Shown here one piece after another: positions 1 through 59,480 of a stretch of DNA of 59,480 nucleotides. The DNA is taken from the NCBI GenBank assembly GCA_947053655.1, contig CAMRTO010000007.1:1-59480 (forward strand). The letters are read 5' to 3'. The notes under the pieces are model-generated. The model was given only the letters and a program-made list of their open reading frames with translations. It ran no database searches and was not told where the DNA came from. Source of the stretch: an uncultured Clostridia bacterium (GTDB taxonomy: Bacteria; Bacillota; Clostridia; Christensenellales; Borkfalkiaceae). Positions within the stretch are counted from its first letter, which is position 1. Each line of letters starts with the position of its first letter. The position numbers and the translations under genes are program-made.

Positions 1-170
1 GCTTGCCGAAGAATCTATCCTTTTCAGATCCTTCACTGCGTTCAGGATGACACAGTCATATTGTCATTTCGAGGCTTGCCGAAGAATCTATCCTTTTCAG
101 ATCCTTCACTGCGTTCAGGATGACACAGTCGTATTGTCATTCTGAGGCTTGCCGAAGAATCTTGAAAAGA
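1..170. repeat. 73-bp tandem repeat, about 2.3 copies, each with an imperfect inverted repeat
   Basis: A unit beginning GCTTGCCGAAGAATCT restarts at positions 1, 74 and 147, giving an exact 73-bp period; the third copy is cut off near 170. Within a unit, the part reading GTCATTCTGAGGCTTGCCG through GAAGAATCT is roughly the reverse complement of the part reading AGATCCTTCACTGCG through TTCAGGATGAC, so each unit could fold into a long imperfect hairpin. The sequence resembles a GAAGAATCT-type intergenic repeat that I associate with many bacterial genomes (from memory, not searched). There is no spacer diversity, so it is not a CRISPR array. The array may start before the window. Confidence 0.8.
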
Positions 171-324
171 TTGCACGCAGTGACTAATGGGGAAATAGTA
201 TTACTCAATTTTCTGTGTAAAAAATCCGATGGCAATTATTTCCGCAATTGCTAATCTATAACAATTTTTCCATGTGAAACTGTAAAATAATAAAGAAAAA
301 TGTAAAAAAATTTCATAATAGCCC

Positions 325-353
325 TTGACAATAAAGTATTATTAGACTATAAT
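325..353 (+). promoter_or_regulatory. Sigma-A-type promoter of the lipoprotein gene
   Basis: TTGACA at 325-330 and TATAAT at 348-353 are separated by exactly 17 bp. The start point would be near 360, giving a leader of about 65 nt that ends in the ribosome site GGGAGG at 410-415. Between the tandem repeat (ending near 170) and this promoter the DNA is AT-rich and I see nothing else in it. Confidence 0.85.
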
Positions 354-424
354 AACAGATGTGAATTATTTCACGGCTACAAAAATTTTTGGCGTGATAT
401 TACGCTTAGGGAGGATATTAATTA

Positions 425-2014
425 ATGACTAAGAACAGCATTTTGAAAAAATTGCTTGCAATCGGCGTAGGTACCGTTTGTGTGACGACAGGCGCGCTTT
501 TTGCCGCGTGTGACAAAGATAAAGATAAGGATAAAGATAATCCCGGCGGCGACACTAATACAACGCATACGCATCAGTGGTCCACGGGTAACGAGGCTTC
601 CGCATGGGGCAAAAACGCTACTCACCATTGGCGTTTATGCCTTGCCGATGGACACGGCGAGCAGGGCAAGACCGACGCGACCGGCTACGGCGCGCATGTA
701 TACGATAACGACCAGGATGCGTCCTGCAATACTTGCGGTTATATAAGGTCAATAGCTCCTCCTGCGGCGGAAACTACAGCTGAATGGTTTGTTGAAGAGG
801 CAGGTTCGCTCGAAGGTAAAAACCCGACAATTTACGCGGCCGGCGATACGGTTACGGATGAAGCGCTCTTTACTCTTAAAACAGTCGGCGCAGCAGAGTA
901 TTCCACAGGTCAGACAAGTAGTCAGCCGTCTTATGAAAATATTAAGCTTGCAATCGGCAGTCGTACTATAGATCAGGGCTTGATTCCTTCCGAAGACGTT
1001 GCGGCAGAAAGCTTGAATAACTCCATTTACACCGTTACCGCAAAAGAGACGGTTGCATTGAAAATACATCTCAATTTCGTCAATGCTTCATTCAACTCCG
1101 ACAGGGGCGGTAACCATATAGTTTACGGTCTCAGCACTATTGAAGGTGTTGCATTGTATGAAACTTCTAAACCGCGTGCAAATATCGTAACTCTTAATGT
1201 GGTTGTTCCTAAGGACTCAACTCTTAACCTCGGTGTTAATAATATCGGCACAAATACAGGAAGACTGTGGATTTATGGCATAGAAGCGGAGGTTTGCAAA
1301 AAACCTGTAACGGTTAGCTATAAATACGGCGAAAACTTACTTGGCATAAATAAGGTTGAAGACGGCGCAACATTGACGGAACCTAATCTTGCCGTTCTTA
1401 CGGAGGGTAAACAGTTAAAGGGTTGGTTTACCACTGCCGACGGCGATACCGCTTATACATTCGGTGCGCTTACTGCGGGTACGACTTCCGTTGACGTTTA
1501 TGCTCAAATCGAGGATATTCCTGTAGTTGAAGGTCAGTTAACTTCTAAGATTATGCTTAATAAAGAGCAGGCGGACGTAAAGGCGGCTCTTGCTATTGAA
1601 AACGCAAAGGATCCCGTCGGTACCCTTACAGGACCTGTAACAATTACATTTACAGGCGACGACGTTGATCAGACTCAGTTGGCTACTGCCGTTATATCCG
1701 GAATAAGCAACAACTCAAGTACAAGTAACGCAAGAATAAGGGTTCCCGGTCTTTCTACCGTTAAATTTAATCTTGCTGCCGGATATACCTATAAGATTAC
1801 AATAAATGCATCTTCCTCCGGTAATACGGCGAGAGAAATATCTTTATCCGGAACGGGTTATGAAAGTAATAAAGTAGGGGGTATTTCATCTGCAATGGAT
1901 TGCGTATGGGATAATCTTGTAGCAGGTGAATATACTGCGACCATGGATGTTAAAGCAAGTAATAATATGAATATACATTATATTGAAATTCTTGCAATTC
2001 CCGTACAGGCATAA
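425..2014 (+). CDS. Secreted lipoprotein with an InlB-type B-repeat
   Basis: This is a 529-residue exported lipoprotein of unknown function. The N-terminus is a signal peptide with the lipobox L-F-A-A-C, so it should be lipidated on Cys29 and anchored to the outer face of the membrane. A short acidic KDKDKD linker follows. Residues 46-110 are rich in His and Cys (HTHQW, HHWRLC, CNTCG), a pattern like small metal-binding modules in clostridial surface proteins. Around residues 295-360 the sequence VSYKYGENLLGINKVEDGAT leading to LKGWFT fits the Listeria-Bacteroides (InlB B) repeat. The rest looks like beta-sandwich modules, perhaps carbohydrate-binding (inference). The ATG follows GGGAGG at a good distance. 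A consensus promoter and a terminator bound it, so it is monocistronic. Confidence 0.85.
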   Translation: MTKNSILKKLLAIGVGTVCVTTGALFAACDKDKDKDKDNPGGDTNTTHTHQWSTGNEASAWGKNATHHWRLCLADGHGEQGKTDATGYGAHVYDNDQDASCNTCGYIRSIAPPAAETTAEWFVEEAGSLEGKNPTIYAAGDTVTDEALFTLKTVGAAEYSTGQTSSQPSYENIKLAIGSRTIDQGLIPSEDVAAESLNNSIYTVTAKETVALKIHLNFVNASFNSDRGGNHIVYGLSTIEGVALYETSKPRANIVTLNVVVPKDSTLNLGVNNIGTNTGRLWIYGIEAEVCKKPVTVSYKYGENLLGINKVEDGATLTEPNLAVLTEGKQLKGWFTTADGDTAYTFGALTAGTTSVDVYAQIEDIPVVEGQLTSKIMLNKEQADVKAALAIENAKDPVGTLTGPVTITFTGDDVDQTQLATAVISGISNNSSTSNARIRVPGLSTVKFNLAAGYTYKITINASSSGNTAREISLSGTGYESNKVGGISSAMDCVWDNLVAGEYTATMDVKASNNMNIHYIEILAIPVQA

Positions 2015-2030
2015 AAAATCAATTTAATAA

Positions 2031-2065
2031 AAAAGGATAGCTTAGGCTATCCTTTTTTTATTTTT
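2031..2065 (+). terminator. Intrinsic terminator of the lipoprotein gene
   Basis: The stem GGATAGC (2035-2041) pairs with GCTATCC (2046-2052), is extended by A/T pairs, and is followed by a T-rich run to 2065. It lies 16 bp after the stop codon. Confidence 0.85.
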
Positions 2066-2112
2066 AAGTTGTTTGCTGCCGTACTGAACGCAGCGAGCAT
2101 TTGAAAAGCCTT

Positions 2113-2162
2113 CTCTCTTGGAAGAAGGCGGATTGACCTAAGGTAAAGACGGGTAAGGGGAA
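2113..2162. repeat. REP-like intergenic element with two nested hairpins
   Basis: The stretch contains GCCTTCT-loop-AAGAAGGC and then TTGACC-taa-GGTAAA followed by GACGGGTAAGGGG. This arrangement (a CCTTCT hairpin, a small second hairpin, then a GACGGRTRAGGGG tail) looks like a dispersed intergenic repeat family I recall from gut Firmicutes. Only one copy is present in the window, so repetition is inferred. Confidence 0.4.
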
Positions 2163-2169
2163 TACGCAT

Positions 2170-2218
2170 AACACAACATATTGTATCGGAAAAAATTATT
2201 TATACAATATTTAGTGTT
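2170..2218. promoter_or_regulatory. Inverted repeat upstream of the pfl promoter
   Basis: ATATTGTAT at 2178-2186 and ATACAATAT at 2202-2210 are perfect reverse complements. AACAC and GTGTT flank them at 2170 and 2214, extending the symmetry. The repeat ends six bases before the -35 box of the pfl promoter, which suits a regulator-binding site. I cannot match it to a known operator such as Rex. Confidence 0.45.
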
Positions 2219-2223
2219 TTTAT

Positions 2224-2252
2224 TTGACATCGGCATATCCGTCTGTTAAAAT
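2224..2252 (+). promoter_or_regulatory. Promoter of the ZTP riboswitch-pflAB transcript
   Basis: TTGACA at 2224-2229 and TAAAAT at 2247-2252 have a 17-bp spacer. The start point would fall near 2260, just ahead of the riboswitch. Confidence 0.85.
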
Positions 2253-2266
2253 GGTAATAACTTAAA

Positions 2267-2345
2267 GGCAGGCGGCAACTGACGAGTTTTGCGGACTAAC
2301 CGCAGGGAAGCCGTTCCTGTAACGTTTGTCGTTCGTCTGGGCATG
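2267..2345 (+). ncRNA. ZTP (pfl motif) riboswitch
   Basis: This is an RNA switch sensing ZTP/ZMP, the alarmone of 10-formyl-tetrahydrofolate shortage. P1 is CAGGCGGC (2269-2276) pairing with GCCG-TT-CCTG (2310-2319). P2 is GCGG (2291-2294) with CCGC (2300-2303). The conserved ACTGRCG segment is at 2278-2284, GGGAAGC at 2305-2311 and the 3-prime TCGTCTGGGCA at 2333-2343. The pseudoknot pairs GACGA (2281-2285) with TCGTC (2333-2337). The family usually has GGCG with CGCC here, so both sides have changed together and pairing is kept. The 3-prime TGGGC also forms the first strand of the following terminator, which gives an obvious on/off mechanism. Confidence 0.9.
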
Positions 2346-2367
2346 GTTATTAAACCGCCCATTTTTT
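2338..2367 (+). terminator. Riboswitch expression-platform terminator
   Basis: TGGGC (2338-2342) pairs with GCCCA (2357-2361), and the inner GGTT pairs with AACC. A run of six T follows at 2362-2367. The 5-prime strand overlaps the conserved CTGGGC of the ZTP aptamer, so ligand binding would sequester it and allow read-through into pflA. Confidence 0.88.
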
Positions 2368-2386
2368 GTTCTTTACGGAAAAAATT

Positions 2387-3103
2387 ATGAAAGGTTACAT
2401 TCATTCGTTCGAATCCTTCGGCACGGTCGACGGTCCCGGTATACGCTTTGTCGTATTTATGCAGGGTTGTCCCATGCGTTGCCTGTACTGTCACAACCCC
2501 GACACATGGCAGTTTGCCGCGGGAAAACGGTTTTCTGCGAACGAAGTGTTTGAAAACGTTTTAAAATACAAAAGCTATATTTCGGACGGCGGCGGCGTTA
2601 CCGTAAGCGGCGGAGAACCGCTTATGCAGATTGAATTCGTAACGGAGCTTTTTTCTCTGTTGAAGCAAAGAGGGATACACACCGCGCTCGATACGTCGGG
2701 TATTACTTTCGATAAAAATAACACGGCGGAAATCGACGGGCTTTTGAAATATACCGATTTGGTTTTGCTGGATATAAAGCATATCGACGAGCAAGAGCAT
2801 ATAAAGCTTACGGGGCATTCCAACAAAAACGTTTTGGATTTTGCGCGGTATCTCTCGGCAACGGGCAAGCCCGTTTGGATAAGACACGTGCTTGCCGCCG
2901 GTATTACCGACGACGACAAATATCTTAAAAGACTTAAAGAATTTACGGATACGCTTAAAAACGTTAAAAAAACGGAAATTTTACCCTATCACGCAATGGG
3001 TGAAATCAAATACGAAAAACAGGGTATTCCCTATCCGTTGAAGGGCGCGCTTCCGCCGACGGAGGAGCGTATACGCAACGCAAAATTAATTTTGACGAGG
3101 TAA
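2387..3103 (+). CDS. pflA: Pyruvate formate-lyase-activating enzyme
   Basis: This 238-residue radical-SAM enzyme uses SAM and a 4Fe-4S cluster to place the glycyl radical on PflB. The cluster motif is C28-x3-C32-x2-C35 (GCPMRCLYC), preceded by the family signature [14 protein letters not shown], and the SAM-contacting GGEP motif follows (VSGGEPLMQ). The length is normal for PflA. The ATG at 2387 is chosen because the family starts right at this point; a TTG at 2366 in the same frame would lie inside the terminator. Only 4 bp separate it from pflB, so the pair is one operon under the ZTP riboswitch. The order activase then lyase reverses that of E. coli but is common elsewhere. Confidence 0.95.
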
Positions 3104-3107
3104 ACTT

Positions 3108-5363
3108 ATGGATTGTAAAGCTTGGGAAGGTTTTAAAAAAGGCAAATGGAGCGTAGAGGTCAACGTACGCGATTTTATTCAGTCCAACTATACCCCTTAC
3201 GAGGGCGATGGGGAATTTCTTGCGCCGCCTACCGCGGCGACTAAAAAGCTTTGGGAAGAAATTTTAAAGCTGTCCGAAGCCGAAAGAAAAGCGGGCGGCG
3301 TTCTCGACGCAGATACTTCCACGGTTTCCACGCTTACTTCGCACGCGGCGGGATATATAGACGAAAAGCTTGAAAAAATAGTCGGCTTGCAGACCGATAA
3401 GCCGTTTAAACGCGCGTTGCAGCCTTTCGGCGGTATAAAAATGGCGGAACAGGCGTTAAATATGTACGGTTACGAAATAGACCCCGAAGTTAAAAACATA
3501 TTTACCCATTACCGCAAATCTCATAACGACGGCGTTTACGACGCCTACACGCCCGAAATGCGCCGCGCACGCCGCGCGCATATCCTTACGGGGCTTCCCG
3601 ACACCTACGGCAGGGGAAGAATAGTGGGCGACTACCGCCGCGTTGCTTTGTACGGCGTAGATTACCTTATCGAACGCAAGGAGCGCGACAAGCTTTTAAC
3701 CGACGGCGATATGACGCCCGACAAAATACGCAACCGCGAAGAATTGTCAGAGCAGATTAAAGCGCTTAAAGAATTGAAAAAGCTTGCCGTAATTTACGGC
3801 CGCGATATTTCCGCGCCTGCGGAAACGGCGGCGCAAGCCGTTCAGGCGCTTTATTTCGGCTACCTCGCGGCGGTCAAAGACCAAAACGGCGCAGCGATGT
3901 CCATAGGCAGAAATTCCACCTTCCTCGACATTTATATCCAGCGCGACATAGAGCGCGGAATTTTGACCGAGGAGGGCGCGCAGGAGCTTATCGACCATTT
4001 TGTAATGAAGCTGAGAATTATAAAGTTCATGCGCATCAAGGAATATAACGAGCTGTTCTCCGGCGACCCGACCTGGGTTACCGAATCTATCGGCGGTATG
4101 GGCGTGGACGGCAGAACTCTCGTCACGAAATCTTCTTTCAGAATTTTGCACACGCTTGAAAATCTCGGACCCGCGCCCGAACCCAACCTTACGGTTTTAT
4201 GGTCGGTAAATCTGCCCGAAGCGTTTAAAAAATTCTGCGCGCAGACTTCGATAAAAACTTCCGCAATCCAATATGAAAGCGACGATTTGATGCGCCCCGA
4301 AATGGGTGACGATTATTGCATTGCTTGCTGCGTAAGCTGTATGCGCGTGGGTAAGGATATGCAGTTTTTCGGCGCGCGCGCCAATCTTGCAAAGTGTCTT
4401 CTTTACGCTATCAACGGCGGCAAGGACGAGCTTATAAAGGATAAAACCACGGGTAAGGCTTTACAGGTATCTCCCGAATTTTCTCCCGTCACGGGCGACG
4501 GTGCGCTTGACTTCGACGACGTAAAAGAAAAGTACGAGCAGATGATGGACTGGCTGGCAAGACTTTACGTCAACGTGTTGAACCTTATCCATTACATGCA
4601 CGACAAATACAGCTACGAAGCGCTTGAAATGGCTTTGCACGATACCGAGGTAAGAAGATTTTTCGCTACGGGCATTGCGGGGCTTTCATGCGCGGCGGAC
4701 TCTCTTTCTGCAATCAAATACGCAAAAGTTTACCCCGTGCGCAACGAGGAGGGAATTGTTACCGATTTCAAAATCGAGGGCGATTATCCCAAGTACGGCA
4801 ACAACGACGACAGGGTCGACGAGCTTGCCGTCTGGCTTTTGAAAACATTTATGGGTAAGGTAAAAAGTAATTACACCTACCGTGAAAGCGTACCCACAAC
4901 GTCCGTGCTTACGATTACGAGCAACGTCGTTTACGGTAAAAATACGGGCAATACCCCCGACGGCAGAAGGGCGGGAGAGCCGCTCGCACCCGGCGCAAAT
5001 CCTATGCACGGCAGGGACACAAACGGCGCATTGGCTTCCTTGGAGTCGGTGGCAAAGCTTCCCTATGAATATGCGCGCGACGGAATTTCGAATACGTTTT
5101 CCATTACGCCCGCCTCGCTCGGCAAAGAGAGCGCAGAGCGCGTAAATAACCTTGTCCGCATGATGGACGGTTACGTAACGGACGGCGGTCATCACCTCAA
5201 CGTAAACGTTTTCAGCCGCGACACCCTTCTGGACGCGCAGGCGCACCCCGAAAAATATCCGCAGCTTACGATAAGGGTTTCGGGCTATGCGGTTAATTTC
5301 AACAAGCTCACGCGCGAGCAGCAGAACGACGTAATTTCCCGTACAATCCACCAAAATTTTTAA
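3108..5363 (+). CDS. pflB: Formate C-acetyltransferase (pyruvate formate-lyase)
   Basis: This 751-residue glycyl-radical enzyme converts pyruvate and CoA to acetyl-CoA and formate during anaerobic fermentation. The catalytic cysteine pair is Cys407-Cys408 in IACCVS. The radical glycine is Gly726 in RVSGYAVNF, 25 residues from the C-terminus as expected. The length is typical (about 740-760). Formate made here can feed 10-formyl-THF synthesis, which fits the ZTP riboswitch upstream. The ATG is 4 bp after pflA. No strong terminator follows; the gap 5364-5529 holds an AT-rich stretch with a TTGTTGA/TCAACAA inverted repeat at 5481-5498 that could weakly end the transcript. Confidence 0.97.
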
Positions 5364-5529
5364 AACTTTTACGTATGGATATCGACGGCTTTCCCAAAAA
5401 GATTACAATACAAAAAATCAAGAGAGGTTTACCCGAAAAACAATTGACAAAAAGCTTTTCTATCCGTCAATTTAAACAAATTGTTGAAAAATCAACAAAT
5501 ATACCGTTTTTTTTGTTTCCTCACAAAGG

Positions 5530-5558
5530 TTGACTATTTTTCGGGCGGGTGTTAAAAT
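5530..5558 (+). promoter_or_regulatory. Promoter of thyA-folA
   Basis: TTGACT at 5530-5535 and TAAAAT at 5553-5558 are 17 bp apart. They lie just upstream of the ribosome site CGGAG (5568-5572) and the ATG at 5578. Confidence 0.85.
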
Positions 5559-5577
5559 ATTAATCACGGAGATTACT

Positions 5578-6408
5578 ATGAGCAGAGCAGACGACATATT
5601 TATATCGAATATGCGCGACATTATGGAAAACGGAGTATGGGACACGGATTTGAATGTTCGCCCCAAGTGGAGCGACGGTACGGACGCCCATACCGTGAAA
5701 AAATTCGGTATAGTCAACAGGTACGATTTACGGAAAGAATTTCCCATTCTTACTATAAGGCGCACTTTTTTCAAATCCTGCATAGATGAGCTTTTATGGA
5801 TATGGCAGAAAAAGAGCAATAATACAAGGGATTTAAATTCAAAAATCTGGGACCAGTGGGCGGACGAAAACGGCAGTATTGGCAAGGCGTACGGCTATCA
5901 GCTTGGCGTAAAGCACAAGTATAAAGAAGGGGAATTCGACCAGGTCGACAGGGTGCTGTACGACTTGAAAAACAACCCCGCCAGCCGTCGCATTATGACA
6001 AATATTTACAATTTTCAAGACCTGCACGAAATGAACCTTTATCCCTGCGCCTATTCCATGACCTTCAACGTCAGCGGAGATACGTTAAACGGCATTTTAA
6101 ACCAGCGCTCTAACGACATGCTTACGGCAAATAACTGGAACGTAGTCCAGTACGCCGTGCTTTTGATAATGTTCGCGCAGGTTTCGGGTCTGAAAGCGGG
6201 AGAGCTTGTGCACGTAATCGCGGACGCGCATATTTACGACAGACACGTCCCTATTGTCAAAGAAATTATAGATATGCCGCGGTACGCCGCGCCTAAGATA
6301 GAAGTGGATAAAGACGTCAAAAACTTTTACGACTTTACGGTGGATAGCTTTAGGCTTGTAGATTATAAATTTAACGAAAAAAAATACGTTATACCTGTGG
6401 CGGAGTGA
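5578..6408 (+). CDS. thyA: Thymidylate synthase
   Basis: This 276-residue enzyme methylates dUMP to dTMP with 5,10-methylene-THF. The nucleophile is Cys157 in LYPCAYS; the dUMP-binding QRSND motif, the N-x-x-Q-Y-A helix (NNWNVVQYAVL) and the C-terminal substrate residues (DAHIYDRH) follow. The PCAYS form, rather than PCH, is like the B. subtilis ThyA/phage phi3T subgroup. The ATG at 5578 has GGAG in front; a TTG at 5530 in frame would overlap the promoter and is rejected. DHFR follows after 6 bp, the classic pair, because the reaction leaves dihydrofolate that must be reduced. Confidence 0.95.
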   Translation: MSRADDIFISNMRDIMENGVWDTDLNVRPKWSDGTDAHTVKKFGIVNRYDLRKEFPILTIRRTFFKSCIDELLWIWQKKSNNTRDLNSKIWDQWADENGSIGKAYGYQLGVKHKYKEGEFDQVDRVLYDLKNNPASRRIMTNIYNFQDLHEMNLYPCAYSMTFNVSGDTLNGILNQRSNDMLTANNWNVVQYAVLLIMFAQVSGLKAGELVHVIADAHIYDRHVPIVKEIIDMPRYAAPKIEVDKDVKNFYDFTVDSFRLVDYKFNEKKYVIPVAE

Positions 6409-6414
6409 TTTAAA

Positions 6415-6915
6415 ATGAAAGCAATTTTACATGCGGATAAAAATTGGGGGATAGGAAAAAGCAACGGATTAATGTTTTCCATACCCGCGGATATGAAATT
6501 TTTCAGGGAAACCACTACGGGCAACGTGGTCGTTATGGGGTCGAATACTTTAAAATCCTTCCCGGGCGGCAATGCTTTGAAGAACCGCACGAATATCGTT
6601 CTTTACCCCGACGGAGAGGAGCGCGACGACTGTATTATCGTCCGTTCTTTGGAGGAGCTTTTCTCCGAAATAAAAAAATACGATAAGGACAGAGTGTACG
6701 TTATAGGCGGAGCTATGATGTACAAAACGCTTTTGCCTTACTGCGACGAGGTGTTGGTGACAAAGGTCGACGCCGTTGGCGGTGCGGACGCGTTCTTTGA
6801 AAATCTTGATATTAATCCGGATTTTAAATTGGTGTACGAAAGCGGGCCAGTCGAGACAAACGGTTATACCGTAAAATTTACGACTTATAAAAACTTAAAC
6901 GTTAAAAGCATTTAA
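6415..6915 (+). CDS. folA: Dihydrofolate reductase
   Basis: This 166-residue enzyme reduces dihydrofolate to tetrahydrofolate with NADPH, regenerating the cofactor oxidised by ThyA. The N-terminal core reads ADKNWGIGKSNGLMFSIPADMKFF, matching the WGIG loop and the acidic folate-binding residue of the family. MGSNTLKSFPGG matches the NADPH-binding MGRxTxxS/P region, and YVIGGAMMY matches the VIGG motif. Its ribosome site lies at the end of thyA and the genes are 6 bp apart, so they are cotranscribed. A strong terminator follows. Confidence 0.95.
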   Translation: MKAILHADKNWGIGKSNGLMFSIPADMKFFRETTTGNVVVMGSNTLKSFPGGNALKNRTNIVLYPDGEERDDCIIVRSLEELFSEIKKYDKDRVYVIGGAMMYKTLLPYCDEVLVTKVDAVGGADAFFENLDINPDFKLVYESGPVETNGYTVKFTTYKNLNVKSI

Positions 6916-6930
6916 AATTTTAAGCTTTAA

Positions 6931-6960
6931 GCGGCGTGAAACTTCACGCCGCTTTTTTTT
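6931..6960 (+). terminator. Strong intrinsic terminator of thyA-folA
   Basis: A perfect 10-bp stem, GCGGCGTGAA with TTCACGCCGC (6931-6952), has a 2-nt nominal loop that would open to a tetraloop or larger. Eight T residues follow. Confidence 0.93.
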
Positions 6961-7008
6961 GTGCGCATAGGATATAATAACTGTATTTTTACTCGGAGAT
7001 AAAATTTT

Positions 7009-7782
7009 GTGGAAGCATTTTACAATCTTGACGGCTGGTTACAGGCTCTGATTGCTACAACGTTCACATGGGCGTTGACTGCGGCGGGCGCGCTTTTGGT
7101 CGTCTTTTGCAAAAAGGTAGGCAGCGGCACGTTTGCGCTTATGATGAGCAGCGCGGCGGGCATAATGCTTGCGTCTACTTTTTTTTCGTTACTTTTGCCC
7201 GCCATCGAAATGTCGGGTGAATTTTCATATCTTGTACTTACCTGCGGTTTCGTGCTCGGCGGACTGCTTATAATCGTCACCGACGTTGTTTCGGGAAAGC
7301 TTAATTTGTTTTCCGGCAACGCGAATAAGCGCAGTTGCGCCGTCATGTGCGTCGCCGTTACAATGCACAATATTCCCGAAGGGCTTGCCGTGGGCGTGGC
7401 GTTCGGCGCCCTGTCGTCCGGCGGAAGCGTGGAGGCGGTTGCGGCAGTTATGCTTGCCGTAGGAATAGGAATCCAGAATTTTCCCGAAGGCATGTGCGTC
7501 GCCTTTCCGTTACGGGCAAACGGCATGAGCAGGGCTAAATCCTTTTTTATAGGTCAGCTTTCGGGCGCGGTGGAAATAGTAGCGGGCGTTACGGGCGCGC
7601 TTGCGGTGACGTTTGTGACGGGTATACTTCCGTGGGCGCTTTCCTTTTCCGCGGGCGCAATGGTTGCGGTCGTCGCGTCGGAGCTTATTCCCGAATCCTT
7701 TTCCTCGGGCAAGATACGCGCGACGGCGGGTATTATAGCCGGATTTGCGCTGATGATGATTCTCGACCTCGCTTTCGGTTAA
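7009..7782 (+). CDS. ZIP-family divalent metal transporter
   Basis: This is a 257-residue membrane protein of the ZIP (ZupT/GufA-like) family, importing zinc or related divalent metals. About eight membrane segments are visible. The metal-site helices carry HNIPEGLAVGVAFG in segment 4 and QNFPEGMCVAFPL in segment 5, the family hallmark; the second has Gln-Asn in place of the more common His-N, which may alter selectivity. The start is GTG at 7009 with CGGAG about 10 bp upstream. TATAAT at 6973-6978 suggests its own promoter, but no good -35 is visible. Confidence 0.9.
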   Translation: MEAFYNLDGWLQALIATTFTWALTAAGALLVVFCKKVGSGTFALMMSSAAGIMLASTFFSLLLPAIEMSGEFSYLVLTCGFVLGGLLIIVTDVVSGKLNLFSGNANKRSCAVMCVAVTMHNIPEGLAVGVAFGALSSGGSVEAVAAVMLAVGIGIQNFPEGMCVAFPLRANGMSRAKSFFIGQLSGAVEIVAGVTGALAVTFVTGILPWALSFSAGAMVAVVASELIPESFSSGKIRATAGIIAGFALMMILDLAFG

Positions 7783-7821
7783 ACCGCGTATAATTTAAAT
7801 GAATTTCCGCAACATAGTTGT

Positions 7822-8622
7822 ATGGAAAAAAAATACAAATCGACGGCGGTTGTCGTCGGCGGCAGTTCCGGCATAGGCTGTGAAACGTGTTTAAGGCTTG
7901 CCAACCGCGGTTGGAACGTAATTAACGTTTCGCGCACGCCCTGTAAAAGCACTAAGGTGAAAAGCGTAATAGCGGACGTCGTTGCGGGCAGTACGTTTAC
8001 GGACGTCATAACCACCGTGGGCAAAAAGTACGGTATAGACGTACTTGTCTATTGCGCGGGTTTTTCAATGGCGGCGCCCATAGAGTACGCAAAGGAAAGC
8101 GATTACCGCTATCTTTTCGACGTAAACTTTTTCGGTGCGCTCAAAGCCATGCAGGCGGCTATTCCCTTCATGAAGGACAGGGGCGGAAGAATAGTACTTG
8201 TCGGCTCTATCGGGGGCAATATTCCTATTAAGTTCGACGCGTTTTATTCCGCCTCAAAAGCCGCGCTCGAAATGCTGGTGCGCGAAGCTTATTACGAGTT
8301 GAAGCCCTACAACATAAAAGTTACCGCGTTTCTTCCGGGCGGTACGGCGACGGGCTTCACTTTCAAGCGCAAGGTTTACAGCGACGACGAAAATAAATCC
8401 TATGCGTCCAATCTGAACAGGGCGGTCGCCGCGCTTGAGGATATGGAGCAGAAGGGCATGTCTCCCGCCGAGGTTGCGGAGGATATTTATGCGGTTCTTA
8501 TTTCGGACAAGCCGCCCGTTGTCAAGGCGTGCGGTTTTAAAAATTCGGCTTACAGAATAATGTCGCACGTCATGCCCGAAAAAGTGACATTGTATTTCAA
8601 CGACAGGGCGTACAGGCAATGA
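7822..8622 (+). CDS. Short-chain dehydrogenase/reductase
   Basis: This 266-residue classical SDR has the nucleotide-binding GGSSGIG motif near the N-terminus, the structural YCAG motif (usual form NNAG) and the catalytic Tyr142-x3-Lys146 (YSASK) with an upstream serine in VLVGSIGG. It will use NAD(P)H on an unknown carbonyl or alcohol substrate. The C-terminal part resembles the lipid- and sphinganine-type SDRs, but I would not assign a substrate. No clear ribosome site precedes the ATG at 7822; TATAAT lies at about 7790. It sits 75 bp ahead of spoVAC on the same strand and might be cotranscribed with it, though nothing links it to sporulation. Confidence 0.88.
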   Translation: MEKKYKSTAVVVGGSSGIGCETCLRLANRGWNVINVSRTPCKSTKVKSVIADVVAGSTFTDVITTVGKKYGIDVLVYCAGFSMAAPIEYAKESDYRYLFDVNFFGALKAMQAAIPFMKDRGGRIVLVGSIGGNIPIKFDAFYSASKAALEMLVREAYYELKPYNIKVTAFLPGGTATGFTFKRKVYSDDENKSYASNLNRAVAALEDMEQKGMSPAEVAEDIYAVLISDKPPVVKACGFKNSAYRIMSHVMPEKVTLYFNDRAYRQ

Positions 8623-8697
8623 GGCGGGAATTCGACCTTTCACGCCGCGACGAGCGCGAAAGTTTTATTAAAACGGGCAAAACCGGAGGATTGAAAA

Positions 8698-9147
8698 ATG
8701 ACAGGCAAGACGAAGGAAAACAATAACGAAAATTATCTCAATTACGTTAAAACGCAGGACCCGCCCACACAGCATTTTAAAAACTGTCTTTCGGCTTTCG
8801 GCGTAGGCGGGCTTATTTGCTGTATAGGACAGTTCATAAGGTTCATGCTGGAATACGCGGGGCTGACCGGCGACGAGCTGGCCGGCACTACTTCGGTAAT
8901 TCTCATTTTTATAGGTTGCTTTCTTACGGGGCTCGGCGTGTACGACAGAATAGGCAGACACGCAGGCGCAGGTTCCATAGTGCCGATTACGGGTTTTGCC
9001 AACAGCGTCACTTCGCCTGCAATAGAATTTAAAACGGAGGGGTGGATTTACGGCATGGCGGCGAAAATGTTTACCGTCGCGGGCGCTATTATAGTGTTCG
9101 GGGTATTTTCGGGCGTGCTTGTAGGTTTGGTCTACTTTTTTATATGA
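8698..9147 (+). CDS. spoVAC: Stage V sporulation protein AC
   Basis: This 149-residue membrane protein is part of the SpoVA channel in the spore inner membrane that moves dipicolinic acid (DPA) into the forming spore and out at germination; B. subtilis SpoVAC acts as a mechanosensitive channel. The family sequences LSAFGVGGLICCIGQ and HAGAGSIVPITGFANSV...SPAIEFK are present, with about four to five membrane segments and normal length. GGAGG lies 9 bp before the ATG. Its stop overlaps the ATG of spoVAD (ATGA), as in an intact operon. In B. subtilis the operon is read by sigma-G in the forespore; I could not identify a convincing sigma-G promoter here. Confidence 0.95.
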   Translation: MTGKTKENNNENYLNYVKTQDPPTQHFKNCLSAFGVGGLICCIGQFIRFMLEYAGLTGDELAGTTSVILIFIGCFLTGLGVYDRIGRHAGAGSIVPITGFANSVTSPAIEFKTEGWIYGMAAKMFTVAGAIIVFGVFSGVLVGLVYFFI

Positions 9148-9785
9148 TGAAAAAAGGCAATACTGTTTTTTTTAAAAACTCGCCGCGCATAGTTTCGTTT
9201 GCGGCAATATGCGGGTCCAAGGAAAAGGAAGGGATAATAGGCGAATACGCGGATATTACCCTCGACGACGATATGTACAGCGAAAGCACATTCGAAAAGG
9301 CGGAGTGCAAAATGCTGACCAACGCAATTTCTCTTACGATAGAAAAGGGAAAATTAAAGGAAAAGGATATCGACGTTTTGCTTTCCGGCGACTTGCTCAA
9401 TCAGATAATTTCCGCAAGCTTTGCCGCAAGGGATTATAATTTCCCGTTTCTCGGCGTCTATTCGGCTTGTTCGACCATGAGCGAAAGTATCATGCTTGCG
9501 GCTATGATGGTAAACGCAGGTTACGTAAACAGAGCCGTCGCCGCAACGGGAAGCCACTTCGCCTCCGCGGAAAGACAGTACAGATATCCGCTCGAACTGG
9601 GCTGTACGCGTCCTCCGCAGGCGCAGTGGACGGTCACCGGCGCAGGCGGGTGCCTTATCTCGTCCTCTGGCGACGGAATTAAAATAACAAGCGCAACGAT
9701 GGGCAGAGTATGCGACTACGGTGTGACCGACGTAAATAACATGGGGGCGGCAATGGCGCCCGCCGGTGCTATAATAACACCATAG
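9144..9785 (+). CDS. spoVAD: SpoVAD, N-terminal part, interrupted by the element
   Basis: SpoVAD is the soluble DPA-binding protein of the SpoVA channel complex, with a thiolase-like fold. This piece encodes the first 207 genuine codons: LLSGDLLNQ, FGVYSACST-type motif (YSACSTMSES), ATGSHFASAERQYRYP and KITSATMGRVCDYGVTD all match the family. After the codons for AMAPA (ending 9764) the frame enters foreign DNA and adds only G-A-I-I-T-P before TAG at 9783-9785. The family continues APAAADTIKQHL at this point, which is what resumes at 37160. There is no frameshift or stop before the junction. Start is ATG 9144 (or 9147), overlapping the spoVAC stop. As it stands the protein would lack its C-terminal 125 residues. 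Confidence 0.96.
   Translation: MMKKGNTVFFKNSPRIVSFAAICGSKEKEGIIGEYADITLDDDMYSESTFEKAECKMLTNAISLTIEKGKLKEKDIDVLLSGDLLNQIISASFAARDYNFPFLGVYSACSTMSESIMLAAMMVNAGYVNRAVAATGSHFASAERQYRYPLELGCTRPPQAQWTVTGAGGCLISSSGDGIKITSATMGRVCDYGVTDVNNMGAAMAPAGAIITP
9735..9784 (+). other. attL: left junction of the intervening element
   Basis: The core CCCGCCG lies at 9759-9765 with the inferred crossover dinucleotide CC at 9759-9760. The left arm is spoVAD coding sequence; near the centre GGCG-CC-CGCC (9755-9764) is symmetrical. The right arm is the element end, with AACACCATA at 9776-9784 starting exactly 15 bp after the central CC. The CCC is a codon start, in the same phase as at attR. Confidence 0.88.
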
Positions 9786-9796
9786 CGCACACGGCG

Positions 9797-9862
9797 GCGC
9801 GGAGCGGTTTAACACAAAAATTCAAAAGGAGATAACGTCATTCCGCCCGCCGCGCTTTTTTT
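9797..9862 (+). terminator. Possible terminator after the truncated spoVAD
   Basis: GCGCGG (9797-9802) and GCGG (9804-9807) can pair with CCGC (9843-9846) and CCGCGC (9850-9855) around a small internal loop. Seven T follow at 9856-9862. The loop is long (about 35 nt), so this is moderate evidence. The segment to 10042 otherwise holds only a promoter. Confidence 0.5.
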
Positions 9863-9957
9863 ATTAAAAAAGCGGCATACTGTTATTGCGGCGGGAAAAC
9901 GGCGGTAGGCTTATTTCAATTCTTTGGAACATTATTCTATATATTGAAATAATTTTA

Positions 9958-9986
9958 TTGCATTTGCATTTCCGTTGTTGTATAAT
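9958..9986 (+). promoter_or_regulatory. Promoter of the polysaccharide operon
   Basis: TTGCAT at 9958-9963 and TATAAT at 9981-9986 are 17 bp apart. It faces into the element and could drive the run of closely spaced genes from 10043 to 27627. Confidence 0.8.
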
Positions 9987-10042
9987 AAAATGGTAATAAT
10001 GTAAAATTATGCCTGTTGGCTTTATGGGGCTTATTTCTAAAG

Positions 10043-11251
10043 ATGAACATTAAATTTTCACCGCCGGATATTACCGAGCTTGAAATAAAGGAAGTTTCCG
10101 ACGCTTTGCGTTCGGGGTGGATTACCACAGGACCGAAAACCAAGGAACTTGAAAGGCAAGTCGCGGACTTTTGCGGCGTAAACCGCGCCGTATGCCTCAA
10201 TTCCCAGACGGCGTGCGCGGAAATGGCGTTACGCTTGCTGGGTATCGGCGAGGGTGACGAGGTAATAACTTCCGCATACACTTACACCGCGACCGCTTCT
10301 GTAATTTGCCATGTCGGCGCCAAGGTCGTTTTGGTCGATACCATGCCCGACAGCTTGGAGATGGATTATGACAAGATCGAAGGGGCTATAACCGAAAAAA
10401 CCAAAGCCGTTATTCCGGTTGACCTTGCGGGTATCCCCTGCGATTACGATAAAATATTTTCTATAGTCGACAAAAGAAAAAATTTGTTCCGTGCTTCCAA
10501 CGATATACAAAAAGCATTCGGGCGGATTGTGGTGCTGGCCGATACGGCGCATGCGTTCGGCGCGGAGCGTCACGGCAAAAAAGCGGGAAGCATTGCCGAT
10601 TTTTCCGCATTTTCATTCCACGCGGTTAAAAACTTTACCACCGCGGAGGGCGGCGCGCTTACCTGGCGTGATATAAACGGTTTCGACAACAACGATATTT
10701 ACCACAGATTGCAGTTATTGTCGCTTCACGGACAGTCGAAAGACGCGCTTGCAAAAACGTTGCTCGGCGCGTGGGAATATGACATTGCGGGAACTTGGTA
10801 CAAGTGCAACATGACCGACGTCGCCGCGGCAATGGGGCTTGCGCAAATGAAGCGTTATCCCGAAATGTTAAAGCGCAGGAAAGAGCTTATAACTGCCTAT
10901 GACAAAGCGTTTAAACCGCTCGGTATAGAAGTTTTGAATCATTACCGTGAAGATTATTCTTCCTCGGGACATCTGTATATAACGCGCGTGCCAGGAATCA
11001 CTTCGGAACAGCGCAACGAAATTATTATAAAAATGGCGGAACGCGGTATCGCCTGCAACGTGCATTATAAGCCTTTGCCTATGCATACGGCTTATAAGCA
11101 GCTCGGCTTCGATATTAAAAATTATCCCAACGCGTACGCATATTTTGCAAACGAAATAACCTTGCCTCTGCACACCTGTCTAACCGACGAAGAAGCCGAG
11201 TACGTTATTCAAAATTATTGCGATATAGTAAAAGGAATACGGAATGTATAA
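10043..11251 (+). CDS. DegT/DnrJ/EryC1-family nucleotide-sugar aminotransferase (PglE-like)
   Basis: This 402-residue PLP enzyme should transfer an amino group to C4 of a 4-keto UDP-sugar. The Schiff-base lysine is Lys196 in SFHAVKNFTTAEGG; the phosphate-binding SQTACAEMAL and the Asp in VVLADTAHAFG are also present. It is the first gene of the operon, and the next gene is a phosphoglycosyl transferase. With the membrane 4,6-dehydratase at 33767 it would form a bacillosamine-type branch (UDP-GlcNAc to a 4-amino-6-deoxy sugar). The ATG at 10043 is preferred over an in-frame TTG at 10016, because the family begins at NIKFSPPDIT. It overlaps the next gene by 8 bp. Confidence 0.9.
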   Translation: MNIKFSPPDITELEIKEVSDALRSGWITTGPKTKELERQVADFCGVNRAVCLNSQTACAEMALRLLGIGEGDEVITSAYTYTATASVICHVGAKVVLVDTMPDSLEMDYDKIEGAITEKTKAVIPVDLAGIPCDYDKIFSIVDKRKNLFRASNDIQKAFGRIVVLADTAHAFGAERHGKKAGSIADFSAFSFHAVKNFTTAEGGALTWRDINGFDNNDIYHRLQLLSLHGQSKDALAKTLLGAWEYDIAGTWYKCNMTDVAAAMGLAQMKRYPEMLKRRKELITAYDKAFKPLGIEVLNHYREDYSSSGHLYITRVPGITSEQRNEIIIKMAERGIACNVHYKPLPMHTAYKQLGFDIKNYPNAYAYFANEITLPLHTCLTDEEAEYVIQNYCDIVKGIRNV

Positions 11252-11894
11252 ACATTTTTTTAAGCCGCTTTTCGACTTTTTATTGGCTTTGACCGCATTG
11301 CCGTTTATATTGTTGCTTTGCATACCCGTAGCTATTGCCATTAAAGCGGACGACCGCGGACCTGTTTTTTATTGCGGCAAAAGAATAGGCAGAAACGGCA
11401 AACCTTTTAAAATGGTCAAATTCCGCACTATGAAGGTAAACGCTCCCGACATCCGTTTGAACGACGGTTCGACTTATAATTCGGACGACGACGACAGGGT
11501 TACAAAAGTCGGCAAATTTTTAAGAAAAACTTCCATAGACGAGTTACCTCAAATTTTCAATATTTTGAAATTTCAGATGAGCTTTGTAGGTCCGAGACCC
11601 GATCCCGTGGATTGGCTTGATAAGTATGCCGATAACGAACGCGATTTTTTAAAACTTCGTCCCGGGGTTACGGGTTATAATCAGGCGTATTTCCGTAACA
11701 GTGCGGACGGACAGCAAAAGATAGATAATGATAATTACTATTTCAAGCATATTTCATTGTGGTTCGATATAAAAATTTTCTTCAGAACGTTTATTTGCGT
11801 CGTTAAAAAGGAGAACGTAAACGTTAGTGCCGACAGGGTTGAAAGTGCCGCCAAAGAACAGGAGAACAACGGCAAGGGTAATAACGATGCGTGA
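11244..11894 (+). CDS. Initiating phosphoglycosyl transferase (PglC/WcaJ-like)
   Basis: This 216-residue monotopic membrane enzyme transfers a sugar-1-phosphate from a UDP-sugar to undecaprenyl phosphate, starting each polysaccharide repeat unit. One N-terminal re-entrant hydrophobic helix (about residues 8-32) is followed by KRIGRNGKPFKMVKFRTM, the catalytic Asp-Glu in SIDELPQ and the FVGPRPDP motif. The size matches the short PglC type without extra N-terminal helices. The C-terminal tail after residue 195 is charged and low in complexity. Given its neighbours the donor is probably a bacillosamine-like UDP-sugar (inference). Confidence 0.92.
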   Translation: MYKHFFKPLFDFLLALTALPFILLLCIPVAIAIKADDRGPVFYCGKRIGRNGKPFKMVKFRTMKVNAPDIRLNDGSTYNSDDDDRVTKVGKFLRKTSIDELPQIFNILKFQMSFVGPRPDPVDWLDKYADNERDFLKLRPGVTGYNQAYFRNSADGQQKIDNDNYYFKHISLWFDIKIFFRTFICVVKKENVNVSADRVESAAKEQENNGKGNNDA

Positions 11895-12933
11895 GTTCGG
11901 TTCGGAATTCGATTATGTTGGAGACGACGGCGCTTTACAAAATATTTGGAACGGTTTTTCGGATTTTAAACTTTTACGTTGCGGCAGAGACGCCGTAACG
12001 GGAACGGCAATTGCGATGCTTAAACAACGCGGAATAAAAACCGTATGGGTTCCCGCGCTGTCTTGCATTTCGATGTACGGCGGTTTTATATCCGAAGGCT
12101 TCAAGGTTAATTTTTATCCTATCGACGAACGCTTTAATCCGCTGTTAGATGAGAAAAACGACTATAAAAATTCCGTTGTCTTGTTTATGCTATACTACGG
12201 GGTCACCGATATTAATGCGGTCGGCGGTTTTATAAGTAACCATAAGGAATGCGTTTCCGTAGTCGACATAACGCATGCTGTTTGGAATGAAGACGCTTAC
12301 AGCTTGCCCGCAGACGCATTTATCGGAAGCATAAGGAAAAGCGTAGGCGTAGTCAACGGTGGCATATTTCTTTCAAATAAGTTTTCGATAGAAGCGAAAA
12401 CCGGAGTAAACAAGTTTACTCGACTGAGAGAGGGTGCTTTCGGGTTAAAGAATATTTATAACGATACGCGCGACGAAAATATAAAAAACGAATACAGGAA
12501 AATGTTTTCGGACGCGGAACTGTCGCTTATTAGCGAAACGGGTGTATACTGTGCTGACAATAAAAGCGTTAAGACGCTTTTATCGTTAAATACCGAAGAA
12601 ATAAAGCGGAAGCGGATTTCCAATTTCAATAAATTATCAGGTATGTTACAGAATTTATCTTCCGTGCGTCCTTTATGCGCCAAGTTGCAAAAAAATGCAA
12701 TACCTTTTTCGTTGCCTGTACTTGTGGACAATCAAAGCGAAGTCCAACTGAAATTGGCTAAGCAGGGCGTATATGCTCCGGTTTTATGGCCTATTGACGA
12801 AAAGGCGAAAAAGGTCTGCAAATTTTCGGATAAAGTTTCACAAAGCATGCTGTCTTTACCGATAGACCAAAGATATACGGCGGACGATATGGACTTAATT
12901 TTCGAACGGTTGCAACAGGCGGTTTATGATTAA
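11887..12933 (+). CDS. DegT-like fold-type I aminotransferase homologue
   Basis: This 348-residue protein looks like a divergent DegT/EryC1 aminotransferase. A PLP-lysine context is visible as FIGSIRKSVGVVNGG, and VVDITHAVW supplies an aspartate in the usual place. Its N-terminal half diverges strongly from the other two DegT proteins of this operon. It overlaps the previous gene by 8 bp and the next, an ATP-grasp ligase, by 8 bp, so the pair is tightly coupled and may act on the same molecule. The substrate is unknown. Confidence 0.7.
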   Translation: MREFGSEFDYVGDDGALQNIWNGFSDFKLLRCGRDAVTGTAIAMLKQRGIKTVWVPALSCISMYGGFISEGFKVNFYPIDERFNPLLDEKNDYKNSVVLFMLYYGVTDINAVGGFISNHKECVSVVDITHAVWNEDAYSLPADAFIGSIRKSVGVVNGGIFLSNKFSIEAKTGVNKFTRLREGAFGLKNIYNDTRDENIKNEYRKMFSDAELSLISETGVYCADNKSVKTLLSLNTEEIKRKRISNFNKLSGMLQNLSSVRPLCAKLQKNAIPFSLPVLVDNQSEVQLKLAKQGVYAPVLWPIDEKAKKVCKFSDKVSQSMLSLPIDQRYTADDMDLIFERLQQAVYD

Positions 12934-14116
12934 CAAAAGATTGATGGTTGTCGGGGCAAGCATTTTACAGGTTCCCGCAATTAAAAAAGCAAAAGAAATG
13001 GGCATGACGGTCGGCGTAGCGGATTTTAACCCGGACGCGGTCGGAATAAAATTTGCCGATGAATACTTTAATTGCAGCACGCTCGACAAGGAGGGTGTGA
13101 ACAAAGCAGTAAAAGAATTTGCCGCCGACGGCATTATGACTATGGCTACGGACATGCCCATGCGCACAATAGCCTACGTCTGCAAGGAAAACAAGCTTGC
13201 GGGCATATCGGAGGAATGTGCGTTAAACTGTACCGATAAAATCGAAATGATACGCCGCTTTGAAAGCAATTGCGTGCCTTCGCCGAAATATCGCGAGGTA
13301 ACGGGTTTCGAAGAATTGGCGCAGGCGGTAAAGGAAGTAGGGTTCCCCTGTATTTTGAAGCCTGCGGATAATTCGGGCAGCCGCGGAGTTTTGCTTTGCC
13401 GAAGCGCGGAAGATTGTACCTCTTCGAATTACGAATATGTTACAGGGTCGTCGCGCAGCGGAAAAATATTGGTTGAAGAATATATGCAAGGTCCCGAGGT
13501 TTCGGTCGAAGTCTTTGTCGAAAATAAAGTCGCGCACGTGCTTCAGATAACCGACAAAATAACGACGGGCGCCCCCCATTTTGTGGAATTGGGTCATTCG
13601 CAGCCGACGCTTCTCGGGCAAGACGTCTGTACGAAAATCAAAACCGTCGCGCAGGCGGCGTGCGAAGCTGTCGGATTGTCCGACGGTCCTGCGCATCTTG
13701 AAATGATAATTACCCGGGACGGACCCAAAATGGTCGAAATGGGCGCGCGAATGGGCGGCGACTGTATAACCTCGCATCTTGTGCCGCTTTCTACGGGCAT
13801 AAACATGACGGAGCAGACAATACGCTGTGCGCTCAATCTTCCTTTGGATTTGAATGCAGAATTGCAAAAAGCGAGCGCCGTTGTCTTTTTGACTGCGGAT
13901 TCGGGTAAGATTGCGAAAATTTCGGGAACGGAAAAGGCGTATAAAGTTGCGGGAGTAACCGAAATAGGCTTTTTTAAAAAGGAAGGCGACGCTTGCGGCG
14001 AAATTTTATCGTCTTCCGACAGGATAGGGTTTGTGGTTGCGCAAAGCAACTCTCCCGAAAATGCTGTTGCGGCTTGTAAAAAGGCGGCAAAAAAAATAAA
14101 AATAGAAGTGGTTTAA
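12926..14116 (+). CDS. ATP-grasp ligase
   Basis: This 396-residue ATP-grasp enzyme should join a carboxylate to an amine by way of an acyl phosphate. The N-terminal pre-ATP-grasp Rossmann-like domain starts MVVGASILQVPAIKKAKEMG. The ATP-grasp core has FPCILKPADNSGSRGV, the EEYMQGPEVSVEV loop and the metal-binding EMIITRDGPKMVEMGARMGGD. It resembles carbamoyl-phosphate-synthase-like and PurK/PurT-like ligases found in capsule loci. In this setting it may attach an amino acid to a sugar uronate or amine (inference). It follows the DegT-like gene with an overlap and precedes a glycosyltransferase by 3 bp. Confidence 0.85.
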   Translation: MINKRLMVVGASILQVPAIKKAKEMGMTVGVADFNPDAVGIKFADEYFNCSTLDKEGVNKAVKEFAADGIMTMATDMPMRTIAYVCKENKLAGISEECALNCTDKIEMIRRFESNCVPSPKYREVTGFEELAQAVKEVGFPCILKPADNSGSRGVLLCRSAEDCTSSNYEYVTGSSRSGKILVEEYMQGPEVSVEVFVENKVAHVLQITDKITTGAPHFVELGHSQPTLLGQDVCTKIKTVAQAACEAVGLSDGPAHLEMIITRDGPKMVEMGARMGGDCITSHLVPLSTGINMTEQTIRCALNLPLDLNAELQKASAVVFLTADSGKIAKISGTEKAYKVAGVTEIGFFKKEGDACGEILSSSDRIGFVVAQSNSPENAVAACKKAAKKIKIEVV

Positions 14117-14119
14117 TCG

Positions 14120-15367
14120 ATGAAAAAAGTTTGGCTTGTTTCGCATTACGCAATGCCGCCGCATCTGGAAATCCGCGTTAAGACTTTAAAATATGCGTCG
14201 ATTTTGCAGGAACGCGGTTATGACGTTTTATTGATTACGGCAAGTACCGTTCATAATACGGATATAAATTTGATAGAAACTAAGGAAAGATTCGTCGAGC
14301 GCGAATACGACGGTTTGAAATATGTTCATATCAAATGCTCGGGTTATTTGGGCAGCGGCGTAAAACGTATCGTAAATTTATTGCAGTTTCAGAAGCGTTT
14401 TAAGCGCGTTATGAAAAAATTCGATAAACCCGACGTAATCGTCGCCGACTGTAATTGCGTTAATTATAAAGGTATTCTTTCGTTTGCAAAAAAGTTTAAA
14501 ATTCCGTTCGTTTCCGAAATTAGGGATTTATGGCCTTTATCCATTGTCGAGTATAAAAATTTATCAGATAAAAACCCGATAATAAAGTATCTTTATTCGC
14601 AGGAAAAAAGAATGTACCGTCTGTCTGACGCCGTTATTTTTTCTATGGAAGGCGGTAAAAATTATATCAAAGAAAAAAATTGGGACAACAAAGTCGACCT
14701 TAACAAAATTTTTTATATAAATAACGGACTTGACGTCGCTTTGCAGGAAATGCAGAGAAAAGAATTTACTCTCGACGATTCCGACTTAAACGACGCAAGC
14801 TTTAAAGTTATTTACGCAGGGTCGGTAAGGACTGTCAATTACGTAGATTTGATAGTCAAGGCCGCAGAGCTTTTGAAGGATAAGACGGATATATCGTTTT
14901 TGATTTACGGCGACGGCGATAAACGGGTCGAGCTTGAAGATTACTGTAAGACCAATAATTTGAGCAACGTAAAATTCAAAGGCAAGGTAGATAAAAAGTA
15001 TATTCCTTTTATATGCTCGAAAGCGGGTTTAAATATTATCAGCGTCAAGCAGACAAGAATTTCCGACTACGGAGTAAGCTGGAACAAATTGTTTGATTAT
15101 ATGAACGCCGGCAAGCCTGTTTTATCCACCACAAGCGTAAACTACGATTTAATTGAAAAATACAATTGCGGCATATCTTTGAAGGACCAGCGTCCCGAAA
15201 CCATCGCCCAAGGCGTTTTAACGGTTTACGGCATGGGGCGCGAAGAATATTCGCAAATGTGCGCAAACGCAACCGCCGCGGCAAAAAATTACGATTATTC
15301 CGTTTTAACCGATAAATTGGAAGAAGTTATAAATTACGCTATATCACACAGCAAGGAGCAGAATTAA
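14120..15367 (+). CDS. Glycosyltransferase, family GT4 (WbuB-like)
   Basis: This 415-residue protein has a GT-B fold. The start KVWLVSHYAMPPHLEIRVKTLKYA and the sequence FVSEIRDLWPLSIVE are typical of WbuB-like GT4 enzymes. The donor-binding C-terminal half has VIYAGSVRTVNYVD, ISFLIYGDGD and VSWNKLFDYMNAGKPVLS. It probably adds the second or a later sugar to the lipid-linked repeat unit at the cytoplasmic face. It ends where the next gene begins. Confidence 0.88.
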   Translation: MKKVWLVSHYAMPPHLEIRVKTLKYASILQERGYDVLLITASTVHNTDINLIETKERFVEREYDGLKYVHIKCSGYLGSGVKRIVNLLQFQKRFKRVMKKFDKPDVIVADCNCVNYKGILSFAKKFKIPFVSEIRDLWPLSIVEYKNLSDKNPIIKYLYSQEKRMYRLSDAVIFSMEGGKNYIKEKNWDNKVDLNKIFYINNGLDVALQEMQRKEFTLDDSDLNDASFKVIYAGSVRTVNYVDLIVKAAELLKDKTDISFLIYGDGDKRVELEDYCKTNNLSNVKFKGKVDKKYIPFICSKAGLNIISVKQTRISDYGVSWNKLFDYMNAGKPVLSTTSVNYDLIEKYNCGISLKDQRPETIAQGVLTVYGMGREEYSQMCANATAAAKNYDYSVLTDKLEEVINYAISHSKEQN

Positions 15368-16489
15368 ATGCAATTCATCGATTTGCAAAAACAGTACCTG
15401 GCGCTTAAAGATAAAATCGACAGCCGTATAAAAAAAGTTTTGTCGGACGCCCATTTTATCGGCGGAGAAGAAGTGGGCGAGCTTTCGGCTAAGCTTGCAA
15501 ATTATTGCGGGGCGAAGTATTGCCTGACTTGCGCAAACGGCACGGACGCGCTTACGCTTGCTTTGCGTTGTTTTAACGTGGGGCGCGGCGACGCGGTTTT
15601 TGTGCCGGACTTTACGTTTTTCGCCAGTGCGGAAACTCCTGCTCTGGAGGGCGCGACGTGCGTCTTCGTAGACGTTGAGGAGAGAACCTTCAATCTCGAC
15701 GCGGACAAGCTCGAAGAAGCGATAAAAGAGACAATTTCTGACGGTAAATTGACACCCAAAGCAATTATTGCGGTAGATTTATTCGGATTGCCTGCAAATT
15801 ATATAAAAATCAGGAAGGTTGCGGACAAGTACGGCCTGCCTATTATAGAGGACGGCGCGCAGGGCTTCGGCGGAAGTATCGACGGAAAAAAAGCATGTTC
15901 TTTCGGTGATATTTCCACAACCTCGTTTTTCCCCGCAAAGCCTTTGGGTTGCTACGGCGACGGCGGCGCTATATTTACGGATAATAAAGATTATTACGAT
16001 TTAATGTGTTCGCTTGCGGTTCACGGAAAAGGTGCCTTCAAATACGATAACGTGCGTATAGGTTACAATTCCCGTTTGGATACGGTTCAGGCGGCTGTAT
16101 TGCTTGAAAAACTGGACGCGTTTGAAAAATACGAGTATGCTGCGAGAAACGATATCGCAAAACGCTATACTCAGCTTCTTAGCGGCAAATTTGTAACTCC
16201 GCTTATACCCGAAAAGTTCGGCAGCAGCTGGGCGCAATATACGCTTATTTCGAACAGCGGGGAAGAACGTACGCATATACAGGAAAGCTTGAAAAAGAAA
16301 AATATTCCCACAATGGTATATTATCCGAAACCTATGCACAAGCAAACTGCTTTTTCCGACTTGCCCGACAGAAGCGTAAAATTGTGGGTTTCTTCAAAGC
16401 TGTCCGATACGGTTTTAAGCATACCTATGCATCCTTATTTAACGGCGGAAGAAGTCGAGTATATCGCCAAATCGCTTTTGGAGATTTAA
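15368..16489 (+). CDS. DegT-family aminotransferase, WbpE-like
   Basis: This 373-residue PLP aminotransferase has the Schiff-base lysine in TTSFFPAKPLGCYGDGG, a motif typical of the WbpE/WlbC branch that aminates C3 of UDP-3-keto-GlcNAc uronic acid. The family N-terminus MQFIDLQKQYLALKDKID is present, as is the binding residue in PIIEDGAQGFGG. The next three genes resemble WbpD, WbpA and WbpB, so the four would convert UDP-GlcNAc to UDP-2,3-diacetamido-2,3-dideoxy-glucuronic acid. The assignment rests on both sequence and neighbourhood. Confidence 0.9.
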   Translation: MQFIDLQKQYLALKDKIDSRIKKVLSDAHFIGGEEVGELSAKLANYCGAKYCLTCANGTDALTLALRCFNVGRGDAVFVPDFTFFASAETPALEGATCVFVDVEERTFNLDADKLEEAIKETISDGKLTPKAIIAVDLFGLPANYIKIRKVADKYGLPIIEDGAQGFGGSIDGKKACSFGDISTTSFFPAKPLGCYGDGGAIFTDNKDYYDLMCSLAVHGKGAFKYDNVRIGYNSRLDTVQAAVLLEKLDAFEKYEYAARNDIAKRYTQLLSGKFVTPLIPEKFGSSWAQYTLISNSGEERTHIQESLKKKNIPTMVYYPKPMHKQTAFSDLPDRSVKLWVSSKLSDTVLSIPMHPYLTAEEVEYIAKSLLEI

Positions 16490-16494
16490 TTTAA

Positions 16495-17067
16495 ATGGAC
16501 GACGTGTTTATACATCAATCGAGTTACGTCGATTTGCCGTGCGAAATCGGCGCCGGCACAAAAATCTGGCATTTCAGCCATATCATGAGCGGCTGTAAAA
16601 TAGGCAATAATTGCAACATAGGACAGAACGTCGTTATTTCTCCGCAGGTTAAATTGGGTAATAACGTTAAAATTCAGAATAACGTTTCGGTTTATACGGG
16701 TGTAGAATGCGAGGACGACGTGTTTCTTGGTCCGAGCTGCGTATTTACCAACGTAATAAATCCGCGCAGCCACGTAAACAGAAAGAACGAGTACCGTAAA
16801 ACGCTTTTGAAAAAGGGCAGTAGCGTAGGGGCGAACTCCACTATAATTTGCGGACATACCGTCGGCAAATATGCGCTTATAGGTGCCGGAAGCGTTGTTA
16901 CCAGGGACGTTCCGGATTACGCGTTGGTTACGGGCAATCCCGCAAAGGTGAAAGGGTTTGTCTGCGTTTGCGGAGAAAAGCTTAACTTCGTTGATAATAA
17001 TGCCGTTTGCAAGTGCGGTGAAAAATATAAAAAAATCGGAGATACGGTTCAGGAGATAAATTTATGA
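16495..17067 (+). CDS. Left-handed beta-helix acetyltransferase, WbpD-like
   Basis: This 190-residue protein shows hexapeptide repeats (IGAGTKIWHFSHI, IGNNCNIGQNVVI, LGNNVKIQNNVSV) and the loop FTNVINPRSHVNRKNEYRKT that marks the WbpD/WlbB N-acetyltransferase family. It would acetylate the 3-amino group made by the WbpE-like enzyme, using acetyl-CoA. The final 40 residues carry two Cys-x-Cys/Cys-x2-like pairs (FVCVCGEKL and NAVCKCGEKY), a small zinc-ribbon-like tail seen in some family members. The next gene overlaps it by 4 bp. Confidence 0.9.
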   Translation: MDDVFIHQSSYVDLPCEIGAGTKIWHFSHIMSGCKIGNNCNIGQNVVISPQVKLGNNVKIQNNVSVYTGVECEDDVFLGPSCVFTNVINPRSHVNRKNEYRKTLLKKGSSVGANSTIICGHTVGKYALIGAGSVVTRDVPDYALVTGNPAKVKGFVCVCGEKLNFVDNNAVCKCGEKYKKIGDTVQEINL

Positions 17068-18386
17068 ACATGAAAGAACTTTTATTGAAAAAAATTGCCG
17101 ACAAATCTGTCGTGGTAGGCGTTTGCGGTCTGGGCTACGTCGGGCTTCCGCTTGCCGTGGAAAAGGCAAAAGCGGGCTTTAAAACCATAGGCTTCGACGT
17201 TCAGGAAGCTAAGGTCAAAATGGTAAACGAAGGTCACAATTATATAGGCGACGTTGTCGACAGCGAGCTTTCGCAAATAGTCAAAAGCGGTATGCTGTCT
17301 GCAACTTCCGATTTTTCGTTTATCAAAGACGTGGACTTTATCGCTATCTGCGTGCCCACGCCGCTTGACGCGCACCAGCAGCCGGATATAAGTTATGTAA
17401 GGGACAGCGCTATTGCCGTTTCAAAATATTTAAAGAAAAATTCTATGGTCGTTTTGGAATCGACGACCTATCCCGGCACAACCGAGGAGTTGTTAAAACC
17501 AATTCTCGAAGAAGGAAGCGGTCTGAAATGCGGGGAAGATTTTTATCTCGGTTTCAGTCCCGAGCGCGTAGACCCGGGCAATCTTATTTATAAAACAAAA
17601 AATACGCCTAAGGTAGTGGGCGCAATCGGTAAGGACGCAACCGAGGTTATAGCCGCAATGTACAGGGCGGTTCTTCAGGGCGATATTCACGAGGTTTCTT
17701 CCCCCGCGGTTGCCGAGATGGAAAAAATTCTTGAAAACACTTACCGTAATATAAATATCGGGCTTGTAAACGAGCTTGCCCAGCTTTGCCATAAAATGGG
17801 CATAAGCATTTGGGAAGTTATCGACGCGGCCAAAACAAAGCCCTACGGCTTTCAGGCGTTTTATCCCGGTCCGGGACTGGGCGGACACTGCATTCCGCTT
17901 GACCCGTATTATCTGTCATGGAAGGCGCGTGAATACGGTTTCCATACTTCGATGATAGAGTCGTCTATGATGATTAACGACAAAATGCCCGAATACACCG
18001 TAAGCCGTTTGGGAGATTTGCTTAATAAACATAAAAAATCACTTAACGGCGCTAAAATACTGCAACTCGGCGTGGCGTATAAAAACGATATCGACGACTA
18101 CCGTGAAAGTCCCGCGCTTGCCGTACGCGAACTGATGGACGCTGAGGGGTGCGCGGTCGACTATTTCGACCCGTATGTAAGCTCTTACCGTTATCACGGA
18201 AAAACTTATAACAGCATTTCCGGTATTACGGCTGACGTCATAAAAAAATACGACGCTGTAATTGTTACGGCGGGACACACCAAACAGGTTGATTACAATT
18301 TGGTCGCAGATAACGCCAAAGCGGTTTTCGACACCAAAAACGTCATGAAAAACATTGCCAAACGCGACAATATAGAGGTGCTTTGA
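17064..18386 (+). CDS. UDP-N-acetylglucosamine 6-dehydrogenase, WbpA-like
   Basis: This 440-residue nucleotide-sugar dehydrogenase oxidises C6 of UDP-GlcNAc (or a close relative) to the uronic acid with 2 NAD+. The N-terminal Rossmann motif is GVCGLGYVGLPLAV. The catalytic cysteine is in GPGLGGHCIPLDPYY. The third domain begins at KILQLGVAYKNDIDDYRESPA. The features favour the WbpA/WbpO class over UDP-glucose dehydrogenase. It overlaps the WbpD-like gene by 4 bp and precedes the WbpB-like oxidoreductase by 3 bp. Confidence 0.92.
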   Translation: MNMKELLLKKIADKSVVVGVCGLGYVGLPLAVEKAKAGFKTIGFDVQEAKVKMVNEGHNYIGDVVDSELSQIVKSGMLSATSDFSFIKDVDFIAICVPTPLDAHQQPDISYVRDSAIAVSKYLKKNSMVVLESTTYPGTTEELLKPILEEGSGLKCGEDFYLGFSPERVDPGNLIYKTKNTPKVVGAIGKDATEVIAAMYRAVLQGDIHEVSSPAVAEMEKILENTYRNINIGLVNELAQLCHKMGISIWEVIDAAKTKPYGFQAFYPGPGLGGHCIPLDPYYLSWKAREYGFHTSMIESSMMINDKMPEYTVSRLGDLLNKHKKSLNGAKILQLGVAYKNDIDDYRESPALAVRELMDAEGCAVDYFDPYVSSYRYHGKTYNSISGITADVIKKYDAVIVTAGHTKQVDYNLVADNAKAVFDTKNVMKNIAKRDNIEVL

Positions 18387-18389
18387 TTT

Positions 18390-19466
18390 ATGAAATACGC
18401 TTTAATCGGCTGCGGAAGAATATCGACAAACCATATTAAGGCGGCGGTGGCGAACAATCTTGAAATCGTTGCCGTCTGCGACGTGATTCCGGAACGCATG
18501 GAAGAAGTTTTGGCAAAGCACGGACTGGAAAACGATAAAAGTATTTTACGCTATACCGATTACAAAAAACTTATTGCCGAAAATATCGGGTTGCAGCTTA
18601 TAAGCATTGCTACCGAAAGCGGAAAGCACGCGGAAATAGCGTTGTACTGTATAGAACACGGTATTAACGTTATCATAGAAAAACCCATGGCAATGAGTCT
18701 TTCCGACGCGGATAAAATTATCGCTCTTGCGGAAAAGAACAAAGTTAAAGTTTCCGCCTGCCATCAAAACAGGTTCAATATCGCCGTACAGCAAACCAGA
18801 CAGGCGCTTGAAAAGGGGCGGTTCGGTAAAATGTCCCACGGCTCCGTTCACGTACGCTGGAACAGAAACAGAGATTATTACGACCAGGCTAAATGGCGCG
18901 GCACCTGGGCGCAGGACGGCGGCGCGCTGATGAACCAGTGTATTCACGGAATAGACCTTCTGCGTTGGATGATGGGTGACGAAATAGAGGAAGTATACGG
19001 CGTCACAAAACAGCAATTCCATAATTATCTGGAATGTGAAGATATAGGTATGGCTGTCGTAAAATTTAAAAACGGCGCAATAGGAACGATAGAGGGAACG
19101 ACCAACGTTTACCCTAAAAATTTAGAGGAAACGCTTTATTTGTTCGGTGAAAGCGGAACGGTAAAGCTTGGCGGTAAATCCACAAACGCGATAGACGTAT
19201 GGGATTTTGCGGACGAAACTGCGGCAGATAAGGACAACAAAGGTTTATTCGAACAAACTGTCAACGTATACGGCAACGGGCATACAAGCCTGTTTGCGGA
19301 CATGGTTTCCGCAATTGAACACGACGGAAAACCCTATGTCGACGCGGTTGCGGGGCGTAACGCGCTTGAATTGGTTTTGGCGGTTTATAAGTCCGCGGCG
19401 GAAGGTACGCCCGTCAAATTGCCGCTTAAAAAATGCTCCACTTTGGATTTTACGGGAAGATTTTAA
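18390..19466 (+). CDS. Gfo/Idh/MocA-family oxidoreductase, WbpB-like
   Basis: This 358-residue NAD-dependent dehydrogenase has the N-terminal motif YALIGCGRISTNH, the family EKP motif in VIIEKPMAMSLSDA, and the catalytic His region GGALMNQCIHGIDLL. In the WbpB role it oxidises C3 of UDP-GlcNAcA so that the WbpE-like enzyme can aminate it. The tight clustering with the other three Wbp-like genes supports that role. Confidence 0.9.
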   Translation: MKYALIGCGRISTNHIKAAVANNLEIVAVCDVIPERMEEVLAKHGLENDKSILRYTDYKKLIAENIGLQLISIATESGKHAEIALYCIEHGINVIIEKPMAMSLSDADKIIALAEKNKVKVSACHQNRFNIAVQQTRQALEKGRFGKMSHGSVHVRWNRNRDYYDQAKWRGTWAQDGGALMNQCIHGIDLLRWMMGDEIEEVYGVTKQQFHNYLECEDIGMAVVKFKNGAIGTIEGTTNVYPKNLEETLYLFGESGTVKLGGKSTNAIDVWDFADETAADKDNKGLFEQTVNVYGNGHTSLFADMVSAIEHDGKPYVDAVAGRNALELVLAVYKSAAEGTPVKLPLKKCSTLDFTGRF

Positions 19467-19469
19467 ATA

Positions 19470-20567
19470 ATGAAAATTGCGTTTATTTCAGCTGCGAAAA
19501 GTATTCATATAGTGCGTTGGGCTAACGCCATGGCTAAACGCAATCATGACGTAACCGTTATTTCATGCGCTAACGACGTTGACGACAATATCGGTCTGTA
19601 TGAAAAATCGGTGCGTATTGTTGCGTTAAAATACGGCGCTCCGTTGGGTTACTATTTGAATGCGGCACAATTGAAAAAAATAGTAAAACGCGAAAAATTC
19701 GACGTTGTAAACGTGCATTATGCAAGCGGTTACGGCACGTTGGGGCGCAGAGCAAAGCTTAAAGGCGCGCTTTTGAACATTTGGGGAAGCGACGTATACG
19801 AATTCCCTTACCAGAGTTCTTTTAAAATGAAATTAATAAAAAAGAACCTGAATTATTACAATTACGCCGCGTCGACCAGCAAATGCATGGCAAAGCAGGC
19901 GGAAAAACTTGTCGAAAGGGATTACAGGATAACGCCGTTCGGCGTCGATACGGAAAAATTTAAACCCATGCCGCAGTTTAAGCCGGAAGACAAAATAATT
20001 TTCGGTACGGTTAAAACTCTTTCGCCCAAATACGGTATTGCCGATACGGTTAACGCTTTTATAAAGCTTAATAAAAGATTAATCGACGAAGGAAAATCCG
20101 ATTTGGCGGATAAGTTGTATTATGAAATTTACGGCAAGGGAGAGTTGAAGGACGAGCTTCAATCTCTTATAAACGTAAACGGCATGCAGGATAAAATAAC
20201 GCTGTGCGGATACGTGGACAATAATCTGTTACCCGAAATTTACAACAGGTTTACCGTCGGCAACAGCAACAGTATAAGCAACAGTGAATCTTTCGGCGTG
20301 GCGGCGGTGGAGGCTATGGCGTGCGGTATCCCCGTGCAGGTCAGCGACGCCGACGGCTTTGCCGAAGTGGTGCAGGACGGAGTGACGGGATTAATAGCCC
20401 CCAAAGGCGATATCGACGCGATAGCCGAAAATATGTATAAGCTACTGACTGACAAAGCGCTTAGGGATAACATGTCTCATGCTGCGGTAAACAGGGTAAA
20501 ACAGCTTTACGATTGGGAAAGCAACGTAGATTTAATGGAAAACATTTATACCGAAATTTGCAGTTAA
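19470..20567 (+). CDS. Glycosyltransferase, family GT4
   Basis: This 365-residue GT-B glycosyltransferase has the N-terminal KIAFISAAKSIHIVRWANAMA, typical of capsule GT4 enzymes. The donor-site region NSESFGVAAVEAMACGIPV carries the E-x7-E signature. It presumably extends the lipid-linked repeat unit; donor and linkage are unknown. It is 3 bp after the WbpB-like gene. Confidence 0.9.
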   Translation: MKIAFISAAKSIHIVRWANAMAKRNHDVTVISCANDVDDNIGLYEKSVRIVALKYGAPLGYYLNAAQLKKIVKREKFDVVNVHYASGYGTLGRRAKLKGALLNIWGSDVYEFPYQSSFKMKLIKKNLNYYNYAASTSKCMAKQAEKLVERDYRITPFGVDTEKFKPMPQFKPEDKIIFGTVKTLSPKYGIADTVNAFIKLNKRLIDEGKSDLADKLYYEIYGKGELKDELQSLINVNGMQDKITLCGYVDNNLLPEIYNRFTVGNSNSISNSESFGVAAVEAMACGIPVQVSDADGFAEVVQDGVTGLIAPKGDIDAIAENMYKLLTDKALRDNMSHAAVNRVKQLYDWESNVDLMENIYTEICS

Positions 20568-20576
20568 AGGATCGGA

Positions 20577-21839
20577 ATGTTAATAATATTGAATTTGGCC
20601 GTAATCTTTATGGTCTATGTCGATAAAAAAATATATAAAACATTTTTAACTCCGTTTACCGTAGTGGCTTTGACGTTTTTATTAATGATTGATTTGAACA
20701 ATCTTATTGTCAGCGACATTTACGGTTATTATAAGGTTTCGGATTTTTCTATTCTGGTTTTGCTGGGATTTATAGCCGTAGTGTTTGCCGTAGCTTGTTT
20801 ATTCGGTTATTTCTGGTATGCTCCCAAGTGCCGCGTTGCGGTAAAACCGAAATTCGATATTGAAAAACGCATAAATTACAAATTTGTAATAATAATTTTC
20901 TTAATAGGCTTGGCTGCTTATTTCATTTCTCTGTTAAGGGATATTAACGCATACGGCTTCGGCAATTTAAAAGGTAAAGCAAGCGGAATTTTTGCGCATT
21001 TAAGTCAGCTTGCGTTTCTTATTGCTCCGCTTTTATGGAGCTATTCGAAAAGCATAAAAAGCAAGATTATAAGTTTTTGTTTAATAGCGTTAACGTTTTT
21101 TATGGCTTTTCTGTATGGCGGCAAATACGGCATTTTAATAAATTTTGTTTATATAATGATGTATATGCTGATAAGGAAAAACAGCAACGTCAAACGGATA
21201 TTAAAGTATATCGCAGTAATAGGTTTTGTGGGGCTGGGCGTTTTCATAGTCGTATATGCGGTTATACCTTCGTTCACTTCAAGCGGAGCGGATAATTCTT
21301 CTAGTCTCGGTTTTTCGATAGAGCATTTCTTTTATTATCTGTTGTCGCCTATTATAGCAAATAATCATTGCTTTACTCATCCTGACGCAAGCGATAGTAA
21401 TATTCCGTTTACCGTTATAATCAACATAGGAAAAGCGTTGTCAGGCGATAAAAATTACGTCAACCCGATTTTCGACCCGGATTTTGCTTGCGGGCAAGAC
21501 AGGGTAACCAATGTATCGGGACTGTTCGGTGAAGTCGTATATTGCCTGGGCTGGGGCGGAATTTTATATATAATAGTTCTTTTCGCGTTAATTTATATAA
21601 TTTTTGTTATGTTTAAGCTAAAAGGAATGTATAAATTAACGTTAAGCTATCTGCTTTCTTCGCTTTTATTTTCGTTTTTTTGTAATTTTTATACGGTTTC
21701 GGGCGTTGTGTTGCCCATAATGTTTTTATTTGCTTTTGAAACATATTTTCAGCTTATACGGGGGAAATCAGATGCAAAAAGAGTTAGCAATAATAATGCT
21801 AAACTGGAACGGCTCGCAGGACACGATAGAATGTCTTGA
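20577..21839 (+). CDS. Oligosaccharide repeat-unit polymerase (Wzy-like)
   Basis: This 420-residue, very hydrophobic protein has about 10-12 membrane segments and a long outside loop (about residues 235-320) with GADNSSSLGFSIEHFFYYLLS and DPDFACGQDRVTNVSGLFGEV. This architecture and its position before a glycosyltransferase and a flippase fit the Wzy-type polymerase that joins repeat units on the outer face of the membrane. Sequence conservation in this family is low, so the call relies on topology and context. Its 3-prime end overlaps the next gene by 68 bp. The base composition is more AT-rich than the neighbours, common for wzy genes. Confidence 0.78.
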   Translation: MLIILNLAVIFMVYVDKKIYKTFLTPFTVVALTFLLMIDLNNLIVSDIYGYYKVSDFSILVLLGFIAVVFAVACLFGYFWYAPKCRVAVKPKFDIEKRINYKFVIIIFLIGLAAYFISLLRDINAYGFGNLKGKASGIFAHLSQLAFLIAPLLWSYSKSIKSKIISFCLIALTFFMAFLYGGKYGILINFVYIMMYMLIRKNSNVKRILKYIAVIGFVGLGVFIVVYAVIPSFTSSGADNSSSLGFSIEHFFYYLLSPIIANNHCFTHPDASDSNIPFTVIINIGKALSGDKNYVNPIFDPDFACGQDRVTNVSGLFGEVVYCLGWGGILYIIVLFALIYIIFVMFKLKGMYKLTLSYLLSSLLFSFFCNFYTVSGVVLPIMFLFAFETYFQLIRGKSDAKRVSNNNAKLERLAGHDRMS

Positions 21840-22776
21840 TTCTTTATCTGTATCTAAATGCTTATACGATATTTACATTCTGGATAACGCGTCGAAGCCC
21901 GAACAGTTAAGCGAACTCGAATCATATCTCAATAAAAGCGACCGGCGTTTTTCCATTTGTTCTTTAACCGGTTTTACCGCCGATAAAACGGAAAAAACAG
22001 AAATAACTTTGATAAAATCGGAAAAAAATCTGGGATTTGCAGTCGGCAATAACAGAGTGGCGGAAAAAATCGGTAAAGACTATAAATACCTTCTTTTACT
22101 TAATAACGATACCGTAGTGCCCGAAAACAGTATAAAAAATATGCTTGAAGCTATGAAGCGTTATAAGCCAACGGCGTTAACCTGCGATATACGCTATAAT
22201 TACGACAGAAGCGTACTGTGGAACGCGGGCGGCACTTTCAAATGGTACGGTGACAGAAAATATTTTTCTCAAAAGAAAATAGACAAATTAGAGAAAAGGA
22301 ATGTAAAGTATATAAAAGCGCAGTTTGTCACGGGCTGTGCGCTTATGGTCGACTGTAATTATATAAACGTGAACGGGTTGCTTACCGATAAGTTTTTTCA
22401 CGGCGAGGAAGATTACAATTTTTGTTACCGACTTAAAAAAAGCAAGCTTTGTGTCGGCGTTGATTTAACTTCCCGCATATATCACAAGGTAGGTCAAAGC
22501 ATAAACCGCAGCGACGACAACGCAAAAAAGCTTAAAAGCAACATTGTTCATTATACGAACCGCGTAATAGATTATAAAGAATTTTACGGAAGCTTTCACT
22601 GGCGGCTTTGGAGAGTTTTTTATATAAATCTTGTCATTTTAAAACGGCGTTTATCCGGATTGGACAAGTGCGCCGCAAAACTGCTTAAACGGAAAATATA
22701 TTTTTACAGTAACAATTTCGATAATGTTAAATGGGACGTTTTTTCCGAAATTATGAACGATCCCGATATTTGTTAA
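21772..22776 (+). CDS. Glycosyltransferase, family GT2 (rhamnosyltransferase-like)
   Basis: This 334-residue GT-A enzyme opens with LAIIMLNWNGSQDTIECLDSL and has the metal-binding region YLLLLNNDTVVP and the acceptor-side motif FFHGEEDYNFCYRLKKS. These fit the WbbL-type rhamnosyl- or related transferases. With dTDP-rhamnose genes downstream, rhamnose is a reasonable donor (inference). The start is the ATG at 21772 with GGGGGAA upstream; it lies within the end of the polymerase gene. Confidence 0.9.
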   Translation: MQKELAIIMLNWNGSQDTIECLDSLSVSKCLYDIYILDNASKPEQLSELESYLNKSDRRFSICSLTGFTADKTEKTEITLIKSEKNLGFAVGNNRVAEKIGKDYKYLLLLNNDTVVPENSIKNMLEAMKRYKPTALTCDIRYNYDRSVLWNAGGTFKWYGDRKYFSQKKIDKLEKRNVKYIKAQFVTGCALMVDCNYINVNGLLTDKFFHGEEDYNFCYRLKKSKLCVGVDLTSRIYHKVGQSINRSDDNAKKLKSNIVHYTNRVIDYKEFYGSFHWRLWRVFYINLVILKRRLSGLDKCAAKLLKRKIYFYSNNFDNVKWDVFSEIMNDPDIC

Positions 22777-22782
22777 AATTAA

Positions 22783-24282
22783 ATGCCTAAAACAATTACC
22801 ACAAAAAAATTTACGTTAAACGTAATTCTGTCTATTGCGGCGCAAATCATATCACTCGCGGTAAGCTTTGTGCTTACTTTGATAGTGCCGAAGTTTATCG
22901 ACGAGTTTCAGTACGCCTACTGGCAGATTTACGTTCTTTACGTCGGGTACGTCGGGGTGCTTCATTTCGGCTTGTTGGACGGACTCGTTTTACGCTATTC
23001 CAAATACGACTATGACGAAATAGATAAGAGAAGGGTACTTTCACAGCTTCAGATACTTTCCGTTTTTTTAAGCGTCGTTTCGGCTGTCGCCGTAATAGTG
23101 GCGCTGGTTGCGATAGGCGGCAACAGCAAAATTATAATAATGCTTGTATCCGCAGGCGTAATAACGAAAAACCTTGTAACATACGGTTCGTATATGTTCC
23201 AGATTACCAACCGTATAATCAAGTACGTTATCATGATAATTGCCCAGCGTCTTGCTTACGGTTTGACGGTGATAATTCTGTTGGCGTTGCAGGTAAAAGA
23301 TTTTTATTGGTACTGCATAGCGGACTTGCTGGGTGATGCGGTTGCGATAGTTATCGCAATAATATTCAACCGCGGGCTGTTTTTCGGTAAATCTCTGCCC
23401 GTTAAGGAAGCGTTTAAAGAATACGGAATAAACATTTCGTCGGGCATAATTTTAATGATGGCGAACTGGTCGGCAATGCTTTTAATAGGCGGGGCGAAAA
23501 TGATTATCCAGTGGCGTTGGGACGAGCTGCTGTTCGGCAAAGTTTCTTTTGCTTTCAGCGTATCAAACGTTTTTCTGGTTTTCGTAACGGCAATAAGCGT
23601 GGTTTTGTTCCCGTCTTTACAGCGCATAGAGCAGGATAAACTTCCGCAAATGTATAAAAGCATACGCAATATACTTTCGCCGCTGCTGTTTTTCGTAATG
23701 ATATTTTATTTTATCGGTTGTTACATTCTCGATTTGTGGCTTCCGAAGTATTCGGATAGTTTACAGTATCTTGGAATTTTGCTTCCGATAATTATATTTT
23801 CCTCCAAAGTAAGCCTGCTTACTAACAATTATTTGAAGGTTTACCGTAAAGAAAAGCTTATGCTTCTTGCCAACGCCGTTTCAATTGCTGTCGGCGCGGC
23901 GTTGTTTGTTTTGTGCGCTTATGCGTTCAACAATCTTTATGCGCTTCTGGGTTGCGTGGTTTTCGTAATCATGTTCAATTCGGTTCTGTCCGAAATTTTC
24001 GTCATGAAGACTATACGCATAAGGATAATAAAAGAATTTATCGTCGAAGGCGTAATGACGGTGGGGTTTATACTCTGCGCGTCTTTGCTCAGCCTTTGGA
24101 TAGGCTGTGCGGTTTACGCGGGATTGTTTGCTGTTTATGCCGCCGTAAATTATAAATCGGTCGCGTCATTGTTCGGAAAAATATTCAGGCGTAAAAGCTC
24201 GCCCGCTGTCGCCAGACCGGTCGCAGATGAAGAAATTCAGACCGAAAACGAACAGACAAGCGACGCGGAAGGAGAAGAATGA
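22783..24282 (+). CDS. Polysaccharide flippase (Wzx-like, MOP superfamily)
   Basis: This 499-residue membrane protein has about 12-14 hydrophobic helices in the RfbX/Wzx pattern, beginning [21 protein letters not shown] and including [24 protein letters not shown]. It should flip undecaprenyl-linked repeat units across the membrane. The C-terminal 35 residues are hydrophilic and acidic ([17 protein letters not shown]). It overlaps rfbA by 4 bp. Confidence 0.88.
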
Positions 24283-25175
24283 AAGGTATAATTTTAGCCG
24301 GAGGCAGCGGCACAAGGCTTTACCCGCTTACAACGGTAACAAGTAAGCAATTGCTTCCCGTTTACGACAAACCCATGATATATTATCCGCTGTCCGTGCT
24401 TATGAACGCGGGCATAAAGGATATTCTTATTATTTCCACCCCGCAGGATCTGCCGCGGTTCGAGGAGCTTTTCGGCGACGGAAAATCTTTCGGTATAAAT
24501 TTAAGTTACGCCGTACAACCCTCGCCCGACGGGCTTGCGCAGGCTTTCATAATCGGCGAAAAATTTATCGGCAAGGACAGCGTTGCAATGGTTCTGGGCG
24601 ATAATATTTTTGCGGGTCACGGACTTAAAAAAAGACTTAAAGAAGCCGCAAAAAACGCCAAAGACGGAAAAGGCGCGACGGTTTTCGGCTATTACGTCGA
24701 CGACCCCGAAAGGTTCGGCATAGTGGAGTTCGACAAAAGCGGGAAGGCGGTTTCTTTGGAAGAAAAGCCCGCCAAACCAAAAAGCAATTATTGCGTTACG
24801 GGACTTTATTTTTACGATAACAGCGTGGTGGAATACGCAAAGCGGCTTAAACCTTCCGCCCGCGGAGAGTTGGAAATTACCGATTTAAACCGTATTTACC
24901 TTGAAAAGGGCGAGCTGAACGTTGAAATTCTCGGTCAGGGTTTTACCTGGTTGGATACGGGCACGCACGACAGTCTTGTGGAAGCTACTAATTTCGTCCG
25001 AACGGTGGAAACGCACCAGCACCGCAAAATTGCCTGCCTCGAGGAAATTGCTTATTTAAACGGTTGGATAACCAAAGAACAGCTTCTCGCCCTGTACGAG
25101 CCGCTGAAAAAGAACCGGTACGGTCAATATTTAAAGGACGTTGTGGACGGCAAATTCATAGACGGATTGAGGTAG
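24279..25175 (+). CDS. rfbA: Glucose-1-phosphate thymidylyltransferase
   Basis: This 298-residue enzyme makes dTDP-glucose from glucose-1-phosphate and dTTP, the first step to dTDP-rhamnose. The activation loop [18 protein letters not shown], the [12 protein letters not shown] helix and the metal-binding VLGDNIFAG are all present, at normal length. The four rfb genes follow in the order A-B-D-C with overlaps or gaps of a few bases. Confidence 0.96.
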
Positions 25176-25179
25176 AGTT

Positions 25180-26199
25180 ATGACTATATTCGTAACCGGC
25201 GGCGCCGGATTTATAGGAAGCAATTTCATATTTCACATACTGAAAAAGTATCCCGATTACCGCGTGGTCTGTCTGGACAAACTGACGTACGCCGGCAATC
25301 TTTCCACGCTTGCGTCGGTAACGGGCAATAAAAATTTCCGTTTTGTAAAAATCGACATATGCGACAGGCAATCCGTTTTTAATTTATTCAAAGAGGAAAA
25401 GCCTGATATTGTCGTCAATTTTGCGGCGGAAAGCCACGTGGACAGAAGCATTGCCGACCCCGAAATTTTCTTAAAGACGAATATCATCGGCACCGCGACG
25501 CTTATGGACGCGTGCAGGGAATACGGCATAAAGCGCTTCCATCAGGTTTCCACCGACGAGGTTTACGGCGACCTGCCGCTTGACAGACCCGATTTGTTTT
25601 TTACGGAAAATACCCCTATTCACACAAGCAGTCCGTACTCGTCAAGCAAAGCGGCGGCGGATTTGCTTGCGCTTGCCTATTACAGGACTTACGGACTTCC
25701 CGTCACGGTCAGCCGCTGTTCGAATAACTACGGTCCTTACCACTTTCCCGAAAAGCTTATCCCGCTTATGATTGCAAACGCGCTTAACGATAAGCCGCTT
25801 CCCGTTTACGGCACGGGAGAAAACGTACGCGACTGGCTTTACGTCGAAGACCACTGCAAGGCGATAGATTTGATAATTCATAAAGGCAGAGCAGGCGAGG
25901 TCTACAACGTCGGCGGGCATAACGAAATGCGCAACATCGATATTGTAAAGCTTATCTGTAAAGAGCTGGGCAAACCCGAAAGCCTTATAACATACGTTTC
26001 CGACAGAAAGGGGCACGATTTGCGTTATGCCATAGACCCTACCAAAATCCATGCCGAGTTGGGCTGGCTGCCCGAAACAAAATTCGCGGACGGCATAAAA
26101 AAGACGGTAAAATGGTATCTGGAAAACCGTAAATGGTGGGAGGATATTATTTCCGGCGAATACAAAAATTATTATGAAAAAATGTACGGTAAGGCGTAA
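25180..26199 (+). CDS. rfbB: dTDP-glucose 4,6-dehydratase
   Basis: This 339-residue extended SDR makes dTDP-4-keto-6-deoxyglucose. It has TGGAGFIGSNF at the N-terminus, the DE dyad and threonine in VSTDEVYG, and catalytic Tyr-x3-Lys in SPYSSSKAAAD. NNYGPYHFPEKLIP is the family substrate-binding loop. Length is typical. Confidence 0.97.
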   Translation: MTIFVTGGAGFIGSNFIFHILKKYPDYRVVCLDKLTYAGNLSTLASVTGNKNFRFVKIDICDRQSVFNLFKEEKPDIVVNFAAESHVDRSIADPEIFLKTNIIGTATLMDACREYGIKRFHQVSTDEVYGDLPLDRPDLFFTENTPIHTSSPYSSSKAAADLLALAYYRTYGLPVTVSRCSNNYGPYHFPEKLIPLMIANALNDKPLPVYGTGENVRDWLYVEDHCKAIDLIIHKGRAGEVYNVGGHNEMRNIDIVKLICKELGKPESLITYVSDRKGHDLRYAIDPTKIHAELGWLPETKFADGIKKTVKWYLENRKWWEDIISGEYKNYYEKMYGKA

Positions 26200-27059
26200 T
26201 GAAAGTTTTGGTAACGGGCGTTAACGGTCAGCTTGGCTTCGACGTCGTAAAACAACTTAGACTCCGCGGGCACGAGGCTGTCGGCGTAGATATTTCCGAA
26301 ATGGATATAACGGACGCGGAAAGCGTTTTAAACGTCTTTGCGCGCGTTCGTCCCGAGGCGGTCGTGCATTGCGCCGCGTGGACGGCTGTCGACTCCGCCG
26401 AGGATAACGCGGAGAAGGCGCGTGCGGTAAACGTCGGCGGCACGGAAAATATAGCCGTTGCGTGCAAAAAATACGGCGCGAAAATGGTTTATATTTCTAC
26501 CGACTACGTTTTTGACGGAAGCGGCGCGCAGCCTTGGAAAACGGACGATAAAGCCAATCCTCTCGGCGTATACGGAAAGACCAAGTACGACGGAGAGACG
26601 GCTGTAAAAAATTTACTTGATAAATATTTCATAGTGCGCACGGCGTGGGTTTTCGGGCTCAACGGAAACAATTTTGTAAAAACAATGCTCAACCTAGGCA
26701 AAAAATATAATCAATTGCGAGTGGTTAGCGACCAGATAGGTACGCCGACCTATACTTACGACCTTGCAGTATTGCTTGCCGATATGGTTGTCACCGAAAA
26801 ATACGGAGTGTACCATGCGACGAACAGCGGCGGATTCATAAGCTGGCACGGTTTTGCCGTGGAAATTTTCAAGCAGGCAGGGTACGCGACAGACGTTGTT
26901 TCCGTTACTACCGAGGAGTACGGCTTGAACAAGGCGCCGCGCCCGTTCAACAGCAGACTCGACAAAAGCAAACTTACCGAGAACGGCTTTTCCATGCTTC
27001 CCGACTGGAAGGACGCGCTGGCGCGCTACTTAAAGGAGATAAAATATGGGGCAGATTAA
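26199..27059 (+). CDS. rfbD: dTDP-4-dehydrorhamnose reductase
   Basis: This 286-residue reductase performs the last step to dTDP-L-rhamnose with NADPH. It has VTGVNGQLGFDV, the STDYVFDG motif and catalytic YGKTKYDGE. Its ATG overlaps the rfbB stop by one base, and it overlaps rfbC by 14 bp. Confidence 0.96.
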   Translation: MKVLVTGVNGQLGFDVVKQLRLRGHEAVGVDISEMDITDAESVLNVFARVRPEAVVHCAAWTAVDSAEDNAEKARAVNVGGTENIAVACKKYGAKMVYISTDYVFDGSGAQPWKTDDKANPLGVYGKTKYDGETAVKNLLDKYFIVRTAWVFGLNGNNFVKTMLNLGKKYNQLRVVSDQIGTPTYTYDLAVLLADMVVTEKYGVYHATNSGGFISWHGFAVEIFKQAGYATDVVSVTTEEYGLNKAPRPFNSRLDKSKLTENGFSMLPDWKDALARYLKEIKYGAD

Positions 27060-27627
27060 GGTTGAAAAAGCGCCCATAGAGGGACTTTACGTCATACAGC
27101 CCGCAGTTCACGGCGACAGCCGCGGCTACTTCATGGAAACGTACAATAAGCGCGATATGGAAGAAGCGGGACTTAACATGAATTTCGTTCAGGACAACCA
27201 GTCCATGAGCACGAAGGGCGTACTGCGCGGCTTGCATTTTCAGAAAAAATTTCCGCAGGGTAAGCTGGTGCGCGTCATAAAAGGCAGTGTTTTCGACGTA
27301 GCGGTCGACTTGCGCAAAGACAGTAAAACCTACGGCAAATGGTACGGCGTCGAGCTTACGGAGGAGAATAAAAAGCAGTTTTATATTTCGGAAGGCTTTG
27401 CGCACGGCTTTTTGGTGCTTTCGGAAACGGCTGAATTTTGTTATAAGGTGACCGATTTTTATCACCCCGACGACGAGGGGGGCATTGCCTGGAACGACCC
27501 GATTATAGGCGTAAACTGGGGCGTCGTAGGGAGTTACCGCGGCTCCGCTTCACCGGAGGGATATACGCTTCCCGACGGAACGCCGCTCAATTTAAGCGAA
27601 AAGGACAAAAATTGGAGTAATTTATAA
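27046..27627 (+). CDS. rfbC: dTDP-4-dehydrorhamnose 3,5-epimerase
   Basis: This 193-residue cupin-fold epimerase converts dTDP-4-keto-6-deoxyglucose to the L-lyxo form before reduction by RfbD. It has FVQDNQSMSTKGVLRGLHFQ with the catalytic His, the FDVAVDLRKDS motif and the EGFAHGFLVLSE motif. It is the last gene of the long operon, followed by a terminator. Confidence 0.96.
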   Translation: MGQIKVEKAPIEGLYVIQPAVHGDSRGYFMETYNKRDMEEAGLNMNFVQDNQSMSTKGVLRGLHFQKKFPQGKLVRVIKGSVFDVAVDLRKDSKTYGKWYGVELTEENKKQFYISEGFAHGFLVLSETAEFCYKVTDFYHPDDEGGIAWNDPIIGVNWGVVGSYRGSASPEGYTLPDGTPLNLSEKDKNWSNL

Positions 27628-27637
27628 ACTTATTATT

Positions 27638-27667
27638 AAAGACGGATTAAAAAACCGTCTTTTTTTT
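27638..27667 (+). terminator. Terminator of the polysaccharide operon
   Basis: AAGACGG (27639-27645) pairs with CCGTCTT (27655-27661) around an A-rich loop, followed by a run of T to 27667. Confidence 0.85.
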
Positions 27668-27709
27668 ATCTGCCGTATTAAACCGCGCAAAAAAGGGAAA
27701 AAACGGTAT

Positions 27710-27913
27710 ATGCGTAAAACAGCTTTTTCCCTAAAACAGCGCGGTTGTCCGCGCGGCGGCGCTTCTGTAAGCGCGAAACAAGATTTATATTATTGCGACG
27801 GCATTTGCCGTTTTAATTATAAGAACATAACAATCGAAGCGGTATTTTCGCCCGAAGCGCCCGTTATCGAAGAAAAACTGGTAAAAATTGCCGCCGATTA
27901 CGACGCGCAATAA
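27710..27913 (+). CDS. Small protein upstream of the recombinase; candidate recombination directionality factor
   Basis: This 67-residue reading frame of unknown function lies between the operon terminator and the recombinase promoter. The C-terminal 45 residues (YYCDGICRFNYKNITIEAVF then PVIEEKLVKIAADYDAQ) look like a genuine small folded domain with a helix at the end; the first 20 residues are basic and of lower quality, so the real start may be later. No ribosome site is clear. Small proteins beside large serine recombinases are often the directionality factors that switch integration to excision (SprB of SPbeta is an example from knowledge). That role here is inference from position only. 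Confidence 0.5.
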   Translation: MRKTAFSLKQRGCPRGGASVSAKQDLYYCDGICRFNYKNITIEAVFSPEAPVIEEKLVKIAADYDAQ

Positions 27914-27915
27914 GC

Positions 27916-27944
27916 TTGCGGAGCGCGCGTTGAAATAGTATAAT
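27916..27944 (+). promoter_or_regulatory. Promoter of the recombinase gene
   Basis: TTGCGG at 27916-27921 and TATAAT at 27939-27944 are 17 bp apart, directly after the stop of the small gene. It is a vegetative-type promoter; I see no sigma-E/K-like alternative. Confidence 0.65.
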
Positions 27945-27982
27945 CAAACCGTGTTAAACCGCCGACGCCGATAAGCGTACAT

Positions 27983-29653
27983 ATGGCAAGAACAAGTAAA
28001 TACAGCAATATTCAGCCTGCCCCGACACGCCCCCGCAACGAGTGGCGCGCGGGGCTTTATATCCGTTTATCCAAGGAGGACGGCGACAAGCCCGAAAGCG
28101 AAAGCGTCTCGTCACAGAAAGCCATACTGGAAAAATTCGTTTCGGAAAATCCTTCCGTAAACTTTTACGATTTTTATATAGACGACGGTTGGAGCGGAAC
28201 GGACTTCGAGCGGCCTGCGTTCGGCAGGATGATAGGCGACGTTACGGGCGGAAAAATAAACTGCGTGATAGTAAAAGATTTGTCGCGTTTCGGCAGAAAT
28301 TACGTCGAAGCGGGCAAGTATCTCGAAACGGTGTTTCCCCTTTTCGGCGTGCGCTTCATTGCCGTAAACGACGCCATCGACAGCGTATCCGCGCCGCAGT
28401 CCATGAACAATGTTTTGGTTCCGTTTAAAAACATAATTAACGACGAGTATTGCCGCGACATATCGGTAAAGGTGCGCACTTCGCTGGATATAAGAAGAAA
28501 ACAGGGCAAGTTTATCGGCTCGTTTGCCGCCTACGGTTACAAAAAAGACGCAAACGATAAAAACAAGCTTGTCATAGACGAATGCGCCGCGGCTACCGTG
28601 CGTATGATTTTTGCAAAATTTTTAAGCGGATACAGCGTCATAGGTATAGCCCGTTTGCTTAACGGAAAGGGCATATCAAACCCCTCGGCATACAGAAAAG
28701 CGCAAAATTCAACTCGCGTCGGCGACGGGCTTTGGTGCGACTCCACGGTTCGGCGTATTCTCGTAAACGAAGTTTATATCGGCAATCTCGTCCAAAAAAA
28801 GAACGAAACAATAAGCTATAAAATTCACGTATGCCGACCGGTCGGCAAGGAAAACCGCATAAGGGTGGAAAACACCCATGAAGCAATTATATCCCGTGAA
28901 GATTTTTATAAGGTCGGCGAGCTTTTGAAGCGCGACACGCGCACTTCGCCGCGCTCGGACAAACTTTCTTTATTTTCCGGCTTTTTAAAGTGCGCGGACT
29001 GCGGCAGGGCAATGCAAAAGCGCACCGTGACCCAGCCGAACAAAATATACGACTATTACGTTTGTTCGACTTATAAAAAATTTCACGGAGAGTTCTGCAC
29101 AAAACACACGTTAAGGGCGGACGATTTGGAGGAAGCGGTTTTAAACTTTCTCAATAAATACATTGCTCTGGCGGTCGACTTCGACAGGCTTGATACGGCA
29201 ACGCGCAAAGCCGAAGCCGCGGGGGGCAGGCTTAAAGGCTTTGAAAAAGAGTTAAAGCAAAAACAGCGCGAGGAGGAGAAAACCCGCACCGTTCTTCTTG
29301 ACCTGTATCCTGATTACAAGAGCGGCATTTTAAATAAAGAGCAGTATTTTTCGCTTAAAGAAAGGTATGAAAATTTGCTGTCGCAGGCGGAAAAAGCGGT
29401 GAAGCAGGCGGAAAAGAATCTGGACGATTTCAAAAACGGCAAACGCGCCGGCAGCGAGTTTATAGAAAATTTCAAAAAGCACAGGGGGCTTGAAAGTCTT
29501 TCGCGCGAAATTGTTTCCGAGCTTATAGAAAATATCAACGTCCGCGAGGGCGGCGTTCTGGAAATAAAGCTTAAATTCAGCGATTCGTTGCTTGCCGCGG
29601 AAAAGTTTTTCGGCGGGGAAATAAAAAGTGACAAGGACGGTGCAACCGCATAA
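27983..29653 (+). CDS. Large serine recombinase
   Basis: This 556-residue site-specific recombinase is of the large serine class (SpoIVCA, SprA and phage/ICE integrases). The N-terminal catalytic domain has Ser30 in GLYIRLSKEDGD, DDGWSGTDFERPAFGRM and VKDLSRFGRNY. The recombinase domain (about residues 175-290) binds core DNA. A zinc ribbon near residues 337-375 has CADCG and YYVCSTYKKFHGEFC. A coiled coil follows at about 400-490 (RLKGFEKELKQKQREEEK and on), the part that controls synapsis and direction. All domains are complete, so it should be active. It is the only recombinase visible in the element and the obvious candidate for the spoVAD att sites. No clear ribosome site precedes the ATG. 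Confidence 0.95.
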   Translation: MARTSKYSNIQPAPTRPRNEWRAGLYIRLSKEDGDKPESESVSSQKAILEKFVSENPSVNFYDFYIDDGWSGTDFERPAFGRMIGDVTGGKINCVIVKDLSRFGRNYVEAGKYLETVFPLFGVRFIAVNDAIDSVSAPQSMNNVLVPFKNIINDEYCRDISVKVRTSLDIRRKQGKFIGSFAAYGYKKDANDKNKLVIDECAAATVRMIFAKFLSGYSVIGIARLLNGKGISNPSAYRKAQNSTRVGDGLWCDSTVRRILVNEVYIGNLVQKKNETISYKIHVCRPVGKENRIRVENTHEAIISREDFYKVGELLKRDTRTSPRSDKLSLFSGFLKCADCGRAMQKRTVTQPNKIYDYYVCSTYKKFHGEFCTKHTLRADDLEEAVLNFLNKYIALAVDFDRLDTATRKAEAAGGRLKGFEKELKQKQREEEKTRTVLLDLYPDYKSGILNKEQYFSLKERYENLLSQAEKAVKQAEKNLDDFKNGKRAGSEFIENFKKHRGLESLSREIVSELIENINVREGGVLEIKLKFSDSLLAAEKFFGGEIKSDKDGATA

Positions 29654-29679
29654 AAGTCAGGCTAAGGCCTGACTTTTTT
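29652..29679 (+). terminator. Terminator of the recombinase gene
   Basis: GTCAGGC (29656-29662) pairs with GCCTGAC (29667-29673) with a 4-nt loop; A/T pairs extend it and six T follow. It overlaps the stop codon. Confidence 0.88.
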
Positions 29680-29781
29680 CATGCAACAAATCTCGGCTAA
29701 TGCGCATACTTATTTATGTAACGCGCTTTTCGCAAAATTCGACTAAATTTTTTATGTTTCACAAATACAACGGCATAATTG

Positions 29782-29810
29782 TTGACTTTGACTGCGTTAA
29801 GCTGTAAAAT
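29782..29810 (+). promoter_or_regulatory. Promoter of the glm operon
   Basis: TTGACT at 29782-29787 and TAAAAT at 29805-29810 are 17 bp apart. The expected start near 29817 leaves a short leader with the ribosome site GGAGGGG at 29844-29850. Confidence 0.82.
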
Positions 29811-29856
29811 AATAAATGATAAAATAGCGTTTCTTACGCGTACGGAGGGGTTTCTC

Positions 29857-30513
29857 TTGGTGAAAACGTGCGATTTGTTCGACCTTGCACACACTTTGGC
29901 GGGGGATTATATTTCATCGTTCGGGTACCCTTGGGAGGCACTTAAAAACCTTAAAAATTATATTCCGCAACTGGGCAAGACTCTTGACAGCGGCGAATAT
30001 ATTGAAATTCTGCCCGAAGTATGGGCGCATAAAACGGCGTCCGTATCCACTGCGGCGAATATTGTCGGACCGTGCATTATAGGCGCGGGTACGGAAGTGC
30101 GCCCGTGCGCGTATATACGCGGTTGCGTGCTGATAGGTGAAAATTGCGTCGTAGGAAACTCTACCGAGCTTAAAAACGTAATTTTATTCGACTTCGTGCA
30201 GACGCCGCATTACAATTACGTGGGGGACAGCATATTGGGCTATAAGGCGCACATGGGCGCAGGCGCAGTCACCTCTAACGTAAAGGCGGATAAAAGTCCG
30301 GTCGCCGTAAAGGGCGAAACAAAAATTGACACAGGGTTGAAAAAACTCGGCGCCATGATAGGCGACTTTGCCGAAGTAGGCTGTAACGCCGTGTTGAACC
30401 CCGGTACGGTCGTCGGCAGGAATACGAATATTTATCCGCTTTCGTTTGTAAGGGGCGTTATTCCGCCCGACAGTATTTTGAAAAACGACGGCGTTTTAAT
30501 TAAAAAGAACTAG
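29857..30513 (+). CDS. GlmU-like acetyltransferase domain protein
   Basis: This roughly 218-residue protein matches the left-handed beta-helix acetyltransferase half of GlmU but lacks the uridylyltransferase half. VGNSTELKNV, HYNYVGDSILG and MGAGAVTSNVKADK align with the GlmU acetyl-CoA and glucosamine-1-phosphate site, including the catalytic-type His in PHYNYVGD. It probably acetylates GlcN-1-P or a related sugar phosphate. The genes after it are glmM and glmS, which make GlcN-1-P, so the three form a precursor module. The start is TTG 29857 (8 bp from GGAGG) or GTG 29860; a more upstream ATG would overlap the promoter. Confidence 0.82.
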   Translation: MVKTCDLFDLAHTLAGDYISSFGYPWEALKNLKNYIPQLGKTLDSGEYIEILPEVWAHKTASVSTAANIVGPCIIGAGTEVRPCAYIRGCVLIGENCVVGNSTELKNVILFDFVQTPHYNYVGDSILGYKAHMGAGAVTSNVKADKSPVAVKGETKIDTGLKKLGAMIGDFAEVGCNAVLNPGTVVGRNTNIYPLSFVRGVIPPDSILKNDGVLIKKN

Positions 30514-30522
30514 AGAGAAAAA

Positions 30523-31902
30523 ATGGGAAAATATTTCGGAACCGACGGTTTCAGAGGTGAAGCCAACATAACGCTGACCGCAGACCATGCTTACAAGGTC
30601 GGAAGATTCCTCGGTTGGTACTTCGGTAAAATAAAGGAAAAAGACGGCTCGCCCGTCAAAGTTGTTATAGGCAAAGACACGAGAAGGTCAAGCTACATGT
30701 TCGAGTTTTCGCTTGTAGCGGGACTTACGGCGTCGGGCGCGGACGCATATATGCTTCACGTCACGACGACGCCCTCCGTCGCATACATTACGAGGGTCGA
30801 CGGATTTGACTGCGGAATTATGATATCCGCAAGCCATAATCCCTATTACGACAACGGCATAAAGCTTATAAACACCAACGGCGAGAAAATGGACGACGCG
30901 ACCACCTCGCTTATAGAGGATTATATCGACGGAAAGTTAAACGTGTTCGGGCAGGATTATCCCTATCTTCCCTACGCCAAGCGCGACAAAATAGGTAAGA
31001 CGGTCGACTATGCGTCGGGCAGAAACCGCTATATCGGATATCTTATTTCTCTGGGTATGTATTCTTTCAGGGGAGTAAAGGTGGGGCTCGACTGTGCAAA
31101 CGGCAGTTCTTGGAATATTGCCAAATCCGTTTTCGAGGCTCTCGGTGCGACAACGTACGTTATCAATGCCGACCCCGACGGACTGAATATCAATAAAGAC
31201 GCGGGTTCTACGCATATCGAAAGCTTGCAGAAGCTTGTCAAAGAAAAAAAGCTTGACGTGGGCTTTGCGTTCGACGGGGACGCGGACAGGTGTCTTTGCG
31301 TGGACGAAAACGGAAAATTAGTCACAGGCGACCAGATTTTGTACGTTTACGCAACATATATGAAGGAACGCGGCAAACTGCTTACAAACACCGTTGTGAC
31401 GACTTTAATGTCCAATTCGGGTCTTTACAAGGCTTTCGACGCGGCGGATATATGCTACAAGGTTACGCCGGTAGGGGACAAGCACGTTTATGAAGAAATG
31501 TCGGCAAACGGCTACCGCCTCGGCGGAGAGCAGTCGGGACATATTATTTTTTCCAAATACGCAACTACGGGCGACGGAATACTTACAAGCCTTAAAGTAA
31601 TGGAAGTAATGATGGCGAAAAATTTGTCGCTTTCCAAGCTTGTATCTCCCGTAAAAATATATCCGCAGGTGCTTTTAAACGTTAAAGTCGCGGATAGGGA
31701 AAAAGCCGAAAACGACAGGGACGTTCTTGCGGCGGTCAAACGCATCGAGGAAAAACTTAACGGCGACGGAAGAATTCTTTACCGTGCGTCGGGTACGGAA
31801 CCTCTTATAAGAATAATGGTCGAGGCGGAAAGCGAAAGGGCGGCCAAGACCTACGCGAAGCAGGTTTCGGAGGTGTTGACGAAAAAGGGCTACGCCGTTT
31901 GA
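30523..31902 (+). CDS. glmM: Phosphoglucosamine mutase
   Basis: This 459-residue alpha-D-phosphohexomutase converts GlcN-6-P to GlcN-1-P. The phosphoserine is Ser104 in MISASHNPYYDNG; the metal loop is FDGDADRCL; the sugar-binding loop is GGEQSGHI; the phosphate loop is RASGTEPLIRIMVE. The N-terminus MGKYFGTDGFRGEAN is typical. An essential cell-wall enzyme on an excisable element is odd; there may be a second copy elsewhere. Confidence 0.95.
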   Translation: MGKYFGTDGFRGEANITLTADHAYKVGRFLGWYFGKIKEKDGSPVKVVIGKDTRRSSYMFEFSLVAGLTASGADAYMLHVTTTPSVAYITRVDGFDCGIMISASHNPYYDNGIKLINTNGEKMDDATTSLIEDYIDGKLNVFGQDYPYLPYAKRDKIGKTVDYASGRNRYIGYLISLGMYSFRGVKVGLDCANGSSWNIAKSVFEALGATTYVINADPDGLNINKDAGSTHIESLQKLVKEKKLDVGFAFDGDADRCLCVDENGKLVTGDQILYVYATYMKERGKLLTNTVVTTLMSNSGLYKAFDAADICYKVTPVGDKHVYEEMSANGYRLGGEQSGHIIFSKYATTGDGILTSLKVMEVMMAKNLSLSKLVSPVKIYPQVLLNVKVADREKAENDRDVLAAVKRIEEKLNGDGRILYRASGTEPLIRIMVEAESERAAKTYAKQVSEVLTKKGYAV

Positions 31903-31917
31903 CGGAGGGCATTTAAA

Positions 31918-33753
31918 ATGTGTGGCATTGTCGGATATTTGGGTAAAAAACAGGCCGTTCCGGTGCTTTTGGACGGGCTTACCAAGCTTGAATACAGGGG
32001 TTACGATTCGGCGGGTCTTGCCGTCGTTAACGCAATCGGCAAAATAGAGATAATCAAAGCGCACGGAAAGCTTACCGAATTAAAGAAAAAAGTAAAATCG
32101 CGCGGTAAAACGCTTAAAGGCCTGTGCGGTATAGGTCATACGCGTTGGGCTACGCACGGCGTTCCCAACGAAAACAACGCTCACCCGCACGCCAACGACG
32201 ACGGTTCGGTCGTTGCGGTGCATAACGGCATAATAGAAAACTATTCCGAGCTGAAAGAAAAGCTTATAAAACGCGGATATACCTTTTATTCCGAAACGGA
32301 TACAGAGGTAGCGACAAAGCTTGTCGACTATTATTACAGAAAGTACGGCGAGCCGCTGCGGGCAATTTCGGAATTTGCTTTCCGCGTAAGGGGGTCATAT
32401 GCGCTTGCCGTGCTTTTCGGCGATTACCCCAACGAAATTTACGCAATAAGAAAGGATTGCCCCATGGTAGTGGGGCTTGCCGGCGGAGAGTGCTTTCTTG
32501 CCTCGGACGTTCCCGCGCTTTTGAAATATACGCGCGACGTGTATTACGTCGACAATTTGCAGATAACAAGACTTAAACAGGGCAAAGCCGAGTTTTTCAA
32601 TCTGGACAGAGAAATGCTCTCTTTGCCGCTGACGCATATAGATTGGGATTTGAAAGCCGCCGAAAAGAACGGGTTCGAGCATTATATGCTCAAAGAAATT
32701 CACGAGCAGCCTGCGGCGGTAAAAAATACTCTTAATTGTTATCTGAAAAACGGTAAAATCGATTTTTCGGAAGTGAAGCTTTCCGACGAAACGGTTAAAA
32801 ACACAGGCTCCGTCATAATTTGCGGCTGCGGCTCGGCGTATCATGCCGGCGTCGTAATGCAGTACGTAATGGAAGATTTGTGCCGTATCCCCGTCCGTGT
32901 GGAGCTGGCGTCCGAATTCAGGTACAGAAATCCCGTCGTAGCCGGTGACGAGCTGTTTATTGCAATAAGCCAGTCGGGCGAAACGGCGGACACAATCGCG
33001 GCGCTTCGCGAGGCGAAAAGACTGGGCGTCAAGACGCTTGCCGTGGTTAACGTTTACGGCTCTACCATAGCGCGCGAATCCGACTTCGTGTTTTATACCA
33101 AAGCCGGTCCCGAAATTTCGGTCGCCACCACAAAGGCATACAGCGCCCAACTTATTGCTGGTTATCTGTTGGCGTTGAAGTACGGCGTTGTCCGCGGAAC
33201 GCTGACGGAGGAAAATTACCGCTCGCTTTTAAACGAGCTTTGCGCGCTTCCCGATAAAATAAGCGAAATTTTGAAAGAGCAGTCCGCTGTTCAGCAGTTT
33301 GCTTCCGAAACCGTTAACAGGGAAAACGTGTTCTTTATAGGCAGGGGCATAGATTATGCCGCCGGCATCGAAGGCAGTTTAAAACTTAAAGAGATAAGCT
33401 ACATTCATTCCGAGGCGTATGCCGCAGGAGAGTTGAAGCACGGTACAATCAGCCTTATCGAAAGCGAAACGCTGGTTATAGGCGTGCTTACTCAGGACAG
33501 ACTTGCCGAAAAGACCGCAGGTAATCTTGAGGAAGTAAAAAGCCGTGACGCAAGCATTGCCGTAATTGCGACCGAGGGGGTAAAAATTCCCGAAGGATGC
33601 GGCAAGGCGGTTGTTATACCGGATACGGACGGGCATTTTACAGCCAGTCTTTCGGTCATACCTTTACAGCTTTACGCCTATTATTTAAGCGTGCTCAGGG
33701 GTAACGACGTGGACAAGCCGCGCAACCTCGCCAAGAGCGTAACTGTCGAATAG
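31918..33753 (+). CDS. glmS: Glutamine-fructose-6-phosphate aminotransferase (isomerizing)
   Basis: This 611-residue enzyme makes GlcN-6-P from fructose-6-phosphate and glutamine, the entry to amino-sugar metabolism. Cys2 of MCGIVGYLG is the glutaminase nucleophile; HTRWATHGVPNENNAHPH is the glutaminase pocket. Two SIS domains follow, with SQSGETADT and the C-terminal KPRNLAKSVTVE that ends in the sugar-closing tail. Only 15 bp separate it from glmM, so there is no room for a glmS ribozyme. Confidence 0.97.
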   Translation: MCGIVGYLGKKQAVPVLLDGLTKLEYRGYDSAGLAVVNAIGKIEIIKAHGKLTELKKKVKSRGKTLKGLCGIGHTRWATHGVPNENNAHPHANDDGSVVAVHNGIIENYSELKEKLIKRGYTFYSETDTEVATKLVDYYYRKYGEPLRAISEFAFRVRGSYALAVLFGDYPNEIYAIRKDCPMVVGLAGGECFLASDVPALLKYTRDVYYVDNLQITRLKQGKAEFFNLDREMLSLPLTHIDWDLKAAEKNGFEHYMLKEIHEQPAAVKNTLNCYLKNGKIDFSEVKLSDETVKNTGSVIICGCGSAYHAGVVMQYVMEDLCRIPVRVELASEFRYRNPVVAGDELFIAISQSGETADTIAALREAKRLGVKTLAVVNVYGSTIARESDFVFYTKAGPEISVATTKAYSAQLIAGYLLALKYGVVRGTLTEENYRSLLNELCALPDKISEILKEQSAVQQFASETVNRENVFFIGRGIDYAAGIEGSLKLKEISYIHSEAYAAGELKHGTISLIESETLVIGVLTQDRLAEKTAGNLEEVKSRDASIAVIATEGVKIPEGCGKAVVIPDTDGHFTASLSVIPLQLYAYYLSVLRGNDVDKPRNLAKSVTVE

Positions 33754-33766
33754 AGAGAGAAAATTT

Positions 33767-35599
33767 ATGAAAAAGCAAAGCAAACAAATTAAAGAGATAC
33801 TTTTACTTGTCGGGCTGGATTTAGCGGCAATCGTCGCGTCCGTTGCCCTGTCTTTGCTTATTGTCAACAGCAGTATAGATTTTAATTCCCAGCTTTGGAT
33901 ATGGCTTTCCGTAAACATCGCGATTGTCTATCTTTTCTTTGCTCTTTTCGGCACGTATAACATAGTGTTTACTTCCGTCGGAATAATAGACACGTTGAAA
34001 ACTCTGTGCGCGTGCTTATGTATATTCTGCGTAAACACAGGTTCAAGTTTCATTTTGAAAGAACCTATCGGTTTCAGGGTCTGTTCTGTATTTTGCATAC
34101 TTTTATTTTCTTTCGCGCTTTTGATACGTTTTTCCAAACGCATGTATACAGCCGTAAAATATTCTATAAGCAGCAGGACGAAAAATAAAATAAGGGCTAT
34201 GATAGTCGGCGCAGGCAATGCGGGGACTATGATTATAAGGGAATTCAAGACCACCGATAAAATAGATTATCTCCCCATATGTCTGATAGACGACGACCCC
34301 AATAAATTGAATAAAAACATTTACGGCGTAAAGGTTGTCGGCGGTACGGCGGATATCCCGAAACTTGCGGAAAAGTACTCCATAGACGAAATTATAATTG
34401 CCATGCCGTCTGTACCCAAAACCGAAATAAAACGCGTTTACGACATCTGCGAGGTTACGAAATGCAAGGTTAAAACCTTGCCCGGCATTTACCAGATAGT
34501 AAACGGCGACGCAAGCGTTACCGCGCTCCGCGAAGTCAGGATAACGGACCTTTTGGGGCGCGACCAGATTAGCGTCAATCTCGATGAAATTATGGGATAT
34601 ATCGAAGACCGCGTAATCCTTGTAACGGGCGGCGGCGGTTCGATAGGCAGCGAGCTTTGCAGGCAGATAGCCACACACAATCCAAGACAGCTTATAATAC
34701 TCGATATCTACGAAAACAACGCATACGAAATAGAGCAGGAGCTGAAACGCCGTCATCCTGAGCTTAATCTTCTTACCTTGATAGCAAGTATCAGGGACGA
34801 GGTCAAAATCAACGACGTATTCAAAAAATACAAGCCGGAAATAGTCTTCAACGCCGCGGCGCACAAGCATGTTCCTTTAATGGAAACAAGCCCTAACGAG
34901 GCGGTCAAAAATAACGTGTTCGGTACGCTTAACGTCGCCAAATGCGCGGATAAATACAAATCGAAGGTATTTGTTCAGATTTCCACCGATAAAGCGGTCA
35001 ACCCCACAAACATTATGGGCGCGACGAAGCGCATCTGTGAAATGATTATCCAGACGATAGGCAGACACAGCAAGCACACCAATTTCGTTGCCGTGCGTTT
35101 CGGAAACGTTCTCGGTTCAAACGGCTCCGTAATTCCGTTGTTTGAAAAGCAGATAGCGGAGGGCGGCCCCGTAACTGTTACCCATAAGGACATAATAAGG
35201 TATTTCATGACGATACCGGAGGCTGTATCTCTCGTCTTGCAGGCAGGCGCATACGCCCGCGGCGGTCAGATATTCGTCCTTGACATGGGCGAGCAGGTAA
35301 GGATATACGATTTGGCTTGTAACCTTATAAAGCTTTCGGGATTGGAGCCCGACGTCGATATAAAAATCGAATTTACGGGATTGCGCCCCGGCGAAAAGCT
35401 TTACGAGGAAAGGCTTATGGACGAGGAGGGCATGCAAAAAACGCCCAACGGTCTTATAAACATTGCAAATCCCATACAGTTGGACGAGGACAAACTTTGG
35501 AAAACGCTTGAAAACCTTCATAATGCGGCGGAAAAAGAAACTTCGCGCATGAAGGAGCTTGTTTCTAAACTGGTAACTACCTACAAACCGCAAATTTAA
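33767..35599 (+). CDS. Membrane nucleotide-sugar 4,6-dehydratase (PglF/WbpM/CapD-like)
   Basis: This 610-residue protein has four N-terminal membrane segments (about residues 10-125), a first Rossmann domain (MIVGAGNAGTMII) and a catalytic SDR domain with TGGGGSIGSELCRQI. The catalytic region is STDKAVNPTNIMGATKR, with Met in place of the usual SDR tyrosine, as in PglF/WbpM. It should convert UDP-GlcNAc to UDP-4-keto-6-deoxy-GlcNAc. The PglE-like aminotransferase and PglC-like transferase for the next steps are at the opposite end of the element, which argues that the element works as one unit. It is 13 bp after glmS. Confidence 0.92.
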   Translation: MKKQSKQIKEILLLVGLDLAAIVASVALSLLIVNSSIDFNSQLWIWLSVNIAIVYLFFALFGTYNIVFTSVGIIDTLKTLCACLCIFCVNTGSSFILKEPIGFRVCSVFCILLFSFALLIRFSKRMYTAVKYSISSRTKNKIRAMIVGAGNAGTMIIREFKTTDKIDYLPICLIDDDPNKLNKNIYGVKVVGGTADIPKLAEKYSIDEIIIAMPSVPKTEIKRVYDICEVTKCKVKTLPGIYQIVNGDASVTALREVRITDLLGRDQISVNLDEIMGYIEDRVILVTGGGGSIGSELCRQIATHNPRQLIILDIYENNAYEIEQELKRRHPELNLLTLIASIRDEVKINDVFKKYKPEIVFNAAAHKHVPLMETSPNEAVKNNVFGTLNVAKCADKYKSKVFVQISTDKAVNPTNIMGATKRICEMIIQTIGRHSKHTNFVAVRFGNVLGSNGSVIPLFEKQIAEGGPVTVTHKDIIRYFMTIPEAVSLVLQAGAYARGGQIFVLDMGEQVRIYDLACNLIKLSGLEPDVDIKIEFTGLRPGEKLYEERLMDEEGMQKTPNGLINIANPIQLDEDKLWKTLENLHNAAEKETSRMKELVSKLVTTYKPQI

Positions 35600-35604
35600 C
35601 GGAT

Positions 35605-35640
35605 AAAAAAACGCGTCTCTATCGGGACGCGTTTTTATTT
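35605..35640. terminator. Bidirectional terminator between the dehydratase and the polymerase genes
   Basis: AAAAAACGCGTC (35605-35616) pairs with GACGCGTTTTT (35626-35636), with T-rich DNA on both exits. It ends the glm transcript from the left, and the minus-strand polymerase gene ends inside it. Confidence 0.85.
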
Positions 35641-37034
35641 TGACCTTTAACAAGTATTGCAATCAATAAGCTGTAAACCATCGTGGGAACTATGTTCAAC
35701 AGGTGGTTGTCCAACAAACTGTTGATCAGAAGGGAAGCGACTATCAACGCTATGAACGACCGTTCCGTTGTCGGGTTTTTAAAGAAGCATATAAACGTTT
35801 GAACCCTGTGCAGCGCGTATCCCAGCAAACCGATTATACCGCATGCGCCCATCATCTCCAGTATGGTGTTGTGCGCCATATCCTTGGGTATGGGAGTATA
35901 AGAAAAATCCGTATCGGGTTTAATCTTGTAAAATCCGCTTCCGAATACGGGGAAGGACTTGAAATCCCTTATAGCCTGACGCCAAAGCTCCATTCTGCCG
36001 CTGCCGTAAAGCTCTCCGTTTACAACAATATTCGAATAAATAGTTTTAAAGAATTCGAAAACCTTGTCCTGAAAAAGCCCCGTAACCACTATTCCGCCGA
36101 TAAGCGAGGCTGCAAATATGCACAGATTTGCAATTTTATCATTGCCTTTTACAAGAAGAATTACCGCGCAGACGGGGTATATTACCGCCGCGCAGACCAT
36201 AGCCTGCCTGCAACATGAAAAAATCAGCGCTACCAGCATTATGACCGAAACAACCGTATAAACAAAGCCTAATTTTTTAACGTAAGCCAAATAGAATGCC
36301 GCGGGTATGCACATTGTCAGTAAAGCGCCGTAGGTTGTATAAACGCCCCAGCCGAATATTATCTGGTTTCTGTCAATCGTTCCGTTTGCGAATATCGCGT
36401 CGTTCGTAGCGTACACAACTACAAGCTCGATTATAAGCAAAATTCCCAGCGCGACGAAGCTGTAACAAATTCTCTCGTAAGAGCATTTATCCGCCGTTAC
36501 GTTGTCCTTAAAAACGGCAAACAGCCCCAAAAAAAGCAGTGCCAGTATAACGGCGTATAAAAGATTGAAAAAAGTGTAATTTTTGTTGCCGGCTCCGTTT
36601 AAAAGCAGTGCGACGGAAAAAACGCACAGTCCGAAAAACACCGGATCAAGCTTAAATTTTTTTCTTACGCAAGTTAATACCAGTCTGTAAATCAAAGACG
36701 CGACAAGCAGCGTCACTATTATAATAATAGGGGCAAGAATTTCGGGACGGAAAAAATAGTCGGATTCGCCTCTGCCCGATGCGGGAGAATTTTTCCAGGA
36801 TATTATTACGTTCATAAAAAGCATGACGGTAACAATAGGCGAAACGTCGTCCAAAAAAAGCAAAATCAAAATTCCCGCTATCCCGAGATAGCAGATTGTA
36901 ACGATATCCAAACTGAAGTAGTAACATAAAATTGCTACCGCCATGGTAACAAAAGGGAAAAATTTGGACAGTAAAGCCTGCCTTACAATTTCCGCCGCTT
37001 TTGAATTTTTCGGTTTTGTAAAAGAAGTATTCAT
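35619..37034 (-). CDS. O-antigen ligase/polymerase-like membrane protein
   Basis: This 471-residue membrane protein has about 11-12 helices and a Wzy_C-like outside loop near residues 340-400 with RMELWRQAIRDFKSFPVFGSGF and DMAHNTILEMMGACGIIG, the signature of the O-antigen ligase/WaaL-Wzy superfamily. It would polymerise or ligate sugar chains outside the membrane. It is the second polymerase-like gene in the element and the only one on the minus strand, with its own promoter. The ATG at 37034 is preferred over an in-frame upstream start inside the promoter. The start lies about 8 nt from the predicted transcript start and lacks a ribosome site, so the mRNA may be nearly leaderless. Confidence 0.85.
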   Translation of the reverse strand: MNTSFTKPKNSKAAEIVRQALLSKFFPFVTMAVAILCYYFSLDIVTICYLGIAGILILLFLDDVSPIVTVMLFMNVIISWKNSPASGRGESDYFFRPEILAPIIIIVTLLVASLIYRLVLTCVRKKFKLDPVFFGLCVFSVALLLNGAGNKNYTFFNLLYAVILALLFLGLFAVFKDNVTADKCSYERICYSFVALGILLIIELVVVYATNDAIFANGTIDRNQIIFGWGVYTTYGALLTMCIPAAFYLAYVKKLGFVYTVVSVIMLVALIFSCCRQAMVCAAVIYPVCAVILLVKGNDKIANLCIFAASLIGGIVVTGLFQDKVFEFFKTIYSNIVVNGELYGSGRMELWRQAIRDFKSFPVFGSGFYKIKPDTDFSYTPIPKDMAHNTILEMMGACGIIGLLGYALHRVQTFICFFKNPTTERSFIALIVASLLINSLLDNHLLNIVPTMVYSLLIAILVKGQNKNASR

Positions 37035-37049
37035 TATATGCCCATAGAA

Positions 37050-37078
37050 AGTATAATTGAAACGCCAATGAAAGTCAA
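37050..37078 (-). promoter_or_regulatory. Promoter of the minus-strand polymerase gene
   Basis: On the minus strand TTGACT (37073-37078) and TATACT (37050-37055) are 17 bp apart. It lies only about 80 bp inside the right end of the element. Confidence 0.82.
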
Positions 37079-37135
37079 GGGCAGTCCGCATTTAGTTATA
37101 AAAATTTTCCTTTATTGCGGTTTTCGCTTTATACA

Positions 37136-37185
37136 TATGGTGTTTTATTGACATTTTCCCCCGCCGCGGCAGACACCATAATGCA
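37136..37185 (+). other. attR: right junction of the intervening element
   Basis: The core CCCGCCG lies at 37160-37166 with the central CC at 37160-37161. The element-side arm TATGGTGTT at 37136-37144 ends exactly 15 bp before the CC, mirroring AACACCATA at the left end. To the right is spoVAD coding sequence starting CCC-GCC-GCG-GCA-GAC. An extra ACACCATA occurs at 37173-37180 in spoVAD itself, so attR also contains an 8-bp inverted repeat. Confidence 0.88.
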
Positions 37186-37543
37186 GCATCTTAAGGATAC
37201 GGGGACCTCGCCCGAGGACTACGACATGATTCTTACGGGAGATTTGGGTGCGCTCGGCAGCAGAATCGTGAAAGACCTCACATGGGAAAAGGGTTACGAC
37301 ATTTCCGAAAAGCACGTCGACTGCGGGGAAATAGTTTACAAAGTAATAGAAAACGAGTTTCAGGGCGGCAGCGGCGCGGGCTGCTCCGCGGTGGTTTTGA
37401 ATTCATACGTTCTGTCTAAAATGCGCGCAGGGCTGTACAAGCGTATTCTCTTTGCCGCAACCGGCGCGCTGCTGTCCACGGTATCGTCGGGGCAGGGCGA
37501 AAGCATACCGTGCATAAGTCACGCGGTGCAACTGGAGTATTGA
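37160..37543 (+). CDS. spoVAD: SpoVAD, C-terminal part
   Basis: This is the missing remainder of SpoVAD, about 127 codons, 125 of them beyond those already in the first part. It reads PAAADTIMQHLKDTGTSPED and goes on with YDMILTGDLGALGSRIVKDL, FQGGSGAGCSAVV, ATGALLST and ESIPCISHAV, following the family to its normal end. The frame runs open upstream to a TTG at 37115, but those residues are unrelated and no ribosome site is present, so this part has no start of its own. Joined at the core it gives about 332 residues against about 338 in B. subtilis. The lack of any frameshift suggests the split is either recent or repaired by excision. Confidence 0.96.
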   Translation, partial: PAAADTIMQHLKDTGTSPEDYDMILTGDLGALGSRIVKDLTWEKGYDISEKHVDCGEIVYKVIENEFQGGSGAGCSAVVLNSYVLSKMRAGLYKRILFAATGALLSTVSSGQGESIPCISHAVQLEY

Positions 37544-37546
37544 TTT

Positions 37547-37930
37547 ATGGGACAGGAAATTTTAACGATATTTCTGGCTTATCTCAAAGCCTTCGCCGTC
37601 GGCGGCGGAATTTGTCTGATAGCGCAGATTATAATTAACTTTACGGATTTGTCCGCGGGTAAAATTCTCGTTTATTTTATGCTTGCAGGCGTAGTTCTGA
37701 CGGCGGTGGGCGTTTACCAGCCGCTTGTGGAATTTGCCGGCGCCGGTGCGACGGTGCCAATTTCGGGCTTCGGTTACCTGCTTGCAAACGGAGCCATGAA
37801 GGGTGCGGAGAAGGGATTTTTCTATGCCGTGACAGGTTCACTGTCTGCGGCAAGCGCGGGCGTCACGGCGGCTGTTGTATTCGCTTTTATAATGGCGTTG
37901 ATTTTTAAATCAAGAACTAAGCGCAACTGA
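37547..37930 (+). CDS. spoVAE: Stage V sporulation protein AE
   Basis: This 127-residue membrane protein is part of the SpoVA DPA channel. It has about four helices and the family sequences AFAVGGGICLIAQIIINFTDLSAGKIL and AGATVPISGFGYLLANGAMKGA. The ATG is 3 bp after the spoVAD stop, with GGAG inside the end of spoVAD, so it belongs to the spoVAC-AD-AE operon. With the element in place it is cut off by 27 kb from the operon promoter, so its expression would also depend on excision or on read-through. Confidence 0.95.
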   Translation: MGQEILTIFLAYLKAFAVGGGICLIAQIIINFTDLSAGKILVYFMLAGVVLTAVGVYQPLVEFAGAGATVPISGFGYLLANGAMKGAEKGFFYAVTGSLSAASAGVTAAVVFAFIMALIFKSRTKRN

Positions 37931-37944
37931 CATATAAATATTGT

Positions 37945-38604
37945 ATGAAGGCGAACAGGAAGTTCAGGCGTTTTAAAATTCTCATAGTGTTTATATGTCT
38001 GTTTGCGGTTGCCACGCTGATATATTTTCAGCGCAACGTAACGCGCGTACTCATTTCGATAAGCGAAGCGACCATCCGTTCCGTAACGACCGTAGCGGTG
38101 AACGACGCAATTTACTATACCCTGAACGATTCTTTGCGTTATGAAGATTTGATAACCATAGACCGCGACGCGGCGGGCAATGTGACTTCGATAACTACGG
38201 ACAGTTTGAAAATAAATAAAATCGCCAGAGATACGGCGTACCTTTCGCAGGAAAATCTCACAAAAATGAGCGCTGAAGGCATTATGGTACCGATAGGCGC
38301 GCTTACGGGTATAGAAGCGCTTGCCGGCTTCGGTCAGAAAATAAACATCAAAATTATCCCCATAAGCAATGTGGAGTGTAAGTTCGTATCCAAATTCGTC
38401 GGCGCGGGCATCAACCAGACAAAACATTCCCTGTACCTTGAAATAGTTTCAGACATATCGATTATACTTCCGTCAAAAAGTACGAATCTCGCTTCTACCA
38501 TAGAGGTGCTTATCTGTGAAAGCGTTATAACGGGCAAAATACCCGATACATACCTGCAAGGCGCGCTTGCAAATTTCGGCGGCGCACTTGTTCCGAAAAG
38601 TTAA
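37945..38604 (+). CDS. yunB: Sporulation protein YunB
   Basis: This 219-residue protein has one N-terminal membrane segment (about residues 11-28) and the YunB family body, including RVLISISEATIRSVTTVAVNDAI, IMVPIGALTGIEALAGFG and the C-terminal SVITGKIPDTYLQG. YunB is a mother-cell sporulation protein of unclear mechanism in Bacillus. It starts 14 bp after spoVAE on the same strand. No clear ribosome site precedes the ATG. Confidence 0.92.
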   Translation: MKANRKFRRFKILIVFICLFAVATLIYFQRNVTRVLISISEATIRSVTTVAVNDAIYYTLNDSLRYEDLITIDRDAAGNVTSITTDSLKINKIARDTAYLSQENLTKMSAEGIMVPIGALTGIEALAGFGQKINIKIIPISNVECKFVSKFVGAGINQTKHSLYLEIVSDISIILPSKSTNLASTIEVLICESVITGKIPDTYLQGALANFGGALVPKS

Positions 38605-38644
38605 ATCAAAGCGGCGTACCGAAAACGGTGCGCCGCTTTGATTT
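38603..38644. terminator. Bidirectional terminator between yunB and the XRE regulator
   Basis: A long stem pairs AAATCAAAGCGGCG with CGCCGCTTTGATTT, with ACC/GGT extending it inward. It overlaps both convergent gene ends. Confidence 0.85.
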
Positions 38645-39728
38645 ATTTAAATTCGTAAAGCTGCTTTTTGTGTTTAACTGCGTATATTATGCCGGAAACT
38701 ATTGTGCACAAAACCGCCGTTAAGATAAAAAGCATATATAACCAATGCATATAAAGGAAGTAAATTTCATTATCGAAACGCGAGATGTCTGTTTCATAAA
38801 AACTATAAGTGCCCCATAAAAACAATGCAAACGTTACTATCATCGCACCGCCGCTTGAACCCAATAAAATCCCCGCAAGCTTTAAGTTATGCTTATAGGT
38901 GCGCCATTGCGTGTCATTCATAATATTTTTCAAACCCGCATTACTAAAAATCAAAAAGGTTAAAAGCATTGCTAAGCCTGAGGTAAAGCAGATAAATAAA
39001 AATACTAAGTACCGCGTTTTTAAATAGGTATATACTGTTACCTTAACTTTTTCATAGCTAGTTAAATATCCTTTTACATATTCAAATGTAAAGTAAGCGT
39101 TCTGAGGCTGTTCGACGCAATATATCCCGCCGAGTATAATTGTGAATAACAGGAACGGTATTGCGGTTATAAAATAATAAATTTGCGTTTTGCGTTTTAT
39201 CGCAAGGGCGTAACTTTTTTTATCGTCCGTCAAATCCTCGCTTAAAACAATTCCCCCGCCGTATTTTGCTTTATAATAAAAGTAAACCTGCAAAACCGTG
39301 CACACGATAATTCCGCTTCCGCCGGTTACGGCAATAACTGCAACTATCCACACGGGGGAAGACGTGAATAAGTTCAGGCAAGCGGCAACTATAAACAAAA
39401 CCGCGCCGAAGCATGCAAAGCTTGTCACAAATATAGTTTTTAAAGACAGCTTCGCGATTTGCGCCTTTCTTACAGAGCGCCAAGCCGCTTCTGAAATATC
39501 GGCTTGTTTGTCGCTTTCTCTGCGTTCTCCCTGTAAAAGCTCGTCAACGGTAACCCCGTACAAATCGGCAATAGCAGGCAACATATAAATGTCGGGTGTG
39601 GTTCTGCCGGTTTCCCAAGAGGAGAGCGTCCTGTTTGAAATGCTCAGTTTTTCCGCCACATCCTGCTGTGTGTAGCCGTTTGCCTTGCGTAGAATTGCAA
39701 GAAATGCGCCCATAGTTTGTTTTGCCAT
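38643..39728 (-). CDS. Membrane-anchored XRE-family regulator
   Basis: This 361-residue protein has an N-terminal helix-turn-helix (about residues 8-62: LRKANGYTQQDVAEKLSISNRTLSSWETGRTTPDI) and five or six membrane helices after residue 95. Such fusions sense a membrane or envelope signal and control nearby genes; its target and signal are unknown. GGGAG lies before the ATG. Three near-identical 10-mers around its own promoter suggest autoregulation. It lies downstream of pheT on the same strand with no clear terminator between them. Confidence 0.9.
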   Translation of the reverse strand: MAKQTMGAFLAILRKANGYTQQDVAEKLSISNRTLSSWETGRTTPDIYMLPAIADLYGVTVDELLQGERRESDKQADISEAAWRSVRKAQIAKLSLKTIFVTSFACFGAVLFIVAACLNLFTSSPVWIVAVIAVTGGSGIIVCTVLQVYFYYKAKYGGGIVLSEDLTDDKKSYALAIKRKTQIYYFITAIPFLLFTIILGGIYCVEQPQNAYFTFEYVKGYLTSYEKVKVTVYTYLKTRYLVFLFICFTSGLAMLLTFLIFSNAGLKNIMNDTQWRTYKHNLKLAGILLGSSGGAMIVTFALFLWGTYSFYETDISRFDNEIYFLYMHWLYMLFILTAVLCTIVSGIIYAVKHKKQLYEFK

Positions 39729-39740
39729 AAAAGACTCCCG

Positions 39741-39790
39741 TACAATTATTTTTATACAATAATTCTACAACGGTACGATAATTTACACAA
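39741..39790 (-). promoter_or_regulatory. Promoter and three candidate operators of the membrane XRE gene
   Basis: On the minus strand TTGTGT (39785-39790) and TAGAAT (39762-39767) are 17 bp apart. On the plus strand TACAATTATT (39741-39750), TACAATAATT (39755-39764) and TACGATAATT (39774-39783) repeat across and downstream of the promoter, so bound regulator would block it. Confidence 0.6.
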
Positions 39791-39839
39791 TGCCGAATGT
39801 GTGGAAAAAGCTCTACAATTACAAGAATTATGCGTAACC

Positions 39840-42248
39840 CTATCTGAGGTTAACGTCGAGTTTGAATTTAAGATTGTTAAGTATTTTCTTTATAAATCCG
39901 TCAACTTTATCTTCAATGGGCTCGTCTTTGGGTGAAAACGTTATCGTAAAAGCCATGCTCTTTTTGTTTTCGCCGATTTGTGCGCCGTAGTAGACGTCGA
40001 AAAGCTTTACCTCGGAAACGTACTTGCAGGCAGAGAATATTTCCCTTTCTATTTCACCGCAGGTTATTTCCCTGCCGCAGACCAGCGCAAGGTCGCGCAT
40101 AACCTGCGGGTGCGAGGAGAGGGGCACGTATTTAAATCCGTTCGCCTGCGCGGCTATAAGCTCGTAATCCAGCTCCGCCAAAGCGACGGGCTTTTCGATA
40201 GCAAACTCCTCGGCGACGGTCGGCGCCAACACGCCGAGATATCCCGCATGCTCGCCGTTGCATTTTATTTCCGCCGTCATGCCGGGGTGGAGGAAAGGCT
40301 TTTCGCACGGCTCGTATGTGAATTTAAGGTTAAATGCGTCGGCGACGCATTCCGTCAAGCCCTTCATTAAAAAGAAGTCGCACTTACCCCACATGCCGAA
40401 GCAAAGCGTGCGCCGTTCCTCGGGGAAAGTTTTTAACGGCAATTCGTGCGGAAGATAAATCTTTGCCAGCTCGAATAAAGCGCCGTCGGTATTGCCGCGC
40501 CTCAAATTTCTTACAATAACCTCGAACATCGACGGGGCAAGCGTCGTGCGCATGACGGATAAATCCTCGCTGATGGGGTTAAGTATTTTTATTGCCTTGC
40601 GTTCGGGCGCGTCTGCGGGGAAGCGCAGCGCGTCCAGATTTTTTTGCGAATAGAACGAATAGGTCGAAATTTCGTAAAGTCCTTTACCTGCAAGAATGTT
40701 TTTAACTCGGTTTTCAGCTTTCTGGCTGTCGTTATAGCCGCCGTTGGTAATGGAAGCGGAGGTCAAAAGCGTGCCCTTGATATGGTCGTAACCGTACATT
40801 CTTATAATTTCTTCGGCAATGTCGGGATATCCGTCAATATCTTCCCTGTATCCCGGAACGGTTATCTGCATTTCGTCGCCGTTGGTTTTAACCTTGAAGT
40901 TAAGGTTTTTTAAAATGCTTTCCATTGTTTTTACGGGTACGGTAATGCCCAAAAGCGCGTTTATCTTTTCAACGCTTACGCTCATTTCCTTTTCACCCGT
41001 TGAGGAACGCTCTGTTTTTACGTCTATGTGAATATCGGTAACCGACCCGCATTTAAGACTGTCCACAAGGTGCAGGGCGCGCTTTATGGCTCTTTCGGTT
41101 GTGTATTCGTTTACGCCCTTTTCAAACAGCGCGGAAGAATCGGAGTGCTGTCCCAAAGCCCTTGCGGATTTTCTTACGTTGTCGCGCGCGAATTTTGCGG
41201 ACTCGAAAAGTATTTCCTCGGTACCGTCTGTAATTTCGCTGTCGAAGCCGCCCATAATGCCTGCAAGCGCGCAGGGCTTGTCCCTGTCGCATATTACCAA
41301 ATTTTCATTTGTAAGCTTAAATTCATTGCCGTCAAGCGTCTTTAATTTTTCTCCGTCGTTCGCTCTGCGGATAACAATTTCTCTGCCTGCAAGCGTCTTT
41401 AAGTCGAATGCGTGCATGGGCTGACCGGTTTCCAGCAGAACAAAGTTGGTTATGTCTACAATATTGTTTATCGACCTGAGACCGCAAAGTGCAAGCTTTC
41501 TTTTAAGCCAGGCGGGAGAGGGGGCGATTTTTACGTCCTTTACGCAGTGTCCTATATATCTGGGGCACAAATCGGGAGCGAGGTCGGTAATTTTTATTTT
41601 CTCGTCGCATTTTACGGCTTTGTAAGAATAATCGGGTTCTTTAAACGGCTTTCCGAGGACTGCGGCTACCTCGCGCGCAATGCCGAGTATGCTTTGACAG
41701 TCGGATCTGTTAGCCGTGACCGCTATATCGAAAATGTAGTCGTCAAGCCCGAGCAAAGGTCTTACGTCCGCGCCGTTTTTGCTTTCCGCAGGCAACAGTA
41801 AAAGCCCGCAATAATCTCCGCCGGAATACATATCGCCGTTTACGCCCAGCTCCGCGCCGGAGCAAAGCATGCCTTCGGACTCTATTCCGCGCAGCTTGCC
41901 TTTTTTAATGGTGGTAATTCCTTCTACGGTAACGTGGTCCTTGGCGGTGGCGTATACCGTCGCGCCCACAAGCGCGCAGGGTGCTTTTATACCTTTTTTA
42001 ACGTTGTCCGCGCCGCAGCATATCTGGAAAATTCCTTTTTCGCCGCAGTCGACCTTGCAAACGGAAAGATGCGTGCCCTCCACGGGCTCGCACTCCGTAA
42101 CCTCGCCGACGACGACGTTTGTAATGTCCTTGCCCAGATAAATCAGTTCTTCCACTTCGAAGCCGCAGCCGAAAAGCTTTTCCTGCAATTCCTGCGCGGT
42201 AATGTCAATATCTACGTAATCTTTAAGCCAACTTAAAGGTGCTTTCAT
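39840..42248 (-). CDS. pheT: Phenylalanine-tRNA ligase beta subunit
   Basis: This 802-residue subunit of the alpha2-beta2 synthetase starts MKAPLSWLKDYVDI. It contains the tRNA-binding (EMAP-like) domain at about 40-150, B3/B4 editing domain (about 210-390), the B5 domain, and the C-terminal anticodon-binding FDX-ACB domain (about 705-800, HPQVMRDLALVC). The length is normal. It follows pheS by 12 bp with AAGGAG upstream, in a T-box-controlled operon. Confidence 0.97.
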   Translation of the reverse strand: MKAPLSWLKDYVDIDITAQELQEKLFGCGFEVEELIYLGKDITNVVVGEVTECEPVEGTHLSVCKVDCGEKGIFQICCGADNVKKGIKAPCALVGATVYATAKDHVTVEGITTIKKGKLRGIESEGMLCSGAELGVNGDMYSGGDYCGLLLLPAESKNGADVRPLLGLDDYIFDIAVTANRSDCQSILGIAREVAAVLGKPFKEPDYSYKAVKCDEKIKITDLAPDLCPRYIGHCVKDVKIAPSPAWLKRKLALCGLRSINNIVDITNFVLLETGQPMHAFDLKTLAGREIVIRRANDGEKLKTLDGNEFKLTNENLVICDRDKPCALAGIMGGFDSEITDGTEEILFESAKFARDNVRKSARALGQHSDSSALFEKGVNEYTTERAIKRALHLVDSLKCGSVTDIHIDVKTERSSTGEKEMSVSVEKINALLGITVPVKTMESILKNLNFKVKTNGDEMQITVPGYREDIDGYPDIAEEIIRMYGYDHIKGTLLTSASITNGGYNDSQKAENRVKNILAGKGLYEISTYSFYSQKNLDALRFPADAPERKAIKILNPISEDLSVMRTTLAPSMFEVIVRNLRRGNTDGALFELAKIYLPHELPLKTFPEERRTLCFGMWGKCDFFLMKGLTECVADAFNLKFTYEPCEKPFLHPGMTAEIKCNGEHAGYLGVLAPTVAEEFAIEKPVALAELDYELIAAQANGFKYVPLSSHPQVMRDLALVCGREITCGEIEREIFSACKYVSEVKLFDVYYGAQIGENKKSMAFTITFSPKDEPIEDKVDGFIKKILNNLKFKLDVNLR

Positions 42249-42260
42249 TTTTCTTTCTCC

Positions 42261-43283
<1,023 letters not shown>

Positions 43284-43549
43284 ACTGTCTCCTTTACAAA
43301 TAAAAATAAATCGCCCTGTAAACACAGGGCGAAAGTATCGCGGTACCACCTGATTTCGCGGACAAGCCGCCTTAATTCAACCCTTAACGCGGGTGAACGG
43401 GATAAACTACTCGGGCGTTGCCTTTCGCAAATCCGGCTCGCGAGTGAATAACGGTCAAACCCGATGGAAAATCTTTCAGCCGTTTTCGGATTTTCCTCTC
43501 TGAAAGGGGTTGTGCGGGCCGTCTGTCTCGGTCACAGCCTTTTAAATTC
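43284..43549 (-). ncRNA. T-box leader of pheST
   Basis: The minus strand carries the T-box sequence AGGTGGTACCGCG (complement of 43339-43351), which pairs with the uncharged tRNA acceptor end. It is followed by the terminator stem TCGCCCTGT/ACAGGGCGA (43311-43332) and a T-rich tail (43301-43310). The upstream 200 nt form the stem I region. A TTC codon for Phe occurs there, but I did not fold stem I and do not assign the specifier. Low charging of tRNA-Phe would allow read-through into pheS. Confidence 0.95.
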
Positions 43550-43555
43550 TATTCA

Positions 43556-43584
43556 ATTATAATGCCGCGCAGGCATAAAGTCAA
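43556..43584 (-). promoter_or_regulatory. Promoter of the pheST T-box transcript
   Basis: On the minus strand TTGACT (43579-43584) and TATAAT (43556-43561) are 17 bp apart, placing the RNA start near 43549. Confidence 0.9.
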
Positions 43585-43597
43585 TCGATTTTAATAC

Positions 43598-44116
43598 TTA
43601 ATAAATGCTTCCGCCGCGGCAGTCGTAAGCGACGATAACGGGGAAATCCTTAACTTCCAGTCTGTAAACAGCTTCGGACAACAGCTCGGGGAAGGCTATG
43701 CACTCGCTTTTTTTTATCGCGTTGCCGTAAAGCGCGCCCGCCCCGCCGATTGCGGCGAAGTATACGCCCGTAAATTTTTTCAAAGCTTCGCGCGTCGCTT
43801 CGTTCATTTCGCCTTTGCCTATAAAACCGTTTAATCCGTATTCCAGCAAACGGGGGGCGAAGCTTTCCATTCTCGCGGAGGTGGTCGGTCCGCAACTGCC
43901 CGAAGCTTTGTGCGGTGCGGCAGGGCAGGGACCAGCGTAATAAATCACCGCATTTTCAAGCTTAAACGGCAGAGGACGCGCCCCGTCCAAAAGCTTGAAA
44001 ATTTCACTGTGCGCTTCGTCGCGCGCCGTTAAAATTTCACCCGACAGCAGTACGCTTTCGCCTGCGCTGAGATTTTTTATATCCTCTTTCGTCAGCGGAA
44101 GAAGCAACTTTTTCAT
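43598..44116 (-). CDS. Fe-S fumarate hydratase (class I), beta subunit
   Basis: This 172-residue protein is the C-terminal (beta) half of the two-subunit class I hydro-lyase that interconverts fumarate and malate (the tartrate dehydratase is the alternative). IYYAGPCPAAPHKASGSCGPTTSARM and GKGEMNEATREALKKFTGVY fit the family. The ATG at 44116 is preceded by AAGGAGG, and it overlaps the alpha-subunit stop by 4 bp. Confidence 0.92.
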   Translation of the reverse strand: MKKLLLPLTKEDIKNLSAGESVLLSGEILTARDEAHSEIFKLLDGARPLPFKLENAVIYYAGPCPAAPHKASGSCGPTTSARMESFAPRLLEYGLNGFIGKGEMNEATREALKKFTGVYFAAIGGAGALYGNAIKKSECIAFPELLSEAVYRLEVKDFPVIVAYDCRGGSIY

Positions 44117-44952
44117 ATTTCCTCCTTGACGCAACGTACGCAGTGACACTGTATGTTTACCGCGACGGGCAGTCCCGCTATGTGCGTGGGCGCTTTCTCT
44201 ATCGCGACGCCGACGGCGGTAGTGTTGCCGTGAAAGCCCTGACAGCCTATGTTCAGTCCGTTTATTCGTTTAAGAAGCGTTTTTTCCGTTTCCGCCAGTT
44301 CCGCGTCGTCGCTGTGCGCGCCCACGTCGCGCGTAAGCGCTTTTTTTGCGAGAAATGCGCATTGGTCGAACGTTCCGCCTATGCCCACGCCTACGTAAAC
44401 GGGGGGGCAGGGGCGCGAACCGGCAAGCCTCACCGTTTCGACAACGGCGTCGGTAATGCCGGCGTAACCCTGCGCGGGTTTAAGCATGTACAGCCGCGAC
44501 ATGTTTTCGCTTCCGAATCCCTTGGGCATATAAGTCAAATTTATTTTGTCGCCCGCGACAATTTCCGTATGAATGACGGCGGGGGTGTTGTCGCCCGTGT
44601 TTTCGCGGGTCAGCGGGTCGCAAACGGATTTTCTGAAATATCCGTCCGCATACGCCCTGCGCACGCCGTCGTTCACCGCGTCGGTAAGCAGCTTCCCTTC
44701 GAGAAACACTTCCTGTCCGATTTGCAGTATGACGACCGCCATGCCTGTATCCTGACACACGGGCATGCTTTCGGCTTTTGCGGTTTCGGCGTTTTTCAAT
44801 ATAGTTTCCAAAGCAAATTTCGCCGCTTGGTTTTCTTCGTTTTCGTATGCGCGGCAAATTGCGTTTTCACAGTCGGCGGTAAGGTTTATGCCCGCCTTTA
44901 ACGCCGCATGATAAATTTTTTCTTCTATTTCTTTCGTGTTGACAATTCTCAT
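44113..44952 (-). CDS. Fe-S fumarate hydratase (class I), alpha subunit
   Basis: This 279-residue protein carries the 4Fe-4S active site. Conserved cysteines are in PVCQDTGMAV, LNIGCQGFHGNTTA and NIQCHCVRC. GIGGTFDQCAFLAKKALTR is a further family motif. Together with the beta subunit it makes a complete enzyme, oxygen-sensitive as suits an anaerobe. The alternative is L(+)-tartrate dehydratase, which cannot be told apart by sequence alone. The ATG at 44952 lacks a clear ribosome site. Confidence 0.92.
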   Translation of the reverse strand: MRIVNTKEIEEKIYHAALKAGINLTADCENAICRAYENEENQAAKFALETILKNAETAKAESMPVCQDTGMAVVILQIGQEVFLEGKLLTDAVNDGVRRAYADGYFRKSVCDPLTRENTGDNTPAVIHTEIVAGDKINLTYMPKGFGSENMSRLYMLKPAQGYAGITDAVVETVRLAGSRPCPPVYVGVGIGGTFDQCAFLAKKALTRDVGAHSDDAELAETEKTLLKRINGLNIGCQGFHGNTTAVGVAIEKAPTHIAGLPVAVNIQCHCVRCVKEEI

Positions 44953-44992
44953 GGTATTTACCGTAAAATCCGTCGCTCGGCGACACATACAA

Positions 44993-45021
44993 AGTCTATC
45001 ACAAATATCGATATTTGTAAA
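44993..45021 (-). promoter_or_regulatory. Promoter of the fumarase genes with an 18-bp palindromic operator
   Basis: On the minus strand TTTACA (45016-45021) and TAGACT (44993-44998) are 17 bp apart. The perfect palindrome ACAAATATCGATATTTGT at 45001-45018 fills the spacer and half of the -35 box, so a dimeric regulator bound there would block this promoter and lies 8 bp from the divergent one. Confidence 0.7.
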
Positions 45022-45028
45022 TTATTTG

Positions 45029-45057
45029 TTTACTTTATTTTTGTTTTAAGTTATAAT
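45029..45057 (+). promoter_or_regulatory. Promoter of the CPBP protease gene, probably leaderless
   Basis: TTTACT (45029-45034) and TATAAT (45052-45057) have a 17-bp spacer. The ATG at 45064 is where transcription should begin and there is no ribosome site, so the mRNA is probably leaderless. Confidence 0.6.
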
Positions 45058-45063
45058 ATAGTC

Positions 45064-46026
45064 ATGAGGACAGAGGAAGACATAAAAAAAGAATTAAAAG
45101 ATAAAAACAGGGAAAGGCGGATGAGGGAAGCAAACGTCCGCCTGAACCCTGCGACGGGCGGAATGGCTTATTCCGCCGCCGTAGGGCTTTATTATGCTTT
45201 TTCGCTGTTGATACTCATGCTTCTCGTGATATTCAAGGCGGATAAAAACGAAGAAATAGTAACTTACGCAAATTATCTTGCCGCTCCGCTGGCTATATTT
45301 CTGTGCACCGTACTTATTTTAAGGTTCCGCAATATACGGTTTAAAGCGGTGTTTCGCTTTAAATGTAAGTTCAGATACTATATAATTGCGCTGCTTTTGG
45401 TTTTCGGTCTGCTGTTTTCTTTAAGCTGGATTAACGACCTGTCGCTTAAATTTTTCAAGCTTTTCGGATATAACGAAAGGGAAAGCTATTTCCCCAACCT
45501 TTCGGGCGGCTATATTGTTCCCGCGTTGCTTGTAATTGCTTTGCTTCCGGCGGTTTTCGAGGAATGCTTATTCCGCGGTTTAATGCTTTCCTGTTGCCGT
45601 ACGTCAATGGGCGGCGTTGCCACGATTTTTACGGTCGGTTTTTGCTTTTCGCTGTTTCACGGCTCGCCCGAGCAAACCTTTTACCAGTTTATAGCGGGTT
45701 GCGCGTTCACCTTTATCGCGTTGCGGTCGGGGTCGATTCTCCCGTCGGTATTAATGCATTTTTTAAACAACGCGATAATAGTCGTGTTGCAGGCATGCGG
45801 CGCGTTCGGCGAAGGCGGCGCTTTGAAAATTTCCACGGGCGGCAGCATTGCGCTGATAGTCGTTTCGGCGGCGTGCTTTATAGGCGCTGTTGTTTGGCTT
45901 TCGCTTGACGGAATACCGTTAAAGAAAAGCGAAAAGCACGCCCCGCGCAGTTTTTATATGTTTGCTTCTTTCGGTATTTTCGCAATGGCGGTCGTGTGGA
46001 TGACTACGCTTTTCGGGTTGGGATAA
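45064..46026 (+). CDS. CPBP-family intramembrane metalloprotease
   Basis: This 320-residue protein has about eight membrane helices and the CAAX-protease/bacteriocin-processing (CPBP, Abi) motifs: EECLFRGLM (E-E-x3-R), SLFHGSPEQ (F-x3-H type) and HFLNNAIIV. Its function may be processing of peptides or protection from them. The ATG at 45064 is chosen because it follows the promoter directly; the open frame upstream reads into the promoter. The stop overlaps the rlmH start by one base. Confidence 0.9.
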   Translation: MRTEEDIKKELKDKNRERRMREANVRLNPATGGMAYSAAVGLYYAFSLLILMLLVIFKADKNEEIVTYANYLAAPLAIFLCTVLILRFRNIRFKAVFRFKCKFRYYIIALLLVFGLLFSLSWINDLSLKFFKLFGYNERESYFPNLSGGYIVPALLVIALLPAVFEECLFRGLMLSCCRTSMGGVATIFTVGFCFSLFHGSPEQTFYQFIAGCAFTFIALRSGSILPSVLMHFLNNAIIVVLQACGAFGEGGALKISTGGSIALIVVSAACFIGAVVWLSLDGIPLKKSEKHAPRSFYMFASFGIFAMAVVWMTTLFGLG

Positions 46027-46463
46027 TGCAGAAAATAAATATAGTTTGTATCGGCAAAATAAAGGAAAAATTTTACCGAGACGCCGTTGAAGAATATTTG
46101 AAGCGCCTATCGCGCTTTGCGAAAATTACCGTCAAAGAGCTTCCGGAAGGAAAAAATCCCGAAAGCGAAGCCGCCTCTGTTTTAAAAGCGGCAAGCGGCG
46201 AAATAGTAGCGCTGTGCGTTGAGGGCGAAAGCTATTCCAGCGAGGCTCTTGCGGGTTATATCAAAAACCTGACGGACAGCGGTAAGGAAGTTACTTTTGT
46301 AATAGGCTCCTCGTGCGGGCTTGCTGATAGCGTCAAAAATGCGGCGCGGGTCAGGCTTTCGTTTTCGCGTATGACCTTTCCGCACATGCTTATGCGCGTA
46401 ATACTTTGCGAACAGCTTTACAGGGCGTTCATGATAAACGGGGGCGGCGAATATCACAAGTAA
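46026..46463 (+). CDS. rlmH: 23S rRNA (pseudouridine-1915-N3)-methyltransferase
   Basis: This 145-residue SPOUT methyltransferase modifies helix 69 of 23S rRNA with SAM. INIVCIGKIKEKFYRDAVEEY is the family N-terminus. The knotted SAM site is FVIGSSCGLADSV, followed by SFSRMTFPHMLMRVILCEQLYRA. The length is typical. Confidence 0.95.
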   Translation: MQKINIVCIGKIKEKFYRDAVEEYLKRLSRFAKITVKELPEGKNPESEAASVLKAASGEIVALCVEGESYSSEALAGYIKNLTDSGKEVTFVIGSSCGLADSVKNAARVRLSFSRMTFPHMLMRVILCEQLYRAFMINGGGEYHK

Positions 46464-46483
46464 CACGCGAATATTGTATTTGT

Positions 46484-47215
46484 GTGATATTCGAAGAAGT
46501 CAAAAATTTTTACAGAAGCTACGACGGTAAAAAGTGCGTCATAGGATATTCGTTCTGCGGCAGGGAAATTTTCGCGTTCCATACAGGCAGTCCCACGGGC
46601 AGGCAGTTTATCTCTACCTATGCAATACACGGCAGGGAATGGATAACGGCACGGCTCGCTCTCAGGCATCTGGGCGTCGGGCTTAAAAGCGGCGGCGGCT
46701 GGGTCATACCGCTCGTCAACCCCGACGGCGCGGAAATTTGCAACCACGTCCGCCCTTTATGGAAAGCTAACGCGCGCGGCGTGGATTTAAACTGCAATTT
46801 CGATGCGGACTGGGGAAGCGGCAGACTGAATACCAAAAGCCGCGGCGGAGAAAACTGTATAGGCGATTATCCTTTTTCCGAGCCGGAAACAATAGCTCTT
46901 AAAAATTTCACTTTGAAAATACGCCCTTACGTGACGCTCAGCTTTCACACCAAGGGCGAGGAAATTTATTGGGAGTACGACGGTAAAGGCGACGTACGCG
47001 GCGCGGAAATTTTAGCCGACGCAACAGGTTACAAACCGCTGAAAATTTACGGTTCCGCGGGCGGGTACAAGGATTGGTGTATCCAAAAGCTTCATATTCC
47101 CGCATACACGATAGAGTGCGGCGCGGACAACCTTACCCACCCGATAAACGATTTGAAAAAACTGAAAAAATGTTATAAGGTACTTAAAATTTTTATTGAC
47201 AGATATGGAAAATGA
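46484..47215 (+). CDS. M14-family zinc carboxypeptidase
   Basis: This 243-residue peptidase resembles gamma-D-glutamyl-diamino acid endopeptidases of cell-wall turnover. Zinc ligands are His and Glu in YAIHGREWITA and a later His in LSFHTKGEE; the catalytic Glu is in AYTIECGAD. It has no signal peptide, so it may act in the cytoplasm on recycled wall peptides. The start is uncertain: GTG at 46484 gives a compact protein, with no ribosome site; the frame is open further upstream into rlmH. Confidence 0.85.
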   Translation: MIFEEVKNFYRSYDGKKCVIGYSFCGREIFAFHTGSPTGRQFISTYAIHGREWITARLALRHLGVGLKSGGGWVIPLVNPDGAEICNHVRPLWKANARGVDLNCNFDADWGSGRLNTKSRGGENCIGDYPFSEPETIALKNFTLKIRPYVTLSFHTKGEEIYWEYDGKGDVRGAEILADATGYKPLKIYGSAGGYKDWCIQKLHIPAYTIECGADNLTHPINDLKKLKKCYKVLKIFIDRYGK

Positions 47216-47657
47216 ATTTATGCAAGCGGCTCTCGACTGCGCGGCAAAGGCATTGAAAAAGGGAGAGGTTCCCATAGGCGCAGTCGTTGTTTCGGACGGC
47301 AAAATAATATCTAGCGGATACAACAAACGCACAAAAAAGCAGATAGCCACCGCCCACGCCGAAATAGAAGCCATTGAAAAAGCCTGTAAAAAACTTAAAA
47401 GCTGGCGCATACCGGAGTGCGAAATTTACGTTACTTTGGAGCCCTGTCCCATGTGTATGGGCGCAATGCTTAACGCAAGAATCAAAAAGGTTTATTTCGG
47501 CGCGTACGAAGCCAAGGGGCGTTCCATGACGGCGCAACTGGCCGAGTCCAATTTATTAAACCACCGTATAGAGGTGGAGGGCGGAGTTATGCGCGAAGAA
47601 TGCGCCGAAATTTTATCTTCGTTTTTTTCGCAAATGCGCGAAAGGGAGAAAAAGTAA
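47205..47657 (+). CDS. tadA: tRNA-specific adenosine deaminase
   Basis: This 150-residue enzyme deaminates A34 of tRNA-Arg to inosine. The zinc site is AHAEIEAIE (H-A-E) and EPCPMCMGA (P-C-x2-C). The length is normal. The ATG at 47205 lies within the last codons of the peptidase gene, so they are translationally coupled. Confidence 0.95.
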   Translation: MENEFMQAALDCAAKALKKGEVPIGAVVVSDGKIISSGYNKRTKKQIATAHAEIEAIEKACKKLKSWRIPECEIYVTLEPCPMCMGAMLNARIKKVYFGAYEAKGRSMTAQLAESNLLNHRIEVEGGVMREECAEILSSFFSQMREREKK

Positions 47658-47737
47658 ATTTTTTGACCGCCTTTTCGTTTGACTTTATCACCGTATAATA
47701 ATAAAATGTAAAGGCAACTTAATATTCCGTAAAAAAC

Positions 47738-47757
47738 GAGAGGGCAAACTCTCTTTT
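47738..47757 (+). terminator. Small hairpin with T-run in the tadA-prs gap
   Basis: GAGAG (47738-47742) pairs with CTCTC (47749-47753), followed by TTTT. It may end tadA transcription or be an attenuator in the prs leader. A TATAAT at about 47695 upstream has only a poor -35. Confidence 0.35.
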
Positions 47758-47790
47758 AATACAAAAGTTAAACGGAGGAAATATCACCCA

Positions 47791-48738
47791 ATGATTAACC
47801 ACGGCAACGAAATTAAAATTTTTTCGGGCAATTCCAACAGACCTTTGGCGGAGGCGATAGCCGCCAAGCTGAACACGTCGCTCGGAGAAATGGAAGTAAC
47901 GCACTTTTCCGACGGAGAAATTTACGTCCGCTATGACGAATCCATCCGCGGTAAGGACGTTTTCCTTGTCCAGTCCACAAATTACCCCGTAAACAACAAT
48001 CTTATGGAGCTTCTCATAATGATTGACGCCGCAAAGCGCGCCAGCGCTGGCAGAATTACGGCGGTTATTCCCTATTTCGGTTATGCGCGTCAGGACAGAA
48101 AGGCGCGTTCGAGGGAGCCTATCACGGCGAAGCTCGTTGCCAACTTAATTACTTCCGCGGGTGCGGACAGGGTGCTTACCATGGATTTGCACTGTTTGCA
48201 GATTCAGGGCTTTTTCGATATTCCTCTTGACAATCTTGTCGGCGGACCTACGCTTTACAATCATTTCAAACCCAAGGTGGACGACAATTTCGTAGTCGTT
48301 TCCCCCGATATCGGTTCGGTCGCAAGGGCGAGAAAGGTTGCCGCCCGCATGAACGCGAAAATGGCGATAATAGACAAACGCCGTCCGAAAGCCAACGTAA
48401 TGGAGGTCATGAACATTATCGGCGAGGTGGACGGTAAAAACTGTCTTATGATAGACGACATGATAGATACCGCCGGCACGATAGTTCAGGGCGCGAAGGC
48501 TTTGAAGGAAGCCGGCGCAAAGGAAATATACGCTTGTTGCTCGCACGGCGTTTTGTCGGGTCCTGCGATAGAGCGGCTTGCTTCTTCCCCTATAACAGAG
48601 CTGGCTATGCTTGACACAATCCACATTCCCGACGAAAAAATGCTTCCCATTTTCAAAATGATTTCTACCGCGCCGATTTTCGCTTCGGCAATAGAAAACG
48701 TTTATCTGGACAAACCCATGTCCAAAATTTACGACTGA
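47791..48738 (+). CDS. prs: Ribose-phosphate pyrophosphokinase
   Basis: This 315-residue enzyme makes PRPP for nucleotide, His and Trp synthesis. It has KIFSGNSNRPLAEAIAAKLN, the ATP-binding FGYARQDRK and the PRPP loop LMIDDMIDTAGTI. GGAGG precedes the ATG. prs-pth-mfd is a conserved Firmicutes order. Confidence 0.97.
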   Translation: MINHGNEIKIFSGNSNRPLAEAIAAKLNTSLGEMEVTHFSDGEIYVRYDESIRGKDVFLVQSTNYPVNNNLMELLIMIDAAKRASAGRITAVIPYFGYARQDRKARSREPITAKLVANLITSAGADRVLTMDLHCLQIQGFFDIPLDNLVGGPTLYNHFKPKVDDNFVVVSPDIGSVARARKVAARMNAKMAIIDKRRPKANVMEVMNIIGEVDGKNCLMIDDMIDTAGTIVQGAKALKEAGAKEIYACCSHGVLSGPAIERLASSPITELAMLDTIHIPDEKMLPIFKMISTAPIFASAIENVYLDKPMSKIYD

Positions 48739-48793
48739 TATAAAATTACGACCGCCGCAGAAATTTTTGCGGCGATTAATTTAAGGTGTTTTA

Positions 48794-49357
48794 ATGAAAA
48801 TTATCGTCGGTCTCGGCAATCCCGAAGAAAAATACGCCAGGACCTTTCACAATATGGGCTGGATTGCCGCGGGCGACGTCGCGGCAAAGCTTGACGTAAA
48901 ATTCAAGAAAAAGGAGTGCGAGGCGTATGTTGCCGCGGCGCGCGTAAACGGTGAGGACGTAATTGTCGCGCGTCCCGTTACCTACATGAACAACAGCGGC
49001 AGGGCGGTCAAACAGCTTCTTGCAAAGTATAAAGCTTCCGCCGCCGATCTTATCGTGATTTACGACGATTACGATATTCCCAAGGGTAATATAAGGATAC
49101 GCCCTTCCGGCAGCGCGGGCACGCACAACGGCATGCGCTCTGTAATAGCCGAAACCGGCACGTCTGCGTTTGCGCGCATACGCATAGGTATACGCGACGC
49201 GGAAGTGAATATCCCCATAATGAATTACGTTCTTTCCGAAGTCAGAAGGGAGGACTATAATTTATTTATAGCCGCTTGCGGTAAAGCCGCCGACGCGGCT
49301 TTGGAAATCGCCTCGGGCGAACCCGTAGAAAAAGTTATGACCGCGTACAACGGTTAA
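48794..49357 (+). CDS. pth: Peptidyl-tRNA hydrolase
   Basis: This 187-residue enzyme frees peptides from tRNA dropped by stalled ribosomes. GLGNPEEKYARTFHNMGW holds the catalytic His, RPVTYMNNSG the substrate-contact Asn, and DDYDIPKGNIRIRPSGSAGTHNG the family signature. Length is typical. Confidence 0.96.
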   Translation: MKIIVGLGNPEEKYARTFHNMGWIAAGDVAAKLDVKFKKKECEAYVAAARVNGEDVIVARPVTYMNNSGRAVKQLLAKYKASAADLIVIYDDYDIPKGNIRIRPSGSAGTHNGMRSVIAETGTSAFARIRIGIRDAEVNIPIMNYVLSEVRREDYNLFIAACGKAADAALEIASGEPVEKVMTAYNG

Positions 49358-49377
49358 AAAAATATAACGGTAAAAAC

Positions 49378-52300
49378 TTGAACGAGAATTTTTTTACTTA
49401 CCGCAACCTTTCCGGCGACTATACCGCCGTTGAAAACGATATCCGCCTCGGCACGCCGACGGCGGCTTTCGGCGTTTCGGACGAACTGAAATATCTTTTG
49501 GCTTCACTTTCGCACAGGCAGACGCTTTACGTTACTGCGGACGCGGTTTCTGCGGCAAAGGCGCACAAAAGCATTTCCGTGCTTTCGGGTAAAAAATGCG
49601 TGCAGCTTCCCGCCAAGGACGAGGTTATTCTCTATAAGGACGCCCTTTCGAAAGACGCGCTGTTTAACAGACTTACGGCGGTTCACGCATTGCAGAACGG
49701 CGCCGATATTATCGTGGCGGACGTTCAGGCTTTGATGCAGCTTGTGCCCGCGCGCGTAGAAAGCATAACGTTTGAAGCGGGCGGCGACTACGACTATTCG
49801 GTGTTGCCGTCTAAGCTTGTCGGTATGGGTTACAGCCGCGAATACTTGCCCGACAGCAGGGGAACGTTTACGGTGAGGGGGGACATACTCGATATTTTTC
49901 CCGTAAATTCCGACACGCCCGTGCGCATAGACTTTTTCGGCGATACTGTGGAAAGGATAAGACCTTACGACGCGGCAAGCGGCGAAAGGCTGGAAGCGGT
50001 TGAAAGCGTTACAGTAATTTCCGCCGTAGAAGCGCCTTACGATACCGATGAAACCGCTACAATAAAAAAAGAAATATCGGAAAGTTTGAAAACCTGCGCG
50101 GATTCTGCGGCGTACCGCAGGGCGAAAACTCTTTCGGAAGAAATTATCGTCAAGCTCGAATCGGGCGCGCCGTTTGCGGGTTCGGCGTTCGTAATGCCTC
50201 TGTTAAAGTGTGCGCGTACGGTATTCGATTGCCTTAAATCGGACGCGCTTATAATTTTCGACGAGTGTAAACTGGTTAACGACGCGTTAAACGGTTTATA
50301 TAACGAGCATACGGAGCGCGTGAAGGAGCTGAAAAAGGGCGGGGAAGCCTTCGGGTTTTCTATAAACCAGATGCTTTCTTCCCAAACGCTTATGGACGCA
50401 TTTAATAAATTTGTCTGCTTCGCCGTTCAGACTTTTACTTCTTCCACACAGTTTTTCAGTCCGTTAAAGACGTATTCATTCCGTTCTACGCCCGCGCCGT
50501 CCTATCTCAACGCCGTACCGCAGTTGGTTACCGATATAAAAAACTGGCTTTCGGGCGGATACAGAATACTTATTTTTACGGGAAGCGTCGCCCGCTCGCA
50601 AAAGCTTTCCGAAATTTTAAACGACGAATATCTTCCGCTTTATCCTGTGCCGGACGTCCTCGAAGCCCTGCGCGGAGTGTGCGTTACGTCGGAGGATTTG
50701 CCGCACGGATTTATCCTGCATGAAAATAAGCTGGTCGTTATAGGAAGCGGCGACATATATACCAAAGCCCCCGCAAAGCGCTTACGCAAAAAGCGCGGTG
50801 ATATGTTTTCCGCGCCCGAAATAGGCGATTACGCCGTTCACGAAAAGCACGGAATAGGCAAAATTACGGGTACGCGCAAAATCGAGACGACCGACGGAAT
50901 AAAGGAATACGTCGCTATAGAGTACAAGGGCGGCGACATGCTTTATTTGCCGGTAGAGCAGATGGACGTGCTTTCCAAATACGTTGGCGACGGAAATCCC
51001 GCGCTTTCCAAGATAGGCGGCGCGGAGTTCGACCGCGTAAAGGAAAGAGTAAAGCGTTCCATACGCGCGCTCGCGTTCGATTTAAAACAGCTTTACGCCG
51101 AACGCAGTGAAAAGCGCGGTTACCGTTTTCCCGAAAATTCCGAAATGATGAGGGAATTCGAGGACGCTTTCGAGTACGAGGAAACGCCCGACCAGCTTGC
51201 TTCCGCGGAGGAGATAAAAGCCGACATGTGTTCGGACAAGGTAATGGACAGGCTTCTCTGCGGCGACGTCGGTTACGGTAAAACGGAGGTGGCGCTGCGC
51301 GCGGTTTATCTGTGCGTTTTGGGCGGCAAGCAGGCGGCGCTCATGTGCCCGGGAACGGTGCTTTCCGAACAGCATTTCAATACCGCGATTGAAAGATTTA
51401 AAGACTTCGGCGTGCGCGTGGAGAAATTGAACCGCTTCAAAACGCCCCGTCAGCAGGCGGAAACGTTAAAAAGGCTTGCCGACGGCGACATCGATTTTAT
51501 TATAGGCACGCACAGACTTTTGTCGTCCGACGTAAAATTTTACGATTTGGGGTTGCTTGTACTCGACGAGGAACAGCGCTTCGGTGTGGAGCATAAGGAG
51601 AAGATTAAAAACGTCAAAAACGACGTCGACTGTCTTACAATGACCGCCACGCCTATACCGCGTACCCTTCATATGTCGCTTGCGGGCATAAGGGATATAA
51701 GCACAATAACGACTCCGCCGCAGAAAAGGCTTCCCGTTCAGACTTACGTCGTTGAGGAGACGGAAACTCTTATCCGCGACGCGTGCATAAGGGAGCTTTC
51801 CCGCGGAGGGCAGGTTTTTATTCTCTATAACAGGGTGGAAACCATTTCCTCGTTCTCGGCAAGAATTGCCGAAATAGTGCCGGAAGGCAAAGTATGTTAC
51901 GCGCACGGCAGAATGGACAGAGACATGCTTGAAAACAATGTCTTTTCCTTTTACCGCGGGGAGAAGAATATTCTCGTCACGACGACAATAATTGAAAACG
52001 GCATTGACTTGCCGAATGCAAATACAATAATAATTATAGACTCCGACAGGCTTGGTATTTCACAGCTTTATCAGCTTCGCGGCAGGGTCGGACGCGGCGC
52101 GCGGCTTGCGCAGGCTTATTTTACGTTTAAGCCGCAGAAGGTGCTTACGGCGGACGCGGCGGCGCGTTTGAAAGCCATAATGCAGTTTACAGAACTCGGC
52201 TCCGGCTTCAAGGTCGCCATGCGCGATTTGGAAATCCGCGGCGCGGGGAACGTGCTCGGCGCGGAGCAGCACGGGCATATGGATAAAGTCGGGTACGAGC

Positions 52301-52791
52301 TTTATTCCAAGCTTTTGAAGGAGGAGCTTACCGGCGAAAATGCGTTCACCGCAGAGCTGGATATTAAGACCACGGCTTACATACCAGAAGCCTACGTCGA
52401 ATCGCCCGCAGGCAGAATGGACTGCTATAAACAGATTGCCGAAATACGCACGGTTGAAGATTATAAGCGCGTTTGCCTATCAATCGAAGATAATTACGGC
52501 GCCATGCCCGACGAGGTGTTAAACCTGTTGATTATAGCGGTTTTAAAATCTTACGCTTCGAAATTCAACGTGCGCAAAATAAGCGTTAACGCGGCGGAAG
52601 GCTCTTTGGAGCTTCCTTCAATCAATTCCTTAAAGGACGCGCGTCTTTCTTCCGCTTTGGACAAATATGCGGACAGGGTAAGCCTTTCCATGGCGAAAGT
52701 TCCGCTCATCAGGTTTGCGCCGCGTTCCAATCCGGCAAAAACAATGCTCGATATGACGAAATTTTTGAAATTTGCGTCAAGTTTTATGTAA
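49378..52791 (+). CDS. mfd: Transcription-repair coupling factor
   Basis: This 1137-residue ATP-driven DNA translocase removes stalled RNA polymerase and recruits UvrA. The N-terminal UvrB-like part is at residues 1-300; the RNA-polymerase-interaction domain (about 475-545) is around YAVHEKHGIGKITGT. The helicase core has Walker A GDVGYGKTEVALRA, the DEEQ box in LVLDEEQRFGVEHK, and QLRGRVGRG. The C-terminal TRCF domain has ESPAGRMDCYKQIAEI. The start is TTG at 49378 with a weak ribosome site. Confidence 0.95.
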   Translation: MNENFFTYRNLSGDYTAVENDIRLGTPTAAFGVSDELKYLLASLSHRQTLYVTADAVSAAKAHKSISVLSGKKCVQLPAKDEVILYKDALSKDALFNRLTAVHALQNGADIIVADVQALMQLVPARVESITFEAGGDYDYSVLPSKLVGMGYSREYLPDSRGTFTVRGDILDIFPVNSDTPVRIDFFGDTVERIRPYDAASGERLEAVESVTVISAVEAPYDTDETATIKKEISESLKTCADSAAYRRAKTLSEEIIVKLESGAPFAGSAFVMPLLKCARTVFDCLKSDALIIFDECKLVNDALNGLYNEHTERVKELKKGGEAFGFSINQMLSSQTLMDAFNKFVCFAVQTFTSSTQFFSPLKTYSFRSTPAPSYLNAVPQLVTDIKNWLSGGYRILIFTGSVARSQKLSEILNDEYLPLYPVPDVLEALRGVCVTSEDLPHGFILHENKLVVIGSGDIYTKAPAKRLRKKRGDMFSAPEIGDYAVHEKHGIGKITGTRKIETTDGIKEYVAIEYKGGDMLYLPVEQMDVLSKYVGDGNPALSKIGGAEFDRVKERVKRSIRALAFDLKQLYAERSEKRGYRFPENSEMMREFEDAFEYEETPDQLASAEEIKADMCSDKVMDRLLCGDVGYGKTEVALRAVYLCVLGGKQAALMCPGTVLSEQHFNTAIERFKDFGVRVEKLNRFKTPRQQAETLKRLADGDIDFIIGTHRLLSSDVKFYDLGLLVLDEEQRFGVEHKEKIKNVKNDVDCLTMTATPIPRTLHMSLAGIRDISTITTPPQKRLPVQTYVVEETETLIRDACIRELSRGGQVFILYNRVETISSFSARIAEIVPEGKVCYAHGRMDRDMLENNVFSFYRGEKNILVTTTIIENGIDLPNANTIIIIDSDRLGISQLYQLRGRVGRGARLAQAYFTFKPQKVLTADAAARLKAIMQFTELGSGFKVAMRDLEIRGAGNVLGAEQHGHMDKVGYELYSKLLKEELTGENAFTAELDIKTTAYIPEAYVESPAGRMDCYKQIAEIRTVEDYKRVCLSIEDNYGAMPDEVLNLLIIAVLKSYASKFNVRKISVNAAEGSLELPSINSLKDARLSSALDKYADRVSLSMAKVPLIRFAPRSNPAKTMLDMTKFLKFASSFM

Positions 52792-52807
52792 ATTAATCAA
52801 AAAAGAT

Positions 52808-52836
52808 TTGCGTTAAACTTAACGTTATTATATAAT
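52808..52836 (+). promoter_or_regulatory. Promoter of the PrsA-like lipoprotein-uppP operon
   Basis: TTGCGT at 52808-52813 and TATAAT at 52831-52836 are 17 bp apart, ahead of AGGAG at 52869-52873. Confidence 0.82.
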
Positions 52837-52882
52837 AGTAGTTGATATTTTTATCGTATTCCTGTTATAGGAGAATGTGTTT

Positions 52883-55042
52883 ATGAAGAAAAAAAGTTTA
52901 GCGGTGGCGGCGGTAGCTTCCTGCATAGCCTTAACGTCGGCTTTTGCCGGCTGTTCTTTGGTGTCTACCAATAACAAGCTTGACATGGAACAGATTGTCG
53001 CAACCGTTGATATTTCCAAAGCCGATAAATTTTTGGGAGAGCTTTCGGCATATGCTTCCGCGGTAAAGCCCAAGGAAATTACCAAAAGAGATCTCGTTAT
53101 GTATTATATCAGCTACGGTTCCTCCGTCGGCGGAAGCGATACTTCTACCAAGGAGAAGTTCAACCTGTTGCTCGATGGGCTGATTGATAACGCAGTGCTT
53201 ATCCAGTACTGCACTACGCAGCTGCTTGCGGACAAGGTCGCGTCCGAGGGTAACGCCGCGCTTGCGGAATACAATTCCTTGAAAAGCGACATAGAAAAAT
53301 ACGAATATCTTTTAGGCGGCGCGGAAAGCAAAGCGGTTCTTTCCGTTAAATACAAGCTGTATTCTGCCGTAAACAGCACGATTGACAATTACGAAAAAAC
53401 GGTTATCGAGGAGGAGGACGACGAGTATGTCGGTACGGATACCCGTACAACGCCCACAAACCTCAATACCGAGCAGGACGACTATTATCCCAAGACAGCC
53501 GACGGCGGCTTGGATTATTTCATTTACACGGGCTACGCGGGATATTTGCTTTCGGGCAGCGGCGTTTATAAGGACGACGCGGTCGAAAACACGCGCAGGG
53601 CTACCCGCGTAAAAGCGTATACAAAATATTTGAAAAATCTCGAAGACAATTACCTTGTCGACGGCTCGAAAGAGGACCTTACGGATTTTATCTCTCTGGA
53701 ATATTTCAAAACCGAATACAAGACCCAGTTGGAAAGCGGTATTGTAAACGAGTATTACGATAAATATACCGAAAGCAAGGAAGAGGAGTTAAAGAGCGGT
53801 AATTACGAGTATATAAATAACGAGTATCTCGAAAAACTCAACGCGCAGAAAGAAAATTATTCCACTGCGTCTACGTTTGAAACGGCTATGGGCGATATGT
53901 CCTCGTCCTCGTTCCTTCTTTACAGCCCCGACACCTCCGACAGCGACAAATTCGACGGGACAAATTACGGTAAATTCGGCTTCGTCTATAACATTCTGCT
54001 TCCTTTCAACGCGAAACAGAACGCAACGCTTACGGAATTGAAAAGCATACTCGAAGCGGACGACGACGATAACCATTATTATATCGAAAGAAACAAACTG
54101 TTAAAAGAGATTGAAACCGAAGACCAGCGCGGCGCGTGGTTCAACGGCTCGACCGATTACAGCTTTAAAGCCGAAAAGGATAAAATTTACGGCGGCGGAA
54201 CGGCGGGCTATTTCGGTAGCGAAAGCGGCCGCGAATACCTGTTCTTCGAAGACAATCTTACAAATAGCGCCGAGGGCGAGCGTTACAAGAAGTTGCAGGC
54301 GTACGACGGCAGATATTCTTATAACGGCAAAGTTTACGAAAACGAGGACGGCAGTTATGCCCTTCTCGGCAACAAACTTACGATAGACGGCATGCTGGAC
54401 GAGTTTTCGGCATATATTAATTACGTGCTCGGCGACGGTACCGGCAGCAGGGTCAACATAAATAAGACTTCCGGTTATTACGACAAAACCGACTTTATGA
54501 AAAAAGTCGACGACAAGGACGAGGTGGATTACTCGCTGTTCTTGTACGCGACCGGTAACGTTACGGGGTTGGATTTTAAGAGGAGCAATCTTCTTAATTC
54601 CACAACTGACCAGTACAAAGCCATGAGCGCCGTAAACGAGCTTCAATTTGCTTATACGACAGATACAAGCGTGCTTTCTCAATATGCGGGCTATTCCGTA
54701 TCGGCTTACGATACAAGCTATATAAAAGAGTTCGAATACGCCGCTAAATATGCCGTTCAGAAGGGTGCGGGTAATTTTGCCGTGTGCGCGGGCGACTACG
54801 GTTGGCATCTTATTTACGTAACTTATACTTTCGACGGCGGAGACACATACACACCCGACTGGGCGAATAATATAGAGACGGAAGGCACTTTCGAAAATCT
54901 TTTCTACGAGTGGTGTAAAAGCAACGCTCTTGCAGACGTTTCCACAAACAGGAGAGAGAAGATTATTAACGAATATAATAAGGATTCGACGGTAACCAAG
55001 TACCAGAAACGGTATCAGGATTTACTTGATTTAGGTAATTAA
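52883..55042 (+). CDS. Large secreted lipoprotein, PrsA/SurA-like
   Basis: This 719-residue protein has a signal peptide and lipobox (SAFAGC), so it is anchored outside the membrane at Cys22 or so. The region KFNLLLDGLIDNAVLIQYC resembles the SurA/PrsA N-terminal chaperone helix. Near the C-terminus GNFAVCAGDYGWHLIYVTY resembles the last strand of a parvulin domain (G-x-H-I-I), but no full PpiC domain is evident. It is thus probably a divergent extracellular folding factor. The acidic middle (EEEDDEYVG) is low in complexity. ATG 52883 has AGGAG at 9 bp. The stop overlaps the ATG of uppP. Confidence 0.75.
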   Translation: MKKKSLAVAAVASCIALTSAFAGCSLVSTNNKLDMEQIVATVDISKADKFLGELSAYASAVKPKEITKRDLVMYYISYGSSVGGSDTSTKEKFNLLLDGLIDNAVLIQYCTTQLLADKVASEGNAALAEYNSLKSDIEKYEYLLGGAESKAVLSVKYKLYSAVNSTIDNYEKTVIEEEDDEYVGTDTRTTPTNLNTEQDDYYPKTADGGLDYFIYTGYAGYLLSGSGVYKDDAVENTRRATRVKAYTKYLKNLEDNYLVDGSKEDLTDFISLEYFKTEYKTQLESGIVNEYYDKYTESKEEELKSGNYEYINNEYLEKLNAQKENYSTASTFETAMGDMSSSSFLLYSPDTSDSDKFDGTNYGKFGFVYNILLPFNAKQNATLTELKSILEADDDDNHYYIERNKLLKEIETEDQRGAWFNGSTDYSFKAEKDKIYGGGTAGYFGSESGREYLFFEDNLTNSAEGERYKKLQAYDGRYSYNGKVYENEDGSYALLGNKLTIDGMLDEFSAYINYVLGDGTGSRVNINKTSGYYDKTDFMKKVDDKDEVDYSLFLYATGNVTGLDFKRSNLLNSTTDQYKAMSAVNELQFAYTTDTSVLSQYAGYSVSAYDTSYIKEFEYAAKYAVQKGAGNFAVCAGDYGWHLIYVTYTFDGGDTYTPDWANNIETEGTFENLFYEWCKSNALADVSTNRREKIINEYNKDSTVTKYQKRYQDLLDLGN

Positions 55043-55851
55043 TGCAAATCTGGCAGGCGATAGTCCTCGGCTTAGTGCAGGGACTTACCGAGTTTTTACC
55101 TGTTTCGTCATCGGGACATATAGCGTTTTTCGAGCGCTGTTTCGGGATGCAGGACATCAAGTTGTTTTTTTCCATTATATTGCATCTCGGCACTTTGGTG
55201 GCGGTGTGCGTGGTCTTTTGGAAAGACATACTCGACTTGTTTAAAAAACCGTTTAAAACTCTCGTATTTTTGGTCGTTGCGACAATTCCCGCCGCCGTTG
55301 TAGGGCTTTTTGCCGACGGGCCTATCGAAAAAGCGATAAACGGAAAGTATTTCGGTATTATAATAGCGGTTTTCTTTCTGGTAACGGCGATTGTGCTTTT
55401 CGTTACCGAAATGGTGGTAAAGCGCCGCAAAAACGAATTGCCGCTGTGCTGGAAAACCGTTTTGCCTATGGCGTTTGCCCAGGCTGTTGCGGTAATCCCC
55501 GGAATATCGAGAAGCGGCTCTACGATATGCGCGGGCACGCTTGCGGGCGCAAAAAGCGAGGAAGTAGCCAAATTTTCGTTTTTAATGAGTATTCCCGTAA
55601 TACTCGGCAGCTTTGTCGTATCGCTGGCAAAAGGGTTATACAAGGGCGAAATCCAACAGGAATTTGCCGCTAACGGAGCAACTTACGGCTGGGCGATTGC
55701 GCTTGGGTTCATAATGTCGGTAATAGCGGGGCTTTTTGCTATAAAAGTAATGCTTAAAGTCATTCGGAAGGCAAATTACAAGTGGTTCAGCTTATACCTT
55801 GTTTTACTTGCGGTAGTTTGCATAGTGCTTCATTTCTGTTATTTCAATTAA
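55042..55851 (+). CDS. uppP: Undecaprenyl-diphosphate phosphatase
   Basis: This 269-residue membrane enzyme recycles the lipid carrier for wall and capsule synthesis and gives bacitracin resistance. It has the two family motifs, LVQGLTEFLPVSSSGH and AVIPGISRSGSTI, and about seven to eight helices. The same carrier would be used by the polysaccharide locus of the element. Translation is coupled to the lipoprotein gene by a TAATG overlap. Confidence 0.96.
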   Translation: MQIWQAIVLGLVQGLTEFLPVSSSGHIAFFERCFGMQDIKLFFSIILHLGTLVAVCVVFWKDILDLFKKPFKTLVFLVVATIPAAVVGLFADGPIEKAINGKYFGIIIAVFFLVTAIVLFVTEMVVKRRKNELPLCWKTVLPMAFAQAVAVIPGISRSGSTICAGTLAGAKSEEVAKFSFLMSIPVILGSFVVSLAKGLYKGEIQQEFAANGATYGWAIALGFIMSVIAGLFAIKVMLKVIRKANYKWFSLYLVLLAVVCIVLHFCYFN

Positions 55852-55854
55852 AAT

Positions 55855-55884
55855 AAAAGGGACGGTATAAACCGTCCCTTTTTT
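55855..55884. terminator. Terminator shared by uppP and the convergent XRE gene
   Basis: AAAAGGGACGGT pairs with ACCGTCCCTTTT, and six T end the plus strand; T-rich sequence also follows on the minus strand. Confidence 0.88.
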
Positions 55885-55888
55885 ACCG

Positions 55889-56095
55889 TCAAAACTCGGT
55901 ACGCCCCAAAAGATAGTCGGCGCTGCTTGCAAACAAGTCCGCAATGGCAATAAGCATATCGAAGCTGCATTCGCGTTGACCGCTTTCCCAATACGCCACA
56001 AGCCGTGGAGAAACGTTAAGTTTTTCTGCAAGCTGCGTGCGCGTAAGCCCGTTTTCGGCGCGCAGATCTTTCAGTCTTTCGCTAAATTTATTCAT
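55889..56095 (-). CDS. Small XRE-family repressor
   Basis: This 68-residue protein is almost only a helix-turn-helix (RAENGLTRTQLAEKLNVSPRLVAYWESGQREC), like phage-type Cro/C1 repressors. It is divergent from the ABC exporter genes, and two copies of a 13-bp palindrome lie between them. It probably represses both itself and the exporter. The ATG at 56095 is chosen; an in-frame TTG two codons upstream is possible. Confidence 0.9.
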   Translation of the reverse strand: MNKFSERLKDLRAENGLTRTQLAEKLNVSPRLVAYWESGQRECSFDMLIAIADLFASSADYLLGRTEF

Positions 56096-56107
56096 AATCA
56101 AATTTTA

Positions 56108-56158
56108 GAACATTTTGTTCCTATAAAGCTTGACACGGAACATTTTGTTCATTATAAT
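56108..56158 (+). promoter_or_regulatory. Promoter of the ABC exporter with two identical 13-bp operators
   Basis: TTGACA (56130-56135) and TATAAT (56153-56158) form a consensus promoter with a 17-bp spacer. GAACATTTTGTTC occurs at 56108-56120 and again at 56138-56150, the second inside the spacer. The copies are 30 bp apart, about three helical turns. The first lies next to the XRE start codon, so binding would shut off both directions. Confidence 0.85.
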
Positions 56159-56202
56159 TATTCCCGTTAAACAAAAATATACAACACGATAAAGAGGCAG
56201 TT

Positions 56203-56979
56203 ATGGAAGAAATTTTAAAGGTGGAAAACCTGACAAAATCCTTTAAGCTTTCCCGCAGACAGCAAAAATCCGAACAGACCGATTTAACCGTTAAAGTGGC
56301 GGTCGACGGTTTGTCTTTTTCCGCTTACCGCGGCGAAATTTTCGGGCTGCTCGGTCCGAACGGCGCAGGCAAAACTACGACTTTGCGTATGCTGGCGACG
56401 CTTATCAAGCCCGACGGCGGGGACGCGTTTATCGACGGTAAAAGCATAATTTCCGACGAGCAAGCAGTCCGCGGAAAAATCGGTTTTTTGACAAGCGAAT
56501 TAAAGCTTGAAGATTTTTTCACGCCGGATTATCTTTTCGGTTTTTTCAGCGAGCTGTACGGCGTTGACAGGACTGTAAGGGATAACAGAAAGCGTATTCT
56601 CTTTTCTAAGTTCGGTATAGACAGGTTTGCGCACGTCAAGCTTGCAAATCTTTCGACAGGTATGAAGCAGAAAGTTTCGCTGGTCATTTCCATTGTACAC
56701 GACCCCGATTTCATAATTTTCGACGAGCCGACAAACGGGCTTGACGTTTTGACCGCAAAGGTTGTTACGGACTTTCTGCAAGAGCTTAAATCCCAGGGCA
56801 AGACGATAATTTTGTCCACGCATATATTCAGCCTTGTCGAAAAGCTTTGCGACCGCGTGGGCATTATAATCGACGGAAAGCTTGTAGCGCTCGATACGCT
56901 TGAAAATTTAACGCGCGAGCAAAGCATAGAGGACGCGTTTTTCGCGCTGTACGAAAGAACGGCAAGGGGGAGCATATGA
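56203..56979 (+). CDS. ABC transporter ATP-binding protein (NatA-like)
   Basis: This 258-residue ATPase has Walker A GPNGAGKTTT, signature LSTGMKQK, Walker B FIIFDEPTNGLD and the H-loop STHIF. It drives export through the permease encoded next, which it overlaps by 4 bp. The NatAB family exports sodium or drugs; the true substrate is unknown. Confidence 0.93.
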   Translation: MEEILKVENLTKSFKLSRRQQKSEQTDLTVKVAVDGLSFSAYRGEIFGLLGPNGAGKTTTLRMLATLIKPDGGDAFIDGKSIISDEQAVRGKIGFLTSELKLEDFFTPDYLFGFFSELYGVDRTVRDNRKRILFSKFGIDRFAHVKLANLSTGMKQKVSLVISIVHDPDFIIFDEPTNGLDVLTAKVVTDFLQELKSQGKTIILSTHIFSLVEKLCDRVGIIIDGKLVALDTLENLTREQSIEDAFFALYERTARGSI

Positions 56980-58118
56980 AAAACGTTTTGACTATAATAA
57001 AAAAAGAATTTGCCCGTTTTTTCAAGGACAAGCGAATGATTGTAACCGTGCTTTTGCCCGGACTTTTGATTTACTTGGTCTATTCGGTCATGGGGGCGGT
57101 GTTTTCCGATTCCGGAAAAACGGACGCAAATTACAAATATTCCGCTTACGTCGTCAACGCGCCCGCAAACGAGCAATTTTTAAACGCTTTTAACAGCGTA
57201 TCGGAAATAAAGGAATTTGCTTCCGTTGACGAAGCGAAAAAATCCGTCGCCGAAGGTAAGCTTGACATAGTCGTCGTGTTTCCAGAAAATTTCGATGCCG
57301 TTTTGGACGGGAATTCAAGCGCCGTTCCCAATGTAGAGGTTTATTATAATTCTTCCGCGGAAAAATCGGTCGGTGGTTACATGGCGGTGACGGCGATACT
57401 TGAAGCGTTTAAAGACCCCGCTTTCAGCATAAATTCGGGCGGTAGCTTCGATTTGGTGGAGGAACGTGACGCGGCTGGCAAAATTTTGTCGTCGATAATG
57501 CCGCTTTTGATGTTCGCTTTGCTTTCGTCGGGCTGTATAGCCGTCGCGCCGGAGTCAATTGCCGGAGAAAAGGAGCGCGGAACAATGGCTACAATGCTTA
57601 TAACGCCAGTCAAACGCTGGCAGATAGCTTTGGGTAAGATTATAAGCCTTACGTGCTTTGCTCTGCTTAGCGGAATATCCAGCTTTGTCGGCGTGATACT
57701 GTCGCTTCCTAAGCTTCTCGGCGGCATGGTGGGCAGTTCCGCCGCGGCGTTCTACGGCGTAGGAGATTACTTCATGATTTTCGGTCTGATTATTTCCGTC
57801 GTATTGGTTATAATTTCGGCTTTCTCCGTAATGTCCGCGCTGTCGAAAAGCGTAAAGGAAGCGGGGACGATGATTACCCCTTTAATGATGGTGATAATTT
57901 TAATGGGCGTCGGCTCCATGTTTTTGTCGGGCGGTTCTGTCGGCTTGTACGCAATTCCGCTTTTGGGCAGCGGGCTTGCCATGTCGGCGATAATGTCGTT
58001 CACGGCGTCGCCGCTCGGCGTTGCTCTTGCTATAATTTCAAACGTCGCCGTCACCGCCGCTTTGGTAGCGCTTTTAAGCTTTATGTTCAAAAGCGAAAGG
58101 ATAATGTTCAATAAATAA
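56976..58118 (+). CDS. ABC-2-type transporter permease (NatB-like)
   Basis: This 380-residue permease has one N-terminal helix, a large outside domain (about residues 45-175), then five or six helices. IAGEKERGTMATMLITPVKRWQIALGK is the coupling-helix region of NatB-like ABC-2 permeases. It works with the ATPase encoded just upstream. Confidence 0.92.
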   Translation: MKNVLTIIKKEFARFFKDKRMIVTVLLPGLLIYLVYSVMGAVFSDSGKTDANYKYSAYVVNAPANEQFLNAFNSVSEIKEFASVDEAKKSVAEGKLDIVVVFPENFDAVLDGNSSAVPNVEVYYNSSAEKSVGGYMAVTAILEAFKDPAFSINSGGSFDLVEERDAAGKILSSIMPLLMFALLSSGCIAVAPESIAGEKERGTMATMLITPVKRWQIALGKIISLTCFALLSGISSFVGVILSLPKLLGGMVGSSAAAFYGVGDYFMIFGLIISVVLVIISAFSVMSALSKSVKEAGTMITPLMMVIILMGVGSMFLSGGSVGLYAIPLLGSGLAMSAIMSFTASPLGVALAIISNVAVTAALVALLSFMFKSERIMFNK

Positions 58119-58124
58119 AATTAT

Positions 58125-58151
58125 ACAGCCCGCGCAAAATGCGCGGGCTGT
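58125..58151. terminator. GC-rich hairpin after the exporter operon
   Basis: ACAGCCCGCGC pairs perfectly with GCGCGGGCTGT around a 5-nt loop. There is no long T-run on either side, so termination may be partial; it separates the exporter from the convergent SRP RNA. Confidence 0.6.
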
Positions 58152-58161
58152 AAATTAACAT

Positions 58162-58432
58162 AAAAAGCTGTGCAGTCTTTTTTGCCGGAACAAGCCGAAG
58201 CGTAAGCATTACAGGCGGCTCCTCCAAAGCTACCTTATGGCACACCGAGTAAGCTGTTTAGTGCTGCTATATCCCTATCCTGACACGGTTCGCAGCGCTC
58301 GGTTGCATAAGACCTTGCTATCAACACCCCTTATAAAGCGCAGCCTTCCACTTGCACCGTCGGGAAAGACATTCGGTCCTGCTATAGCGGATTGCAGGTA
58401 CAGGGCACCGCTAACTCCCCACTTAGCACAGT
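58162..58432 (-). ncRNA. ffs: Signal recognition particle RNA, large Gram-positive type
   Basis: The minus strand shows the clostridial SRP RNA pattern: GTGCTAAGTGGGGAG then TTAGCGGTGCCCTGTACC and GCAATCCGCTATAGCAGG (Alu domain), later the S domain GTGTCAGGATAGGGATATAG then CAGCAC. The Ffh-binding loop is GGGA, a GNRA variant of the usual GGAA. The ends pair (CTGTGC near 58432 with GCACAG near 58168), followed by a short T-run at 58162-58166. This gives about 270 nt. Ends are accurate to a few bases. Confidence 0.93.
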
Positions 58433-58438
58433 AGAATT

Positions 58439-58467
58439 ATTTTAACAGAAAAGTTTATGTTTGGCAA
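58439..58467 (-). promoter_or_regulatory. Promoter of the SRP RNA
   Basis: On the minus strand TTGCCA (58462-58467) and TAAAAT (58439-58444) are 17 bp apart. Confidence 0.82.
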
Positions 58468-58487
58468 GCAAAAACCGAGGTATTAAG

Positions 58488-58520
58488 TTGACAATTTTTA
58501 GTCTATATTTTAGAATATAG
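58488..58520 (+). promoter_or_regulatory. Promoter of mrp with an overlapping inverted repeat
   Basis: TTGACA (58488-58493) and TAGAAT (58511-58516) are 17 bp apart. CTATATT-ttag-AATATAG (58503-58520) is a perfect 7-bp inverted repeat over the -10 box, suited to a dimeric repressor. The ribosome site AAGGAG follows before the ATG at 58545. Confidence 0.75.
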
Positions 58521-58544
58521 TAGAATATTTTAAGGAGAATTATT

Positions 58545-59372
58545 ATGGCAGGGTGTTCTCACGACTGTTCAAGTTGCAGTGAAAACTGTTCCTCGCGCGA
58601 CAGTAAAAGCTTATTGAAAAAACCGCACGAGCTAAGCGATATAAAAAAAATAATAGCCGTTGTCAGCGGAAAGGGCGGCGTAGGCAAATCTATGACCTGC
58701 GCGCTTATGGCGGCGGCGGCGCAGAATAAGGGCAAGGTCACGGCTATAATGGACGCCGATATAACCGGTCCTTCCATACCGCGCATGTTCGGCGTAACCG
58801 AAAGGGCGCAGGGCAGCGAAAACGGAATTCTTCCCGTGGTTTCCGACGGCGGAATTCAGGTTATGTCTATGAACGTTCTGTTGGAAAACGAAGCGGAGCC
58901 CGTAGTTTGGCGCGGCTCGCTTATTTCGGGTACCGTTATGCAGTTCTGGACGGACGTTATCTGGACGGGCGTGGACTATATGTTCATTGATATGCCGCCC
59001 GGCACGGGCGACGTGCCCTTGACGGTGTTCCAAAGCATACCGCTCGACGGCATAGTCATAGTCACTTCTCCGCAGGATTTGGTGGGCATGATAGTCCAGA
59101 AAGCCGTAAACATGGCCAATATGATGAATATTCCCGTCCTCGGCATAGTGGAGAACATGAGCTATATAAAATGTCCCGACTGCGGCAGAAAAATTTCCGT
59201 ATTCGGCGAAAGCGGTGTCGACGCGCTCGCCTTGGAGTACGGCATACCCAATGTTGCGAAAATTCCCATAGATTCCGACCTTACCAAGGCGGCGGACACT
59301 GGTAATATCGAAAATTTTCAAAACAATTATCTTTCCGATTTCTTTGACAAAATTTCAAAAAAGCTTAAATAG
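58545..59372 (+). CDS. Mrp/Nbp35-family Fe-S cluster carrier ATPase
   Basis: This 275-residue P-loop ATPase holds and transfers 4Fe-4S clusters to target enzymes. The deviant Walker A is SGKGGVGKS, and the cluster-binding C-x2-C is in IKCPDCGRK. The N-terminus MAGCSHDCSSCSENCSS is cysteine-rich, like the ferredoxin-type N-terminus of Nbp35 rather than classic bacterial Mrp. DADITGPSIPRMFG and FIDMPPGTGDVPL are family motifs. It fits a cell with many Fe-S enzymes such as PflA and fumarase. Confidence 0.94.
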   Translation: MAGCSHDCSSCSENCSSRDSKSLLKKPHELSDIKKIIAVVSGKGGVGKSMTCALMAAAAQNKGKVTAIMDADITGPSIPRMFGVTERAQGSENGILPVVSDGGIQVMSMNVLLENEAEPVVWRGSLISGTVMQFWTDVIWTGVDYMFIDMPPGTGDVPLTVFQSIPLDGIVIVTSPQDLVGMIVQKAVNMANMMNIPVLGIVENMSYIKCPDCGRKISVFGESGVDALALEYGIPNVAKIPIDSDLTKAADTGNIENFQNNYLSDFFDKISKKLK

Positions 59373-59393
59373 CGCATTTAAAAACATAATTCG

Positions 59394-59427
59394 GCAGGCG
59401 GAGCATAAAATGCTCCGCCTGCTTTTT
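59394..59427 (+). terminator. Terminator of mrp
   Basis: A perfect 13-bp stem, GCAGGCGGAGCAT with ATGCTCCGCCTGC (59394-59422), has a 3-nt loop and five T after it. Confidence 0.93.
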
Positions 59428-59437
59428 GTATAACTAA

Positions 59438-59479
59438 AACCACGCGATAGTCTGCTACGCAGCGGTACGACGCGTGGTT
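59438..59479. repeat. Inverted repeat at the window end
   Basis: AACCACGCG (59438-59446) and CGCGTGGTT (59471-59479) are perfect reverse complements, with an inner CTGC-tac-GCAG hairpin. It may be the edge of a larger repeat beyond the window. It does not fold as a tRNA. Confidence 0.5.
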
Positions 59480-59480
59480 C

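Follow-up and report, generated by a model that had tools for sequence, protein, structure and literature searches.

Can a sporulation gene that has been cut in two by a large insert be made whole again, and does the insert carry the means to do so? The question is raised by a stretch of 59,480 nucleotides from an uncultured Clostridia bacterium of the Borkfalkiaceae (contig CAMRTO010000007.1; hereafter the window), in which spoVAD is split. spoVAD is a forespore (sigma-G) gene.

The split gene and its distribution

An earlier note on this DNA had proposed that spoVAD is cut by a 27.4-kb element, with no stop in either half. This is borne out: the gene lies in two parts separated by 27,401 bp (9759 to 37160), each with its own Pfam match and an open frame (Table 1), and no internal stop codon is present in either part of the window sequence. 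The 5′ part comprises 205 codons ahead of the junction Pro codon (9759–9761), and its frame runs 7 codons beyond that codon to a TAG at 9783–9785; the 3′ part has 127 codons and a stop, counted from the Pro codon at 37160. The note had counted 207 and 125 codons; the split itself stands, and the figures differ only by the placement of shared codons. Joining the halves at the junction gives an open frame, MGAAMAPAAADTI, and the string ..MAPAAADTI that the note had read across the join is also found in the intact spoVAD of relatives. The note had further pointed to CCCGCCG at each junction. The repeat is indeed there (9759–9765 and 37160–37166), but it is weak evidence by itself, since the window holds 21 copies against 14.5 expected and 7/100 shuffles reach 21; as stand-alone evidence it was rejected on these counts. 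A second, intact spoVAD would have spoken against the proposal, and no further SpoVAD copy was found elsewhere in the 94%-complete genome.

Table 1. Features of the split spoVAD locus and its element (window coordinates).
Feature	Position	Strand	Evidence
spoVAC-like gene, 5′ of the split gene	8698..9147	+	PF03862, E 3.5e-39
spoVAD 5′ part	9144..9785	+	PF07451 profile 3-206; sequence
Predicted crossover dinucleotide CC at attL (Pro codon)	9759..9760	+	symmetry centre of arms; CC in 26/26 pairs
Left attachment arm	9767..9783	+	TATAAT 9770-9775, ACCAT 9779-9783
Polysaccharide cargo cluster	10016..27627	+	Pfam
67-codon ORF, diverged, at the position of the sister elements' DUF6870	27710..27913	+	no Pfam match; E 0.095
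Large serine recombinase (LSR)	27983..29653	+	PF00239, PF07508, PF13408
Hexapeptide transferase, phosphoglucomutase (GlmM-like), GlmS-like paralogue, CapD-like polysaccharide dehydratase	29779..35599	+	Pfam
Wzy_C / O-antigen ligase family protein	35619..37091	-	PF04932
Right attachment arm ATGGTGTTTTATTGACA	37137..37153	+	TTGACA 37148-37153
Predicted crossover dinucleotide CC at attR	37160..37161	+	CC common to 26/26 pairs
spoVAD 3′ part	37160..37543	+	PF07451 profile 201-329
spoVAEB-like gene	37547..37930	+	PF03862
yunB-like sporulation gene	37945..38604	+	PF09560

The split falls at the identical Pro codon across six or more families of the window's order, a lower bound from 30 chosen genomes, and it recurs in other Clostridia; a related LSR is often found next to it. 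Of 80 LSR loci from these other Clostridia, 26 include spoVAD, as a half in 25 and intact in 1, and this wider survey found both halves in 17 genomes. Within the genus, 37 genomes were compared, the window's own among them, and spoVAD is intact in 28; this is the comparison with close relatives that the note had asked for. The idea that spoVAD was never one gene is disfavoured. Four of the 37 have no spoVAD match, and these are incomplete or fragmented. On a tree of 28 of the 45 genus genomes (those whose fetched locus has the left half), the split state is scattered: at least four changes are forced among the 28 rows, and clustering is no greater than in shuffles. The LSR tree was built without L157 and L215. 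In one MAG, intact and split alleles are 100% identical over 685 bp and diverge at the junction. The intact gene of G433 gave no blastn alignment to the right half, and the fetched ends of G206 and G006 showed no LSR of the window's kind. Some candidate splits were rejected: the two-match hits in g40 and g67 (f3 genera) are a single open frame that contains an in-frame insert, and G260, G139 and G048 are broken elsewhere, at contig ends.

Comparisons of the half genes gave dN/dS of 0.02–0.10 in 21 of 22 cases (one not computable), with dS near saturation; split and intact pairs behave alike, and the low ratios hold between two split sisters (G004/G009). Judged by these ratios, both spoVAD halves are under purifying selection; recent insertion alone could account for low dN/dS. 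A SigG-like gene is present (358 bits against a curated cut-off of 457, with intact congeners scoring alike), as is a SigK-like gene (296.3 bits against 298.65).

Contents and ends of the element

The cargo cluster encodes aminotransferases, a sugar transferase, ATP-grasp, glycosyltransferases, a sugar dehydrogenase, a Wzy-like protein and RmlA/B/D/C-type genes. Between elements the cargo varies, from polysaccharide to galactan use, arginine synthesis and one chemoreceptor. None of the 23 element ORFs is a phage structural, packaging or lysis gene (Pfam, E 1e-3), and Pfam found no relaxase or conjugation gene in the window's element; 2/23 ORFs have no Pfam family at all. Rfam and tRNA scans of the window gave no match inside the element, and composition in 3-kb steps does not change sharply at its ends. 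The possibility that the element is the sole carrier of glmS was rejected, as contig C4 has a second copy; the glmS paralogue also occurs in some intact congeners (G008, G011, G017, G061). A related element, that of G042, begins with a ParA-like gene, named by eye.

The recombinase has resolvase, recombinase and zinc-ribbon domains, and the Ser of its YIRLS motif, which I take to be the catalytic residue, is invariant across 8 LSRs. Its closest PDB sequence match is TnpX (2mhc, E 1.8e-25), and SPbeta SprA/YokA (9dxh) is among the nearest solved structures. NCBIfam matches are to XisF (105 bits), CcrB and CcrC, at scores far under the family cut-offs (375 and 900 bits); as for membership of the CcrA/B/C families, it scores 70–101 bits against cut-offs of 700–900. 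The gene lies 7.5 kb from attR, whereas it adjoins attR in G004, G009, G369, G429 and G435.

Both ends could be paired in 26 genomes, from 37 labelled rows (36 genomes), and the end sequences are partly non-independent, the left ends of G444 and G449 being identical. The stretch common to both ends of the 26 paired elements is 2–10 bp, its constant part being the CC of the Pro codon, and the joined flanks give an open frame in all 26. The arms are symmetric about the junction, with TATGGT and CA in both; TTGA occurs only in one arm and TA---T only in the other. The ATGGT motif is kept without TTGACA in G432, G433 and G436. In G006 TTGACA lies one base further out, with an 18-bp spacer, and this genome is left out of the 25/32 count for TTGACA. 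A search allowing up to 2 mismatches found no remnant att arms at the permuted junction.

Predicted excision and the circle junction

The 27,401-bp insert is probably a mobile cargo element integrated into spoVAD by its LSR, which together with a helper would remove it again and leave the gene exactly as before. The likeness to skin and SPbeta suggested in the earlier note is supported by the LSR, the symmetric att arms, the recurrent insertion point, the 28/37 intact genes and the purifying selection. Serine integrases need no helper for integration; the element's own LSR would insert it at the fixed Pro codon and, given a helper factor, reverse this. The candidate helper is DUF6870, a small protein whose gene directly precedes the LSR in sister elements and which is predicted to be their excision factor: a profile partly built from the same loci places the gene there in 20 of the 23 eligible spoVAD loci. 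Sequence and fold searches with DUF6870 gave a lone PDB sequence match at E 1.2 and no fold match below E 1.5, and the word does not occur in the literature searched, which mostly excludes subscription papers. No recognisable DUF6870 is present in the window, nor any match above cut-off in its genome. The window's element, with its candidate helper gene diverged and its recombinase no longer beside attR, may lack a working excision factor and may be slow or stuck in excision.

Once the ends meet on the excised circle, a sigma-A promoter is predicted to form, its hexamers supplied by opposite ends of the element. Scores of at least 10/12 for a sigma-A-type promoter are reached by 24/26 predicted attP, against 0/26 attL, 2/26 attR and 0/26 attB, with shuffled controls giving a mean of 0.26 and a maximum of 3. 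By position this promoter does not serve the LSR, which in the window lies 18 kb downstream; in G004 and G429 the LSR is the last gene from the circle promoter. A terminator-like hairpin was seen by eye ahead of the window's LSR, and an automated scan did not list it. The circle junction was sought in viral contigs by two scans, with 4 and 14 matches; those inspected (L071 of the 4, and all 14) look like ordinary promoters, since none has the ATGGT arm.

The junction might instead be a recombinase binding site only, with TTGACA and TATAAT kept for protein binding and no transcription start. Part of each hexamer does belong to the half-site, since both arms keep TATGGT and CA, and some of the TTGACA/CA conservation needs no promoter because both partly overlap half-site positions; moreover, the genes adjoining attL in G445 are oriented the opposite way. 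I nevertheless consider this somewhat unlikely. The confinement of TTGA to one arm and of TA---T to the other is not what binding alone would suggest, and neither is the absence of TTGACA from the three elements that keep ATGGT; the best hexamer spacing is 17 bp in 25/26 predicted attP, and in G448, where the arms are swapped, the junction promoter is kept in the opposite direction (11/12).

The split itself has other possible explanations. The element may have landed in a gene dispensable for growth, in lineages that no longer form normal spores. Excision was unseen in the sequence material examined, DUF6870 is diverged in the window, and the spoVAD match is missing from the four genus genomes mentioned above, though these are incomplete or fragmented. 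In C. sporogenes, disruption of spoVAD by a transposon affected the ability of heat-shocked material to form colonies (PMC4383383), so a lasting split should harm spores. Such loss of function is unlikely, as both halves remain in frame at low dN/dS, the split sisters included, the sporulation sigma-like genes are retained, and intact spoVAC, spoVAEB and yunB flank the split gene. Expression of the halves as a two-piece protein is less likely still. The TTG of the right-arm TTGACA is in frame through the fixed spacing (TTG-ACA-NNN-NCN-CCN) and could start the 3′ half, and the ORF finder begins there in G004, G206, G369, G445 and G429; however, by eye the window has no clear ribosome-binding site, attR in the integrated window is spanned by no promoter-like site, and some elements lack TTGACA. 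That the split arises from misassembly, a possibility raised in the earlier note, or from strain mixture in metagenome bins is very improbable: the material consists of draft genomes, many with MAG in the title, and contigs end at the junction (both in G401) or no more than about 10 bases away (one in G195), but the same junction and conserved element ends recur in many assemblies (31 left and 32 right ends), and both halves share one contig in the window, G004, G369, G429, G435, G439 and G445.

If the element does excise, it must do so in the spore-forming cell line, presumably, because spoVAD is a forespore gene. It would then either persist as a circle and re-integrate at outgrowth, or be lost from the spore line. 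A more far-reaching version, which I find possible but doubtful, is that Clostridia-wide non-phage cargo islands leave the future spore's chromosome at each sporulation, with the circle packaged and its promoter on, and re-insert at outgrowth. If true, sporulation would be a recurrent window of excision, expression and transfer for metabolic and surface genes.

Relation to known elements

Skin and SPbeta are prophages or prophage-like and lie in mother-cell genes, whereas no phage family was found in the spoVAD element by Pfam. Both bear recombinases, and each splits a sporulation gene: sigK is the target of skin, spsM that of SPbeta (PMC4191935, PMC5025042). A closer parallel is gin, which PMC5595907 describes in gerE of Bacillus cereus ATCC 10987 as 28.6 kb without phage genes, splitting its gene in frame, with a serine recombinase and accessory factor (GirC, GirX), three recombinases and demonstrated excision. 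The spoVAD element is likewise non-phage, splits a sporulation gene in frame and has a serine recombinase, its candidate accessory factor being diverged in the window. It differs in that gin has three recombinases, excision from spoVAD is predicted, gerE is a mother-cell gene and spoVAD is forespore-expressed, and the spoVAD family extends across many Clostridia, its metabolic cargo varying. Because spoVAD is expressed in the forespore, whereas skin, SPbeta and gin interrupt mother-cell genes, excision from it would be heritable.

Two further fixed-site LSR elements are SCC, which uses Ccr recombinases, and the fdxN element, which uses XisF; SCC cargo is interchangeable. The spoVAD elements resemble them in the fixed site and the XisF/CcrB/CcrC matches, and SCC in interchangeable cargo, but these matches are far under the family cut-offs and the insertion lies within sporulation coding sequence. 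Tn4451/Tn4453, whose TnpX is the nearest solved recombinase, form a promoter on the circle (a title cited in PMC13023037), as predicted for spoVAD; there it serves the recombinase, whereas the spoVAD circle promoter faces other left-end genes, and the described spoVAD elements share one site. In ICEclc and ICEKp1 a promoter at one end drives int in the excised state (PMC13023037, in part); promoter use is similarly tied to the circular state, but the spoVAD hexamers come from opposite ends. Although spoVA genes are reported as cargo (PMC6907783, in part), no report of an element inside spoVAD was found in the spoVAD passages of the literature searched, which is mostly other than subscription papers. 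I regard the spoVAD elements as a variant form of the sporulation gene-intervening elements.

To my knowledge, the intervening elements described so far interrupt genes of the mother cell, and since that cell dies, excision there leads nowhere; an element that interrupts a forespore gene faces the problem of heredity, having to leave and yet be inherited. The family suggests a mobile unit of great simplicity, DUF6870 and LSR on about 2 kb plus two short ends, and its recombinases with their att pairs could be turned into genetic tools. This simple unit seems to carry entire pathways between Clostridia, of which many come from animal guts according to their record titles.

The divided spoVAD and its element

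Two part-matches to the SpoVAD profile were found in the window genome. Neither contains an internal stop and they are the only two in the genome, in agreement with the earlier note, which had described a gene in two stop-free parts; the second intact copy that it had named as counter-evidence was looked for genome-wide, and nothing besides the two part-matches was found (94.25% complete genome). The neighbourhood is that expected of a split gene, with spoVAC upstream and spoVAEB and yunB downstream. In 26 of 26 paired elements, joining the flanks at the Pro codon of the junction yields a continuous reading frame (MGAAMAP..), as had been proposed for the window. The CCCGCCG repeat proposed alongside is present at both ends, but as evidence by itself it is near chance (21 found, 14.5 expected).

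I scanned 23 ORFs of the intervening element: the majority belong to polysaccharide families, two are without any match, and phage, relaxase or conjugation families are absent from this set. By the tests made, the element is not a prophage, an ICE or a Ccr cassette. In sequence, its large serine recombinase (LSR) comes nearest, among solved structures, to Tn4451 TnpX (2mhc) and SPbeta YokA/SprA.

Features of the window and of related loci (window coordinates unless a locus or contig is named; G, genome; C, contig; L, fetched locus)
Feature	Location	Description
Left SpoVAD match	9159-9770	profile 3-206
Right SpoVAD match	37154-37537	profile 201-329
Element ends (predicted crossover CC)	9759-9760; 37160-37161	element of 27,401 bp
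Large serine recombinase	27983-29653	resolvase, recombinase and zinc-ribbon domains
ORF at the DUF6870 place	27710-27913	diverged, E 0.095
Leader after left arm	9784-9840	TTAACACAAAAATT..AAGGAGG
Perfect TTGACA-17-TATAAT	325; 56130	
ZMP/ZTP riboswitch	2265-2349	Rfam match
Large SRP RNA	58168-58431	Rfam match
Cargo, window and G004 elements		polysaccharide genes
Cargo, G429 element (8.3 kb)		short polysaccharide form: hexapeptide-transferase-, GlmM-, GlmS- and CapD-like genes (by eye)
Cargo, G369 element (24.7 kb)		galactan-use set: GH53, GH42, galactose-1-phosphate uridylyltransferase, galactokinase, MalK-type ABC (Pfam); rest by eye
Cargo, G445 element (6.6 kb)		arginine-synthesis set: ArgJ, class-III aminotransferase, amino-acid kinase, semialdehyde dehydrogenase families
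Cargo, G435 element (4.7 kb)		one chemoreceptor, MCP signalling domain
First gene, G042 element	L040, 6267-7064	ParA-like (by eye); preceded by ribosome-binding-site-like AGGAGG
Gene facing predicted G448 promoter	L180 (8560-9330), 8983-8708, minus strand	92 codons; antitoxin-like by eye
SpoVAD with in-frame insert, G202	C7, 78781-79953	

Cargo is unrelated between elements inserted at the same spoVAD codon. The window and G004 elements carry largely the same genes, but their order is circularly permuted when counted from the att site, the pattern that a former circle and a displaced att site would leave. By eye, a similar leader follows the left arm in the window and several sister elements, where a hairpin rather than a gene frequently lies downstream; in another element (L113, G187), a tandem pair of recombinase genes adjoins attR.

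Recurrence of the split

Relatives with an uninterrupted spoVAD, for which the earlier note had called, are common: among 37 genomes of the genus (the window's own and 36 others), the gene is intact in 28, split with both halves present in 4, reduced to the right half in 1 and unmatched in 4. An order survey (396 genomes, spoVAD matched in 329) added eight genus members, 5 intact, 2 split and 1 broken elsewhere. Split and intact genes are interleaved on the genus tree, forcing at least 4 changes. Among 30 chosen genomes and their sequences, six families (f1, f7, f11, f18, f28, f32) show the window's junction followed by element DNA.

Of the 80 named-genome loci obtained by searching from the LSR instead, 26 contain a spoVAD piece, in 25 a half ending or beginning at the junction and in one an intact gene (L154); the record titles of these loci include Lachnospiraceae, Oscillospiraceae, Intestinimonas and Faecousia. 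Re-searching 22 of these genomes gave both halves in 17, the right half only in 2, two left halves in 1, and an intact gene plus one half in 2. Loci labelled spoVAD group together on the recombinase tree (10 changes of label, where shuffles need 25), with the reservation that the junction of loci labelled 'other' may fall outside the fetched stretch. Half-gene comparisons covered 11 pairs, 8 of them including one or more split genes. Of the 22 comparisons, 21 gave a dN/dS of 0.02-0.10, alike in split and intact genes and in keeping with retained function; one value was not computable, and high dS makes the values rough.

Several irregular loci were also seen. Two G401 contigs (C23, C18) stop at the junction and one of G195 (C109) about 10 bases before it, perhaps because occupied and empty sites were mixed. 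In G434 (C94, L247) a single contig carries the left and right halves in opposing orientation, as though by an inversion. In two genera of family f3 (g40, g67), 7 of the 8 genomes looked at have a SpoVAD with some 57-87 extra in-frame codons around profile position 174, the eighth matching in one piece.

Genome G441 holds both forms. One contig (C24, L255) bears the left half, attL and polysaccharide-type cargo (by eye); another (C8, L154) bears a DUF6870 gene and a recombinase that breaks off near residue 384, with an intact spoVAD following 72 bp further on; the join is through a 13-bp microhomology. The two alleles share 685 bases at 100% identity and diverge exactly at the junction. This is most simply read as coexistence of a split and an empty allele, with an intact gene regained beside an element that had been disabled; mixed strains or an assembly error are a conceivable source of the same pattern.

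Attachment sites and a predicted circle promoter

In an alignment of 32 right and 31 left ends, the arms are inverted about CC, with TATGGT (-24 to -19) and CA (-8, -7) conserved on both sides, a symmetry to be expected of a serine integrase attP. The right arm has TTGACA at a fixed place in 25 of 32 (in G006 additionally, one base further out), and the left arm a -10-like hexamer matching at least 4 of 6 positions in 30 of 31. With a 50-bp scoring span and spacers of 16-18 bp, 24 of 26 attP reach at least 10/12, against no attL, 2 attR and no attB; letter-shuffled attP gave a mean of 0.26 and a maximum of 3 of 26. A simple scan of the integrated window listed no promoter-like site crossing attL or attR. 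The perfect form, TTGACA-17-TATAAT, occurs twice elsewhere in the window and so is nothing unusual in this organism.

Each arm has conserved letters of its own, TTGA on one side and TA---T on the other; G448 has exchanged arms, and its predicted junction promoter is intact but reads the opposite way. As the two hexamers share some of their positions with the recombinase half-sites, and different elements have different genes behind the junction, transcription from the junction on the circle is a prediction. The DUF6870 match in G448 is doubtful (E 0.021).

Possible excision and the forespore setting

The candidate excision factor is a small DUF6870 protein (PF21757) encoded directly upstream of the recombinase; four were tested, all above the cut-off. 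A profile built from motif-found members, many from the very loci searched, gave a match at 20 of the 23 spoVAD loci that were eligible and at 49 of 51 other loci. The predicted fold of the protein (pLDDT 82.6) matched nothing in a fold search. The window genome has no DUF6870 above the cut-off which, with the diverged ORF at the corresponding place, speaks against easy excision of the window copy.

A SigG-like gene is present in the genome, scoring like those of intact congeners but under the model's curated cut-off; the best SigK match falls 2 bits short.

Judged from its sequence, the element appears to work like a gene-intervening element. Both skin and SPbeta interrupt mother-cell genes. 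The same is described for gin (PMC5595907), the closest likeness, both being non-phage with a serine recombinase; the likeness to Tn4451 lies in a circle promoter, here a predicted one. In contrast, spoVAD is described as sigma-G dependent in C. difficile (PMC3738446) and placed under sigma-G with a role in dipicolinic acid uptake (PMC3416734), and a transposon insertion in C. sporogenes spoVAD is reported to affect colony formation after heat shock (PMC4383383). The spoVAD element must therefore leave the inherited chromosome, and would then be either carried as a circle that re-integrates, or lost.
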